The notes under the pieces were generated by a model, which saw only the letters and a list, made by a program, of their open reading frames with translations, did not search any database and was not told the origin of the DNA. Shown piece by piece: positions 1-64,000 of a stretch of 64,000 nucleotides of DNA (positions within the stretch are counted from its first letter, which is position 1; every line of letters begins with the position of its first letter). A program made the translations under genes and the position numbers. This stretch comes from Halichondria panicea. Its lineage: Eukaryota > Porifera > Demospongiae > Suberitida > Halichondriidae. The stretch spans positions 1,426,001-1,490,000 of the forward strand of contig NC_087382.1 of the NCBI RefSeq assembly GCF_963675165.1. The letters are read 5' to 3'.

Positions 1-3000
1 TCACTTGAATTGTTGGGAAATTCCAACACCTCGGTTGCACCATCAGGATAATCCAAGACCCTGTATTGCAATGCAGCAATGATAAACTGCAAGAGTTTGG
101 AATAAGAGAGTAGGACGAGTGTGCCTAGGGCAGCAACTGGGTTCCTGTTGGAGAGGAGCTTTGCAAATGAGTCAAAGTACTTGCTCAAAATGATTATTAA
201 GAACATCAAAAGAAACATGTAAGCAGGAAAGACAATCTGAAGGAGCACTTTTGCATGAGAGTTCATTCCATCATAAAAGCATGTCTCAATACCCAAGTCA
301 AGATTCACCCACGATATGAAAACTGTCAAAGGGTTATGAAAAGGTATGAAAATAGACTGATTTGCAGCTAATATATTAGTGTAGAAGATCAGCCCATGGA
401 TAGTGCCTGTTGCTATGGTAATGTTGAAAAGGAGAATGAATACAACTAGTACTATGCCTGCCAGGGCAAACGGGAGTAGCAGGAGAAGGTAAGAGTTTGA
501 ACAGAGTTCACATCTTGAAGTACCTAACACAAGACTGAGCCCTGGTTCACATTCTCCACACAAGACACCACTTCGATTGTAGGCACATTGTTCGTCAGGG
601 TTGCTTAGACTGATGTTGACTGGCTTTAGTACACAATAGTCAAATGTACAGTTACTAACAATATACCCACTTCCGTTAGTGGTATTAGTCACTCCTATCC
701 ATATGTTGTTATTGCTTTCCAGCTTTATGGTCCCATTTTCTTCAGAACAGTTTGTTATCTGCTGCAACAAGACTGGATCACAGTCACACTTGCACTCAAT
801 TGAGGACATAATTGGTTGGAGTCCAATAGGGCAATCACACTTTTGAAAAGATATGTTTAGAATTTGTTTTGAAATTCCCAAATTGTTGCATGGACCCTCA
901 GCATAGAGTTCCACTTGAGCAGAGCTGTCTTGTGAGAATACATTGTACTCTAATTCTGTGCACTGATTGCCAACTTCCTGTTGTGCTTGTCCTTCTTTGA
1001 GACGATCAACTCTACGGCTCTCAGTGATAACAGAACTGTGAATTATGGCATTATTCATTGGATTTCCAGCTTGGTCTACAGCCATAACACTGATTGTGAA
1101 TGTTGTCCTTTTCTAACAGAAATGGTCTGTTTGGTGGTGTTACACAACTTCACTCTGACAGCCTTCGAAGCTATCGATGAATAATGCACAGTATTGTTCA
1201 AGTACTCAAATCCGTTGTCTGATGAAGAGAGTTCGGCTGATACATCCACCGTACACCTGTCAAACAGACCTCCGTAAATATCTGCTCCTGACTTGAAAGC
1301 TGTGTTGTTAGTCAAAAAAGTGTTGCGATGATTAATTGATGTATTGTTCAAACACTTAAGTACTTCTTCATATGAAGACTGGGAAGTTTGCACTAAAGGT
1401 ATCAAAGTCTTAACAAAATTGATATCAAAACCATAGAGATCTTGAGTTTGAATGAAGCATTCTGTTTGTGTCAGATCTCCTGCAGTAGTTACATCCTCTC
1501 CTCTACACACACCACTCTCAGTACTGTCTGCCACAAATATCCCCCCTCCATACTGAGCCGTGTTATTGTGGATTTCCAGTATGACCAGCGTTTTACCAAG
1601 CTCTAGCTCCGAGTCCTGTTTCAAAATATATATCTTGGAACTTTGTTGTAGATACACTCCACTCCGCTATTGTTTGCCGAGTTTATTTTGATTTGGACGT
1701 AAGCGTGAGAAAAAGCCTTAATGTTTAAAGCGACTGCATAAATACCTCCTCCATTTTGAGCATCATTTCGATCTATAATACTCACAAACAGTACAGTCTC
1801 CATGTCACTACATGTACACGGGACAAAGTTATCATTAAATAAACAACCAGTAGTGACCTTCGAATCAAATTCAATTTCGCTTGAGTATGCATAAATCCCA
1901 CCACCATTGTGTGCTGTGTTGTGAGAAATCTCTATTGGATAGTGAACAAAGAGTGTACCCTCTCTCAGAAACACACCTCCTCCAACAGTAGCAGTATTGT
2001 TAGAAATGACCACTCCTTCTGCATTGATATAGATTTGACTCTGGACTGCTCTGATGGCTCCACCCTGCACACCACGATTGTTACTGAGAGTTGTGGGTCC
2101 ATTGAACTCCACTCGACTGCTTAGAGCATACACAGGGTTTACATTATTGCTAACATTGTTAACTCCCGTAAATGACAAGTTAGAATGCACTACGTAAAGG
2201 ATATTTTCACCATCTAAATTGTCAAATATGCTTGTATTAGTAATTATCAAAGTTGAGATAACAACCGTAATCACTCCATTATGCTGAGTAGCTCTGTTGT
2301 TTGTGACCACAGAGTCGGAAATGATCACAGTGCCATCAGCAACAAAAAACACTCCACCAAAGTCAGCACTGTTATTTTTAAACATGATTTTGGAGACGGA
2401 TATAGTTCCAGTATATACCAAAATCGCTCCACCAAGACTAGTTTCTCCATTATCAACTACAGCTTCATTATCTGTTATATTACAGCTCAAGATAGATGCA
2501 TCACCCGCGAAAAGTCCAATCGCTCCACCAGAGGTAGCCTTGTTGTTTGTTAGCTTGCTATCGGATATCAGTAACTCTCCAGTAAAAACCGAAATCGCTC
2601 CATCTGATCTACCAGCACTGTTGTACGCTAGCTCACTGTCGGAGATTGAGACACTCCCTCCCTGGATATTAATTGCTCCACCGTCAAGAATAGCATTATT
2701 GTTTAGTAGGGCACAGTTGGAAATGAACAAACTACTTTCGGAGGTGGAAATTGCTCCAGCACTTTCAGCAATATTATTTGTAAAGTTGCATAAACTGATA
2801 GTCACACTTGCAGAGTCCACTTCCACTGCTCCACCAAATCCAAATATAGCAGTGTTAGAATTAAACCTTGAATTTTTAATAACAGTTTGATTTGATATAA
2901 TATTATGAATTGCTCCACCACCATCATGAATAGCACTATTGCTCAGTAGTGTACAATTGGAAATGAACAAACCACTTCCAAAGGTGAAAATTGCTCCACC

Positions 3001-3867
3001 TGCTTTTTCAGCACTGTTGTACGCTAGCTCACTGTCGGAGATTGAGACACTCCCTCCCCGCCTATAAATTGCTCCACCGTCAAGAATAGCACTATTGTTT
3101 AGTAGCGCACAGTTGGAAATAAACAAACTACTTCCAAAGGTGATAATTGCTCCACCAAAATTTAATTGAGCAATATTATTTGTAAAGTTGCACCAACTGA
3201 TAGTCACACTTACAGAGTCCACTTCCACTGCTCCACCATATGCAGCAGTATTGGAATCGAATCTTGAATCATTAATAACAGTTTGATTTGATTCAATGTT
3301 CACTGCACCACCATCGTTACTGAAGAAGTCGCTCTTTTCAATGTGCACATTATCAGCTTCAACAGTCAATGCTCTGTCAGTGCTAGTGTTGTTCACAAAG
3401 AGAACTCGTTCAATCGTTACAGTTACTGTATGAGCGATCTCGAGTGTGCAAGCTTCCAACTTTAGCAATTTCAAGCCTACCAAATAGCATTGAGAAATGT
3501 ACATATAGCCTGAACTACTTTCATCACCTGCTCCAGTGAAATGCAAACCTTCGATACTCAATGCACTGATATTAGATAACAGCACTCTACCAGTTTTGAT
3601 AGTGGCATTTTGGCCAGCAATAGTCACCTCTCTGAAATTACAAATGTAAAGCATTTCACTTAATAAATGATCTCCAGGTAGAAAGCTCAAGGTGAGATTG
3701 TCTCCACCAGACAACAGGGCTGTTTGAACAAGCTGCTCGAGAGTGAAATAAGTTCCATTTTTGTAGTCATGACAAGAGTCAGCTGAATCCACTGGCACAA
3801 TGTGATAGTGCTCACTCCTGGTAACAGTAGCTAGGGTCAGTAGCAGCACCAACCAGCTGGTGTGCAT
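1..3867 (-). pseudogene. Receptor A: Pmp-like beta-helix multipass membrane protein, frameshifted, 3' end cut by window
   Basis: Reading leftwards from an ATG at 3865-3867, the protein opens with a signal peptide (MHTSWLVLLLTLATVTRS), then a long array of about 23-residue repeats with GGA[I/V] and F.[N/S]N motifs, as in chlamydial polymorphic membrane proteins and other right-handed beta-helices. Next come a Cys-rich knot (NRSGVLCGECEPGLS, about 520-600) and membrane spans running off the window. Relative to C', single-base deletions near 1658-1664 and near 1100-1110 break the frame into three pieces. Both lie in short runs of C, so true decay and consensus error are both possible. Compared with D it carries one extra 396-bp (132-residue) repeat module (offset between about 2641 and 3037). 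The C-terminal part open to base 1 contains the EVLEFPNNSS segment shared with D and E but absent from C and C'. Cell-surface location is inferred from signal peptide and spans; ligand unknown. Confidence 0.75.
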
Positions 3868-3885
3868 GTTCTCTCCGATACTATA
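3868..3885 (-). promoter_or_regulatory. Conserved leader before the ATG of receptor A
   Basis: The 18 bases directly before the start codon (tatagtatcggagagaac on the minus strand) are identical before A, C (24461-24478), D (28540-28557) and C' (59638-59655). This supports the chosen starts and suggests a shared 5' leader or core-promoter edge. Whether it is transcribed is not visible. Confidence 0.4.
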
Positions 3886-5075
3886 AAATTACAAGTATAT
3901 TTAAATACAATTAATGCAGTATCAGTATACTAGCTGCTATTGCTACTTCTACTTTGTACTTAAAGCGTGTATACTGTAAAGCATCTACAGAGGTAGAACA
4001 TGTGGAATAAGCTAATTAATGGTCACCAGAGCAGGGCCGTAAGAAAAATTTTTAGGTGGGGGGGCAGAAAAAAGAAATGGACCCTCCCGCCAGAGGCGAA
4101 CTTTTTACATGTATATGTTCTCAGAGATAAACAGGAGAAACATATCGAGCTTCGTAAGAAAAAGGTCTTAGTTAGTCCTACCTTCTTCAATTCTGTTCGT
4201 TTATCTATGATTATATCGAGCTGTGTTGCACCATGTAGCACAGCTAGTCTGTCAGCCAGCCTTTGTCACAAACATTACTTTGTTTTTATATCACAATTAC
4301 GTTACAGGCTGTAAAGTCATAATAATAATATAATAATAATAATCACGAAATCGTAGATCTACTGTTACTATTATAAACGGGTACTAATTTTAGCGAATTT
4401 TAGCGAACATGAAGACACCAAGCAAGCTAGCCCTTTTTTTCATCTGTATCTGGCTCCAAACTTTCCATTCAACCTTAAAACTCATACTTGTACTCTTTTG
4501 AATAATTATTGTGGTAATGAATTTGTTACAAATCCGCCAAAATTAGTACGTACCCTAAAAAAAGAAAAAAATCTGAAAACGCTAAAATTCCTACCCGTCT
4601 ATAATAGTAATATTAAGGTAGCATACTTACCTATTACTGTATATACCTTTTAATTCCAGACCAACAGACACAAGGACACAGTGCACAGATTGATACAGCA
4701 GTATAGCCAGAGACTGAGTATATATAGCTATAGATCTATAAGAAAGCTGTATCTAGTGTTATACTGCATGGTCAGATAATTGTGAACAGAGTTGTCCCTG
4801 TACATGTATTATAGAAAATGTTGGATATTACCAAAAATCCCTAACTACTATATATAGGAAAACATCACAATGTCGTAATAATGTTTCTTATACTGAAACA
4901 CTTGTATATAGTACACATGCACCAGCAAATCAAACAGAAGAGCTATGAATACAGTATCTATTAGCCCATAACCATGACATTGTATATACACCTTCAAAGG
5001 AGGGGCAGACCAGATGGTGGGATTCTATTATAAGTGTGAAACCATACCCGTGTGCACGAGGGTAGCTATATAGGA
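3886..5075. repeat. 5' flank of A, duplicated at the 5' flank of D
   Basis: This non-coding flank matches 28558-29050 and then 29855-30350 almost base for base (for example the gatggtcaccag-like, poly-G and 'acccgtctataatag' stretches). The D copy is interrupted by an ~0.8 kb insertion. The match ends just before 5150/30360, so the A/D duplicated block is about 5.1 kb. No coding potential is evident; short ORFs here are not conserved as proteins. Confidence 0.7.
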
Positions 5076-5215
5076 GTATGGCATGGAATAAAACTCTGCA
5101 ATATTGCATGAAAATGGGAGAGATGGATATCCTAATTATATATACTCTGCATGGTCAGCAAGACAGTTCTCACAATTTTCATTATTTTGTTTTAACCCCG
5201 GCCTCCCCCCTCCAT

Positions 5216-5425
5216 GCATGCACCCACACCTCACTCACACTCACACCGACACACACTCACACCCATGCACACTCACACGCACACACACACACACACACCA
5301 CACACACCTCACTCACACTCACACCGACACCGACACACACACATGCACACTCACTCACCTCACACCTCCCACCCACACTCACACTCGCACACACACACAC
5401 ACACCACACACACACACCACAGAAC
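5216..5425. repeat. CA-rich microsatellite
   Basis: Imperfect (CA)n/(CACACT)n/(CACC) low-complexity tract. The four overlapping ORFs across it consist only of His/Thr/Ser/Pro or Cys/Val repeats and are artefacts. Confidence 0.9.
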
Positions 5426-6291
5426 ACACGACTGGTCCTGGTCACCATTGACTAGTACTAGAGCTCCTCTCCCTCACAAAGACTAACTACACAACAACTC
5501 AAGGAGACACTGCAAACATCGCAGCCATTTATAGCTATAAAATGTAAGCTAATACTAATCTGAGACCTGAAACTATAATAGTTTATACAGACATAGAACA
5601 ATACACGAAAGAGTACGTTACTTATTCTTCATGCAAGTTTATTTCTCGCCCTAAAATGCGGCCACTTGCTATCCCGTGTACTGGCAACTTTTTTCTACTA
5701 TAGTCCATTCCACCAATTCAAAACACCTGCCAAATTGTTGTATTTGTTAATTGTCTCCACAAGCTTAAAAACACTGGTAAATATTCTTGTCAATGATTGC
5801 AGCAAAGGTAGAACATGCAGTACAGAACCTTATTAATAATTGCTAAATAAAGCAGACACGCAGTTGCATTTTATTATAGTATAAATAGTCAAACGCTTTC
5901 TGTACTTGAGTCCAGAAGGAGTTGTTGTGGTACCTTCATTCCTGTTAGGCTGTGCACCCATGCAGTTCTTTTGCTGTAATGACTAGCATAGATACACGTG
6001 CAGATATACACATTTCGCGCACACTTGCAGACAATTATATAATTATATAGAGCTATAATTAATATGATTGAAGCAGACATGTTCATGCCAATGTTTTAAC
6101 GTAATCTTTCAAACACTTTTCACTTGAACGATACGAACTCGTACCATTGTTTGCATAATTTAATAACTACACAATCCCAACAAACTGTTGTAACATAATT
6201 ACATAAAAGCCTTTGTCGCGACAAGAAAAAGAATAATTGATCCTGATCCTAACGCATGACAAAGTGAAACAATAATTATTATATCTAAGCA
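5426..6291. other. Intergenic stretch, nothing recognised
   Basis: AT-rich sequence between the microsatellite and the stop codon of the kinase-kelch gene. It presumably includes the 3' UTR of that gene at its right end. No supported gene or RNA was seen. Confidence 0.6.
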
Positions 6292-7203
6292 CTAGCTTAT
6301 TGACAAGAAGTCCACAGTTTGAATGTAACCACCAGTGTTTGTGTATCCTCCGGCTACAATGACCTCTCCACTAGGAAGTACTGAGCATGTGCAACTGTCT
6401 CGTGCAGTAGGCAGGTATCCCACTTTCACCCACCTACTGGTTTCAGGCTGGTAGAGGTGGATTGATGAACTTGGGTTGTCTCTGTCTTCCCATCCACCAA
6501 CGGCTAATAGTGACCTCTCAATACTGAGAGGAGCTGACAACACGAGTGGTACTTCTTGTAAGGTTTGCCAGAGAGTGGGTGTGTCCAGGTTGGAAAGGGC
6601 CTTTGCAATGAGTTTATTGAGGTTGACGTGGTGCACTGTCTTGGTTGCCCTCCCAGTGTAATCGATCCCTCCCATGAGGTAGAGGTTGTTTCCTATGAGA
6701 GTCGATTTCATTTCTGTTCGTGGGTTAGGTAGTGACTGAGCAATGTACCATTTTTTTGATGCCACGTCCAACACCTCCACAGAGGAGATACGTACTTCAT
6801 CATCATACCAACCAGCTACAATAATGTGGTTGTTGAAAGAGACAGCTATTGAGGAAGATCGAGAAATGTTCATTGGTGGATACGGATTAGTCCATTCTCC
6901 TGACTCAAAAACAGCAAGTTGGTTGATTCGTTTGTTGTTTCTTGGATCACGTCCTCCCACCAGCACTAGTCGATTAGCGAGTGATGTCATAGCAAAGTAC
7001 TTGGAAGTGTACTCTGGTAGTTTGGTCCATTGATCTTGCTCGAGCTTCATCACTGTACGATCTTTGCCTGCATGCCCTCCACCAACATACACCGTATTAC
7101 CGATAACAACACTCTGTACTGAAGTGCCCATCTTGATTGGCATGTCTTTTCCTCTTCTCCATTTCAGAGTGATTGGAGGTCTCAACTCTCTGGGAGGGGG
7201 ACC
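6292..7203 (-). CDS. Kelch-repeat exon, intact, 303 codons
   Basis: One open exon from the acceptor at 7203/7204 to the stop at 6292. It contains about six kelch blades, each with the double-Gly signature followed by a Tyr/Trp-bearing strand: VYVGGGHAG, LVLVGGRDP, IIVAGWYDD (one Gly replaced), LYLMGGIDY, LLAVGGWED and VIVAGGYTN. It would fold as a beta-propeller protein-interaction module. It is the C-terminal exon of the kinase-kelch gene, unlike whose kinase exon it shows no lesion, so either decay is recent or a kinase-less transcript is still used. Confidence 0.8.
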   Translation of the reverse strand, partial: GPPPRELRPPITLKWRRGKDMPIKMGTSVQSVVIGNTVYVGGGHAGKDRTVMKLEQDQWTKLPEYTSKYFAMTSLANRLVLVGGRDPRNNKRINQLAVFESGEWTNPYPPMNISRSSSIAVSFNNHIIVAGWYDDEVRISSVEVLDVASKKWYIAQSLPNPRTEMKSTLIGNNLYLMGGIDYTGRATKTVHHVNLNKLIAKALSNLDTPTLWQTLQEVPLVLSAPLSIERSLLAVGGWEDRDNPSSSIHLYQPETSRWVKVGYLPTARDSCTCSVLPSGEVIVAGGYTNTGGYIQTVDFLSIS

Positions 7204-7943
7204 CTGAATAATGAATAAGTGTAATTAGGATAGTGTCTACTAACAAGCGAGTGACTTGTAGCAATAATTGTATGCACACTAAATCACTTTCTCTAATTAG
7301 TTTAAGAGGCGACGCCCACCAGTTCACTAGAATGTACTGTACGATTATAACAGACCAAAGCTTCTACTATAGCTCTGTAATATTATAGTGGTGCATTTTG
7401 TCTCACCTGTTTCTGCTGTTGAATGATGGCGGCTCTCCTGACCAGCTCAGCATCTTTGTGCTCAATTTGTTCCCTGTGTGCCTGTACAGGGGAACGTTGG
7501 TGGAAATATTCAAATCTCAGAACAGAGATGTGAATACTATGATCAGTGTAACAGTGGAGAATATAATTGTAACAGTGGACAATTCTACACTCATGACAGT
7601 ACTAGAGTATAAGAGTGTGTGCATACCTGTAAGAGAGCGTCCCTCTCAACTAGAGCAGCCTCTCTCTGGGAAATGAGAACAGTGATCCTTGACTCTTGTT
7701 CACTGAGTGGTCTGTCTTTGTCAGCAATCATACCATCTTTAGTGGCAGCATTAGCACGGACACTATTCAATATCTGTACCAAAATGTGGTACAGATATTG
7801 ACAAGATAGATAAATGACATGGATATAGGTTATCAACTTGATGGTTAGCCTTGACCCCTGGCCAGTCTGGCCAATCCATCTCCAATTGAACACTAGGTCG
7901 CCTCCTCGGTCTGGTATTGATTGTATCTGGGCATGTGCTGTGG

Positions 7944-7984
7944 TTGCTCAGGTATTCGCTCAAAACGAGCGAATACCTGAGCAA
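7944..7984. repeat. Perfect 18-bp hairpin
   Basis: Arms 7944-7961 (ttgctcaggtattcgctc) and 7967-7984 are perfect reverse complements around a five-base AAAAC loop. A partial third copy (ttgagcgaatag) follows. It lies inside the inverted-repeat element; a cruciform or a transcribed hairpin is possible. Confidence 0.8.
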
Positions 7985-8254
7985 GGTTGAGCGAATAGAA
8001 ACACTAATAGTGTATGTAAGCATACTTACTCCGTAAAATCACAAAGAACATAGGTCATATAGGTCTATTCTTTAGCTTTTTTGCAAGTTTAGTTTGTCAG
8101 AGACAGCTATGGAGTGTGAGCTGTTGTGCGAAGGATCTAGGAAGAAGTAGCATCACTCTTGTGAAAACACAGACCTAGGTTCTCCAGTTTCTGCTATCAG
8201 TAAGTTTGCTACCTTTGATTGACTACACAATTTAATACAAGCGCTTGATTGAAA

Positions 8255-8466
8255 ATGAAGGCAATTACCCTGCTGGCTATTCTTTCCATTGTGGGGAGCT
8301 GTTATGCTGCTCTGCCAATTGTTACTTGCAAATCAACAAATGGTATGTGTTAATGGGTTCCTGGTAAAAATAATATACATTAAATCCTCAGACTCCGGCT
8401 ATCGATATCTTGTATACTATGATCAGGGGTATCCACAAGTGGCTGGGCCTGGGATGTATTGTCAAG
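8255..8466 (+). CDS. Two 5' exons of a putative small secreted protein, gene incomplete
   Basis: ATG at 8255 begins a clean signal peptide (MKAITLLAILSIVGSCYA) followed by ALPIVTCKSTN. A donor GTATGT at 8343 and an acceptor cctcag before 8392 join in phase to an exon reading DSGYRYLVYYDQGYPQVAG, then PGMYCQ, ending at a donor GTGAGC after 8466. Downstream exons were not recognised before the element's right end. The family is not identified. The fragment is on the strand opposite to the host kinase-kelch gene, within its intron, and may be gene matter captured by the surrounding element. Confidence 0.4.
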
Positions 8467-10005
8467 GTGAGCGATATATCTCAATAATACCTTTCATCAT
8501 TGGAAATTGTACATTATAGCCTATATAAAACTATAGCCAATCCTTGGTACCTGGATCAAGATATGACATTGCGCCGGTATTGTGTTAGCCTCCTCACCAG
8601 CTTTCAAGGAAGTGCGGCCTGGGATCGAGGCTAGTGCTGTGCGGACCATCACTGTGAGTTACAAAATGCAGTGGAATGATGTTCATACTAATTTGTATAC
8701 AGGAGCAAAATCGAACCTTTCCCCTCCAACCCCCATCGTACCCTCTTAGCTGCATGATGGGTGCGAACTCATTGAAAGGGGATGCCCTAGTGCCACTCAT
8801 GTCTTTCCTAAGGGGCCGATCTTATAGAACTACCTGTACTGACGTGGATCTTATAGAACTACCTGTATGACGTGGAATGGCTGTTTTAACACTTCTGGTT
8901 GCTATCCTGACAGTGACGTCAGGATTCTACTGTCTCTTGATGCACTGTGAACACATAATCTTTGTCATGCCACCTGAAGGCTTAGCAGGCATATAATTAT
9001 ATGCAGTATTTGGAAGCTCTTGTTTGAGATCTTTGATTCTATGGACGCAGTGCTCTATTGCCCACATGGACTAACAGTCTAGTGTCATTATATCACTGTA
9101 TTTTTAGCCAACTGATAAACTGAAGATTTTACAGCATGCACAAAATAATTATAACTATGTACCAGTTTCCGGTCACGCCCAGATACAATCAATACCAGGC
9201 CGAGGAGGCAACCTAGCGTTCAATTGGAGACGGATCGGCCTGGGGTCGAGGCTACTTGCTGACCTGTTGCTGTCTAGCAAGTTGAGTATCTTTATCCGCC
9301 AGAAGTGCAACCTTTTGTTCATTATGGTTGTTTTTTTGCACTATAACTGCATCTTTCTCAGTCAATTGCTCATCTTTCCTCTCCAGTATCCTGTCCTTCT
9401 CGACCACCTCTCTCTGAGAACAGATTACAGCATGCAGTGTCAGACCCTTGCACCCACTAGCTCACTGGACTGGACTCACCTGTAGAGCCTCTATCCTCTT
9501 CTCCTTTGCCCTGAGGGTCGTGGCAGTCTTCACTCGTGCAATGTCCAGCTGGAGCAGTCCTCCGTCCATCTCCCTCCCCACCTCCTCCAGAGACGAGAGG
9601 AGCTCAGCGGTGGTCGGTCTTCTCTCTGGGGTGTTGGCCAGACACTCCCTCACCAGACCAAACAGAGGGTGTTCACGTCCACCCGCCGGACTCCTCTCAA
9701 GGAGAGCCGTGTAGGGACCTCGGCGCTCAAACTCTGAGCGAGCTAGGAGGTGGTATGGGTTGTTAAGGTCACTGTACGTGGGGGCAAGGAGATCTCCTGG
9801 AAACACCTGGAGTGGAAGAGCATGTCAATACTGAGTGTCATGATTGCATGTATGTACGTATGTGTGAAGTGTATATGTGTCACTATCATTCCATTAGTGC
9901 ACAATGCATTGCAATACAGATGAAGTTCAACTATTTACCAACAAATAGAGTACCCCATTACCCAAAGTAAACTGTAATACTGCTATCATTAAACGAAACA
10001 CATAC

Positions 10006-10567
10006 TTGTGTGAGTGCAAACAATTGCAGCACTCCGAAAGAGAAGACTGGGTCCGTACACACTATGGCCTCTGTCAGAGAGGGCCTCGGGCGGCATGTAC
10101 ACCAGTGTCCCAGGAAACCTCGTTAGAGTCCTGGCCAGTCGACCAGGCTCCAGATTCACAATACGAGAGTTACCAAAGTTTGTGATTTTGGCTCTCAGAG
10201 ATGCCGTCAGCAGGACGTTTCTGGCAGTGAGGTCACGATGGACCATGGACTCACAATGCAAGTGGAGCAGCCCTCGAGCCACACAGACCAGAATGTACTA
10301 GGAGACAGAGAGGGGGATGTTGGGGGTGGATTCCAGGAGATCGTCCAGACTTGAGTCCAGCCTCTCTATGACCAGGAGGGGCAGTCGAGAGCCAGTCACG
10401 AAACACAGCCCAATGAACTGGGTGATGCTGGGGTGACGGATGCGAGCCATGAGTCAACATTCTCGGTGGTAGTTCCCAGCTATGTTGGCCACTCCACCAC
10501 GCTCGTCCGTCTCCAGGAGAACCTCGTGGATCTTCTTGGCTGCATACACCTCACCATTGATTATCAC
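10006..10567 (-). pseudogene. Kinase-domain exon with two stops, a frameshift and NFG for DFG
   Basis: Translation follows a kinase closely: the VAIK-equivalent lysine (YAAKKIHEVL), the helix-C region (NYHREC then a TGA stop before LMARIRHPSITQFIGL), a TAG stop after IPLSVS, the catalytic loop MVHRDLTARNVLL, then KITNFGNSR where DFG is expected, and GTLVYMPPEAL at the APE position. After SVYGPS the frame shifts: the family-like continuation VFSFGVLQLFALTQ lies in a different frame and ends exactly at the donor at 10006. Four independent lesions, including loss of the metal-binding Asp, indicate a dead kinase rather than a sequencing slip. Confidence 0.8.
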
Positions 10568-10774
10568 CTATCCATGGAGGCAGTCACACTTGAATAGCTA
10601 GCAGATGCACTAGAGACAGTGCACAGAAACATCATAGTATATAGCATGCAGTGACTGACCTCTTGAACAGAGCCATAGGAGCCAGTTCCTAGAACTCTCT
10701 CCTCTCCAAAGTGCTCCACATTTTCCAGCACAAACTCCCTCAAGTTAGCGTCATCTCGAAGAGAAAACATTGCA

Positions 10775-11150
10775 GCTATTCTTATTAGGACAAAGTCAAT
10801 TTGTAGTTAAGTTTCTCAGGGTGTCCTACATTTAATGATAATGATATTCATCGAATTTTTATTGAAAACACACCCACAACTTCCTCAATAATCGGAAGTG
10901 TGATAATTTAATTTTGGTCATAATTATATTCATGACAAACAGACCACGTTCTAGTGCCGTTAATTTGAGGTCACGTGATATTTGAAAAGCGCAAGGGCCT
11001 GAGAAACTACAAATTGACTTTGTATTGCCTTAACGGTGTAGAAGCGATATGGGGCTCCCCCCTTGGGCCCTAAACCACTAGTGATTTGGCGCCATACCCT
11101 GAGAAACTTAACTACAAATTGACTTTGTGTGTGGCCTATAATAAGAATCT
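10775..11150. repeat. Inverted repeat upstream of the kinase-kelch start
   Basis: The block at about 10775-10825 (gctattcttattagg ... caatttgtagttaagtttctcag) recurs inverted at about 11092-11150 (ctgagaaacttaactacaaattg ... aataagaat). A third, shorter copy of the core (gagaaactacaaattgactttgt) lies at 11000-11025. The block between also has two related GC-rich stretches (gcgatatggggc..cccc) near 11045 and 11190. It probably spans the promoter. Confidence 0.6.
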
Positions 11151-11370
11151 CCCACGGCCCTATTTTACTAGCGCTTTGAGGCCCCTCCAGCGATATGGGG
11201 CCCCCACTTACAACTTTCAGTAGCTTTATGGTATCTATGCTTGTAGCCTCAGCCTCATGCTCTGAGATGTCCCTTGCTGACTAGTGCTTACTCACTCATA
11301 TAACTATAGTCTATGGGTGCAGCTCCTATATCATTCACCAATAATAATAACCAAGTTCTCTTGCTGAGAG

Positions 11371-11391
11371 TTTGTGTGTGTGTGTGTGTGT
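11371..11391. repeat. (TG)n microsatellite
   Basis: About ten TG dinucleotides. The surrounding 11150-11540 stretch is AT-rich with no recognised gene. Confidence 0.85.
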
Positions 11392-11539
11392 AGACTGCTA
11401 CAGCTGCTCAATTAAGGATCAATGAAGTGCAGCAAGTAAGAGTTTCTATAGTTATATTTTCAATTCGTGGATTTGCAAAATAACGCTTATAATTATAGTT
11501 CTCGATTTGTGCCTAGTTTTGCCTAGTTTTGCATCTAGA

Positions 11540-11960
11540 CTACTTGAAATGCCATTGCAACCTTTTCAGAAGAATTCGTAGAAAAAATTGTCCATGGAGT
11601 GTTGCTACTCTATACTTAGTAGCTAGTTAGCTCTGCACTAGGTATTCGTAGCTGCAAAAATGAGAAGAGAGCTGCATTAGGCTCTGCATGCTGATGCCAG
11701 CATTAATTTTAGACTTTGACTTTTGGCATCGATCCCTTTTAACAACAATCATGGTCGATCATTGCATGGTCAAGCATTACCACTCTTTGAGTTTCTGGAT
11801 TTTGACATGCAGCAAAAAAAGCAAAATGTTCATCATGCATGATTATAATGACTTTTTATGTGTATAAAAGCTCTTGCTAATAAATTATAGCTTTATGTTA
11901 TGCATAGCTTTGACACTTCTACCGAGGATCAGCACCCGCGGTGCTTTCATTATTAAACAT
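11540..11960. repeat. Dispersed repeat at the left edge of duplication copy 1
   Basis: It shares long stretches with 30545-30840 (reverse orientation) and 47032-47380: a tagtagctagttagctctgc-type block, a gctgatgccag block and a terminal gcacccgcggtgctttcat palindromic block. The copy at 47032 is truncated on its left at the point where a LINE fragment abuts, which sets the left limit of the detectable segmental duplication. Confidence 0.65.
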
Positions 11961-12033
11961 TGTTCTCTATAATGTACGAACAATGTTATAATTAAGGTGC
12001 CTAATTAATATGCTCCAGCATACTTAGTTTCAG

Positions 12034-12580
12034 GTGAAGATTTTGTGCAAATGCATATAATATGGATGAACTAGTCCACCAAGAAATTCAAACTACCCCA
12101 TGCAGATGCTGAGGAGAGAGCGTACTTCCTCAAGACCCAGGCCGAGCGGAGACAGAGACACTTGAAGGGGAAGAAGCACAACCAGATGAGGGGACAAGAT
12201 AAGGTGTGTGTGGTGGAACCTCTTACTATTGCATGGGACCTATAGGGTACTGTGAATACTGACGTATCCTGATCTGGGTTTGATTTAGCACCTTAGAATG
12301 TACATGCCCAATAATTCTAATTATGATGTGTACATAATTCTAAACATTATATATTATATAGTTTTATGAGTATTTTTATGATTTATTCCATGTACATACA
12401 CACTGACAGGTGATCAATAAGGCGCTGAGGAGAGGTCGTGGTTATGAGGAAATGAGATACACTGATAGGTCAGTTGATAAGTCATGTGACAAGTCAGGTG
12501 TCAAATCCAGTGAACGTGTGCCTCCTGTGAAAAGCAAACGCGTCCACATTAAGTTCTCTGATAGTGACACTGAACAATAA
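12034..12580 (+). pseudogene. Orphan 3' gene fragment, copy 1 (two exons, broken)
   Basis: Exons 12034-12203 and 12410-12580 encode the basic C terminus of an unknown protein (KFKLPHADAEERAYFLK, ERRQRHLKGKKHNQM, then VINKALRRGRGYEEM and an end in FSDSDTEQ). Relative to the copy at 47442 it lacks seven bases at the exon start (tccattg) and has TAG at 12072-12074 where the other copy has TAC. No upstream exons of this gene are visible in either copy, so only its last two exons were carried along. Lys/Arg-rich, acidic-tipped ends of this kind are common in nuclear proteins, but no function can be assigned. Confidence 0.6.
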
Positions 12581-12592
12581 TCACTCCTCATG

Positions 12593-13260
12593 CAGGGGCG
12601 GATCCAGAGGTAGTTCGTTGGGTTCCTACGAACTACCCTTCCACCTAGTATATATTAGCTAGCTAGCTAACTGTACTGTCGTGACAAAGTCGTACAAAGT
12701 ACGTCCTCTCTGCTTAATAAAAGGGTGGGGCTGGTTCTCTTTGCATAATAAAAGGGTGGGGCTGGTTCTCTCTACATAACAAGAGGGTGGGGCTGGCTAC
12801 TGCAGCCACATTGATTTGCACCGTGGTCAAGCGATTATTATATCTAGCCATGAATCCTTGACTCCTGGTGTAAGAAGAGGAAAGTTTCAGGTAAGGGAGA
12901 GTGCATGACACTGCATATTGAATGACACTGCATACTTACATGTATAATTGCTATAAAATCAATAATAATTATATTGATGGTCAAGTTCTACAAGTCTATA
13001 TATAGCCAAGTCTCCTCTTCACCAGCCACCACCGGCTGTCTTTCCACTGGGGACCACTACTATCTCTCCTCCAGTCACAACTATCTCTCCTGTGTTTATA
13101 AATTAAATCATGAGGGAGAACATGAGGGTTAATTAGTGGGCGTGGTACTTTAAAGGGGGCGTGGTCACAAAAATTTAGGCGCTGCGCACCGAGTGAACTT
13201 TTTGCGCGGACAAGAATTACTATAAGAACCCCCCTTCCTTAAATCCTGGATCCGCCCCTG
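12593..13260. mobile_element. hAT-like MITE, present only in duplication copy 1
   Basis: The 668-bp insertion has terminal inverted repeats CAGGGGCGGATCCAG and CTGGATCCGCCCCTG, typical of hAT-type non-autonomous elements. The matching empty site is at 48727-48745 (cactcctcatgcatgcatgc). The flanks repeat tcatg(ca), consistent with a short target-site duplication that is blurred by the atgcatgc context. Confidence 0.8.
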
Positions 13261-13414
13261 TCATGCATGCATGCTTTGTAGGTACATGCAATAATTATGT
13301 CATCATTTATTTTGATGCAATAACAACTGTTAATTATTATCAAAAATCAATGACTGCGGGGTAAAGTAACTTGTATAGTGTGCATGTGTCTATTAATTTA
13401 ATTAATACCACACA

Positions 13415-13862
13415 GTGCGAATCCAGGAATTTTGAGAGGGAGGTTCCAAAACTAAAAAAAAGGGGTCATCACTTTTCCTAAACAATGAGCATTAGAGAGC
13501 CGGCGGACATATCAATTGCAAGACATCAGCCTATATAGTAACTATGTACAGATCATGATCATTCAAGCTGAGTTAGCTAGTTGCTATAGCTAGTACGTTG
13601 ACTACAGTGTGTTCTTGTGTGAAAGGGGAGTTTCAGGGAACCCATGGAACCTGTCTGGATCCGCCACTGCCACAATCAAAGCTACGGAGGGAGAGGATTA
13701 AATGTAAAACTGAATGGCAAAGCAAATAATTAGACACTTATACCCAACAAGCGAGAAATTCCATTGACCACACTTATAAACTATTGCTACGTTATTGCTA
13801 TACAAGTAAATTAATTGTTTTGGAATTACCTCCCTCTCAAATTTCCTGGATCCGCCACTGTG
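13415..13862. mobile_element. Second hAT-like MITE, shared by both duplication copies
   Basis: Its ends read cagtg.gaatccaggaattt and aaatttcctggatccgccactg, flanked by gagaggga blocks in inverted orientation. An additional internal terminus (ctggatccgccactg at about 13655-13669) suggests a nested or composite element. The corresponding copy at 48903-49343 shows that it predates the duplication. Confidence 0.7.
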
Positions 13863-14410
13863 TGGTATGTATACTTTTATAGAGCAAAGTGTAATAATTA
13901 TGCAGCTGTGTAATCAAAACGCCTGGCTTGCAAGACTATATATAATTATATAGGCATGTACTAGCCGTATTATATATCAGTATACTTCCCTGATAATACG
14001 GCCAAGGGTCGTGTACCTCTATACTGCTCTTATACCTCTTCAATTTACTGTAATAATTATGCTGATCTAGTTTGAATTAAGTGCATGCTCTATATAGGTA
14101 TTAGAAAGTGGAACACAATTAATTATCTTTTTCTCATAATTATTTCGATCACACAAGTACAAGACAACTGTCTTGTGTGATCAAAGAGAGAGCGTTAATG
14201 GACTTGGGAACAGACATGTTATGGCTTGTATAATGAATATAATTATAGAGAGTGTATACTGATCGACACGTACCTCTTTTGGAGCACATGCACTCTCATC
14301 ACTTTACATATGAAAGTATAACAGTACATGTAGCTATTGGTCTGCATGGCTTCTACGAGACTACCTCCCATGTTAGAACTATAATAAACATAGAGCCAGA
14401 GGAGGTCAAC
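13863..14410. other. Non-coding spacer with small palindrome
   Basis: No gene recognised. An 11-bp inverted repeat (gatcacacaag / cttgtgtgatc) lies at about 14148-14182. The short ORF at 14252-14467 is carried in both duplication copies without other coding evidence and ends inside a MITE. Confidence 0.5.
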
Positions 14411-14522
14411 ACACGAGTACCTCGATTAGGGATTAGGCTTGGTCACGTGCAAAATAACAGTAATTAAAATTAAAGTTGTGGTTGCAATTTTAGCCTAATT
14501 GAGGTACTCGTGTCGGACCTCC
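14398..14522. mobile_element. Short MITE with 25-bp inverted ends
   Basis: The ends (gaggtcaacacacgagtacctc and gaggtactcgtgtcggacctc) pair with few mismatches around a core of about 75 bp. A same-sequence copy is at about 49882-50006 in duplication copy 2. Confidence 0.6.
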
Positions 14523-14587
14523 GCTGACATTTATAGAGCACTGCCTTCTTAAATTAGTTGGGCGTGGCCCGTCCTAGCCTCAAACCT

Positions 14588-14780
14588 CCTCCTTATAAGG
14601 TGACATGTTTTCGCGGGTATTAATTTCCGCTATTTCAATTCTGTGTAGTCGCAGGTAATTGGCAGTGAATACCACTTGCAAAAATTATAGTTAATTTTAC
14701 AACTTGAGTAGAATTTAATACCAGCAAAATAATCTAAAACAGTGAAATCGCAAACAAGTGAAAATATGTCACCTTATAGG
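14588..14780. mobile_element. MITE with TATAAGGTGACAT ends
   Basis: Inverted termini cttataaggtgacat and atgtcaccttatag bracket about 190 bp containing fragments such as cgcgggtattaatttccgc that resemble the small palindrome at 36890-36970. Copied at about 50072-50264. Confidence 0.6.
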
Positions 14781-14960
14781 CATATATAGGTCAATTTTTC
14801 CCAGTTTGGAGAAAATTGGTTAGAATGAGCATTTTTTGAGAGACAAATAATACATTATTATGCTGTGATGTCAATCTTCTTACATAACGGTTCACGTGAC
14901 AGGTACTTCCGTATTGACATTGCAGTTGCAAGAACTCTGACCCTGCAAATCCCTGTAGAT
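14776..14960. repeat. Dispersed repeat (aggtcaatttttcccagttt ... aactctg)
   Basis: A related copy lies in reverse orientation at about 33250-33420 (ctgggaaaaattcgacc, ggttcacgtgacagg equivalents), a shorter one at 35605-35665 and the duplication copy at 50260-50440. The cores gttcacgtgacagg.acttccg and aactctg are shared. Confidence 0.6.
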
Positions 14961-15045
14961 AATTATACCCTATACCATAATTATGCATGTATACAAAATG
15001 TATAATCAATCAATATTAAGATTTGGGAAGGAAATGAATTGACAA

Positions 15046-15658
15046 TTTAACTCTATATATACTGTGATTAACTGTGAAAAGGTGTATGTGTATATACACA
15101 CACGTCAATATACTGTACCATTATCAACATGAGTAATTACATAATAGATTACAGCTAATAACAAAGTCCAACGTATACGAAATTATGGTACTATATAAAG
15201 CACACATTTCTCTGGCTCCCCATGCTAACTGGACCAATGGGACGTACAATATGGTCAAGTATTGAGTGAGACCACAAACAAGATGTAACCATGCATGCAA
15301 TCAATAATATTTTGATTTCGGGAATTGAAAATTTCTTGCTATAATTATATTCAACTCTATATACTGTGATTAACTGTGAAAAGGTGCATGTGTATATACA
15401 CACACGTCAATATACTGTACCATTATCAACATGAGTAATTACATAAAGCTATATAGATCACAGCTAATAACAATTAAGGTCCGACGTATACAAAATTATG
15501 GTACTATAGAGCACACATTTCTCTGGCTCCCCATGCTATAACTGGACCAATGGGACGTACAATATGGTCAAGTATTGGTTGAAATCAGACAAACAAGATG
15601 TAACCATGCAATCAATAATATTTTGATTTCGGGAATTGACAATTTCTTGCTATATACT
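15046..15658 (+). repeat. Two decayed tandem copies of the first-exon region of gene B
   Basis: Units of about 306 bp (15046-15353 and 15354-15658) repeat each other and resemble the true 5' region of B. Each contains an actggaccaatgggacg and a caagtattg.gtgag block matching the codons for NWTNGT and EYWV after the B signal peptide, but none has an open signal peptide. Copy 2 has only one such unit (about 50546-50830), which accounts for the 306-base offset change between the duplication copies. Confidence 0.75.
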
Positions 15659-15775
15659 CTGATTAACCATGAAAAGGTACTTTTATACGTAAAAAAATCT
15701 ACAGTGTACCATAAAATCAAAACCTATAAAAACTATAATTATAGATCAGCAAGGTCAGACGTACGAAACGTAATA

Positions 15776-18700
15776 ATGATCATCATGACTACTGTGGCAC
15801 AGTTTTCTTCGCTCATTCTTCTACTCTCTCTGACTCTGACCTCCCCCGCTAACTGCTGGACCAATGGGACGACAGTCGAGTATTGGGTGAGACCAGACAC
15901 AATGTCAGAGTGCCCCCACTCCATACCACCACACCAGTGTGTCACTATAACAGATCTGGTGACTAACTCCACAGACACAAGCATCAATGATGGTATGAGT
16001 ATCAATGTATTCTTCATAGCTGGGACTCATGTTCCAAAAACGAATGGTTGGATTGTTGTCGGAAATCCTTATTTAGATCAGGAAGTATCAGCAACTTTTG
16101 CAGCAATTTCAGATGGACAAAACCAACAAAATGCTATAATTGATTGTGAGTCAGGTCACCCAATTAGCTTCGTGTTTCTTCAACTTCTATCTTTAACTTT
16201 GAAAAACGTCGAGCTACAAAATTGTGGTTTTAAACTACACTTTAATATGAGGGGTAACTCAACTATTCTGGATGAAACCACATCATCAGTAGTAGCCATG
16301 GACGTACCCAAGCTGGTAATTGCTAACATCAATATCACTAGCAGCAGAGGAGCTGGCATGGTCATTATTCTGAAGAAATTCGACAAAAATGTCAACATTA
16401 ACCGTTTAATGCTAAATGAAATTGTCATACACGGTAGAAATCATACTGGAAATAAGTTTGTAGGCAACTTGCACGTAATGTTCAGTGCGTCTGAAAATAA
16501 TACACTTAAGAAACCCACGATTTTCTCAATAAAAAATTCTATATTTTCAAATGGAATTGGTAGGTGCTCAAAATTTGCAAATTGCTCTTCCGGTGGACTA
16601 ACAATTTCTATGGTAAACTTACATAATGTAAGTGTATTGATAAACAGGTGCAAATTTATAGGCAATAAAGCTTATAGTGGCGGTGGTATCGGATTGTTCA
16701 TAGACGAAGGTATTCATAGTTCGAATCACATTCATATCACCAAGTCAATATTTTCAAGGAATACAGCTGTTAGAAATGGTGGTGGGCTTGCAATAGAGAG
16801 TGATGATTTTCTCTATCACAATAATATAATGTTACATGTGAATATATCGGAAACAGTGTTCAGTTATAACTCGGCTGAATTTGGTGGTGCAGCATACACT
16901 TCATTTACACAGTCTTTTGACAATTGTACTTTCATAGGCAATGAAGCTAGACTTGGAGCAGCTGTCTATTCAGACGAGTATTATGATATCGACTTGAGCC
17001 AGTACCATCAACAAATCAGTAATTGCACATTCATACACAACACATGCAAGATAAATACAAATGAAGAGACAGAGGAAACTGGTACAATTCATGTCATAAT
17101 ACGTGATGATTATCTGTTCATAAAAGATGTTGAAATTATAGGCAATGATTGTAGAGGTATTTACGTTTATGACACGGACCTAGTACTGTCTGGAACAAGC
17201 GTAATTAACGGTAACCATGCTCACCAGTCAGATGGCGGGGCTATCCTGTTTGAATGTTCAACGGATAGTAATATACTGGTAGGAATTGATATACTGTCAC
17301 TCACTAGCCTCAGGATAATCAACAACACAGCAGCTGGTTATGGTGGTGGTATTGCAATTCGTAATTGTGAGGATGTTATTAATGAATGTATTTTTAGCCA
17401 ACCAACAGATAAAATTACAATTAGTATGAAACACAACACAGCGACGCAGGGAGGTGATGCAATTTATGGAGGCCAACTAGAAGACTGTAAATTGTGGGAC
17501 ATTGTTGATATCATGGAGAGAAATACATCATCAGCTGTTTCCTCTCCTCCCAACGAAGTGTGTATTTGCTCTGACGACTTCCCACAGAAACACACTTGTT
17601 CACACTTCATGCAACTAGACATTTATCCAGGACAGAGGTTCCATATTCCACTAGTGTGTGTCGGGCAGTACAACTATTCCTCCCCTTGCAAAGTACAAGC
17701 ACATTTACAGATGACAAGTTTCGCAAACATTGCTGAAGAAACAATCCTTCAAAACATCGCCAAAGAATGCAAGCAACTGTACTACTCAATAGAAACTCAA
17801 CAAACAAACTATACTGAAACACTGTATCTAACAATAGTCGGCCAGGAAGTACAGTCTTATTACGAATGGATCTTTCTAAATATTGAGATTAGAATTAAAG
17901 CATGTCCACCTGGTTTTATAACAAACTTCAATGCCAAAAAATGCATCTGTACAGAATATCTAGCGTCTAATGGAATCACATGCAACATTGACGATGAGCG
18001 ACTGCACAAGACGTCCTCCATGTGGGTTGGCACCTATTCAGAGGGCGTTGTTGTGCATCAAGTCTGTCCATTTGATTACTGTAAGAGCAACTTCACTAAA
18101 GTCGATCCCTTCAACCAGCAAGAACAGTGTGACTTTAATCGCAGTGGTGTACTGTGTGGAGCTTGTCGACCTGGGCTCAGTCTAGCCCTGGGTACATCGC
18201 AGTGTAAAGAGTGCTCTAATATCAACCTTCTCTTATTGATACTATTTGCACTGGCAGGAGTCGTCTTGGTTGTCCTTTTACTCAAATGTAACCTCACTGT
18301 TTCCACGGGAACTATCAATGGTCTCATCTTTTACGCCAACATCGTACGATCCACACAAACTGCTTTCTTTCCGTCCAACACTGATAACAAATTTGTCAGC
18401 ATTATCTCTGTCTTTATTGCCTGGTTGAACCTTGACCTGGGCATAGAAACATGTTTTGTGAATGGACTCAACACATACTATCGTACATGGCTACAATTTA
18501 TCTTTCCTCTGTACATTTGGACAATAGTAGGCCTGCTAATCTTAATCAGCCGCTACTCTATCAAAGTCTCTAAATGGACGGGCTCAAACACAGTATCAGT
18601 TCTAGCTACACTCTTCCTACTATCGTACGCTAAACTATTGAGGACTACTTTCGATACCTTTTCATCGACCACTCTCATCAATGTCAACGGTACGCCCACC

Positions 18701-19444
18701 ACCCTCTGGCTGCTCGATGGCCGCTACACATTCCTCGAGTGGCCGCACAGCTTGCTCTTTGCAGCTGGCCTGTTCATATTATTAGCACACATACTGCCAT
18801 TCACTATCCTGTTATTAATGGCCCCGATTCTGCAGCGATACACACACTACAAGTTATTACGATGGGTAAACAAGTTAAAGCCTCTACTGGATGCTTATCA
18901 AGGTCCTTACGGAGTCAAGTCTCGCTATTGGACTGGACTACTGCTGCTAGGTAGGCTCGTTATACTAACAGCTGTGTCTTTAAATGTGTCTGGAAAACAA
19001 GCCATCAATTTGCTAGTGATAATCATAGTATTGTCTATTTTAAGGATAATATTGATGGCATTCGGAATAACAATTAAGCTCTATACAAGCAAACTATCAA
19101 ACTTCCTGGAGCTATTTTTTCTGGCAAATCTTCTGCTACTAACTGCCACATCACTGTTTCTGCAGTCAAACCAGACTGATAAAATCAGCGGACAAAGTAT
19201 AACAATCTGTTGTATGGTGGGTAGTGCATTCGTTATGTGTGGCCTCATCTTAGCCTATCACTGCTACGTTATGTGTCAGAGAATAGAAGCCATCAAGCGG
19301 CTAACATCAAGAGTTGTTTCCTCTCTAAAAGGGCCTCGGAATCGAGCACTAACTAACGATGACATCATATGTGTCCCCCCACATAGCACACCCCCCACAG
19401 TCACAGAGGTTGATTTGAGGGAACTGCTACTAGAGGATAACTAA
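15776..19444 (+). CDS. Receptor B: beta-helix multipass membrane protein, 1222 residues
   Basis: The start at 15776 (MIIMTTVAQFSSLILLLSLT) is preferred over the ATG-less upstream extension from 15575 because it directly begins a signal peptide and the upstream part is decayed repeat. The mature protein starts near NCWTNGTTVEYWV. Residues of about 60-620 carry beta-helix motifs (GGGIGLFI, GGGLAIES, FGGAAYTS, DGGAILFE, GGGIAIRN). A Cys-rich knot follows (about 760-810; QCDFNRSGVLCGACRPGLS, then QCKECSN), then eight to ten hydrophobic spans (about 815-1165) including the SRYWTGLLLLGRLV segment, and a short tail ending RELLLEDN. Many NxT/S sites support extracellular glycosylation. No break is seen. 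It faces C tail to tail, with 565 bp between stops. Function is inferred as cell-surface binding or signalling; ligand unknown. Confidence 0.85.
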   Translation: MIIMTTVAQFSSLILLLSLTLTSPANCWTNGTTVEYWVRPDTMSECPHSIPPHQCVTITDLVTNSTDTSINDGMSINVFFIAGTHVPKTNGWIVVGNPYLDQEVSATFAAISDGQNQQNAIIDCESGHPISFVFLQLLSLTLKNVELQNCGFKLHFNMRGNSTILDETTSSVVAMDVPKLVIANINITSSRGAGMVIILKKFDKNVNINRLMLNEIVIHGRNHTGNKFVGNLHVMFSASENNTLKKPTIFSIKNSIFSNGIGRCSKFANCSSGGLTISMVNLHNVSVLINRCKFIGNKAYSGGGIGLFIDEGIHSSNHIHITKSIFSRNTAVRNGGGLAIESDDFLYHNNIMLHVNISETVFSYNSAEFGGAAYTSFTQSFDNCTFIGNEARLGAAVYSDEYYDIDLSQYHQQISNCTFIHNTCKINTNEETEETGTIHVIIRDDYLFIKDVEIIGNDCRGIYVYDTDLVLSGTSVINGNHAHQSDGGAILFECSTDSNILVGIDILSLTSLRIINNTAAGYGGGIAIRNCEDVINECIFSQPTDKITISMKHNTATQGGDAIYGGQLEDCKLWDIVDIMERNTSSAVSSPPNEVCICSDDFPQKHTCSHFMQLDIYPGQRFHIPLVCVGQYNYSSPCKVQAHLQMTSFANIAEETILQNIAKECKQLYYSIETQQTNYTETLYLTIVGQEVQSYYEWIFLNIEIRIKACPPGFITNFNAKKCICTEYLASNGITCNIDDERLHKTSSMWVGTYSEGVVVHQVCPFDYCKSNFTKVDPFNQQEQCDFNRSGVLCGACRPGLSLALGTSQCKECSNINLLLLILFALAGVVLVVLLLKCNLTVSTGTINGLIFYANIVRSTQTAFFPSNTDNKFVSIISVFIAWLNLDLGIETCFVNGLNTYYRTWLQFIFPLYIWTIVGLLILISRYSIKVSKWTGSNTVSVLATLFLLSYAKLLRTTFDTFSSTTLINVNGTPTTLWLLDGRYTFLEWPHSLLFAAGLFILLAHILPFTILLLMAPILQRYTHYKLLRWVNKLKPLLDAYQGPYGVKSRYWTGLLLLGRLVILTAVSLNVSGKQAINLLVIIIVLSILRIILMAFGITIKLYTSKLSNFLELFFLANLLLLTATSLFLQSNQTDKISGQSITICCMVGSAFVMCGLILAYHCYVMCQRIEAIKRLTSRVVSSLKGPRNRALTNDDIICVPPHSTPPTVTEVDLRELLLEDN

Positions 19445-20009
19445 TCATTGACTAACATTGCACGCACATGCAGAGATAGATAAAACACTTAATTTAGCTA
19501 GTGTATTGGCAAAAATAAGTACCCTCACAATTGTCACACACACAGTGTACTCTCACCTTCTGACACAATAACACGATTTACATGTTTTGAGAAATTGATT
19601 TATTTGGGGACACGTATAGATCTATATACATGCATATACAGGCTCTTACTAAGGGGCAAATAGTTATATGAGAGAGCAGCTGCTTCAAAACACTGTTGCA
19701 CATTCATTTGCTGTCATACAACCAAACAATATCACTTGTATTGTCAACTCATATTAATCAATGGAACAGTTAGTCTCATGTTGCTTGGTCTGGATCTCAC
19801 CCAAAATACTAGATTAGATATTTTTGTCTGTTGGCTATAATTATAATTGAGAGTTTGACGTGTGTTATCTTGTGGACATTAATTAGCTACAGTCACAACA
19901 CAAATCATAATAACAGCTAGCAGAGGATAATTAAAACTAGTAAAACAGCAATGAATATTGTAATCAGCAATTATATCATTCTAATCTAAGTGTGTACCTC
20001 AGCTACAGT
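19445..20009. other. Shared 3' intergenic region between convergent B and C
   Basis: AT-rich, about 99 percent like 54623-55188. It must hold both 3' UTRs. A gataaaac stretch lies about 40 bases after the B stop; the C side has AATAAA within its last codons. Nothing else recognised. Confidence 0.6.
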
Positions 20010-23000
20010 TTAGACTTTATTTTGTATGGGACCAATTTCTGTGCATGTAACAGCAGGACGATGGTTGACTCTTGTAGGGGGAGGGGCTGGTCTGTAGTCC
20101 TCTGTGGTGAGGGGGGCTAGCTCATCCATGTAGGGTAATATCATCTGGTCTGGCCTCGTGGCTGGTCTGATGATGGGAGGTGTGATGTAACAATCAGGGT
20201 CAGCTTCTTCCACGGCTCCATCATGATCAGTGTAAGGTGGGTTCAAGGCATCTCTTTGTTCATAGTTGTCTACTGCTTTGAGTAATTCATCATCATCATT
20301 TTCATCAGCTACCAGCTGCTGATACATTTCCCGACCATTGCTAGCTCGTCTGACTACAACATTAGCTCCTAAATTCCTTATGGTGTCTTCTATCTTCAGC
20401 CATGTATTAATATTCTTGAGTACGAATTAGTAAAAAAATGGTAGCAGAGGGTTATTGCAAAGATGACAAAGGATATAGCCATCGAAGTATTGGCTAGGGC
20501 TGACTGATTTTTTCTGGTATCTTTGACAAAGGAGGTGCCAAATGCTAGACAAACAATATTGAGTAGATAAAGAGTTTCGAGGGAATCACGGATTTTGTTT
20601 TTGTACAAACGATTGTTCAGTAATTTCCAGCTGATCAGTCCAACTGATAGAACACCAGCTGATAGAACAGGGAGAGAAGTGTCCAAAGCCAGAGCAGTTA
20701 TTATATTATGAGCGATAAAAGAAAATAGGAGCAGTCCCACCCAGTAGCGATGTTTGGGCGTGAATGGAGCATAGTATGCATCCATGAAGCCAATGTACTT
20801 CGTGTTCTTAGTCCATTTCATGAGTTTCCATTTTGAGCAGCGAGGAAACCATTGTCCAAAGAAGAGCACCACAGTGAACACTACACCAGAAATGAGGATT
20901 ATGGCGGCAAAAACAAACCGAGGGACGTGACCGGAAGTGAAATATTGCACATTGCCGTCATACATCCAAACTATATCACTTGTACCATCAGGATAATCCA
21001 AGACCCTGTGTTGCAGTGCAGCAATGATAAACCGTAAGAGTTTGGAATAAGAGAGTAGGACGAGTGTGCCTAGGGCAGCAACTGGATTCCTGTTGGAGAG
21101 GAGCTTTGCAAAAGAGTCGAAGTACTTGCTCACAATGATTATTAAGAACATCAGAAGAAACAGGTAAGCAGGAAAGACAATCTGAAGGAGCACTTTTGCT
21201 TGAGAGTTCATTCCATCATAAAAGCATGTCTCAATACCCAAGTCAAGATTCACCCACGATATGAAAACTGTCAAATGGTTATGAAAAGGTATGAAAATAG
21301 ACTGATTTGCAGCTAATATATTAGTGTAGAAGATCAGCCCATGGATAGTGCCTGTTGCTACGGTAATGTTGAAAACGAGAATGAATACAACTAGTACTAT
21401 GCCTGCCAGGGCAAACGGAAGTAGCAGGAGAAGGTAAGAGTTTGAGCAGAGTTCACATCGTGATGTACCTAACACAAGACTCAGTCCTGGTTCACATTCT
21501 CCACACAAGACACCACTTCGATTGTAGGCACACTGTTCGTCAGGGTTGCTTAGACTGATGTTGACTGGCTTTAGTACACAATAGTCAAATGTACAGTTAC
21601 TAACAACATACCCACTTCCGTTAGTGGTATTAGTCACTCCTATCCATATGTTGTTATTGCTTTCCAGCTTTATGGTCCCATTTTCTTCAGAACAGTTTGT
21701 TATCTGATATTCTTGTTGCAAGACTGGATCACAGTCACACTTACACTCAATTGAGGACTGAATTGGTTGGAGTCCAATAGAGCAATTACACTTTTGAAAA
21801 TATATGTTTAGAATTTGTCTTGAAATTCCCAAATTGTTGCATGGACCCTCAGCATAGAGTTCCACTTGAGCAGAGCTGTCTTGTGAGAATACATTGTACT
21901 CTAATTCTGTGCACTGATTGCCAACTTCCTGTTGTGCTTGTCCTTCTTTGAGACGACCAACTCCACTCTCAGTGATAACAAAACTGTGAATTGTGGCATT
22001 AATCATTGGATTTCCAGCTTGGTCTACAGCCATAACACTGATTGTGAATGCTTGTCCCTTTCTAACAGAAATGGTTTGCTTGGTGGTGTTACACAACTTC
22101 ACTCTGACAGCCTTCGAAGCTATGGATGAATAATGCACAGTATTGTTCAAGTACTCAAATCCGTTGTCTGATGAAGAGAGTTCGGCTGATACATCCACCG
22201 TACACCTGTCAAACAGACCTCCATAAATATCTGCTCCTGACTGGGAAGCTGTGTTGTTAGTCAAAAAAGTGTTGCAATAATTGATTGACTTACTATTTAA
22301 ACACTTAACTTCTTCAGGTGAAGACGGAATACTTTGGAGCAAATTATACACGATCTTAATAAAATTGATATCAAAGCCATACAGATTTAGAGTTTGAATG
22401 AAGCATTCTGTTTGTGTCAGATCTCCTGCAGTAGTTACATCCTCTCCTCTACACACACCACTCTCAGTACTGTCTGCCACAAATATCCCCCCTCCATATT
22501 GAGCCGTGTTATTCTGAATTTCTAGTATGACCAGCGTTTTACCAAGCTCTAGCTCCAAGTCCTGTTTTAGAATATATATCCTGGAGCTTTGCTGTAGATA
22601 CATTCCACCTCCGCTATTGTTTGCTGAGTTTGACTTGACTTGGATGTGAGCGTGAGAAAAAGCCTTAATGTTTGAAGCGACTGCATAAATACCTCCTCCA
22701 TTTTGAGCATCATTTCGATCTATAATACTCACAAACAATACAGCTTTCATGTCACTACATGTACACAGGACAAACTGACAATTAAGTAAAGAACCAGTAG
22801 TGACCTTCGAATTAAATTCAATTTCGCTTGAGTATGCATAAATCCCACCACCATTTTGTGCTGTGTTATGAGAAATCTCTATTGGATAGTGAACAAAGAG
22901 TGTGCTCTCTCTCAGAAACACACCTCCTCCAAAGGTAGCAGTATTGTTAGAAATGACCACTCCTTCTGCATTGATATAGATTTGACTCTGGACTGCTCTG

Positions 23001-24460
23001 ATGGCTCCACCCTGCACACCACGATTGTTACTGAGAGTTGTGGGTCCATTGAACTCCACTCGACTGCTTAGAGCATACACAGGGTTTACATTATTGCTAA
23101 CATTGTTAACTCCCGTAAATGACAAGTTAGAATGCACTACGTAAATGATATTTTCACCCTCTAAATTGTCAAATATGCTTGTATTAGTATTTATTAAAGT
23201 TGAGATAGCAACCGCAATCACTCCATCTTGTTGGGTTGCTCTGTTATTTGTGAGCAGAGAATCGGAAATGATCACAGTGCCATCAGCAACAAAAAATACT
23301 CCACCAATGTCAGCACTGTTATTTTTAAACATGACTTTGGAGACAGATATAGTTCCAGTATATACCAAAATCGCTCCACCAGAGGGTGCCTTGTTGTTTG
23401 TTAGCTTGCTATCGGATATCAGTAACTCTCCATTCAAAACCAAAATCGCTCCACCTGATCTTTCAGCACTGTTGTACGCTAGCTCACTGTCAGAGATTGA
23501 GACACTCCCAAACCAGATATTAATTGCTCCACCGTCACGAATAGCACTATTGTTTAGTAGCGCACAGTTGGAAATGAACAAATTAGTTCTGAAGGTGGAA
23601 ATCGCTCCACCATATTCAGCGATATTATCCATAAAGTTACAGAAACTGATTGAAACATTAACTGCCGAAATACCGCCACCACTATAATAAAAATCACTGG
23701 CATAAATCGCTCCACCACTGTAATAAACGCTATTATTTGTAAAGTTGCACCAACTGATAGTCACACTTGAAGAGGCCACCTCCACTGCTCCACCATATGT
23801 AGTACCAGTATTGGAAGTGAATCTTGAATCATTAATAACAGTTTGCTTTGAGTAAATGTAAACTGCACCACCATTGTTATTAAAGAAATCACTCTTTTCA
23901 ATGCACACAATATCAGCTTTAACATACAATGCTCTGTCAGTGCTAGTGTCGTTTACAAAGAGAACTTGTTCAATTTTCACAGTTACCACATGAGTGATCG
24001 TGGTGATCCAGAGTGTACAAGATTCCAACTTTAGCAATTTCAGGTCTACCAAAGAGCATTCATCGATATATAATTCTTGAGAAATGTAGCCTGAACTTTT
24101 TTTATCACCTGCTCCTGTGAAATTCAAACCTTCAATACTCAATGCACGGATATTAGATAAATACACTGCTCTACCAGTTGTGTTGGCATTGATAGTGGCA
24201 TTTTGGCCAGCAATAATCACCTCTCTGAAATTACAAATGTAAAGCATTTCACTTAATAAATGATCACCAGACAGAAAGCTCAAGGTGAGTTTGTCTCCAC
24301 CAGACAACAGGTCTGTTTGAACAAGCTGCTCGAGAGTGAAACAAGTTCTATTTTGGTAGTCATTACACGAGTCAGTTGAATCCACTGACACAATGTGATA
24401 GTGCTCACTCCTGGTAACAGTAGCTAGGGTCAGTAGCAGCACCACCCAGGTGCAGTGCAT
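20010..24460 (-). pseudogene. Receptor C: beta-helix multipass protein whose cytoplasmic tail is frameshifted away
   Basis: ATG at 24458-24460 starts MHCTWVVLLLTLATVTRS, and the frame stays open for 1354 codons to 20396. It includes the beta-helix array (GGAVYIY, GGAIYAS, GGAINIW and others), the Cys-rich knot (NRSGVLCGECEPGLS) and all membrane spans to ITLCYHF. There, at about 20429-20438, C has a run of seven A where C' has five, plus a G-to-A change, so it ends in an alien TNSYSRILIHG. The rest of the tail (MYQQLVADEND to QNKV, 20010-20327) remains as a readable out-of-frame remnant. The extracellular and membrane parts could still be made, giving a decoy-like, tail-less receptor. The neighbouring substitution makes a pure homopolymer error less likely but does not exclude it. 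Confidence 0.8.
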
Positions 24461-24478
24461 GTTCTCTCCGATACTATA

Positions 24479-24974
24479 AGATTACAAGCTAATCCGGCAG
24501 TGTCAGAATAGTGCTATTGCTTCTTCTATATACTGTATATCATCTATAGAGTGGAATAAGATAGCGGTCACCAGCAATTGATATTATGAGGCTCAAATTC
24601 TTATCAGTCATTACACTTAGTTTGCACAGTTATAACTTACCTAATCGATTTCCCTTTTCAGCTTACAAGATCCAAACACAGTCTCACATGCACGTGTGAA
24701 TACAGTAGTGGAGTATAGAGGTAGGACTATATATTAGGCCAAAGGGTGTAGTATCACTGCATGCAGTAGAGCTGTCATCAGATACAAGTCCAAAGCACAC
24801 ACAGAAAATTCCTAATAGGATTACATGTATAGAGATGTTGTTATAGTTCAGACAACCCAATTAGTAGCTGCTTCCCAAGGGAGAAGTGCATGTATACAGT
24901 GTAATACGTTTACATGCTTATAGTATACATACTATATAGATCTACGACCTGTGTTTTTAAGCACACTCCCATGC
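24479..24974. other. 5' flank of receptor C
   Basis: Conserved with 59656-60151. It contains no recognised gene and presumably includes the C promoter. Confidence 0.6.
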
Positions 24975-25078
24975 ATATTTCCCTACAATCTGCTATATTT
25001 CCTTCCAATCTGCCGTATTTCCTTACAATCTGCCATATTTCCTTACAATCTGCTATATTTCCCTACAATCTGCCATAT
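24975..25078. repeat. 20-bp minisatellite, five units, at a duplication breakpoint
   Basis: Five units of atatttcc.tacaatctgc. in tandem. Directly after the last unit (…ctgccatat) sequence switches to the truncated 3' end of D. The same array in copy 2 (60152-60255) is followed by unrelated sequence. Confidence 0.85.
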
Positions 25079-25082
25079 GGGA

Positions 25083-28000
25083 AAATCCAACACCTCGGTT
25101 GCACCCTCTGGATAATCCAAGACCCTGTATTGCAATGCAGCAATGATAAACCGCAAGAGTTTGGAATAAGAGAGTACAACGAGTGTACCTAGGGCAGCAA
25201 CTGGGTTCCTGTTGGAGAGGAGCTTTGCAAATGAGTCAAAGTACTTACTCAAAATGATTATTAAGAACATCAGAAGAAACAGGTAAGCAGGAAAGACAAT
25301 CTGAAGGAGCACTTTTGCATGAGAGTTCATTCCATCATAAAAGCATGTCTCAATACCCAAGTCAAGATTCACCCACGATATGAAAACTGTCAAAGGGTTA
25401 TGAAAAAGTATAAAGATCGACTGATTTGCAGCTAATATATTAGTGTAGAAGATTAGCCCATGGATAGTGCCTGTTGCTATGGTAATGTTGAAAAGGAGAA
25501 TGAATGCAACTAGTACTATGCCTGCCAGGGCAAACGGGAGTAGCAGGAGAAGGTAACAGTTTGAACAGAGTTCACATCTTGAAGTACCTAACACAAGACT
25601 GAGCCCTGGTTCACATTCTCCACACAAGACACCACTTCGATTGTAGGCACATTGTTCGTCAGGGTTGCTTAGACTGATGTTGACTGGCTTTAGTACACAA
25701 TAGTCAAATGTACAGTTACTAACAACATACCCACTTCCGTTAGTGGTATTAGTCACTCCTATCCATATGTTGTTATTGCTTTCCAATTTTATGGTCCCAT
25801 TTTCTTCAGAACAGTTTGTTATCTGCTGCAACTAGACTGGATCACAGTCACACTTGCACTCAATTGAGGACATAATTGGTTGGAGTCCAATAGAGCAATC
25901 ACACTTTTGAAAAGATATGTTTAGAATTTGTTTTGAAATTCCCAAATTGTTGCATGGACCCTCAGCATAGAGTTCCACTTGAGCAGAGCTGTCTTGTGAG
26001 AATACATTGTACTCTAATTCTGTGCACTGATTGCCAACTTCTTGTTGTGCTTGTCCTTCTTTGAGACGATCAACTCTACGGCTCTCAGTGATAACAGAAC
26101 TGTGAATTATGGCGTTATTCATTGGATTTCCAGCTTGGTCTACAGCCATAACACTGATTGTGAATGCTTGTCCCTTTCTAACAGAAATGGTTTGCTTGGT
26201 GGTGTTACACAACTTCACTCTGACAGCCTTCGAAGCTATCGATGAATAATGCACAGTATTGTTCAAGTACTCAAATTCGTTGTCTGATGAAGAGAGTTCG
26301 GCTGATACATCCACCGTACACCTGTCAAACAGACCTCCGTAAATATCTGCTCCTGACTTGGAAGCTGTGTTGTTAGTCAAAAAAGTGTTGCGATGATTAA
26401 CTGATGTATTGTTCAAACACTTAAGTACTTCTTCATATGAAGACTGGGAAGTTTGCACTAAAGGTATCAAAGTCTTAACAAAATTGATATCAAAACCGTA
26501 GAGATCTTGAGTTTAAATGAAGCATTCTGTTCGTGTCAGATCTCCTGCAGTAGTTACATCCTCTCCTCTACACACACCACTCTCAGTACTGTCTGCCACA
26601 AATATCCCCCCTCCATATTGAGCCTTGTTATTGTGGATTTCCAGTATGACCAGCGTTTTACTAAGCTCTAGCTCCAAGTCCTGTTTCAAAGTATATATCT
26701 TGGAACTTTGTTGTAGATACACTCCACCTCCGCTATTGTTTGCTGAGTTTGACTTGATTTGGACGTAAGCGTGAGAAAAAGCCTTAATGTTTGAAGCAAC
26801 TGCATAAATACCTCCTCCATTTTGAGCGTCATTTTGATCTATAATACTCACAAACAGTACAGGTTCTATGTCACTACATGTACACGGGACAAAGTTATCA
26901 TTAAATATACAACCAGTAGTGACCTTCGAATCAAATTCAATTTCGCTTGAGTATGCATAAATCCCACCACCATTTTGTGCTGTGTTGTGAGAAATCTCTA
27001 TGGGATAGTGAACAAAGAGTGTGCTCTCTCTCAGAAACACACCTCCTCCAAAGGTAGCAGTATTGTTAGAAATGACCACTCCTTCTGCATTGATATAGAT
27101 TTGACTCTGGACTGCTCTGATGGCTCCACCCGGCACACCATGATTGTTACTGAGAGTTGTGGGTCCATTGAACTCCACTCGACTTCTTAGAGCATATACA
27201 GGGTTTACATTATTGCTAACGTTGTTAACTCCCGTAAATGACAAGTTAGAATGCACTACGTAAATGATATTTTCACCCTCTAAATTGTCAAATATGCTTG
27301 TATTAGTAATTATCAGACTTGAGATAACAACCGCAATCACTCCATCTTGCTGAGTAGCTCTGTTGTTTGTGACCACAGAGTCGGAAATGATCACAGTGCC
27401 ATCAGCAACAAAAAACACTCCACCAAAGTCAGCACTGTTATTTTTAAACATGATTTTGGAGACGGATATAGTTCCAGTATATACCAAAATCGCTCCACCA
27501 AGACTAGTTTCTCCATTATCAACTACAGCTTCATTATCTGTTATATTACAGCTCAAGATAGATGCATCACCCACGAAAAGTCCAATTGCTCCACCAGAGG
27601 TAGCCTTGTTGTTTGTTAGCTTGCTATCGGATATCAGTAACTCTCCAGTAAAAACCGAAATCGCTCCATCTGATCTACCAGCACTGTTGTACGCTAGCTC
27701 ACTGTCGGAGATTGAGACACTCCCTCCCTGGATATTAATTGCTCCACCGTCAAGAATAGCATTATTGTTTAGTAGGGCACAGTTGGAAATGAACAAACTA
27801 CTTCCAAAGGTGATAATTGCTCCACCAAAATTTAATTGAGCAATATTATTTGTAAAGTTGCACCAACTGATAGTCACACTTACAGAGTCCACTTCCACTG
27901 CTCCACCATATGCAGCAGTATTGGAATCGAATCTTGAATCATTAATAACAGTTTGATTTGATTCAATGTTCACTGCACCACCACTGTTACTGAAGAAGTC

Positions 28001-28539
28001 GCTCTTTTCAATGCACACACTATCAACTTTAACAGTCAATGCTCTGTCAGTGCTAGTGTTGTTCACAAAGAGAACTCGTTCAATCGTTACAGTTACTGTA
28101 TGAGCGATCTCGAGTGTACAAGCTTCCAACTTTAGCAATTTCAAGCCTACCAAATAGCATTGAGAAATGTACATATAGCCTGAACTACTTTCATCACCTG
28201 CTCCAGTGAAATGCAAACCTTCGATACTCAATGCACTGATATTAGATAACAGCACTCTACCAGTTTTGATAGTGGCATTTTGGCCAGCAATAATCACCTC
28301 TCTGAAATTACAAATGTAAAGCATTTCACTTAATAAATGATCTCCAGGTAGAAAGCTCAAGGTGAGATTGTCTCCACCAGACAACAGGGCTGTTTGAACA
28401 AGCTGCTCGAGAGTGAAATAAGTTCCATTTTGGTAGCCATGACACGAGTCAATTGAATCCACTGGCACAATGTGATAGTGCTCACTCCTGGTAACAGTAG
28501 CTAGGGTCAGTATAGCAGCACCAACCAGCTGGTGTGCAT
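25083..28539 (-). pseudogene. Receptor D: beta-helix receptor pseudogene, 3' truncated
   Basis: Closest to A. The ATG context at 28537-28539 is kept, but a two-base insertion near 28510-28513 (cagtatagcagc versus cagtagcagc) puts the signal peptide out of frame. The main frame reads 28468-26513 and stops at a TAA where A has CAA. It continues 26512-25832 to a TAG where A has TTG, then 25831 to the minisatellite junction at about 25083. There the gene is cut after EVLDFP, losing the last membrane spans and the tail. It has a single copy of the 396-bp module that A holds twice. Four independent lesions make this a firm pseudogene, still useful as a donor for gene conversion. Confidence 0.85.
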
Positions 28540-28557
28540 GTTCTCTCCGATACTATA

Positions 28558-30350
28558 AAATTACAAATATAATTAATGCAGTATCAGTATACTAGCTGCT
28601 ATTGCTGCTTCTACTTTGTACTTAAAGCGTGTATACTGTAAAGCATCTACAGAGGTAGAACATGTGGAATAAGCTAATTAATGGTCACCAGAGCAGGGCC
28701 GTAAGAAACATTTTTAGGTGGGGGGGCAGAAAAAAGAAATGGACCCTCCCCGCCAGAGGCAAACTTTTTACATGTGTATGTTCTCAGAGATAAACAGGAG
28801 AAAGATATCGAGCTTCGTAAGAAGAAGGTCTTAGTTAGCCCTACCTTCTTCAATTCTGTTCGTTTATCTATGATTATATCCAGCTGTGTTGCACCATGTA
28901 GCATAAAACTCATACTTGTACTCTTTTGAATAATTATTGTGGTAATGAATTTGCTACAAATCTGCCAAAATTAGTACGTACCCTAAAAACAGAAAAAAAT
29001 CTGAAAACACTAAAATTCCTACCCGTCTATAATAGTTACAGTAAGGTAGCATATTTCCCACCTACTACACTTTTGCTATGTAGTCTAGTGGGGTTTAACT
29101 GTCATAAATTAGCACCTCAGGGCTACAAGGGAAAATATGGCTCATAAATTGGCACCTCAAGCATATGCAGCAAAAATGTTTTTCATTCTGTTTTTTCGAT
29201 GAATGAAGATGAATGCAATGTCTTGCATGAGAAACAAAATCAAAATGAAAACATAGAGACAGAGGGTGTAGTCTGTGGACTAGTTCATCAAAAATTCTGC
29301 TGTGTGAGGAGCTGCTTTAGAGACACTCTGGGAGAGGGCTTGGGCTCAGGCTGAGCTTTTTGCTCACTAGCATGCCTAGTACTGACTGACTGCACGCACT
29401 GCACTGGGCCTGTTCAGCAAAGAAAAAGAAGCTATTTTAATAATAATATAGGAGTGGCTATTTTAAGCTTACCTTTGCTTGCCTACTAGCCTGGCATAAG
29501 AGAGCTGGTCAGGGGGAGTGGCTCTGTACCATTCGCTTGGAGGGAGGGGCTGGCTGCTCATATTTTGTCCAGGCTGCGCAAGATTTGAGTGTGGACAGGA
29601 GCCCTGGTGTGGACGAGCTCTCTTTTCCTAGTTTTCTTCTTGTTTGAATAGTGTTGCTATGTGGTAGTCATGCAAGCTTATATAGGCTGGATGCATAGCA
29701 ACCAGTCAGCCAATCAGATGGGACATATATCAATTAATGCACAGTGCCTCGGGGTTTATGACAGTAAATCACACCTCCCCCTCGGGCTTACGCCCTTGTA
29801 GTCGGGAGGTTTACTGTCATAAACCCCTCTACACTGTACATTAACTAATACATATATACTTACCTATTACTGTATATACCTTTTAATTCCAGACCAACAG
29901 ACACAAGGACACAGTGCACAGATTGATACAGCAGTATAGCCAGAGACTGAGTATATAGCTATAGATCTATAAAAAAGCTGTATATTATAGTGTTATGTAC
30001 TGCATGGTCAGATAATTGTGAACAGAGTTGTCCCTGTATACATGTATTATAGAAAATGTTGGATATTACCAAAAATCCCTAACTACTATAGGAAAACATC
30101 ACAATGTCGTAATAATGTTTCTTATACTGTATAGTACCATCACCAGCAAATCAAACAGAAGAGCTATGACTACAGTATATCGATTAGCCCATAACCATGA
30201 CATTGTATATACACCTTCAAAGGATAGGCAGACAGATGATGGGATTCTATTATAAGTGTGAAACCATACCCGTGTGCACAAGGGTATAGGAGCATGGCCA
30301 TGAGGTTGTTGGAATAAAACTCTGCAATATTCATGGAAATGGGAGAGATG
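28558..30350. repeat. 5' flank of D, duplicate of the A flank
   Basis: Matches 3886-5075 in two blocks (28558-29050 and 29855-30350) separated by the insertion at 29053-29850. No supported gene. Confidence 0.65.
29053..29850. mobile_element. Insertion of about 0.8 kb in the D flank, with hairpin terminus
   Basis: The A flank reads straight through (gcatacttacctatt), giving the empty site. The insert begins near tagtggggtttaactgtcataaatt and ends near gtttactgtcataaacccctctaca, so its termini are partial inverted repeats. Near the right end, 29751-29827 is itself a hairpin with arms ggggtttatgacagtaaa and tttactgtcataaacccc. No transposase found. Confidence 0.6.
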
Positions 30351-30544
30351 GATATCCTACAATTATATATATATATAGTACCATCCCACATGGTGTCGGA
30401 TCGGTCAATGGGAGAGATGTTATGACATTGTCGAAGTGAGTTTTCGAATTCCCCCCCAGGCGAAAACATAGTTGATGACAACATGGGTTTTGGAGCTACA
30501 GAGAGATACATATAGTAACAGATTCAAGTAAGCACTTAACACAA

Positions 30545-30840
30545 TAAAAGCACCGCGGGTGCTGATGCCTCAGTGGAAGCATTTTTGTCTTGCAACTGAA
30601 ATAAATTTGCAAGTAAGGAAATGATTGACAAAGACTGTTGCTAAAAAGATGCATAAAGTTCAAAGTCCATAATAATGGCATTGCATGCTCGTTGGCAGTG
30701 GAGCTCTTTCCTCGCTACCAAGTGCAGAGCTAACTACTAAGTAGAGTATCAACATTCTATATGGGTAAGTTTTGCTACGCACTATTCTGAAAGGGCTGAT
30801 GGCATTCAAGTAAAAAAAAAGAGAGCTATAACTCAAGAAC
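30545..30840. repeat. Dispersed repeat, reverse-oriented relative of 11540-11960
   Basis: Shares the gcaccgcgggtgctgat block and a gcagagctaactactaagta block with the repeats at 11540 and 47032. Confidence 0.55.
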
Positions 30841-30898
30841 AAAGCATTATTTTCGAGTCCAAATCCAATAAAACATGGCTAGAAGCGTATAGAACTTC

Positions 30899-32593
30899 TT
30901 ACTTCTGCAATCGTCGAACAGCTACAGCAATAACACGCACGCACACACACACACACACACTGCCGTATACCTTGCTTACGCATGCGCACCGAGGCATGAT
31001 AATGGACTCACTTGCTTTAGAATCCAGCTTCTGTATATCCTGACATCGTTTAGTTACGATCTTATCAAATTTTTTTTGTTCTCTTTCTTTCTTTTTTAAC
31101 TCTTTTTCAGTCTTTTCTTTCTGTTTTTGTATAGCATCTTGAACGGATTTATTCCCTGTAAGTACGAGCTTGGCTGGATCAGGCTTTATAATGATAGGCT
31201 TCACTTTGAAAGTTGGTGTCTGTATGGTAAGTATGTCATGTATCGTAGATCGCTGTTCAAGTGAGTTATCTCGGGGAGGAGAATCAATGCCTGGGCGTTT
31301 TTCATCATCCGTACCGACAGGAGTCAGACGATATGGTTGCCGTTTCAGAGGGGTGAAGGCAGTACACATGTTAGGCTCATTCGAAAAAGTGGCTTTTCCA
31401 GGAAGTTTCCTAATCACAGCATTTTCATTTAGTGGATAAATTCCTGTAGTTTTGAATCCATTAATGATGTTGATGGCCGTCATGGACTCCACCCATGCTT
31501 TACTCAGCAGGCTGCAAAAACTGTAGATGTTCACCACTCTGCCTGGATTCTTCACTCTATAATCATGGCAAACCTGTCTCCAATGTACCTTAAAGGGGCC
31601 AAAGACACCCTTGTCTAAGGGCTGAGTGAGGTGGGTAGTATTTGGAGGGAGTGCGAACAAAATGACACATTCTTCTGCAGCAAGTTGAATGGTTACAGGA
31701 CTGTAATGAGAGGAGTGCCCATCCATCAGCAGAATAATGGGTCGAACAGCAGACGCATACCTTAAGAAGTGTCGCTTGAACCACTTATCAAAAATTGTTG
31801 CAGTCATCCATCCCTTATCAGAAAGAGCATAAATGGTGCCAGGTATCTCTCCAACAGCAAGCTCTGGGTTCATTTTCTTCCTTGCCCAGATTATCATGGG
31901 AGGTACGTACTGGCCGGAAGCACTCACGCATGCCACTACAGTAACTTGACTCTTCGTACCCTTGGTGACGTGGTAAGGCTGCTTATCGCTTTTTCGATGA
32001 ACAGTCTTCGGTGGTTTTGGCTCGAGGGGGAAGCCGCTCTCATCCATATTGTATATCAGCCCAGGTTGATCAGTCAGCTTCGACTCTTCTAGAGTTTCTC
32101 TAAGAGTACAAAAATATTCGGAGAGTGTCTCAGCGGAAGATGCCTTGACTCTAGCCACTGACAGACAAGAGGATGTCTTTAAAGAGACTTCAGGATGTCG
32201 CTTACAAAATCTAGCCCACCAACCATGCGTAACAGAAGAGGCATCAGTCTTTTCTTTGTTTTTTCGGATCAACATTGTTTCAACTAGAGACAAAACCTGT
32301 AATCTGGTGAAAGGATACCCAATTTCGGCTGACTTGATGAGGAAACACACTAACAGAGCCTCTTCTTCGACCGTGAAATATGTCCTTGGTCCACTCCTGC
32401 TCCCTGGCAAAACTCTTCCTGTGGCATTGTCATATAGAGTTGTCTTTGGTATACCATAGTCAGCGGCAGCTCTGGAGACAGCAACCCCTTTGTGAATAAC
32501 CGCATCGAGAGCTCGTTCCATGCTTCGCTTGCTCCAGGGGCGATATTTTTCCGGCCTGCATGCTCGTATTTTCTTATACTGAGGCGTACGCAT
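30899..32593 (-). CDS. Pogo/Tigger-like transposase, uninterrupted ORF
   Basis: The ATG at 32591-32593 (MRTPQYKKIRACRPEKYR) gives about 564 residues. An N-terminal CENP-B/Pipsqueak-type helix-turn-helix (WSKRSMERALDAVIHKGVAV, then SRAAADYGIPKTTLYD) is followed by a CENP-B-like DNA-binding segment (THGWWARFCKRHPEVSL) and a DDE superfamily core with the three acidic residues in NMDESGFPL, LLMDGHSSHY and TQPLDKGVFGPFK. The third acid is Asp, as in pogo-like elements. The lysine-rich C terminus runs into a (CA)n tract and may be artificial. The open frame continues upstream to 32821; an in-frame 63-bp intron (donor after CTAAATAG, acceptor TCTATCTAG) could join METNSLNR to FCLPGLGK. It acts by cut-and-paste on its own ends in the nucleus. 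No lesion was seen, so it is recent or domesticated; matching terminal repeats were not identified. Confidence 0.85.
   Translation of the reverse strand: MRTPQYKKIRACRPEKYRPWSKRSMERALDAVIHKGVAVSRAAADYGIPKTTLYDNATGRVLPGSRSGPRTYFTVEEEALLVCFLIKSAEIGYPFTRLQVLSLVETMLIRKNKEKTDASSVTHGWWARFCKRHPEVSLKTSSCLSVARVKASSAETLSEYFCTLRETLEESKLTDQPGLIYNMDESGFPLEPKPPKTVHRKSDKQPYHVTKGTKSQVTVVACVSASGQYVPPMIIWARKKMNPELAVGEIPGTIYALSDKGWMTATIFDKWFKRHFLRYASAVRPIILLMDGHSSHYSPVTIQLAAEECVILFALPPNTTHLTQPLDKGVFGPFKVHWRQVCHDYRVKNPGRVVNIYSFCSLLSKAWVESMTAINIINGFKTTGIYPLNENAVIRKLPGKATFSNEPNMCTAFTPLKRQPYRLTPVGTDDEKRPGIDSPPRDNSLEQRSTIHDILTIQTPTFKVKPIIIKPDPAKLVLTGNKSVQDAIQKQKEKTEKELKKKEREQKKFDKIVTKRCQDIQKLDSKASESIIMPRCACVSKVYGSVCVCVCVRVIAVAVRRLQK
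30932..30961. repeat. (CA)n microsatellite within the transposase 3' end
   Basis: A short CA run translating as Cys-Val repeats on the minus strand, which casts doubt on the last 25 residues of the ORF. Confidence 0.8.
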
Positions 32594-32821
32594 GGGATCA
32601 GAATCAAACGAAAACACTCTATTGCGGAGAGGGGAACATCTCTTTCCGAGGCCAGGTAAACAGAACCTAGATAGATAAAGGAAAAAATGTATGCACCCTT
32701 GCAGATCTTGATATCTCACAGTCACTGACCTATTTAGGCTATTAGTTTCCATTCTCAAGCATCTCAAGTGCAGTGAAGGTGAGCTTCTTCTTCTTCCTGT
32801 GAGCACGTGGCTGGATCTCAT

Positions 32822-33744
32822 GTGCAGGCATGCTGACTCAGCACTATACTAGTCGTCTCGCTCTTAGGCCGCAAGGGCCTCGCTCTTTGCCCTTGTTCTG
32901 AGCGTTTGCAGTGGTTCTTATGAGGCCTGGTAGGTACCAGAAGTCTCTCTGTCGTTCTAGAAGTCGTAGCATAGCTTTGAAACTATCGCAAGAGTCTATA
33001 GTCGGCAATAGGTTGCAAACGTCGCTTATTGAATGTTCGAACCACCGACTTTGAGCTGCTGCTGTGCAAGAGTAAAGCAACAGGATTACTTCTAATTGTG
33101 GTAGGCACGAGATCTGATCATTGTCTATTAGTGCATACAAAAAACTAGAAGATAGCTCTTACTGTCTCTTCAAACGGGCACACGAAAACTGGTGTTGTTC
33201 GGAAATTGGTTGCTTACTCTACCAGGCCGTATTTTAATCGGCCTGGTCTCGAGGCTAATCTGGTACAGACCTTTGCAGAGTTCGATGTCTAGAGCGGAAG
33301 TGCCTGTCACGTGAACCATTACATAACAAGATTGAATCTGGCTCATTCCTAACCAATTATTTTTCTCCAATAAAGCCTATTTAATTTTGTTAAACTGGGA
33401 AAAATTCGACCTATATAGGAGGAAGGCTTTGAACATGAACAGCTAGCTAGCTGATGAGTATTTCCAATCGTTTTGTGAGTTACTATTAGTCACACAGCCT
33501 GTGTCAAAGAACTATATATCCAGCTGGAGCTAAGGCTTAGCTTCAAGCTTTTACTGTCTATGACTAGACTCTCAACAGCTTGCAGCAACACAAAATGAGC
33601 GGGCAGGCTGGGGCAAGCCACTTCATATAATACTGGGAAGCTACAATCCTATTTCAGACTTCTCTGAATAACTAGTAACAAGTAATTTAGTGATGCATCT
33701 TGAGAACTCACGTGATGTTGTGTGGCTTTAATGTACATGTATCT
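32822..33744. other. Spacer with a dispersed repeat
   Basis: No gene recognised. 33220-33260 holds the palindromic ccaggccg ... cggcctggtctcgaggcta motif. 33250-33420 is a reverse-oriented relative of the repeat at 14776. Confidence 0.5.
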
Positions 33745-35589
33745 TCTTCTTCTTCTTTTTCTTCTTTTTCACCTCCAGTTTTGGAGAGTAGCCCACGAGG
33801 GCAGATCACATGATGAGAAGGTACAAGCTCCACCCTCAGGTGGAGTTTAAAGTTAGAATGTTACTGCAGGTTTGCCGCAGATTGTGGGAGAAAGCGTAAG
33901 ATCCAGTCTTCTTGCACATTGGCATCAGATGGCCAGACTTGACCAAGCAGAAGGCCGCAGAGGTCCCCAGAGCTGTGGTCCTTTATGCTGGCTGGGGCAG
34001 CGGCTATGAGGGCCTCCCTGAGTGAGGAGAGAGCTGGGCAGGTCAGCAAGAAGTGCGAGGGTGATTCTACACCTAGATTGCAAAGTTTGCAGGTTGCATC
34101 TCCCGGTGCAGCGTTGGTTGATCTGTACCTAAATCTTGAGGCGTCAAGTTCTAGGCCATCACAGCCTGTGAGAAGCCTGATCCTGAAGTTAGAGGGGCCA
34201 TGAAGAGATCTGTCTTTCAGGGAGCATGACCACAGCTGGGAGGGCTTCCCAAGATGGGCAAGCAGGGATGAGATATTGAGGTGTGAGCATGCAGGAGTCT
34301 ACCAGATTTACATGCTGTTTGATGAGCATTGACTTTTTCGCAGCTGTTTTGAATGAGTCTTTGTTTTTTCCATTCAGAACCATGTTAGAAATTGGAGGGA
34401 ATGAGTGTGTAGAAGCTAGAGACGCCCATGTCTTGAGTACCCCAGTGAGAGTGTTTAGGAGCAGTCTTTCCATCAGGACTTTTTTGGGGAGGTCTTCTGT
34501 TGACATATTAGCTATAGAGTTAATAAAGCAGAGCTGCCTGCAGTCTACCATGGAGGAAATCCCCATTGATCCAATAAGGCTCGACAGTGCAAGTGAGGGA
34601 CATCTGGTCGGGAGACCCTGAATCGTACGCAGTATTTTCTGTGGGATTTTTCCAGCATTGTTAGTTCAGTTTTTGTGAGTGACCAAAGCTCTGACCCGTA
34701 TAGAGTAACTGGGAGGCAGAGAGAAGAGTATAATTTTGTGGGATGTGATGGGGTGGAGGCAGCCAAATCTTGCTCCAATCGAGTTCAAGGCAAAGAAGGC
34801 ACTCCTCCCTGCAGAGCAACGATTGGATATTTTTACCAGGCCAGATGTAGTTACCAGGCGCAAGATTCCTAGGTGAGAGTAGCTGTCTGCCTCTTGTATA
34901 GTTTCACGGCATACAAAAAAGGAGCGGGAGAGACGGCCAGACGAGCGGGATTTTGACGACTCCCCAAAGATTAAAACTGCAGATTTTGAAGAATTGATTT
35001 CATAACGCCAGGCACTAGCATAGTCTGAAACGATGTCAAGTAGAGATTGCAGCTTGACAGGAGTATCCGCAATGAGAGAGAGATCATCTGCGTACATGGG
35101 GGATGGGCAGTGAACAGAGGAGCCGACCATAGCACCAAGGCAGCATTCATCTAGTTGGACCAGAAGTGCATCCACGTAAACCGAGTAGAGCAGTGGGGAC
35201 AGGATTGCACCTTGGCGGACACCCTGTTTAATACTAAAGACACGAGACCTTTTACCCTTCAAAAGGAAGCAGGAGGAGGAGCGAGAGTACCAGTCGACCA
35301 GAAGGTGCCAGATTCTCGGATGAATGTTCTTTTCATGTAGTTTGACAAACAGGCCCTCATGCCAGACAGTATCGAAGGCCTTCTTGACATCTAGGAAAGC
35401 CACAAACGCCTTTTTCCCTAGGTCACGGAGAGATTGAACAGATTCTTGGAACACAAATGCAGTGTGTATCGAGCTATACCCTACTCTGAAGCCCCCCTGG
35501 AGGTGGTTGAGGGAAATACCATCTGCTGACAACTTGTCTAATATTAGTTTTTCTAATAGTTTCCCGACGTTGGATAAGAGAGAGATCAT
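33745..35589 (-). mobile_element. 5'-truncated, frameshifted non-LTR retrotransposon (LINE)
   Basis: The minus strand encodes a reverse transcriptase from its first motif (ISLLSNVGKLLEKLI) through FLDVKKAFDTVWH, GVRQGAILSPLLYSVYVDAL and the catalytic MYADDLSLIAD (35589-34730). Frame changes then lead to LYSSLCLPVTLYGSELWS (34778-34545), a third piece (34566-34189) and a C-terminal Cys-His knuckle region (CKLC, then HFLLTCPALSSLREAL; 34140-33861). The element ends in a 3' (GAA)n-like tail at 33745-33778. The endonuclease domain is missing and at least three frame breaks are present, so it is dead. Clade not decided. Confidence 0.85.
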
Positions 35590-35663
35590 ATATATATGAA
35601 TATCACATGACGGTAAATTCCGCTTTAGACGTCGAGTTGCAAGAACTCTGCAAAGGTCTGTAA

Positions 35664-36771
35664 GAAGGGTTGTGATAAAACAGGGAATGAGAAATGAGGA
35701 AATGAGGAAATAAGAAATAGGAAATGAGGAAATGAAGAAATGAGAACGAGAAATGAGCTGTTAGGCATATGGGCAGAGCAAGTCTGAAGACGAAGCTAAC
35801 ATCTACTGAGCTACAGGTACGTACCTCCGGTGACAAGTCTCCTGGTGCTCTGCCACCATACAGAACTTATGTTCCTCTGGTACACGGTGTGACACTCTCT
35901 ACCTCTATCTACTTGTGTGCCATGTACGACTGGCATGGTTCAGACATCAGATCTATACCTATACGTAATGGTACTTACATGTACTGTCCTAGGCTACAGT
36001 CCCACAGTCTCAAACAATTTACCTATGCGTGGCTATACTGGCAATACATTCACCGATTTCACAATCCGGTGGGCAAGTGATAGTCAATGGACTGGACTCA
36101 ATGTCAACATCTACATGTAAGTAACAGCAAAGAAACTTCCAAAACTGTTTGTCAAACCAAGCAAATTCTAATCTGCCAGTCCTGTCGTAAAGCTGCAGGA
36201 AGTAATGACATTAGTACACTGTACTGGTATCATATCCATGCAATCTCGCTACAGGGTGAAGAAAGCAATTCCCATTACCATTCTCACAAGCAATGCCTAG
36301 TGAAAGCTGATGCTACCTTTAATGAAGAAAGCTCACTGTGCCATCTGAAGCTACAGGGTGAAGAAAGCAATTCCCATTACCATTCTCACAAGCAATGCCT
36401 AGTGAAAGCTGATGCTACCTTTAATGAAGAAAGCTCACTGTGCCATCTGAAGCGATGGTAAAATTTAATTCTTACAATGTGTCTGACAACCTGTACTGTG
36501 TGGAGGTGCCACTATATATATTTGATAACTAAATACTTAGTCACCTACTAGCTTCTTGGCTGATATATCAGTCATTACTTTTGTGCATCTATATAATAAT
36601 TATAACAATGTCATAATTATTGTGATGAAAATTAATGCCATGGTGATGATCATAACCATAAATTATCTATTTCTTATTTCTTCATTTCCTCATTTCCTAT
36701 TTCTTATTTCCTCATTTCTTATTTCTCATTTCCTCATTTCTCATTCCCTGTTTTATCACAACCCCTGTAAG
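35664..36771. mobile_element. 1.1-kb inverted-repeat element with (gaaatgag)n arms
   Basis: Arms 35664-35758 and 36666-36771 are about 95-bp inverted repeats (ggttgtgataaaacagggaa followed by gaaatgag-type repeats). The core holds short ORFs (such as the one starting at 35769) without recognised domains and a perfect 102-bp tandem duplication. Non-autonomous fold-back element is the likely class. Confidence 0.7.
36249..36452 (+). repeat. Perfect tandem duplication of a 102-bp unit
   Basis: 36249-36350 and 36351-36452 are identical by direct reading. The unit is 34 codons in an open plus-strand frame (36087-36461; LQGEESNSHYHSHKQC...), so the duplication preserves the frame. Perfect identity implies it is recent. 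Confidence 0.9.
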
Positions 36772-37754
36772 AATTGATTTCGTGGGAGTTGATCTCATGA
36801 AAGTTGATCTCGTGTGAGGTAATCCTTTTTCTTTCCTCTTATTGTAGATAGGTGTGGTCAATAATACTGAACACGCCTACTAATCATAAAATTTCGTGGG
36901 TATAAATTTTCGCGATACAGGCTTAATCCGCGAAAATCGCGAACATTTATACCCTCAAAATATACCCGCTATACAATGATACGGTAGGTTAGATTCGAGG
37001 CTACCGCTCCATATGCTTGCAACTGGCTAGGCTGAAAAAGTCTGAGATCTGTGCTCCAGAATTCCATTTGCAGTTGCATGCAGTTGCAAACATTGCGCAA
37101 GGACCTGCAGAGCTGACTCAGCAACAGCAATAATTGACCTATGAACTTTAAATTAGTTGATTATAAGTCTAGTCCCAGCTGCTTGCATCTCTGCTCAAAG
37201 ACACCAGTATCTGACCATTCAACATTGCTGTCATTGGCACAACAAATGGCTTGACTTCACAAAACGTCCGGCTCCTCGGACCTCGCTAGACAAGAGTAAA
37301 GCAGCCCCACCCCTGCAAAACCTTCAACACTGCAAAACAGCCCCACCCAAAGCTGCAATCCAACTCAAGCAGCCCCACCCCAATTAACAGTTCCTCCCCT
37401 GCAAAACAGCCACTCCCCAATTACCAAAATGGTAACGGCCAACTCCGACAATGCCTTCAACGAGTATATATATGACTGTGTCGTAAGCTAGCTGAAGCGG
37501 ACAGTAAAGAACTGGACAAAACTATTTAGATCTACTGGAAGCCTTTGCTATGTGGCATATATTTTTTGTAAAAATACCATGTATATAGTCATTTAATCCC
37601 TCAAGCCTTTGCGGTCAGTGCAGAATATGAGATACAGTGCATATATATTGCACATAGCAACGGGATATAATGCTATAATATAGCTGTCCCGGCATAACAC
37701 TAATAGTTCAGTATGCTAACACACACATGCACGTACATATAAATAGCAAATAGT
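36772..37754. other. Spacer with small palindrome and C-rich repeats
   Basis: 36890-36970 is a small palindromic element (gggtataaattttcgcg ... cgcgaacatttataccc). 37295-37400 repeats cagccccaccc. No gene supported. Confidence 0.5.
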
Positions 37755-38507
37755 TTATTCGGTTATTGCTGAAAGGCAAGGTGTAACTTTACTCTCTTCG
37801 AAGCCGAGCCTCTGAAACACTTCAAATGTGCGTGCGGTTGCTATGTCATTTTTATCTTCGGAGGGGGGAAGTAGGGTGTAGAAGATGCGTCCAGCAAAAA
37901 CAGCGCAGTTAGTCTCATTGTCCCCAAGCTTAGGTATCTCGGCCTTCTCAGACTTCTCCAACCTTCTCCTCCAATACGTATCGAAAGGTTTGACGATTTC
38001 AGCTTGAAGCACTCGAACCAGTTCGCAACTAGATGTGTAGGAGACAAAACCTGGTGATGTGTCTGCTGTGTAGTAGTCAGCGTTATTGTTGATACACGTA
38101 GCCAGCTCATTAACAGCAGCTGCTTTAGTTGAGCACATACACACAAAAATCTGTGTACTGAGGCCGAGGCTTGATTCACTCTTCTTATACACAGCGTGAA
38201 GTATAAGGCAGCCTCCCTTGTATGTAGTAGTACTGCCATTTATAGTCACCTCAAAGTCGTTCTCAATCACAAGCCCACAGTGTGGAATGTTAAGTGTTGA
38301 GACGTGGACGTTCACAGCAGTAAAGAAAACAGTCGAGCATTTACTTACTTTGATTCTCACTGGTTCAGACACATCATTACAAAACTTCAAGACATACTTG
38401 TCATCATCAACTACAAAATCTTCTGGCTTTGAGCAGACGATCACAAACTGTTTACCTGGACGATTAATATCCGGGTACAGAAAGTTAAAGTGGGGAGCTG
38501 TCGCCAT
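37755..38507 (-). CDS. Intact single-exon hypothetical protein, 250 residues
   Basis: The ATG at 38505-38507 opens MATAPHFNFLYPDINRPGK and the frame runs to 37755. No signal peptide or membrane span is visible. Strand-rich sequence (FVIVCSK, YVLKFCND, VFFTAVNV, GCLILHAVY, IFVCMCSTKAA) is followed by a helical part with a basic RRRLEKSEKAE stretch. The length, normal composition and absence of stops argue for a real gene. The minus frame at 38239-37841 is an overlapping shadow. I do not recognise the family. It stands alone among transposons and could be lineage-specific. Confidence 0.6.
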   Translation of the reverse strand: MATAPHFNFLYPDINRPGKQFVIVCSKPEDFVVDDDKYVLKFCNDVSEPVRIKVSKCSTVFFTAVNVHVSTLNIPHCGLVIENDFEVTINGSTTTYKGGCLILHAVYKKSESSLGLSTQIFVCMCSTKAAAVNELATCINNNADYYTADTSPGFVSYTSSCELVRVLQAEIVKPFDTYWRRRLEKSEKAEIPKLGDNETNCAVFAGRIFYTLLPPSEDKNDIATARTFEVFQRLGFEESKVTPCLSAITE

Positions 38508-38855
38508 AGACGATTGTATTGACGCAGAGGAGGGGAGGACACAATTATAGCGCTATAGGCACTAATAGATAAATAATTAATTTTACTATAATTATTATTA
38601 TTATGTTATTATCACGTTTATTTACTATATCACGTTGTCAAGGTTACAAGAATGTAAATAAACAGTATAAAAATGAATATGGAAACTTCCGATCGCTAAT
38701 CCCAGACAGAGGAGGTACGACCAAGAGCGCATACATATACAGAGAAGAGGGCATGCAACTCACCCTATTCTCAGAATCATCCGACTTTGTATTGGGCTAT
38801 TTTTAGAACTGCCTTTTTCTGTTATTTTTAGAATTTTGTATTTCTACTATCTATG

Positions 38856-40155
38856 GTGTAACCATAGATACTGTACACTCCGTGGATGTGAAACGTAGGT
38901 AGTATACGGGTAGATTACGGAGTATTCGTGTTCACTCACTGCAACGGCACCCAGCTGCAGAAATGGACACTTTTAGTGTTGTTTTTCTTGCACAGCTGCC
39001 CACTTGTGGCTTCAGTGGAGGAGAAGGTCTCCTGTACTCGTAGGTGGGAGGTAAGTCTATCATAGAGCATGGATATTGAGCCTGCATTATTAGTGGATAG
39101 CCTTTTGGAGCTCATTTTTGTCTGTAACTTACTAGGTGACAAGTTTGTGGTTAGGCGATCTTTGGTTGGGTTTATGGTTGGAACATTTCGCTTTGCTTTC
39201 CTGTTAGTCAATGAAGTGAAGTACTGGGAGAATGTGTTCAGCACTTAAGAAAATGTATAAGGCTAGCAGCAAACTGAATGATAGGTCAAAATTAGGTGTT
39301 CAACAGTACCTATCTTGTGGTTAGGCGATCTTGCCAACAAAAAGCTCCATCACTTAAATGATGTGGTCATTCAATAATATAGATGTCCTTATACCAGGAG
39401 AATCTATTTTGACCCTCAGTAAATGTTTTGTTATTTCAGGAAAGCGTGTCTTTTTGTGGTGAACATGTTTACTCATACAAATGTACTGTATGATGATAAT
39501 GCATACATGATCGTACGTACAGCGGCCGGAGTAAATTATTATGTGCATTCTAACATACTTTTTTAATTTAGGTAATGCTCTATCACCAAAGGAAGCGGAA
39601 AGGAGCATAATTATTCCCTGATGCAATGCAAGACTAACAAACAAGTGTACAAGCACAAGTATAGCGATAAGACGAAGAAGAATCCTCCTTCAACTTTAAA
39701 TCAGTTTTAGTTTTCCATTTAGTTGTCTACTACTAAGTCTATCTCCATGCATGGATGCCTGCCTATATAATATTCTGTGTGCATACATGCTGTGCTATAT
39801 ACAATATCACAAAAATTAAGTCAGCAGTGTACATGTAGCTAGATCTAAATTTGTCAGGTTCCAATATGATTTCTGCATTTCCACTTTCATTCATGAACAT
39901 CTCTCTTGGCTCTCCCTGCGCAGAGAATCAGTTAGCACTGGAAGAACTTGGACTGGGAGCTTCAGTTATCCGATCACTCACACGTAGTTAGATTATTATT
40001 GATTATTATTGTATCCATGCAGTAGATTCCGTATACTATACGGAATTCCGGATACTCCGTCCGTGTCATCCGTTGCAATGAGTGTTTCAGGACTTTTGGT
40101 AGTGGGCGGAAGTGTTTCACATCCACGGAGTGTACAGTAATCTATGGTGTAACCT
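38856..40155. mobile_element. 1.3-kb element with about 38-bp terminal inverted repeats
   Basis: Left end 38858-38894 and right end 40116-40153 share catagat.actgtacactcc and gtggatgtgaaac in inverted orientation. Further in, cggagtat blocks also pair. Internal minus-strand ORFs (39244-38936, 39656-39354) have no recognised domains. Class undetermined. Confidence 0.65.
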
Positions 40156-41443
40156 TTGACCGCGCGCACAAGGTAAATCCGAAGGTCTTTTTTATAATTA
40201 TGATTATCTGCAGCTAGCTAGCTAGCTCGATTGCAGCATAGTAGAACTATAGTTCTCAGCAGCAGTATGGCTCATACTAGCAGTGTCGAAGGCAAAGGCA
40301 AACCATCCAACAGTTGCAACGCCAAGAAGATGAAACCTAGCGGGTACAATAAACCTGTCTTCCTGAGTCTCTGGTACTTCTTAACAATACGCCCAGCACT
40401 TAACTTCCTGCTCGAAGGGGTTGTCAGTTGTCTTGGACCTGGCTGGACTAGGACTGGTCATGACACTTCCTAAATACTGCATGTGTATGTGTGGTATGTG
40501 TGTGTCATGGATATAGGGGTGGTATAGATTATGCTCGAGATATTACCTATTATGCTATTCTTTTCTGCTCAAGTAAACAGCCTATTCTTCTTCAAATCGC
40601 CTATTCATTCCCACATTATTCCTCCAAAGCACAACATAGGCGCCATGTCGTCACACAAGTAACATCAAACTTGCCACGTGACTCGATCTATAATATAGAA
40701 TTGCAAGGAGGTAATTAACCACCAGTAATTCCAATTGTTTATACTATAATTATGACTCGTATACTGACCTGTATTTCTGTGAAACCTGCCTATTATTCTC
40801 ATGCATAATTGCCTTATGCCAGCATAATTCTCACCAAAATAATGTACCTATTATGCTCAAAATGATGCTAGATAATCTACCAACCCCCATGGACCGGTAT
40901 CAGAGGAATGAATGACTCCCCGGTGGGAGTGACCCCCCCCCGGTCATTCCTGCATGCACACTGTTAAAAAAATTCTGGTGAGCTTCACCAAAAAATGGTG
41001 GTGAGATGTTGTCCCATATCTCACCAAAATATGCATGGTGATCGTCACCAATTTAGTTTTCACCAACAATTGGTATAGTGAATTAACTTCACCAGTACTT
41101 TATGGTGAATTATTGATTGGTGAAGCTCTGTTGGTGGTGAGCCTTACTACTGCATGTGTTCTCAACTTCTGACATGCAAATTCTGACATGCATGCATGCA
41201 TGCACATAAAATTAGACACTTTTCAAATCAGAATCAATACAACATGGATTCACACAAGAACAATTTAATAGGCCAACAACAGGCAATAGAAATAATACAC
41301 TATAACAACAAACACAGACTGGTACACTGCATCATGATAATTATATATAATTATTATTAGGAGAACATAATTATAGTCTACTTTAAAAGTTATAGTTTAA
41401 AAGTCAGAGTTAAAGGCACATGGTGATGCAGAGCTAGCTATAG
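40156..41443. other. Spacer with TGGTGA/TCACCA-rich block
   Basis: 40973-41150 holds about a dozen interleaved tggtga and tcacca half-sites in both orientations. A short ORF at 40231-40473 lacks supporting features. No gene called. Confidence 0.5.
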
Positions 41444-44053
41444 CTAAATGTTTAACTCAGCACAAAGCCTGTTCAGTTTTGTTCTCTTGGAGTCCACCTT
41501 TCTGTCAAGAAAGAATACCTCCAAAGCTGTATAGAAGTTGACACAGCCTTCTGTGAAAGACAGATTAAATACATAAAATGTATACTCAGGAGCACAAGAG
41601 GTGCCATCTTTGGTGGAAATGTTGCCAGTAGATCCCTCTCGACAAAGAGCTTCGTCACTTGAACCTCGCTGGAGGAATGCCCATTTATCCACAGAAGAGG
41701 CTGGGCAGTTAATTCACTCCGCTCTGTTGAGTCATCCTAAAGCAAAAAGATAAGTTGTTAATGTTTGTTTAGCTACGTACGCCCGTTTAGCGTATTACTA
41801 GAATATTTTGCTGGTAAAAACCTTTGCGAATGAGCCAAATCAGCAGAAAATTTGACCCTTTGCGATCTAACTATTGCGTCTGTGTGGATTTTATTGTTGC
41901 ATATTGATCAACCATTGCAAAGTTTGATACTCGCAAAACATTCTAGTAATACGGTATATCTTAATGCGGCGTACATGTATTTTACAGGGAGTGAAGGCAT
42001 AATTATTGTATTGTAAGGGTTGCCTTTACCTCTGTCAGAATAATTCTCTTGTGGTCTGCCTTAAATCGGGTGTCAGTTAGCATGTAGTAGAGGCAGAATA
42101 AACTCAACATACTGTGAGACTCGGCTGTATACGATGTAATGTGCATGCAGCAGTAAAGCAATACGTACAGTTACAGTGTTACGTGCAGTTATACAAAGGT
42201 ATTTCGTCTAGCTATACAGTACATATCCTATAATAGCGAATAATTTTCCCAGTGCATTGTACCTGTTACAAACTCAATGGTGCACGCACGTCAACTTTGC
42301 TAGAGCATCTTGAATTGCCGTACATTCTTGCATGTTAGCGGCTAAGCGTATCACTTTGGGGCACAAAACCTCCCATGCCCTGATGGTGATTTCTTTTCCC
42401 TGGATGCGGCTAAATTCCCTGACTAACTAATAATGTATAATTATACATGTATGTAGTTATTGTGCTGAAATAGTACATGTACCTCAGTTGGCTCTGCCAG
42501 TGGTGGATATTTGGCCACAATGTCCAGTATAGGGGTTATGCTCTCCAATATGTCAGTTCGGCGAAAGCCGAATGTCTTTAACATGAGACTTTTTGTGATC
42601 TGGTCAGATAAAATAGTAATCATGACAATTATAATATAAATTGCAATCACCTCCTGATTGGAGTTGTGTCTTTTGTTGCACTCGAGTGTTAGTCGCTTTA
42701 TGTGCCGTTCAAAAGCAGGCCTATCCTCTGAGAGGTGTGGTGTCATTGAAGGAGCACTAGGAAAAACGATTTTTGTCCCTACTCCTGCTCTCGTTTTCCC
42801 GTTCCCCCTCTTTTCCCTGTCTGGTTTCCGGACATAGTTCATACGGAGTTATATGTCTTGTGCAAGAACTTTCTACATAATTAGATAAACCAATAAGGCC
42901 ATCTCAGAAAATATGCCTATATACATGTACAACGAAATAAATATTTTATGTTACTGTTGCTATGTAGCTAAACCAATGAGTGTGATAATTATAGCTTAGG
43001 ATTGTATAATAGTATGATTGGGATATTTTAGTGGCATATACGTACGTGTCTTCCCAGAAATGGCCATTTTTTCACTGCTTGGAGTGCAACCTCCTGATAT
43101 TCGTCAGACAGTGGCCGGGATTTATGTTGAAAAATAGCTTCTGCAATCGTATTTTGTTCTGTTTCTTCCAATCAATACGCCCTTTTTGATGCTTTCCATG
43201 ATGGTTGCCTGAAAATTTTCAGGCAAAGGAAGCGGCCGTGCATGGGAGTGGCTTTTCCTGAGGTCTCTTTGAGCTGATTCTTGTTTCTATTTTTTTTTTT
43301 TGGTGTTTCCTAGTGCATATAATAATAATAAAAATGCATTGTATACAAACACTGTACCTGATCTAGTGGAGTTGACGCCTCAATAGGTGTTGTGTCCAGC
43401 ATAGATGTTGTGTCCAGCTGTAATTAAGTAATGTATACTGTATATAGCTAGAAATGTTTGCGGCCCAAAAGTTCTGTGAATAGCTGTAAAAAGACCTTTA
43501 ATTTGCGGATAATATTTCTGCGTTTACTCATTCATTCGAATTTTTGGGCCATAGAAATGTTTAGCTCTACAGTATATACATCTAGTAATTAATACATTAT
43601 TAGTTTTACCTGTTGTGAGGTCAACCCGCTGCTGTACGTGCTGTCATGTTGAATTTCATCATCAGACAACTGCCAAATGCATAATTAAGTAAATTTGACT
43701 TCGTAAATCAATTTTGTGAGATGATTACCTCGATTCTCTCGCTAGTACTATAGCTAGTACTAGCGTCCCCCTCGTACAGAGTCTGTAAAAATTAATAATT
43801 TAGAACGTGACATTCATTTGATATATACTACATGTTATTACCTGATTCAGGAAAGAGTCCCCCATGCCTGATACTGATGGTGTGAGTATACAAGTGCCTA
43901 TAGTTATGATAATTAAGCCAATGTTTTCTTACCATGTTAGTATTATTCCGGAGAATAATCGTAACAGTTTTGTATGTGGTCCAACCTTCGGTACCAGCAT
44001 TCTAATTTGGTCGTCAGGCAGCTCCAAGAACACCTCACCATCAATTTCTTGCT
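41444..44053 (-). pseudogene. SAM-domain (SAMD3-like) gene, multi-exon, with frame lesions
   Basis: The exon at 44053-43933 encodes most of a SAM domain (QEIDGEVFLELPDDQIRMLV, then GPHTKLLRLFSG). Small phase-0 linker exons follow at 43867-43842, 43782-43729, 43669-43610 and 43417-43358 (8 to 20 codons, Ser/Thr/Asp-rich). The body exon ends at 43046 (AEAIFQHKSRPLSDEYQEVA), followed by 42840-42660 (NYVRKPDREKRGNGKTRAG, SMTPHLSEDRPAFERHIKRL), 42603-42482 (KTFGFRRTDILESITPILD, KYPPLAEPTE), 42413-42300, about 42100-42031 and 41738-41444 (FYVFNLSFTEGCVNFYTALE). The order resembles SAMD3-like proteins recalled from animal genomes. Lesions: TGA at 43172-43174 or a shift there, and a one-base shift near 41590 in the last exon. 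The first exon was not found. Confidence 0.55.
41778..41956. mobile_element. MITE in a SAMD3-like intron
   Basis: Termini gcgtattactagaatatttt and aaaacattctagtaatacgg form about 22-bp inverted repeats, and gcaaag-type blocks pair further in. About 180 bp, no coding. Confidence 0.6.
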
Positions 44054-44387
44054 CTATAATAATTATTATATGTAATAATAATTCTACAATGTAAAGTATG
44101 GCTATATGTCACAACTGCATACCGTACTTATTTGATTTAAAGCGACACTAAAAATAATTATGAAGCCAGAGGTCGTTTCCTTTGGAGGTTGAAAAATTAT
44201 GTTGAAGTTCTGGTGTCGCATATTTAGAGGGTCGCATATAATTGGAGGTTATTCTTCTGTCCTCGATTATAGGCCACTTAAATTACATTGTTTCTTGCCA
44301 TGCTAAGAACTGACGCAGTTTGTGAACAGGTGATGTTATTGCTCAGTCTTACGTGACTTGTGCGTAACATACGTTTTAATATTGCAG
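44054..44387. promoter_or_regulatory. Short divergent intergenic region
   Basis: About 330 bp separates the first recognised minus exon of the SAMD3-like gene from the first recognised plus exon of the transposase-like gene. First exons of both may lie here but no start could be supported. Confidence 0.3.
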
Positions 44388-46656
44388 GTGTTGAATTCAC
44401 ATTTTGCCCCTGGTGAAGTGATCAGTGACTTCTGTGACGGACAGAAATTCAGCTCACCAAACTCTCTTTTTTTCAAAGATCCCTGTGCTTTGCAAATACA
44501 GCTGTATTATGATGAGCTTGAGGTGTGCAATCCGCATGGGAGCAAAGCTAAGAAACACAAGCTAGGTAAGCCAGTCTTAATTTATATATATGTACACATC
44601 TATACATGCATGTGCGTACGTTACAATTAGGTCTGGCCTACTATTGTCTGGGAAATCTACATCCCAAGTATCGCTCCTCTCTGAGCTGTATTCAGCTGCT
44701 GTTTGTCACAAAGTACACCAGCATTGAGAAACACGGCTACAACCTCCTCTTTAAACCTATCGTGGATGCTGTGCTTGATTTAGAAAAGGTACGTAGTGTA
44801 TACATGCAATCTTTTATGATAATTTTTTATAAACATTAGGATGATGGTGTCGTATTTGAACGTGACGACGGTACTGAGATGGCGCTTCGAGGCACTATCA
44901 CAACATTCTCAGCTGACAACAAGGCAGCATGGAGCATTGCAGGCTTCAAGGATCTCGGTAGGGCATTTCGGAGGTGCCAGTTTTGTCTAGCTGTTAATGA
45001 AGACATGCAGACCAAGGTATGTCACAGTTTTGACCTTCCTTTATTATTAATAGCATGGTGGATGGAGTGTATTATACCCTTTTGTGAACGAGCTGTGTAT
45101 TTATGTAGCCAATATTTATTGTCATTTGCATAGTATTATCTATGGTATGTTATGTGAACCTAACGTAATAATATTCCCTCGAACGACTTCTTACAGTTTA
45201 TTGAGAGTGTGTTTACCGTTCGAAGTAAAGAGATCTATCATCATCATTGTGAATCATTAGGAGGCCCTCTTCACGAGCATATGGCGACAACATACGGAAT
45301 GTGGAGAAATTCTGAGCTTAACAGGTTAAAATACTTCCATGTCACCACTGGAATGGTATCAGATATTATGCACGATATTTTGGAGGGTTCGTTGGAGCTT
45401 TGTATTCGGCATCTCCTAGTTGAGTATATTCGGCAACGGAAAGCTTTCTCTCTCAGTACTCTCAATGAGCGTATCAAAACGTTCACGTATGGTGTTGACC
45501 TCAAAAGCAAACCCAGTGAGCTATCTACAATCCACCCTGATGTCGCACTGAAGCAGTCAGGTAATACATACATACGTACATGTACATACATACAAAGGTT
45601 TTCTGAGATACGATATGCAGTATAGTTACCTTAGCGCTCGGCAATTGTTATTTGAGTGGAGTCTTATAGCATTTTACATCATTCATGCAGCATCTCAGAT
45701 GTGGTGCTTGGGACGGATTCTTCCGCTTTTGATTGGGGACCTTGTTGAAGAAGATGATGAGAATTGGGACAAATTTCTCAATCTCCTCACTATCATTGAT
45801 TTTGTGTTTGCTCCATCCATCACTCCTGACAAGGCTGACCTTGTTGCTGTTCTTGTTGAAGATTTTCTTTTTGAATTCAGGAAGCTTTATCCATCAAGAA
45901 ACTTGACACCCAAGATGCACTATACTGTTCACATACCGTCTTGGATGAAGCTGTAAGTATTACGTATCACCCCATACTTTATGTATTATACTGTATGTAC
46001 TGCTAACGCAAATGTAGGTGTGGACCACTGTACAGGGTTTGGTGCATGAGGTTTGAAGCAAAGCACAGCTTCTTGCTATCATACTCGGAAATTTAAAGAA
46101 TTTACCAAAAACCCTCAGTGAGCGTCATCAAGCTTTCATGTGCTATCAGCACTCTGACCGCAAAGGATATCTACGATCACCGCCTATGTACAGTAAAGGT
46201 TTGTGAATTAGCAATGGCTAGCTGTATATAATTATGTATATCGATCTATATCCTTACTTACACACAGGCAAATCTGTGTACCCTGTTTCCCTCCCCTACC
46301 TGAATGCCCTCCGAGAGTTCGATCCACTTTTAGATCTGATGGCACCTGTTCAAATGTAATTAATTAATTCAAGTGTAATTAATTTATTTTACAGGGTTAA
46401 TGCAGTAACCGTTGAAGGTACATACTACTGCAAAAATGCTTGTGTTGTTGCCTCTGTGGATGATCAGGATTCTCCTGAATTCTATAGGATATCTGCATTT
46501 ATCATCACTCCTCCCCCAACTAGACAAGTGGCCTTTGTTTGTGAACAACTGGTGACAGAGCATTATTTGGCTCATTATCATGCGTACGCGGTACGTACGA
46601 CGGATATAGTCAAGATCGTTTGCCAACAGGACCTCTATGATTTCCATGGGGAGTGA
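44388..46656 (+). pseudogene. Transposase-like gene (HDILEG / RFEAKH family), 3' portion, one frameshift
   Basis: Exons with GT-AG ends: 44388-44565, 44631-44788, 44840-45016, 45197-45560, 45691-45952, 46018-46199, 46268-46356 and 46395-46656 (stop TGA). Key motifs in order: CPLAYYCLGNL-like LGLAYYCLGNLHPKY, DLGRAFRRCQFCLA (a Cys pair), DIMHDILEGSLELC, NLTPKMHYTVHIPSWM, GPLYRVWCMRFEAKHSF and a C terminus VNAVTVEGTYYCKNACV to YDFHGE. I know these motifs from multi-exon genes in fish and invertebrates often suspected to derive from DNA transposons; the superfamily is not settled here. In the RFEAKH exon a frameshift near 46070 (the expected FFK segment is missing) breaks the frame before ILGNLKNLPKTLSERHQAF. 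The 5' part is not visible. It is head-to-head with the SAMD3-like gene. Confidence 0.55.
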
Positions 46657-46659
46657 AGG

Positions 46660-47028
46660 CTGTTGGAGGGATGCATGATTCTTTTCTTAGGATTTTAAAG
46701 CAAAGCTTCAACTTTTGCATGCGTCTTCGGATAGACAGTGGCTTTAGGTCCAGGGAGGAGCACAGAAACGGGTAGCTTGATGACCAGTCTTGAGTTATAA
46801 CTCTTCCCGCAAATTCTGAACGTTTTCCAGTAATTTTGTGGATTTTAGTTGGTGGGGGTCCCAAATTGCCCCGCAGTAGTCTAGCTTCGGGAGTACAGTA
46901 GTTTGATATATCTTGTGGCGAAGGTGTTTTGGGGCGTCACGAAAGTTCCTATGTATTCTACCTAGCAGTTGTTTGGAAGACTTGGAGATGTTCTCAATGT
47001 GGGTAGACCACGATAAATTTGGTGTTAA
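46660..47028 (-). mobile_element. LINE reverse-transcriptase C-terminal fragment
   Basis: The minus strand reads PNLSWSTHIENISKSSKQLL, GRIHRNFRDAPKHLRHKIYQ, TTVLPKLDYCGAIWDPHQ, typical of the region after the RT core in CR1/jockey-type elements. It continues in a shifted frame (FAGRVITQDWSSSYPFL, PLSIRRRMQKLKLCFKILR) to about 46660. It is a different LINE from the one at 33745. Its upstream edge coincides with the left limit of duplication copy 2. Confidence 0.75.
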
Positions 47029-47441
47029 AACTTAGTAGCTAGTTAGCTCTGCACTAGGTATTCGTAGCTGCAAGAGTGAAGAGAGCTGCATTAGGCTCTG
47101 CTGATGCCAGCATTAATTTTAGACTTTGGCTTTTGCCATCGATCCCTTTTAACAACAATCATGGTTGATCATTACCCACTCTTTGAGTTTCTGGATTTTA
47201 ACATGCAGCAAAAAAAAGCAAAATGTTCATCATGCATGATTATAATGACTTTTTTATGTGTATAAAAAAGGCTCTTGCTAATAAATTATAGCTTTATGTT
47301 ATGTATAGCTTTGACACTTCTACCGAGGTATCGATCAGCACCCGCGGTGCTTTCATTATTAAACATTGTTCTCTATAATGTACGAACAATGTTATTATTA
47401 AGTTGCCTAATTAATATGCTCCAGCATATGTAGTTTTTCAG

Positions 47442-48724
47442 GTGTCCATTGAAGATTTTATGCAAATGCATATAATATGGATGAACTACTCCACCAAGAA
47501 ATTCAAACTACCCCATGCAGATGCTGAGGAGAGGGCGTACTTCCTCAAGACTCAGGCTGAGCGGAGACAGAGACACTTGAAGGGGAAAAAGCACAACCAG
47601 ATGAGCTCAGGTAGGTTAAGGCAGCTTTTTAGCAAAACAGCATTAAATTGAAGATGAAGTGTACTGTATACAACTCAGATTTATTGTATAATATCTTGAC
47701 AATAGTACCTTTTTCCCCCAAAATGTATTGTGGACATAAATACCATTAATTTGATAACACTATTACCATGGTTACTATCTTGTTGTGTGCGTTAGCTGTG
47801 ACCAAAAATGACTGACCTTAAATAACATTTTAGAAATGCAGCCTCCAATACTACTTTATACAAAGCAATATTACTACCAAAAGAAAGCTATTGGTGATAT
47901 CTAATAGAAAAAAGGTGAGTATTTGGTATGAGGTCATTCTAACTCAGATCACAGTAACTTAATTGATAAAAATGCTGAAAAATGGAGAAAATTAATCATT
48001 CATATGCATACTGTACAAAATACATGAAAGCAGCCCTAAATACTTGCATAGTTCCTACTGTACAATAGTAAGAGCTTTCTTTTGATACTAAGATGGGGTC
48101 ATGAAATTGTGTATTGGAGGCTGCATTCTGAAAAGAGTTGTTTAAAATAAATGGTCACAGGTAACGCACACAACATGTCAGTAACCATGGCAACGATGTT
48201 ATCATACTGATCCTTTCTACGTATAAGATATAATTCAAGAGCAAAAACATGCATTGATGATGCCATTTCACAATGACAAGGCACTTCATTAATTATACTA
48301 TTTATGGCACTGATCTTAATAATTATGCCTTAACCTACCTGAGAGGGGACAAGATAAGGTGTGTGTGGTGGAACCTCTTACTATTGCATGGGACATATAG
48401 TGTACTGTGAATATTGACGTATCCTTATCTCAGGATTTGATTTAGCACCTTAGAATGTACATGCCCAATAATAATTCTAATTATGATGTGTACATATAAT
48501 TTTAGTTTTACGAGTCTTTTTATGATTTATTCCATGTACATACACACTGACAGGTGATCAATAAGGCGCTGAGGAGAGGTCGTGGTTATAAGGAAATGAG
48601 ATACACTGATAGGTCAGTTGATAAGTCATGTGACAAGTCAGGTGTCAAATCCAGTGAACATGTGCCTCCTGTGAAAAGCAAACGCGTCCACATTAAGTTC
48701 TCTGATAGTGACACTGAACAATAA
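47442..48724 (+). pseudogene. Orphan 3' gene fragment, copy 2 (better preserved, interrupted by insertion)
   Basis: An acceptor (tttttcag) precedes the exon starting 47442: VSIEDFMQMHIIWMNYSTKK, FKLPHADAEERAYFLK, ERRQRHLKGKKHNQM. At 47606 a 738-bp fold-back element interrupts it; after 48343 the exon resumes (GQDK) to a donor at 48359. The last exon 48554-48724 encodes VINKALRRGRGYKEMRYTD and ends FSDSDTEQ, stop. Without the insertion the two exons join in phase 0. With it, the frame ends in LFSKTALN. The protein family is unknown; upstream exons are absent. Confidence 0.6.
47606..48343. mobile_element. 738-bp fold-back element with perfect 18-bp ends, only in copy 2
   Basis: Ends ctcaggtaggttaaggca and tgccttaacctacctgag are perfect inverted repeats. 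Inside, arms of about 230 bp pair imperfectly (accatggttact, tgttgtgtgcgtta and gcagcctccaatac blocks on both sides). The empty site is at 12189-12195 in copy 1, implying a short ag/gag target duplication. No ORF of note. Confidence 0.85.
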
Positions 48725-48902
48725 TCACTCCTCATGCATGCATGCTTTGTATGTACATGCAATAATTATGTCATCATTTATTTTGATGCAATAACAACTG
48801 TTAATTATTATCAAAAATCAATGACTGCTATTAAGGGCGTATACGCCTATGGGGTAAAGTAACTTATATAGTGTGCATGTGTCTATTACTTTAACACACA
48901 TA

Positions 48903-49343
48903 GTGGCAGATCCAGGAATTTTGAGAGGGAGGTTCCAAAACTAAAAAAAAGGGTCATCACTTTTCCAAAACAATGAGCATTAGAGAGCCTGTGGACATAT
49001 CAATTGCAAGACATCAGCCTAGTAACTATGTACAGATCATGATCATTCAAGCTGAGTTAGCTAGTTGCTATAGCTAGTACGTTGACTACAGTGTGTTCTT
49101 GTGTGAAAGGGGGGTTTCAGGGAACCCATGGAACCTGTCTGGATCCGCCACTGCCACAATCAAAGCTACGGAGGGAGAGGATTAAATGTAAAACTGAATG
49201 GCAAAGCAAATAATTAGACACTTATACCCAACAAGCGAGAAATTCCATTGACCACACTTATAAACTATTGCTACGTTATTGCTATACAAGTAAATTAATT
49301 GTTTTGGAATTACCTCCCTCTCAAATTTCCTGGATCCGCCACT
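48903..49343. mobile_element. hAT-like MITE, counterpart of 13415-13862
   Basis: Same sequence and ends (agtggcagatccaggaattt ... cctggatccgccactg), at the same place in copy 2. Confidence 0.7.
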
Positions 49344-50545
49344 GTGTGGTATGTATACTTTTATAGAGCAAAGTGTAATAATTATGCAGCTGTGTAATCA
49401 AAACGCCTGGCTTGCAAGACTATATATAATTATATAGGCATGTACTAGCCGTATTATATATCAGTATACTTCCCTGATAATACGGCCTAGGGTCGTGTAC
49501 CTCTATACTGCTCTTATACCTCTTCAATTTACTGTAATAATTATGCTGATCTAGTTTGAATTAAGTGCATGCTCTATATAGGTATTAGAAAGTGGAACAC
49601 AATTAATTATCTTTTTCTCATAATTATTTCGATCACACAAGTACAAGACAACTGTCTTGTGTGATCAAAGAGAGAGCGTTAATGGACTTGGGAACAGACA
49701 TGTTATGGCTTGTATAATGAATATAATTATAGAGAGTGGATACTGATCGACACGTACCTCTTTTGGAGCACATGCACTCTCATCACTTTACATATGAAAG
49801 TATAACAGTACATGTAGCTATTGGTCTGCATGGCTTCTACGAGACTACCTCCCATGTTAGAACTATAATAAACATAGAGCCAGAGGAGGTCAACACACGA
49901 GTACCTCGATTAGGGATTAGGCTTGGTCACGTGCAAAATAACAGTAATTAAAATTAAAGTTGTGGTTGCAATTTTAGCCTAATTGAGGTACTCGTGTCGG
50001 ACCTCCGCTGACATTTATAGAGCACTGCCTTCTTAAATTAGTTGGGCGTGGCCCGTCCTAGCCTCAAACCTCCTCCTTATAAGGTGACATGTTTTCGCGG
50101 GTATTAATTTCCGCTATTTCAATTCTGTGTAGTCGCAGGTAATTGGCAGTGAATACTACTTGCAAAAATTATAGTTAATTTTACAACTTGAGTAGAATTT
50201 AATACCAGCAAAATAATCTAAAACAGTGAAATCGCAAACAAGTGAAAATATGTCACCTTATAGGCATATATAGGTCAATTTTTCCCAGTTTGGAGAAAAT
50301 TGGTTAGAATGAGCATTTTTTGAGAGACAAATAATACATTATTATGCTGTGATGTCAATCTTCTTACATAACGGTTCACGTGATAGGTACTTCCGCATTG
50401 ACATTGCAGTTGCAAGAACTCTGACCCTGCAAATCCCTGTAGATAATTATACCCTATACCATAATTATGCATGTATACAAAATGTATGTTCAATATATAA
50501 TCAATCAATATTTAGATTTGGGAAGGAAATGAATTGACAATTTAA
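49344..50545. repeat. Copy-2 spacer with MITEs matching 13863-15045
   Basis: Contains the counterparts of the 14398-14522 MITE (about 49882-50006), the 14588-14780 MITE (about 50072-50264) and the dispersed repeat at 50260-50440. No gene supported. Confidence 0.65.
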
Positions 50546-50830
50546 CTCTATATATACTGTGATTAACTGTGAAAAGGTGTATGTGTATATACACACACGT
50601 CAATATACTGTACCATTATCAACATGAGTAATTACATAATAGATTACAGCTAATAACAAGGTCCAACGTATACGAAATTATGGTACTAGAGCACACATTT
50701 CTCTGGCTCCCCATGCTAACTGGACCAATGGGACGTACAATATGGTCAAGTATTGGTTGAAATCAGACAAACAAGATGTAACCATGCAATCAATAATATT
50801 TTGATTTCGGGAATTGACAATTTCTTGCTA
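50546..50830 (+). repeat. One decayed first-exon unit upstream of B'
   Basis: Counterpart of the units at 15046-15658, but present once instead of twice. Confidence 0.7.
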
Positions 50831-50953
50831 TATACTCTGATTAACCATGAAAAGGTACTTTTATACGTAAAAAAATCTACAGTGTACCATAAAATCAAAA
50901 CCTATAAAAACTATAATTATAGACCAGCAAGGTCAGACGTACGAAACGTAATA

Positions 50954-53900
50954 ATGATCATCATGACTACTGTGGCACAGTTTTCTTCGCTCATTCTTCT
51001 ACTCTCTCTGACTCTGACCTCCCCCGCTAACTGCTGGACCAATGGGACGACAGTCGAGTATTGGGTGAGACCAGACACAATGTCAGAGTGCCCCCACTCC
51101 ATACCACCACACCAGTGTGTCACTATAACAGATCTGGTGACTAACTCCACAGACACAAGCATCAATGATGGTATGAGTATCAATGTATTCTTCATAGCTG
51201 GGACTCATGTTCCAAAAACGAATGGTTGGATTGTTGTCGGAAATCCTTATTTAGATCAGGAAGTATCAGCAACTGTTGCAGCAATTTCAGATGGACAAAA
51301 CCAACAAAATGTTATAATTGATTGTGAGTCAGGTCACCCAATTAGCTTCGTGTTTCTTCAACTTCTATCTTTAACTTTGAAAAACGTCGAGCTACAAAAT
51401 TGTGGTTTTAAACTACACTTTAATACGAGGGGTAACTCAACTATTCTGGATGAAACCACATCATCAGTAGTAGCCATGGACGTACCCGAGCTGGTAATTG
51501 CTAACATCAATATCACTAACAGCAGAGGAGCTGGCATGGTCATTATTCTGAAGAAATTCGACAAAAATGTCAACATTAACCGTTTAATGCTAAATGAAAT
51601 TGTCATACACGGTAGAAATCATACTGGAAATAAGTTTGTAGGCAACTTGCACGTAATGTTCAGTGCGTCTGAAAATAATACACTTAAGAAACCCACGATT
51701 TTCTCAATAAAAAATTCTATATTTTCAAATGGAATTGGTAGGTGCTCAAAATTTGCAAATTGCTCTTCCGGTGGACTAACAATTTCTATGGTAAACTTAC
51801 ATAATGTAAGTGTATTGATAAACAGGTGCAAATTTATAGGCAATAAAGCTTATAGTGGCGGTGGTATCGGATTGTTCATAGACGAAGGTATTCATAGTTC
51901 GAATCACATTCATATCACCAAGTCAATATTTTCAAGGAATACAGCTGTTAGAAATGGTGGTGGGCTTGCAATAGAGAGTGATGATTTTCTGTATCACAAT
52001 AATATAATGTTACATGTGAATATATCGGAAACAGTGTTCAGTTATAACTCGGCTGAATTTGGTGGTGCAGCATACACTTCATTTACACAGTCTTTTGACA
52101 ATTGTACTTTCATAGGCAATGAAGCTAGACTTGGAGCAGCTGTCTATTCAGACGAGTATTATGATATCGACTTGAGCCAGTACCATCAACAAATCAGTAA
52201 TTGCACATTCATACACAACACATGCAAGATAAATACAAATGAAGAGACAAAGGAAACTGGTACAATTCATGTCATAATACGTGATGATTATCTGTTCATA
52301 AAAGATGTTGAAATTATAGGCAATGATTGTAGAGGTATTTACGTTTATGACACGGACCTAGTACTGTCTGGAACAAGCGTAATTAACGGTAACCATGCTC
52401 ACCAGTCAGATGGCGGGGCTATCCTGTTTGAATGTTCAACGGATAGTAATATACTGGTAGGAATTGATATACTGTCACTCACTAGCCTCAGGATAATCAA
52501 CAACACAGCAGCTGGTTATGGTGGTGGTATTGCAATTCGTAATTGTGAGGATGTTATTAATGAATGTATTTTTAGCCAACCAACAGATAAAATAACAATT
52601 AGTATGAAACACAACACAGCGACGCAGGGAGGTGATGCAATTTATGGAGGCCAACTAGAAGACTGTAAATTGTGGGACATTGTTGATATCATGGAGAGAA
52701 ATACATCATCAGCTGTTTCCTCTCCTCCCAACGAAGTGTGTATTTGCTCTGACGACTTCCCACAGAAACACACTTGTTCACACTTCATGCAACTAGACAT
52801 TTATCCAGGACAGAGGTTCCATATTCCACTAGTGTGTGTTGGGCAGTACAACTATTCCTCCCCTTGCAAAGTACAAGCACATTTACAGATGACAAGTTTC
52901 GCAAACATTGCTGAAGAAACAATCCTTCAAAACATCGCCAAAGAATGCAAGCAACTGTACTACTCAATAGAAACTCAACAAACAAACTATACTGAAACAC
53001 TGTATCTAACAATAGTCGGCCAGGAAGTACAGTCTTATTACGAATGGATCTTTCTAAATATTGAGATTAGAATTAAAGCATGTCCACCTGGTTTTATAAC
53101 AAACTTCAATGCCAAAAAATGCATCTGTACAGAATATCTAGCGTCTAATGGAATCACATGCAACATTGACGATGAGCGACTGCACAAGACGTCCTCCATG
53201 TGGGTTGGCACCTATTCAGAGGGCGTTGTTGTGCATCAAGTCTGTCCATTTGATTACTGTAAGAGCAACTTCACTAAAGTCGATCCCTTCAACCAGCAAG
53301 AACAGTGTGACTTTAATCGCAGTGGTGTACTGTGTGGAGCTTGTCGACCTGGGCTCAGTCTAGCCCTGGGTACATCGCAGTGTAAAGAGTGCTCTAATAT
53401 CAACCTTCTCTTATTGATACTATTTGCACTGGCAGGAGTCGTCTTGGTTGTCCTTTTACTCAAATGTAACCTCACTGTTTCCACGGGAACTATCAATGGT
53501 CTCATCTTTTACGCCAACATCGTACGATCCACACAAACTGCTTTCTTTCCGTCCAACACTGATAACAAATTTGTCAGCATTATCTCTGTCTTTATTGCCT
53601 GGTTGAACCTTGACCTGGGCATAGAAACATGTTTTGTGAATGGACTCAACACATACTATCGTACATGGCTACAATTTATCTTTCCTCTGTACATTTGGAC
53701 AATAGTAGGCCTGCTAATCTTAATCAGCCGCTACTCTATCAAAGTCTCTAAATGGACGGGCTCAAACACAGTATCAGTTCTAGCTACACTCTTCCTACTA
53801 TCGTACGCTAAACTATTGAGGACTACTTTCGATACCTTTTCATCGACCACTCTCATCAATGTCAACGGTACGCCCATCACCCTCTGGCTGCTCGATGGCC

Positions 53901-54622
53901 GCTACACATTCCTCGAGTGGCCGCACAGCTTGCTCTTTGCAGCTGGCCTGTTCATATTATTAGCACACATACTGCCATTCACTATCCTGTTATTAATGGC
54001 CCCGATTCTGCAGCGATACACACACTACAAGTTATTACGATGGGTAAACAAGTTAAAGCCTCTACTGGATGCTTATCAAGGTCCTTACGGAGTCAAGTCT
54101 CGCTATTGGACTGGACTACTGCTGCTAGGTAGGCTCGTTATACTAACAGCTGTGTCTTTAAATGTGTCTGGAAAACAAGCCATCAATTTGCTAGTGATAA
54201 TCATAGTATTGTCTATTTTAAGGATAATATTGATGGCATTCGGAATAACAATTAAGCTCTATACAAGCAAACTATCAAACTTCCTGGAGCTATTTTTTCT
54301 GGCAAATCTTCTGCTACTAACTGCCACATCACTGTTTCTGCAGTCAAACCAGACTGATAAAATCAGCGGACAAAGTATAACAATCTGTTGTATGGTGGGT
54401 AGTGCATTCGTTATGTGTGGCCTCATCTTAGCCTATCACTGCTACGTTATGTGTCAGAGAATAGAAGCCATCAAGCGGCTAACATCAAGAGTTGTTTCCT
54501 CTCTAAAAGGGCCTCGGAATCGAGCACTAACTAACGATGACATCATATGTGTCCCCCCACATAGCACACCCCCCACAGTCACAGAGGTTGATTTGAGGGA
54601 ACTGCTACTAGAGGATAACTAA
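50954..54622 (+). CDS. Receptor B': beta-helix multipass membrane protein, 1222 residues
   Basis: Near-identical to B with the same start (MIIMTTVAQFSS), signal peptide, beta-helix array, Cys-rich knot, eight to ten spans and RELLLEDN end. Reading the two genes side by side I find seven replacement changes (F/V and A/V near residue 105-125, M/T, K/E, S/N, E/K and T/I near residue 980) and three silent ones. Six of the seven replacements are in the extracellular part. No lesion. It converges on C'. Confidence 0.85.
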   Translation: MIIMTTVAQFSSLILLLSLTLTSPANCWTNGTTVEYWVRPDTMSECPHSIPPHQCVTITDLVTNSTDTSINDGMSINVFFIAGTHVPKTNGWIVVGNPYLDQEVSATVAAISDGQNQQNVIIDCESGHPISFVFLQLLSLTLKNVELQNCGFKLHFNTRGNSTILDETTSSVVAMDVPELVIANINITNSRGAGMVIILKKFDKNVNINRLMLNEIVIHGRNHTGNKFVGNLHVMFSASENNTLKKPTIFSIKNSIFSNGIGRCSKFANCSSGGLTISMVNLHNVSVLINRCKFIGNKAYSGGGIGLFIDEGIHSSNHIHITKSIFSRNTAVRNGGGLAIESDDFLYHNNIMLHVNISETVFSYNSAEFGGAAYTSFTQSFDNCTFIGNEARLGAAVYSDEYYDIDLSQYHQQISNCTFIHNTCKINTNEETKETGTIHVIIRDDYLFIKDVEIIGNDCRGIYVYDTDLVLSGTSVINGNHAHQSDGGAILFECSTDSNILVGIDILSLTSLRIINNTAAGYGGGIAIRNCEDVINECIFSQPTDKITISMKHNTATQGGDAIYGGQLEDCKLWDIVDIMERNTSSAVSSPPNEVCICSDDFPQKHTCSHFMQLDIYPGQRFHIPLVCVGQYNYSSPCKVQAHLQMTSFANIAEETILQNIAKECKQLYYSIETQQTNYTETLYLTIVGQEVQSYYEWIFLNIEIRIKACPPGFITNFNAKKCICTEYLASNGITCNIDDERLHKTSSMWVGTYSEGVVVHQVCPFDYCKSNFTKVDPFNQQEQCDFNRSGVLCGACRPGLSLALGTSQCKECSNINLLLLILFALAGVVLVVLLLKCNLTVSTGTINGLIFYANIVRSTQTAFFPSNTDNKFVSIISVFIAWLNLDLGIETCFVNGLNTYYRTWLQFIFPLYIWTIVGLLILISRYSIKVSKWTGSNTVSVLATLFLLSYAKLLRTTFDTFSSTTLINVNGTPITLWLLDGRYTFLEWPHSLLFAAGLFILLAHILPFTILLLMAPILQRYTHYKLLRWVNKLKPLLDAYQGPYGVKSRYWTGLLLLGRLVILTAVSLNVSGKQAINLLVIIIVLSILRIILMAFGITIKLYTSKLSNFLELFFLANLLLLTATSLFLQSNQTDKISGQSITICCMVGSAFVMCGLILAYHCYVMCQRIEAIKRLTSRVVSSLKGPRNRALTNDDIICVPPHSTPPTVTEVDLRELLLEDN

Positions 54623-55188
54623 TCATTGACTAACATTGCACGCACATGCAGAGATAGATAAAACACTTAATTTAGCTAGTGTATTGGCAAAAAATAAGTA
54701 CCCTCACAATTGTCACACACACAGTGTACTCTCACCTTCTGACACAATAACACGATTTACATGTTTTGAGAAATTGATTTATTTGGGGACACGTATAGAT
54801 CTATATACATGCATATACAGGCTCTTACTAAGGGGCAAATAGTTATATGAGAGAGCAGCTGCTTCAGAACACTGTTGCACATTCATTTGCTGTCATACAA
54901 CCAAACAATATCACTTGTATTGTCAACTCATATTAATCAATGGAACAGTTAGTCTCATGTTGCTTGGTCTGGATCTCACCCAAAATACTAGATTAGATAT
55001 TTTTGTCTGTTGGCTATAATTATAATTGAGAGTTTGACGTGTGTTATCTTGTGGACAGTAATTAGCTACAGTCACATCACAAATCATAATAACAGCTAGC
55101 AGAGAATAATTAAAACTAGTAAAACAGCAATGAATATTGTAATCAGCAATTATATCATTCTAATCTAAGTGTGTACCTCAGCTACAGT
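54623..55188. other. 3' intergenic region between B' and C'
   Basis: Counterpart of 19445-20009 with a few substitutions; no gene. Confidence 0.6.
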
Positions 55189-58100
55189 TTAGACTTTATT
55201 ATGTATGGGACCAATTTCTGTGCATGTAACAGCAGGACGATGGTTGACTCTTGTAGGGGGAGGGGCTGGTCTGTAGTCCTCTGTGGTGAGGGGGGCTAGC
55301 TCATCCATGTAGGGTAATATCATCTGGTCTGGCCTCGTGGCTGGTCTGATGATGGGAGGAGTGATGTAACAATCAGGGTCAGCTTCTTCCATGACTCCAT
55401 CATGATCAGTGTAAGGTGGGTTCAAGGCATCTCTTTGTTCATAGTCGTCTACTGCTTTGAGTAATTCATTATCATCATTTTCATCGGCTACCAGCTGCTG
55501 ATACATTTCCCGACCATTGCTAGCTCGTCTGACTACAACATTAGCTCCTAAATTCCTTATGGTGTCTTCTATCTTCAGCCATGTATTAATATTCTTGAGT
55601 ACGAATTGGTAAAAATGGTAGCAGAGGGTTATTGCAAAGATGACAAAGGATATAGCCATCGAAGTATTGGCTAGGGCTGACTGATTTTTTCTGGTATCTT
55701 TGACAAAGGAGGTGCCAAATGCTAGACAAACAATATTGAGTAGATAAAGAGTTTCGAGGGAATCACGGATTTTGTTTTTGTACAAACGATTGTTCAGTAA
55801 TTTCCAGCTGATCAGTCCAACTGATAGAACACCAGCTGATAGAACAGGGAGAGAAGTGTCCAAAGCCAGAGCAGTTATTATATTATGAGCGATAAAAGAA
55901 AATAGGAGCAGTCCCACCCAGTAGCGATGTTTGGGCGTGAATGGAGCATAGTATGCATCCATGAAGCCAATGTACTTCGTGTTCTTAGTCCATTTCATGA
56001 GTTTCCATTTTGAGCAGCGAGGAAACCATTGTCCAAAGAAGAGCACCACAGTGAACACTACACCAGAAATGAGGATTATGGCGGCAAAAACAAACCGAGG
56101 GATGTGACCGGAAGTGAAATATTGCACATTGCCGTCATACATCCAAACTATATCACTTGTACCATCAGGATAATCCAAGACCCTGTGTTGCAGTGCAGCA
56201 ATGATAAACCGTAAGAGTTTGGAATAAGAGAGTAGGACGAGTGTGCCTAGGGCAGCAACTGGATTCCTGTTGGAGAGGAGCTTTGCAAAAGAGTCAAAGT
56301 ACTTGCTCACAATGATTATTAAGAACATCAGAAGAAACAGGTAAGCAGGAAAGACAATCTGAAGGAGCACTTTTGCATGAGAGTTCATTCCATCATAAAA
56401 GCATGTCTCAATACCCAAGTCAAGATTCACCCACGATATGAAAACTGTCAAAGGGTTATGAAAAGGTATGAAAATAGACTGATTTGCAGCTAATATATTA
56501 GTGTAGAAGATCAGCCCATGGATAGTGCCTGTTGCTACGGTAATGTTGAAAACGAGAATGAATACAACTAGTACTATGCCTGCCAGGGCAAACGGAAGTA
56601 GCAGGAGAAGGTAAGAGTTTGAGCAGAGTTCACATCGTGATGTACCTAACACAAGACTCAGTCCTGGTTCACATTCTCCACACAAGACACCACTTCGATT
56701 GTAGTCACACTGTTCGTCAGGGTTGCTTAGACTGATGTTGACTGGCTTTAGTACACAATAGTCAAATGTACAGTTACTAACAACATACCCACTTCCGTTA
56801 GTGGTATTAGTCACTCCTATCCATATGTTGTTATTGCTTTCCAGCTTTATGGTCCCATTTTCTTCAGAACAGTTTGTTATCTGATATTCTTGTTGCAAGA
56901 CTGGATCACAGTCACACTTACACTCAATTGAGGACTGAATTGGTTGGAGTCCAATAGAGCAATCACATTTTTGAAAATATATGTTTAGAATTTGTCTTGA
57001 AATTCCCAAATTGTTGCATGGACCCTCAGCATAGAGTTCCACTTGAGCAGAGCTGTCTTGTGAGAATACATTGTACTCTAATTCTGTGCACTGATTGCTA
57101 ACTTCTTGTTGTGCTTGTCCTTCTTTGAGACGACCAACTCCACTCTCAGTGATAACAAAACTGTGAATTGTGGCATTAATCATTGGATTTCCAGCTTGGT
57201 CTACAGCCATAATACTGATTGTGAATGCTTGTCCCTTTCTAACAGAAATGGTTTGCTTGGTGGTGTTACACAACTTCACTCTTACAGCCTTCGAAGCTAT
57301 CGATGAATAATGCACAGTATTGTTCAAGTACTCAAATCCATTGTCTGATGAAGAAAGTTCGGCTGATACATCCACCGTACACCTGTCCAACAGACCTCCG
57401 TAAATATCTGCTCCTGACTGGGAAGCTGTGTTGTTGGTCAAAAAAGTGTTGCAATAATTGATTGACTTATTATTTAAACACTTAACTTCTTCAGATGAAG
57501 ACGGAATACCTTGGAGCAAATTTAGCACGATCTTAATAAAATTGATATCAAAACCATACAGATTTAGAGTTTGAATGAAGCATTCTGTTTGTGTCAGATC
57601 TCCTGCAGTAGTTACATCCTCTCCTCTACACACACCACTCTCAGTACTGTCTGCCACAAATATCCCCCCTCCATATTGAGCCGTGTTATTCTGAATTTCT
57701 AGTATGACCAGCGTTTTACCAAGCTCTAGCTCCAAGTCCTGTTTCAGAATATATATCCTGGAGCTTTGCTGTAGATACATTCCACCTCCGCTATTGTTTG
57801 CTGAGTTTGACTTGATTTGGACGTGAGCGTGAGAAAAAGCCTTAATGTTTGAAGCGACTGCATAAATACCTCCTCCATTTTGTGCATCATTTCGATCTAT
57901 AATACTCTCAAACAATACAGCTTTCATGTCACTACATGTACACAGGACAAACTGACGATTAAGTAAACAACCAGTAGTGACCTTCGAATCAAATTCAATT
58001 TCGCTTGAGTATGCATAAATCCCACCACCATTGTGTGCTTTGTTATGAGAAATCTCTATTGGATAGTGAACAAAGAGTGTGCTCTCTCTCAGAAACACAC

Positions 58101-59637
58101 CTCCTCCAACAGTAGCTATATTGTTAGAAATGACCACTCCTTCTGCATTGATATAGATTTGACTCTGAACTGCTCTGATGGCTCCACCCTGCACACCACG
58201 ATTGTTACTGAGAGTTGTGGGTCCATTGAACTCCACTCGACTGCTTAGAGCATACACAGGGTTTACATTATTGCTAACATTGTTAACTCCCGTAAATGAC
58301 AAGTTAGAATGCACTACGTAAATGATATTTTCACCCTCTAAATTGTCAAATATGCTTGTATTAGCATTTATTAAAGTTGAGATAACAACCGCAATCACTC
58401 CATCTTGTTGGGTGGCTCTGTTATTTGTGAGCAGAGAGTCGGAAATGATCACAGTGCCATCAGCAACGAAAAATACTCCACCAATGTCAGCACTGTTATT
58501 TTTAAACATGACTTTGGAGACAGATATAGTTCCAGTATATACCAAAATCGCTCCACCAGAGGGTGCCTTGTTGTTTGTTAGCTTGCTATTGGATATCAGT
58601 AACTCTCCATTCAAAACCAAAATCGCTCCACCTGATCTTTCAGCACTGTTGTACGCTAGCTCACTGTCGGAGATTGAGACACTCCCAAACCAGATATTAA
58701 TTGCTCCACCGTCACGAATAGCACTATTGTTTAGTAGCACACAGTTGGAAATGAACAAATTAGTTCTGAAGGTGGAAATGGCTCCACCATATTCAGCGAT
58801 ATTATCCATAAAGTTACAGAAACTGATTGAAACATTAACTGCCGAAATACCGCCACCACTATAATAAAAATCACTGGCATAAATCGCTCCACCGCTGTAA
58901 TAAACGCTATTATTTGTAAAGTTGCACCAACTGATAGTCACACTTGAAGAGGCCACCGCCACTGCTGCACCATATGTAGTACCAGTATTGGAAGTGAATC
59001 TTGAATCATTAATAACAGTTTGCTTTGAGTAAATGTAAACGGCACCACCATTGTTATTAAAGAAATCACTCTTTTCAATGCACACAGTATCAGCTTTAAC
59101 ATACAATGCTCTGTCAGTGCTAGTGTCGTTTACAAAGAGAACTTGTTCAATTCTCACAGTTACCACATGAGTGATCGTGGTGATCCAGAGTGTACAAGAT
59201 TCCAACTTTAGCAATTTCAAGTCTACCAAAGAGCATTCATCGATATATAATTCTTGAGAAATGTAGCCTGAACTTTTTTTATCACCTGCTCCTGTGAAAT
59301 TCAAACCTTCAATACTCAATGCACGGATATTAGATAAATACACTGCTCTACCAGTTGTGTTGGCATTGATAGTGGCATTTTGGCCAGCAATAATCACCTC
59401 TCTGAAATTACAAATGTAAAGCATTTCACTTAATAAATGATCACCAGACAGAAAGCTCAAGGTGAGTTTGTCTCCACCAGACAACAGGTCTGTTTGAACA
59501 AGCTGCTCGAGAGTGAAACAAGTTCCATTTTGGTAGTCATTACACGAGTCAGTTGAATCCACTGGCACAATGTGATAGTGCTCACTCCTGGTAACAGTAG
59601 CTAGGGTCAGTAGCAGCACCACCCAGGTGCAGTGCAT
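55189..59637 (-). CDS. Receptor C': intact Pmp-like beta-helix multipass protein, 1482 residues
   Basis: This is the reference member. Signal peptide 1-18 (MHCTWVVLLLTLATVTRS); beta-helix array about 60-700 with repeats such as GGAIYAS, GGAISTF, GGAINIW, GGAILVL, GGGVFLR, GGGIYAY and GGGIFVA, each followed by a FxxN-type turn; a less repetitive beta-rich domain about 720-930; Cys-rich knot about 930-1005 (ECKCDCDPV, CDYNRSGVLCGECEPGLS); eight to ten spans about 1007-1342 including HRYWVGLLLFSFIAHN; a cytoplasmic tail of about 138 residues with YQQL, EEADPD, YITPPIIRPATRP and LAPLTTEDYRPAPPP. Tyr and Pro-rich motifs suggest SH2/SH3 or WW-type partners, by inference. AATAAA overlaps the last codons. 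It is a single exon, convergent with B'. The GGA/FxxN pattern is established for chlamydial Pmps; the multipass anchor is not a Pmp feature. Confidence 0.9.
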   Translation of the reverse strand: MHCTWVVLLLTLATVTRSEHYHIVPVDSTDSCNDYQNGTCFTLEQLVQTDLLSGGDKLTLSFLSGDHLLSEMLYICNFREVIIAGQNATINANTTGRAVYLSNIRALSIEGLNFTGAGDKKSSGYISQELYIDECSLVDLKLLKLESCTLWITTITHVVTVRIEQVLFVNDTSTDRALYVKADTVCIEKSDFFNNNGGAVYIYSKQTVINDSRFTSNTGTTYGAAVAVASSSVTISWCNFTNNSVYYSGGAIYASDFYYSGGGISAVNVSISFCNFMDNIAEYGGAISTFRTNLFISNCVLLNNSAIRDGGAINIWFGSVSISDSELAYNSAERSGGAILVLNGELLISNSKLTNNKAPSGGAILVYTGTISVSKVMFKNNSADIGGVFFVADGTVIISDSLLTNNRATQQDGVIAVVISTLINANTSIFDNLEGENIIYVVHSNLSFTGVNNVSNNVNPVYALSSRVEFNGPTTLSNNRGVQGGAIRAVQSQIYINAEGVVISNNIATVGGGVFLRESTLFVHYPIEISHNKAHNGGGIYAYSSEIEFDSKVTTGCLLNRQFVLCTCSDMKAVLFESIIDRNDAQNGGGIYAVASNIKAFSHAHVQIKSNSANNSGGGMYLQQSSRIYILKQDLELELGKTLVILEIQNNTAQYGGGIFVADSTESGVCRGEDVTTAGDLTQTECFIQTLNLYGFDINFIKIVLNLLQGIPSSSEEVKCLNNKSINYCNTFLTNNTASQSGADIYGGLLDRCTVDVSAELSSSDNGFEYLNNTVHYSSIASKAVRVKLCNTTKQTISVRKGQAFTISIMAVDQAGNPMINATIHSFVITESGVGRLKEGQAQQEVSNQCTELEYNVFSQDSSAQVELYAEGPCNNLGISRQILNIYFQKCDCSIGLQPIQSSIECKCDCDPVLQQEYQITNCSEENGTIKLESNNNIWIGVTNTTNGSGYVVSNCTFDYCVLKPVNISLSNPDEQCDYNRSGVLCGECEPGLSLVLGTSRCELCSNSYLLLLLPFALAGIVLVVFILVFNITVATGTIHGLIFYTNILAANQSIFIPFHNPLTVFISWVNLDLGIETCFYDGMNSHAKVLLQIVFPAYLFLLMFLIIIVSKYFDSFAKLLSNRNPVAALGTLVLLSYSKLLRFIIAALQHRVLDYPDGTSDIVWMYDGNVQYFTSGHIPRFVFAAIILISGVVFTVVLFFGQWFPRCSKWKLMKWTKNTKYIGFMDAYYAPFTPKHRYWVGLLLFSFIAHNIITALALDTSLPVLSAGVLSVGLISWKLLNNRLYKNKIRDSLETLYLLNIVCLAFGTSFVKDTRKNQSALANTSMAISFVIFAITLCYHFYQFVLKNINTWLKIEDTIRNLGANVVVRRASNGREMYQQLVADENDDNELLKAVDDYEQRDALNPPYTDHDGVMEEADPDCYITPPIIRPATRPDQMILPYMDELAPLTTEDYRPAPPPTRVNHRPAVTCTEIGPIHNKV

Positions 59638-59655
59638 GTTCTCTCCGATACTATA
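59638..59655 (-). promoter_or_regulatory. Conserved leader before C' ATG
   Basis: The same 18 bases as before A, C and D (tatagtatcggagagaac on the minus strand). Confidence 0.4.
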
Positions 59656-60151
59656 AGATTACAAGCTAATCCGGCAGTGTCAGAATAGTGCTATTGCTTC
59701 TTCTATATACTGTATATCATCTATAGAGTGGAATAAGATAGCGGTCACCAGCAATTGATATTATGAGGCTCAAATTCTTATCAGTCATTACACTTAGTTT
59801 GCACAGTTATAACTTACCTAATCGATTTCCCTTTTCAGCTTACAAGATCCAAACACAGTCTCACATGCACGTGTGAATACAGTAGTGGAGTATAGAGGTA
59901 GGACTATATATTAGGCCAAAGGGTATAGTATCACTGCATGCAGTAGAGCTGTCATCAGATACAAGTCCAAAGCACACACAAAAAATTCCTAATAGGATTA
60001 CATGTATAGAGATGTTGTTATAGTTCAGACAACCCAATTAGTAGCTGCTTCCCAAGGGAGAAGTGCATGTATATAGTGTAATACGTTTACATGCTTATAG
60101 TATACATACTATATAGATCTACGACCTGTGTTTTTAAGCACACTCCCATGC

Positions 60152-60255
60152 ATATTTCCCTACAATCTGCTATATTTCCTTACAATCTGCCGTATTTCCT
60201 TACAATCTGCCATATTTCCTTACAATCTGCTATATTTCCCTACAATCTGCCATAT
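60152..60255. repeat. 20-bp minisatellite, copy 2
   Basis: Five units as at 24975-25078, with one unit differing by a single base (ccttacaatc versus ccttccaatc). Homology between the duplication copies ends in its last unit. Confidence 0.85.
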
Positions 60256-61154
60256 TCCAGTGCTTCCGTGCAGAGGGTATATTGTTGCAGAAAATACGAT
60301 TATTCTGTCTTTAGTGCAATAAATGTGCGCATGTTCAAAGTGCCATTATATAGCATTATATATCACAAAATCAGTTCAATCACTTCAAGTAAAGCGATAA
60401 TATAAACTGTGCGACAGTTCAAGATATTAATTGATTACACTCAACCATAGGTCAACTAATAATATGCACAAAGCAGACACTGTAAATACTGAATACATAT
60501 ATTCAAATTCAACATTAACTTTAGGTTCCCCTCATGAAATGGCCAGTAACTTCGTCAGCAGTATGATGCTTCCATTGAACATAAAATTAATGTTTGAATT
60601 AGGAATAGAGTAACCAATACCAACCGTCTTGTTTACCTTTTGGTGGCTCTGCCAATGTACCCTTCGATCCCTCCATTTCTCACAAAATGTTTTGAATGTG
60701 GAGTGATTATTGATGCAAGGACAAAACTAATTGCCTGCATGAAACAAAAAGAGTTTTCATAACCTCTTTTTGTTATTGTTGCATTTTGAGTGGGCAGATC
60801 AAAGGAAACACTGTGCCAATATCTGCCATATGGCACAGGTCAAGCCCTGAACTGTGCCACTATCTAGATACTGGCATAGTATGGCTGAAGTTACCTAAAG
60901 CCCACCGTCCACCAAGTAACCTGAAACTGTCCCTTTTATAGTATAACACTGTTAAACAGATTCAGTGGTAGGCAGAAAACGTTTTTCATGCATCTGGAGC
61001 ATTCCACAGCCACCACAAGTAGTTGAAACTAGTAGTCCTATAAAAGGAGTGATGTGTACACGGAAAGGAATGCACAAGGAATGCAACAAATCAGTTGTTA
61101 TACACAGCTCACTTGTGCGCACATGGGATATATTGGCTCATAATATGTACAAGA
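60256..61154. other. Unique spacer, nothing recognised
   Basis: Sequence after the duplication end. Short ORFs (60431-60613, 60836-60633) show no domain or splice support. Confidence 0.5.
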
Positions 61155-62178
61155 GTATGGAACGCCGTTTGCGACAAAATTCAGGCAGAATGTGATAGGC
61201 GTGTGCATCCAATATAAAATCGATTTTTGAAGATCGATTTTTAATAATCGATTTTTTACAGTTGATTTTCGATTTACACGTGAACGATCTTTGACAATCG
61301 ATCTGATATTCGATTTTTGATAATCGATTTTTGATAATCGATTATTGAAATTCGATTTTTGATAATCGATTTTTGATAATCGATTATTGAAATTCGATTT
61401 TTGATAATCGATTTTAGATCTGCTCTGAGGTGGGCTGGGGGGGTCCACTGATCCTAAAGCTGTATCACGTGAGACTATCCTTAGAGAAATTTTGCATTGA
61501 AGAAGCCACTATTCATGACTTCTATTCTATCTGGAATCACCAAACTCTTTCCCAGCTCTCTAAGCACACACAAGATGGCCAAATAAAACAGTGCTGGCGA
61601 GAAAGCATACAAAAATGGGTGCACGAAGGAACTAAATAAGATAGCATCAACTGAACAGTTCTAAAATTAATGATTTTTACTGTGACTTATGGCCCTTCTT
61701 TTTAATGGTTCCAAAAAATAATAATGTTTCGCTTTTGCGTTATAGTCTATCATGTGAGATAGCTAACCAAGCCAAGCTTTGATTCCAGGCCGCGGAGAAG
61801 GAGTTTGTGCATGTTCTGAGTTTCAAGGGCGGCCTAACTGTAGCCTTGAATCCATTTTAATCGGCCTGGATTCGAGGCTAGTATCAATCAATTGCGATTT
61901 TTGTAATCGATTTTCAAAAATCGATTATAAAAATCGATTATTGGATTTTCATAATCGATTTTCATAGTCTAAAAATCGATTAGCAAAAATCGAATTTCGT
62001 TTATCAAAGTCCATTAGCAGATATCAATAATCGAATTTATCAAAGATCGTTCACGTGTAAATCGAATATCAACTGCCAAAAATCGATTATTAGAAATCGA
62101 TCTTCAAAAATCGATTTTATTTTGGATGCACACGCCAATTAATTCTGTCTGAATTTTGTCGCAAACGGCGTTCCATAC
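61155..62178. mobile_element. 1-kb fold-back element with AATCGATTTTTG-rich arms
   Basis: Outer ends (gtatggaacgccgtttgcga and its complement at 62178) are near-perfect for about 60 bp, then both arms are built from repeated aatcgatttttg units (left to about 61425, right from about 61890). The left arm contains a 42-bp unit about 2.5 times (61309-61415). The loop has a short plus ORF (61430-61639) and the cggcctggattcgaggcta motif. No transposase. Confidence 0.8.
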
Positions 62179-62664
62179 AAGAGTCTATTATTATTCCTAG
62201 GAATTTACCCATTCTTGTCAACTGATACTTGCCATTTAATGGCTGGTAAAAGCGATGTTTGCAATGTCTCCTTGAGTTGTTGTGTGGTTGGTCTTTGTGA
62301 GGGAGAGGAGACACAGTGCACGAACTCAACATTACTTTACCAACTTATCTGAATTTGAACAAGGGAAATAGTTTGCCAAAGACAGTGGAGCAGAAGCTCT
62401 CATACACTATATATATACACAAAGGGTGCCGCTAGGAGCAGGCCGCCAGGCTAGAGCACATAAGCAGTACAAAAGAATAACAGGACTTGTACAATTAAAC
62501 AGTACAACACAGGAGTACATGAGGAAATGACTAATTAAAGGATTTTCTAGCTGGCAAAAAGAAACTAGCTGAATATAGTCTACAAAAGTCAGTGTGCATG
62601 CATGCAATGAGGAGGGCTCAAAAAACGAAACCAAGCTTAAGTATTAGGAGATAATTATACAATG
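62179..62664. other. 3' flank of receptor E
   Basis: No gene recognised between the fold-back element and the E stop codon. Confidence 0.5.
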
Positions 62665-64000
62665 TTACTCTTTCACGACATCGATGACAGTGTGCGTAAC
62701 TTTGGGTGCATTGTCTTGAGGAGGGGGAGGGGCTGGTCTGTAGTCCTCCGTAGTGAGAGGGGCTAGCACGTCCAGGGCAGGCTCTCTCAGCTGTTCCGGC
62801 CTTGTGGCTGGTCGGATGATGGGAGGAGTGATGTAACGATCAGGATCAGCTTCTTCCATGACTCCATTAGTGTACGGATCATATCTGTCCACGTTTGTCC
62901 AGGTTTCTTTGTGGTTTTTCTTCTCCAGTTCCAGTTTGCGAACTCGTGGAATCATTTTTCTTAGTCTGAGTGCATTTTGCTGCCTCTGCAGAACAGGAAC
63001 TTTCTTCAGTATGTACTCGTAAAAGTGGTAGCAAACTATCACCACAAACAAAATAAAAGTCACTGCCATTGAAATGTTGGATATTATGTCTTGATTCCCA
63101 TTGATGTTTCCTATGTAGAGGGTGCCATATGCTAGAATTGCAAGATTGAGGAAAAAGAGTGTTTCCAGTAAATCATTGAATCGTATTTTGTACACTGCAT
63201 AATTCTGCAATTTGAAAATATTAAGCCCAACACTTATAGATCCAGCTGATAGTACGGGGAGAGAAGTGTCTAAAGCCAAAGCAGTTATTAGATTATGAGC
63301 GATCAAAGAAAATAGGAGCAGTCCCACCCAGTAGCGATGCTTGGGAGTGAATGGAGCATGGTATGCATCCATGAAACCATTGTAGTATGTGTTCTTAGTC
63401 CATATCATGAGTTTCCGTTTTGAACAGCGAGGAAACCATTGTCCAAAGAAGAGCAGTACAGTGAACAATATACCAGAGATGAGGATTATGGCGGCAAAAA
63501 CAAACCGAGGGATGTGACCGAGAGTGAAATATTGCACATTGCCGTCATACAACCAAACTATATCACTTGAATTGTTGGGAAAATCCAACACCTCGGTTGC
63601 ACCATCAAGATAATCCAAGACCCTGTATTGCAGTGCAGCAATGATAAACTGCAAGAGTTTGGAATAAGAGAGTAGGACGAGTGTGCCTAGGGCAGCAACT
63701 GGGTTCCTGTTGGAGAGGAGCTTTGCAAATGAGTCAAAGTACTTGCTCAAAATGATTATTAAGAACATCAAAAGAAACAGGTAAGCAGGAAAGACAATCT
63801 GAAGGAGCACTTTTGCATGAGAGTTCATTCCATCATAAAAGCATGTCTCAATACCCAAGTCAAGATTCACCCACGATATGAAAACTGTCAAAGGGTTATG
63901 AAAAGGTATGAAAATCGACTGATTTGCAGCTAATATATTAGTGTAGAAGATCAGCCCATGGATAGTGCCTGTTGCTATGGTAATGCTGAAAAGGAGAATG
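62665..64000 (-). CDS. Receptor E: C-terminal half of a further family member, 5' part outside the window
   Basis: The frame is open from the right edge (SITIATGTIHGLIFYTNIL, then FISWVNLDLGIETCF) through the membrane spans to the stop at 62665. It carries the EVLDFPNNSSDIVWLYD insertion shared with A and D. Its last third differs from C' (SVGLNIFKLQNYAVYKIRF; tail start KKVPVLQRQQNALRLRKM), but it keeps the C-terminal block EEADPD, YITPPIIRPATRP, LAPLTTEDYRPAPPP, then ends VIDVVKE. The contrast of a diverged juxtamembrane tail with a conserved distal block argues that the distal block is functional. No lesion in the visible part. Confidence 0.85.
   Translation of the reverse strand, partial: ILLFSITIATGTIHGLIFYTNILAANQSIFIPFHNPLTVFISWVNLDLGIETCFYDGMNSHAKVLLQIVFPAYLFLLMFLIIILSKYFDSFAKLLSNRNPVAALGTLVLLSYSKLLQFIIAALQYRVLDYLDGATEVLDFPNNSSDIVWLYDGNVQYFTLGHIPRFVFAAIILISGILFTVLLFFGQWFPRCSKRKLMIWTKNTYYNGFMDAYHAPFTPKHRYWVGLLLFSLIAHNLITALALDTSLPVLSAGSISVGLNIFKLQNYAVYKIRFNDLLETLFFLNLAILAYGTLYIGNINGNQDIISNISMAVTFILFVVIVCYHFYEYILKKVPVLQRQQNALRLRKMIPRVRKLELEKKNHKETWTNVDRYDPYTNGVMEEADPDRYITPPIIRPATRPEQLREPALDVLAPLTTEDYRPAPPPPQDNAPKVTHTVIDVVKE

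Follow-up and report, generated by a model that had tools for sequence, protein, structure and literature searches.

A genome-wide family of candidate surface receptors with Pmp-type repeats and a multipass membrane part in the sponge Halichondria panicea

The 64,000-nucleotide stretch of Halichondria panicea DNA analyzed here (the window) holds seven loci of one gene family, A1 to A5 on the minus strand and B1 and B2 on the plus strand (Table 1), and raises the question of what a sponge might do with proteins that join Pmp-type beta-helix repeats to a multipass membrane region. A sequence-only reading had described a cluster of seven such tailed receptors and likened it to allorecognition or innate immune gene clusters. 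The seven loci are present, but they form a small piece of a superfamily that occupies about 200 or more places, with merged loci on 17 contigs.

State of the seven loci

Locus limits and breaks were set by tblastn. A4, B1 and B2 are intact, each one single open frame, and have a signal peptide, beta-helix repeats of the Pmp type, a Cys domain, a membrane part of about nine spans and, lastly, a tail. This anatomy, which had been proposed for all loci, holds for the intact copies, but A3 lacks the later spans and the tail, the tail of A2 is lost by a frameshift, and A and B tails differ. In the membrane region, A4 and B2 are only 36% identical. A tail remnant of A2 lies out of frame at 20013-20435, and the frameshift in the T7 run is possibly a sequence error. 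The broken A1 retains the signal peptide, a beta-helix with extra rungs, the Cys domain and the spans.

Table 1. Features of the window (window numbering)
Feature	Position	Strand	Remarks
A1, broken A-type gene	1..3867, 3' end left of window to about -879	-	two frameshifts
78-bp (26-codon) tandem repeat	2918..3157		60% matches; interpreted as added beta-helix rungs of A1
Segmental duplication copy 1, B1 + A2 convergent cassette	13261..25078
B1, intact single-exon B-type gene	15782..19444	+	protein identity to B2 99.4%
A2, A-type gene	20396..24460	-	one frameshift in T7 run ends frame in last span
20-bp minisatellite	24974..25078		edge of duplication copy 1, point of A3 truncation
A3, broken A-type gene	25061..28513	-	two stops, signal-peptide frameshift, last ~313 residues absent
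Segmental duplication copy 2, B2 + A4	48732..60256
B2, intact single-exon B-type gene	50960..54622	+	about 1220 aa
Cys domain of B2	53078..53401	+	limits drawn from landmarks
Multipass region of B2	53402..54439	+	about 9 spans; N-out/C-in judged by loop charge
C-terminal RELLLE of B2	54596..54613	+	REPLLE-like; motif kept across lineages
A4, intact single-exon A-type gene	55189..59637	-	1482 aa
Pro-rich A-type cytosolic tail of A4	55192..55599	-
Multipass region of A4	55600..56610	-
Cys domain of A4	56611..56967	-	limits from landmarks; weak DUF7630 match
Beta-helix outer part of A4	57358..59460	-	approximate limits
20-bp minisatellite	60151..60256		edge of duplication copy 2
A5, broken A-type gene	62665..64000, running right of window to about 67455	-	two frameshifts, one stop

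Segmental duplication, repeat-module change, mosaic patches, tail loss and broken copies had all been claimed for the window, and all were recovered. The two duplication copies are 98.7% identical over the main 9.8-kb piece, and a further duplication links A1 and A3 (96%). The module change is seen in the tandem repeat of A1, the tail is lost in A2 through the frameshift and in A3 through the missing end, and broken reading frames are found in A1, A3 and A5, with a single frameshift in A2. As to mosaicism, A1 and A4 are 92-99% identical over codons 830-1250 and then 72, 59, 49 and 78% in the four following blocks, and the differences between A2 and A4 are concentrated at 22.0-23.0 kb. Paralogues share patches of variants, and the window is a turnover hotspot with conversion patches and gain of beta-helix rungs. 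In both A1 and A5, identity drops abruptly at the last spans, which would point to exchange with another subtype; a donor was sought and none was found, and in the C-part tree these spans lie on a long branch beside L004. As identity returns to 76-78% after codon 1400, local fast divergence may also explain the drop.

Anatomy and spread of the family

The beta-helix and the number of spans are read from repeats and hydropathy. In the outer part of A4, GG[AGIV]-hydrophobic motifs number 18, where 2000 shuffles average 0.7 and never exceed 6, and hxxN motifs number 22, where shuffles reach 20 at most; self-identity of this part is best at a lag of 26. Chlam_PMP scores 44.6 bits in A4 and 27.2 bits in B2 (Pfam cut-off 20.6), and POMP_repeat scores 30.3 and 21.5 (NCBIfam cut-off 15). 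The motif counts of B2 alone stay within the shuffles (4 GG motifs against a maximum of 4, and 12 hxxN motifs against a maximum of 17). Among nine distant lineages scanned for Chlam_PMP, two were above cut-off, four had sub-threshold matches and three had none; 3 of 15 lineage representatives exceeded all shuffles in GG motifs, and 2 of 15 did so in hxxN motifs. Pmp-type repeats are strong in A, and weaker in B and the distant lineages.

Over the 140 residues inspected, the Cys domain has 11 Cys in 14 of the 15 chosen lineage representatives, and 12 in the remaining one. Hydropathy over 24 aligned members gives 10 segments above threshold, two of which are only one column wide, along with 11 local peaks, a profile that we read as about nine spans. 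In the membrane motif W-x-N-[LF]-D-x-G, residues W261, N263, D265 and G267 are invariant and L264 is nearly invariant in alignment A1 of members; the polar residues kept within membrane segments are N263, D265, E490 and N496 in the same numbering. A REPLLE-like C-terminal motif is found in 26 of the 27 non-A loci examined and in 14 of 15 lineage representatives, against 0.16 expected in shuffled tails, with patterns that were composed after the tails had been inspected. A canonical acidic dileucine signal was considered for this motif and rejected; since it fits neither consensus for such signals, the motif is designated by its letters only.

Genome-wide, a degenerate pattern for the W-x-N-[LF]-D-x-G motif hits 215 places (reversed control: 0), and a second family motif hits 152 (control: 4). 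Merging the A4 and B2 protein searches with the first motif, of which 100 of the 215 places were taken in (65 inside protein matches, 35 resting on the motif alone), gave at least 183 loci on 17 contigs. One hundred of the 152 second-motif places contribute 19 further loci and raise the count to at least about 202; in both totals, a few entries may be split genes or motif matches that arose by chance. The superfamily is mostly intronless: 47 of 75 matches from the A4 search (two second pieces left out) have a stop-free open frame of 1400 aa or more, and 59 of 73 from the B2 search (A4 among them) have one of 1100 aa or more. For comparison, three of four Wnt genes match in pieces in separate frames, and the fourth within one frame.

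Related loci lie close together. In a test that covered 57 of 62 loci, with near-identical copies kept and L002, L003, L010, L042 and L044 left out because motif or length was missing, 37 loci have their nearest tree neighbor at most 200 kb away, whereas shuffling yields 3.1 on average and never more than 10. On C6, 74 of 86 loci have a neighbor within 20 kb, compared to a mean of 31 and a maximum of 48 under uniform placement. The family grows by tandem and segmental duplication. That a genome-wide family with this basic anatomy exists is, in our view, very likely.

Selection and possible function

A diversifying recognition family had been proposed as a candidate. By dN/dS, the outer part evolves faster than the membrane part. 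All sets consist of motif-bearing open frames of more than 600 aa. In the B set (seven members including the near-identical L035, 21 pairs), dN/dS is 0.64-0.76 for the helix and 0.26 for the spans; in the A set (231 pairs, L029 dropped), it is 0.38-0.43 and 0.19-0.27. In an A set binned by dS, which counted A2 twice (also as L029), pairs at dS 0.1-0.3 gave 0.65 for the helix (70 pairs) and 0.25 for the spans (80 pairs, a different pair set), and the helix value went down to 0.37 at dS 0.6-1.2. The wide B set drops B1, L036 and L037; among distant pairs of the B type, 202 and 248 of 300 show saturation at synonymous sites. On these figures, dN/dS of the outer part is about 1.5-3 times that of the spans. 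Helix dS in the B set (0.31 and 0.27) is about twice that of the spans (0.15), so that conversion or unequal exchange also shapes the dN/dS contrast.

We see about an even chance that the genes encode a lineage-expanded family of mostly single-exon cell-surface receptors for sensory or pattern recognition; that their function is recognition at all is a shade less assured. If so, the function would most likely be sensory, or the recognition of microbes or particles. The beta-helix would bind varied external ligands, such as chemicals or the surfaces of food particles or microbes, the Cys domain would link this binding part with the membrane region, and the conserved spans and tail would either pass on a signal or bring about uptake of the bound receptor. 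Turnover of copies would supply new specificities.

The dN/dS of the outer part is rarely above 1, and so does not establish positive selection. Among 37 thirty-codon windows per type, pN/pS exceeds 1 in two for B and in none for A, and for most copies the set covers sequence downstream of the N-terminal end; given these few windows and the helix value of 0.37 at high dS in A, relaxed constraint could account for the fast outer part. Such relaxed constraint is what one would expect if the proteins were adhesion or mechanosensing molecules, or channels or transporters, with a large glycosylated stalk and no recognition specificity. Within their first 1000 residues, A4 has 28 and B2 has 19 N-glycosylation sequons (in B2 this stretch includes some spans). 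These sequons, the conserved polar residues inside the membrane segments, and outer pN/pS values mostly below 1 are all consistent with this idea. However, a set of about 200 tandemly arrayed genes that undergo birth and death is a more usual picture for a receptor repertoire, and changes in rung number would alter a binding surface. We consider such a role unlikely, though worth keeping in mind.

Allorecognition or self-recognition, in which two individuals or cells would bind each other through their outer beta-helices and the family would provide individual-specific labels, appears quite improbable. It is favored by the fast outer part and by the duplication, conversion and mosaicism seen in the window, but the loci are scattered over 17 contigs and do not form one complex, Ig-like, Calx-beta and other domains of allorecognition receptors gave no match at E <= 1 in A4, B2 or A5, and pN/pS is seldom above 1. 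The earlier link to allorecognition is not specifically borne out.

It is very doubtful that the copies at 13-25 and 49-60 kb are two haplotypes misplaced in tandem during assembly. Their identity of 98.7% falls in the heterozygosity range of such animals, and the B copies at 1.39, 1.444 and 1.479 Mb are 99.6-99.7% identical, but the convergent B/A cassette occurs five times within 0.21 Mb (at 1.27, 1.39, 1.417, 1.444 and 1.479 Mb), and the identity among its B loci is 92.2-99.7%. This graded series, which is not a two-allele pattern, disfavors a simple haplotig artefact. That the copies are remnants of a chlamydia-like bacterial Pmp gene that was acquired and then amplified is hardly credible: the Pmp repeats do exceed the Pfam and NCBIfam cut-offs, but hydrophobic helices take the place of the barrel, Pfam scans of A4, B2 and A5 at E <= 1 matched neither the autotransporter barrel nor the Pmp middle domain, none of 43 pattern stretches from prokaryote genomes and none of 14 from IMG/VR proved to be related to the membrane part, the A4 protein has no relative in a phage collection, and the repeat is short enough for a convergent origin. 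"Pmp-like" matches in such animals need not mean bacterial contamination.

The reading as sensory or pattern-recognition receptors can be extended to a bolder and only tentative proposal, which we hold to be somewhat unlikely in its full form. The sponge would possess an undescribed class of animal surface receptors apart from GPCRs, encoded by about 200 or more genes, most of them without introns, and composed of a beta-helix exterior, a conserved nine-span signaling base and, outside the A clade, a REPLLE-like C-terminus. It would serve as the principal repertoire by which the animal distinguishes food, symbionts and microbes from one another, and gains and losses of rungs, gene conversion and segment exchange would renew its specificity. 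The family may rank among the larger surface-protein families of the sponge, and the libraries searched give no function for it. With its large repertoire, fast exterior and fixed base, it is a direct candidate for the discrimination between symbionts and food by a nerveless filter feeder.

Comparison with known systems

The combination of beta-helix and multipass membrane domain had been called unusual, which is true of the libraries searched, where no described family unites the two, but not of this genome, where it is repeated many times. Pfam families of the 7tm type (rhodopsin, adhesion, glutamate and frizzled GPCRs) and TRP/polycystin-like channel domains gave no match at E <= 1 in A4, B2, A5 or the 24 aligned members. 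PDB gave no sequence match for the spans or outer parts, and no profile match for the membrane region. Known membrane families were rejected as candidates, with no Pfam or PDB sequence match. In the one literature library searched, none of the papers listed for sponge Pmp-type proteins, intronless receptor expansions, beta-helix/transmembrane proteins and DUF7630 dealt with this family, as judged in part by title.

Chlamydial Pmp proteins resemble the sponge family in having a beta-helix passenger and an expanded set of paralogues, and their rung repeats are found in the A4 and B2 proteins. The sponge family differs by its approximately nine hydrophobic spans and cytosolic tail and by the missing match to barrel and middle domain, in a genome that is animal, as its Wnt genes indicate. 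Unlike adhesion GPCRs, it has no 7tm match, about nine spans, mostly a single exon, and a Cys domain in the place of GAIN, a domain of adhesion GPCRs that gave no match. The likeness to adhesion GPCRs lies in the large outer part over a multipass base and in the lineage-specific expansion in a sponge, with 40 adhesion GPCRs given for Amphimedon in PMC4302439.

DUF7630 (PF24633), a domain to which no function has been assigned, matches the Cys-rich stretch directly before the spans weakly and does not extend over the spans. It scores 14.2 and 10.5 bits in window proteins, below the cut-off of 27, passes it narrowly at four genome places (27.6-27.9 bits), and is found at E <= 1 in 13 of the 24 aligned members (best 4e-05). 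The chemoreceptor arrays of insects and nematodes are without large beta-helix outer parts, but they resemble the sponge family as large tandem families of multipass proteins with birth and death and many pseudogenes.

The family in the window and across the genome

The sequence-only reading had described a cluster of seven tailed receptor loci. All seven, the minus-strand loci A1 to A5 and the plus-strand loci B1 and B2, are real, but they form a mere corner of a genome-wide family. In the surrounding 131 Mb genome, a search with the membrane part of A4 gave 77 rows, mostly on contig C6 (the best 75 of 546 candidates scored), and a search with B2 gave 73 rows over many contigs, from C1 to C17 (the best 73 of 477 candidates scored). 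As a DNA pattern, one membrane motif occurs at 215 places versus 0 for the reversed control, and a second at 152 versus 4 for the control. Both searches, merged with the first 100 of the 215 motif places, yield at least 183 loci on 17 contigs, to which 100 listed places of the second motif add 19, counts in which a few split genes may figure twice. Of the 100 places of the first motif, 65 lie inside protein matches and 35 rest on the motif.

Since long unbroken frames occur in 47 of 75 A4-search rows (at least 1400 aa) and 59 of 73 B2-search rows (at least 1100 aa), many copies are whole and intronless. For comparison, three of the four Wnt genes of the same genome (our grouping of 10 matches) match as pieces in separate frames and the fourth in one frame; Wnt is found only in animals, and both the low number of Wnt genes and the genome size are in keeping with a sponge. 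Members with much longer open frames lie at C6:3203752-3205497 (2847 aa) and C6:4707465-4709168 (2206 aa); these may have enlarged outer parts or be fusions of copies. Seven motif-pattern places at C3:5.03-5.12 Mb, absent among the matches listed by the A4 and B2 protein searches, are perhaps a further subgroup.

Family loci and intervening elements of the window (missing ends of A1 and A5, beyond the window, taken from adjoining contig sequence)
Feature	Position	Strand	State or content
A1	beyond window edge	-	two frameshifts
A2		-	single frameshift, in last span, inside a T7 run, so that a sequence error is possible there
A3		-	two stops; a frameshift in signal peptide; last ~313 residues missing
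A4	55189-59637	-	intact open frame, signal peptide to stop, 1482 aa
A5	beyond window edge	-	two frameshifts and one stop
B1	15782-19444	+	intact open frame, signal peptide to stop
B2	50960-54622	+	intact open frame, signal peptide to stop
Kelch-repeat frame	6292-7185	-	297 aa, open, flanked by family members
Pogo/Tc-type transposase	30899-32821	-	640 aa, open; HTH_psq and DDE_1 domains
RVT_1 fragment	34666-35589	-	reverse transcriptase, from a retroelement
102-bp repeat	36248-36453		two copies, 100% matches; either very recent or an assembly effect
Open frame	37755-38507	-	250 aa, no Pfam match above cut-off

Protein architecture

Chlam_PMP repeats pass the curated Pfam cut-off in the outer parts of A4 and B2, where POMP_repeat is likewise present, and self-identity in the A4 outer part peaks at lag 26. 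The GG and hxxN motif counts of B2, taken alone, stay within the shuffled range. Among nine further lineages scanned, two (L055 and L057) exceed the cut-off for Chlam_PMP. Matches to Chlam_PMP or Beta_helix stay below threshold in L047, L048, L058 and L064, and L050, L054 and L062 match neither profile at E <= 0.01. Across 15 representatives of the lineages, the GG count exceeds all 500 shuffles in three and the hxxN count in two. Profile matches and motif counts together thus make a predicted beta-helix firm for the A proteins and fair for the B proteins; in the far lineages it is no more than likely.

Ahead of the spans, 14 of the 15 representatives have 11 cysteines and the remaining one 12. 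Hydropathy across 24 aligned members shows 10 segments over threshold and 11 local peaks; with the loop charges, we read the membrane part as about nine spans, N-terminus outside and tail inside. No Pfam family covers the spans in the window proteins or the 24 aligned members, and sequence comparison with the PDB turned up no matching chain. Invariant residues of the family alignment include W261, N263, D265, G267, W356, D359, H369, D417, W430, G432, E490 and N496. A REPLLE-like motif, its patterns chosen after inspection of the tails, lies near the C-terminus in 26 of 27 non-A loci examined and in 14 of 15 representatives, versus 0.16 expected in shuffles; the A clade has a long, Pro-rich tail in its place. 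The tail may serve in sorting or effector binding.

Selection and probable exchange between copies

The 7 B sequences (21 pairs) give dN/dS values of 0.76 and 0.64 (two helix blocks), 0.59 (middle), 0.30 (Cys domain) and 0.26 (spans). For A (231 pairs), the values are 0.43 and 0.38 (helix), 0.43 (middle), 0.31 (Cys domain), 0.19 and 0.27 (spans) and 0.39 (tail). In thirty-codon windows, pN/pS exceeds 1 in 2 of 37 for B (codons 121-1220) and 0 of 37 for A (codons 391-1482). Judged by these ratios, the membrane part is clearly under purifying selection and the outer part evolves fast; neither the blocks nor the windows, in A or B, demonstrate positive selection on the outer part.

On C6, a convergent B/A cassette recurs at 1.27, 1.39, 1.417, 1.444 and 1.479 Mb, with 92.2-99.7% DNA identity among the B loci. 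A 20-bp minisatellite ends both copies of the segmental duplication, and A3 is cut at the same spot. Within the same duplicated block, dS is 0.0036 for B1/B2 versus 0.028 for A2/A4 (Fisher p 6e-5). The A2/A4 differences are concentrated at 22.0-23.0 kb (30 of 1002 sites), where the variants of both also occur in other paralogues, and gene conversion there is the simplest reading. A1 and A5 are 92-99% identical to A4 up to codon ~1250, then 71-72, 59 and 49-50%, and 76-78% after codon 1400, a drop that suggests exchange with another subtype; a search for the donor of the divergent segment found none. Tree neighbours are often physical neighbours: the nearest lies within 200 kb for 37 of 57 loci (shuffled maximum 10).

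Relatives and predicted function

We tentatively propose that the family comprises lineage-expanded sensory or pattern-recognition receptors. The rival readings would make the proteins stalks for adhesion or channels, assign them to allorecognition, or explain the duplicated copies by an assembly artefact. The last is a bacterial origin. Searches for relatives confirmed none in prokaryote species genomes or IMG/VR and, for the A4 protein, none in phages. Similar unnamed proteins probably occur in sponges. The Amphimedon GPCR paper (PMC4302439) describes GPCR expansions in sponges, and its main text does not use the terms "beta helix", "polymorphic" or "intronless".
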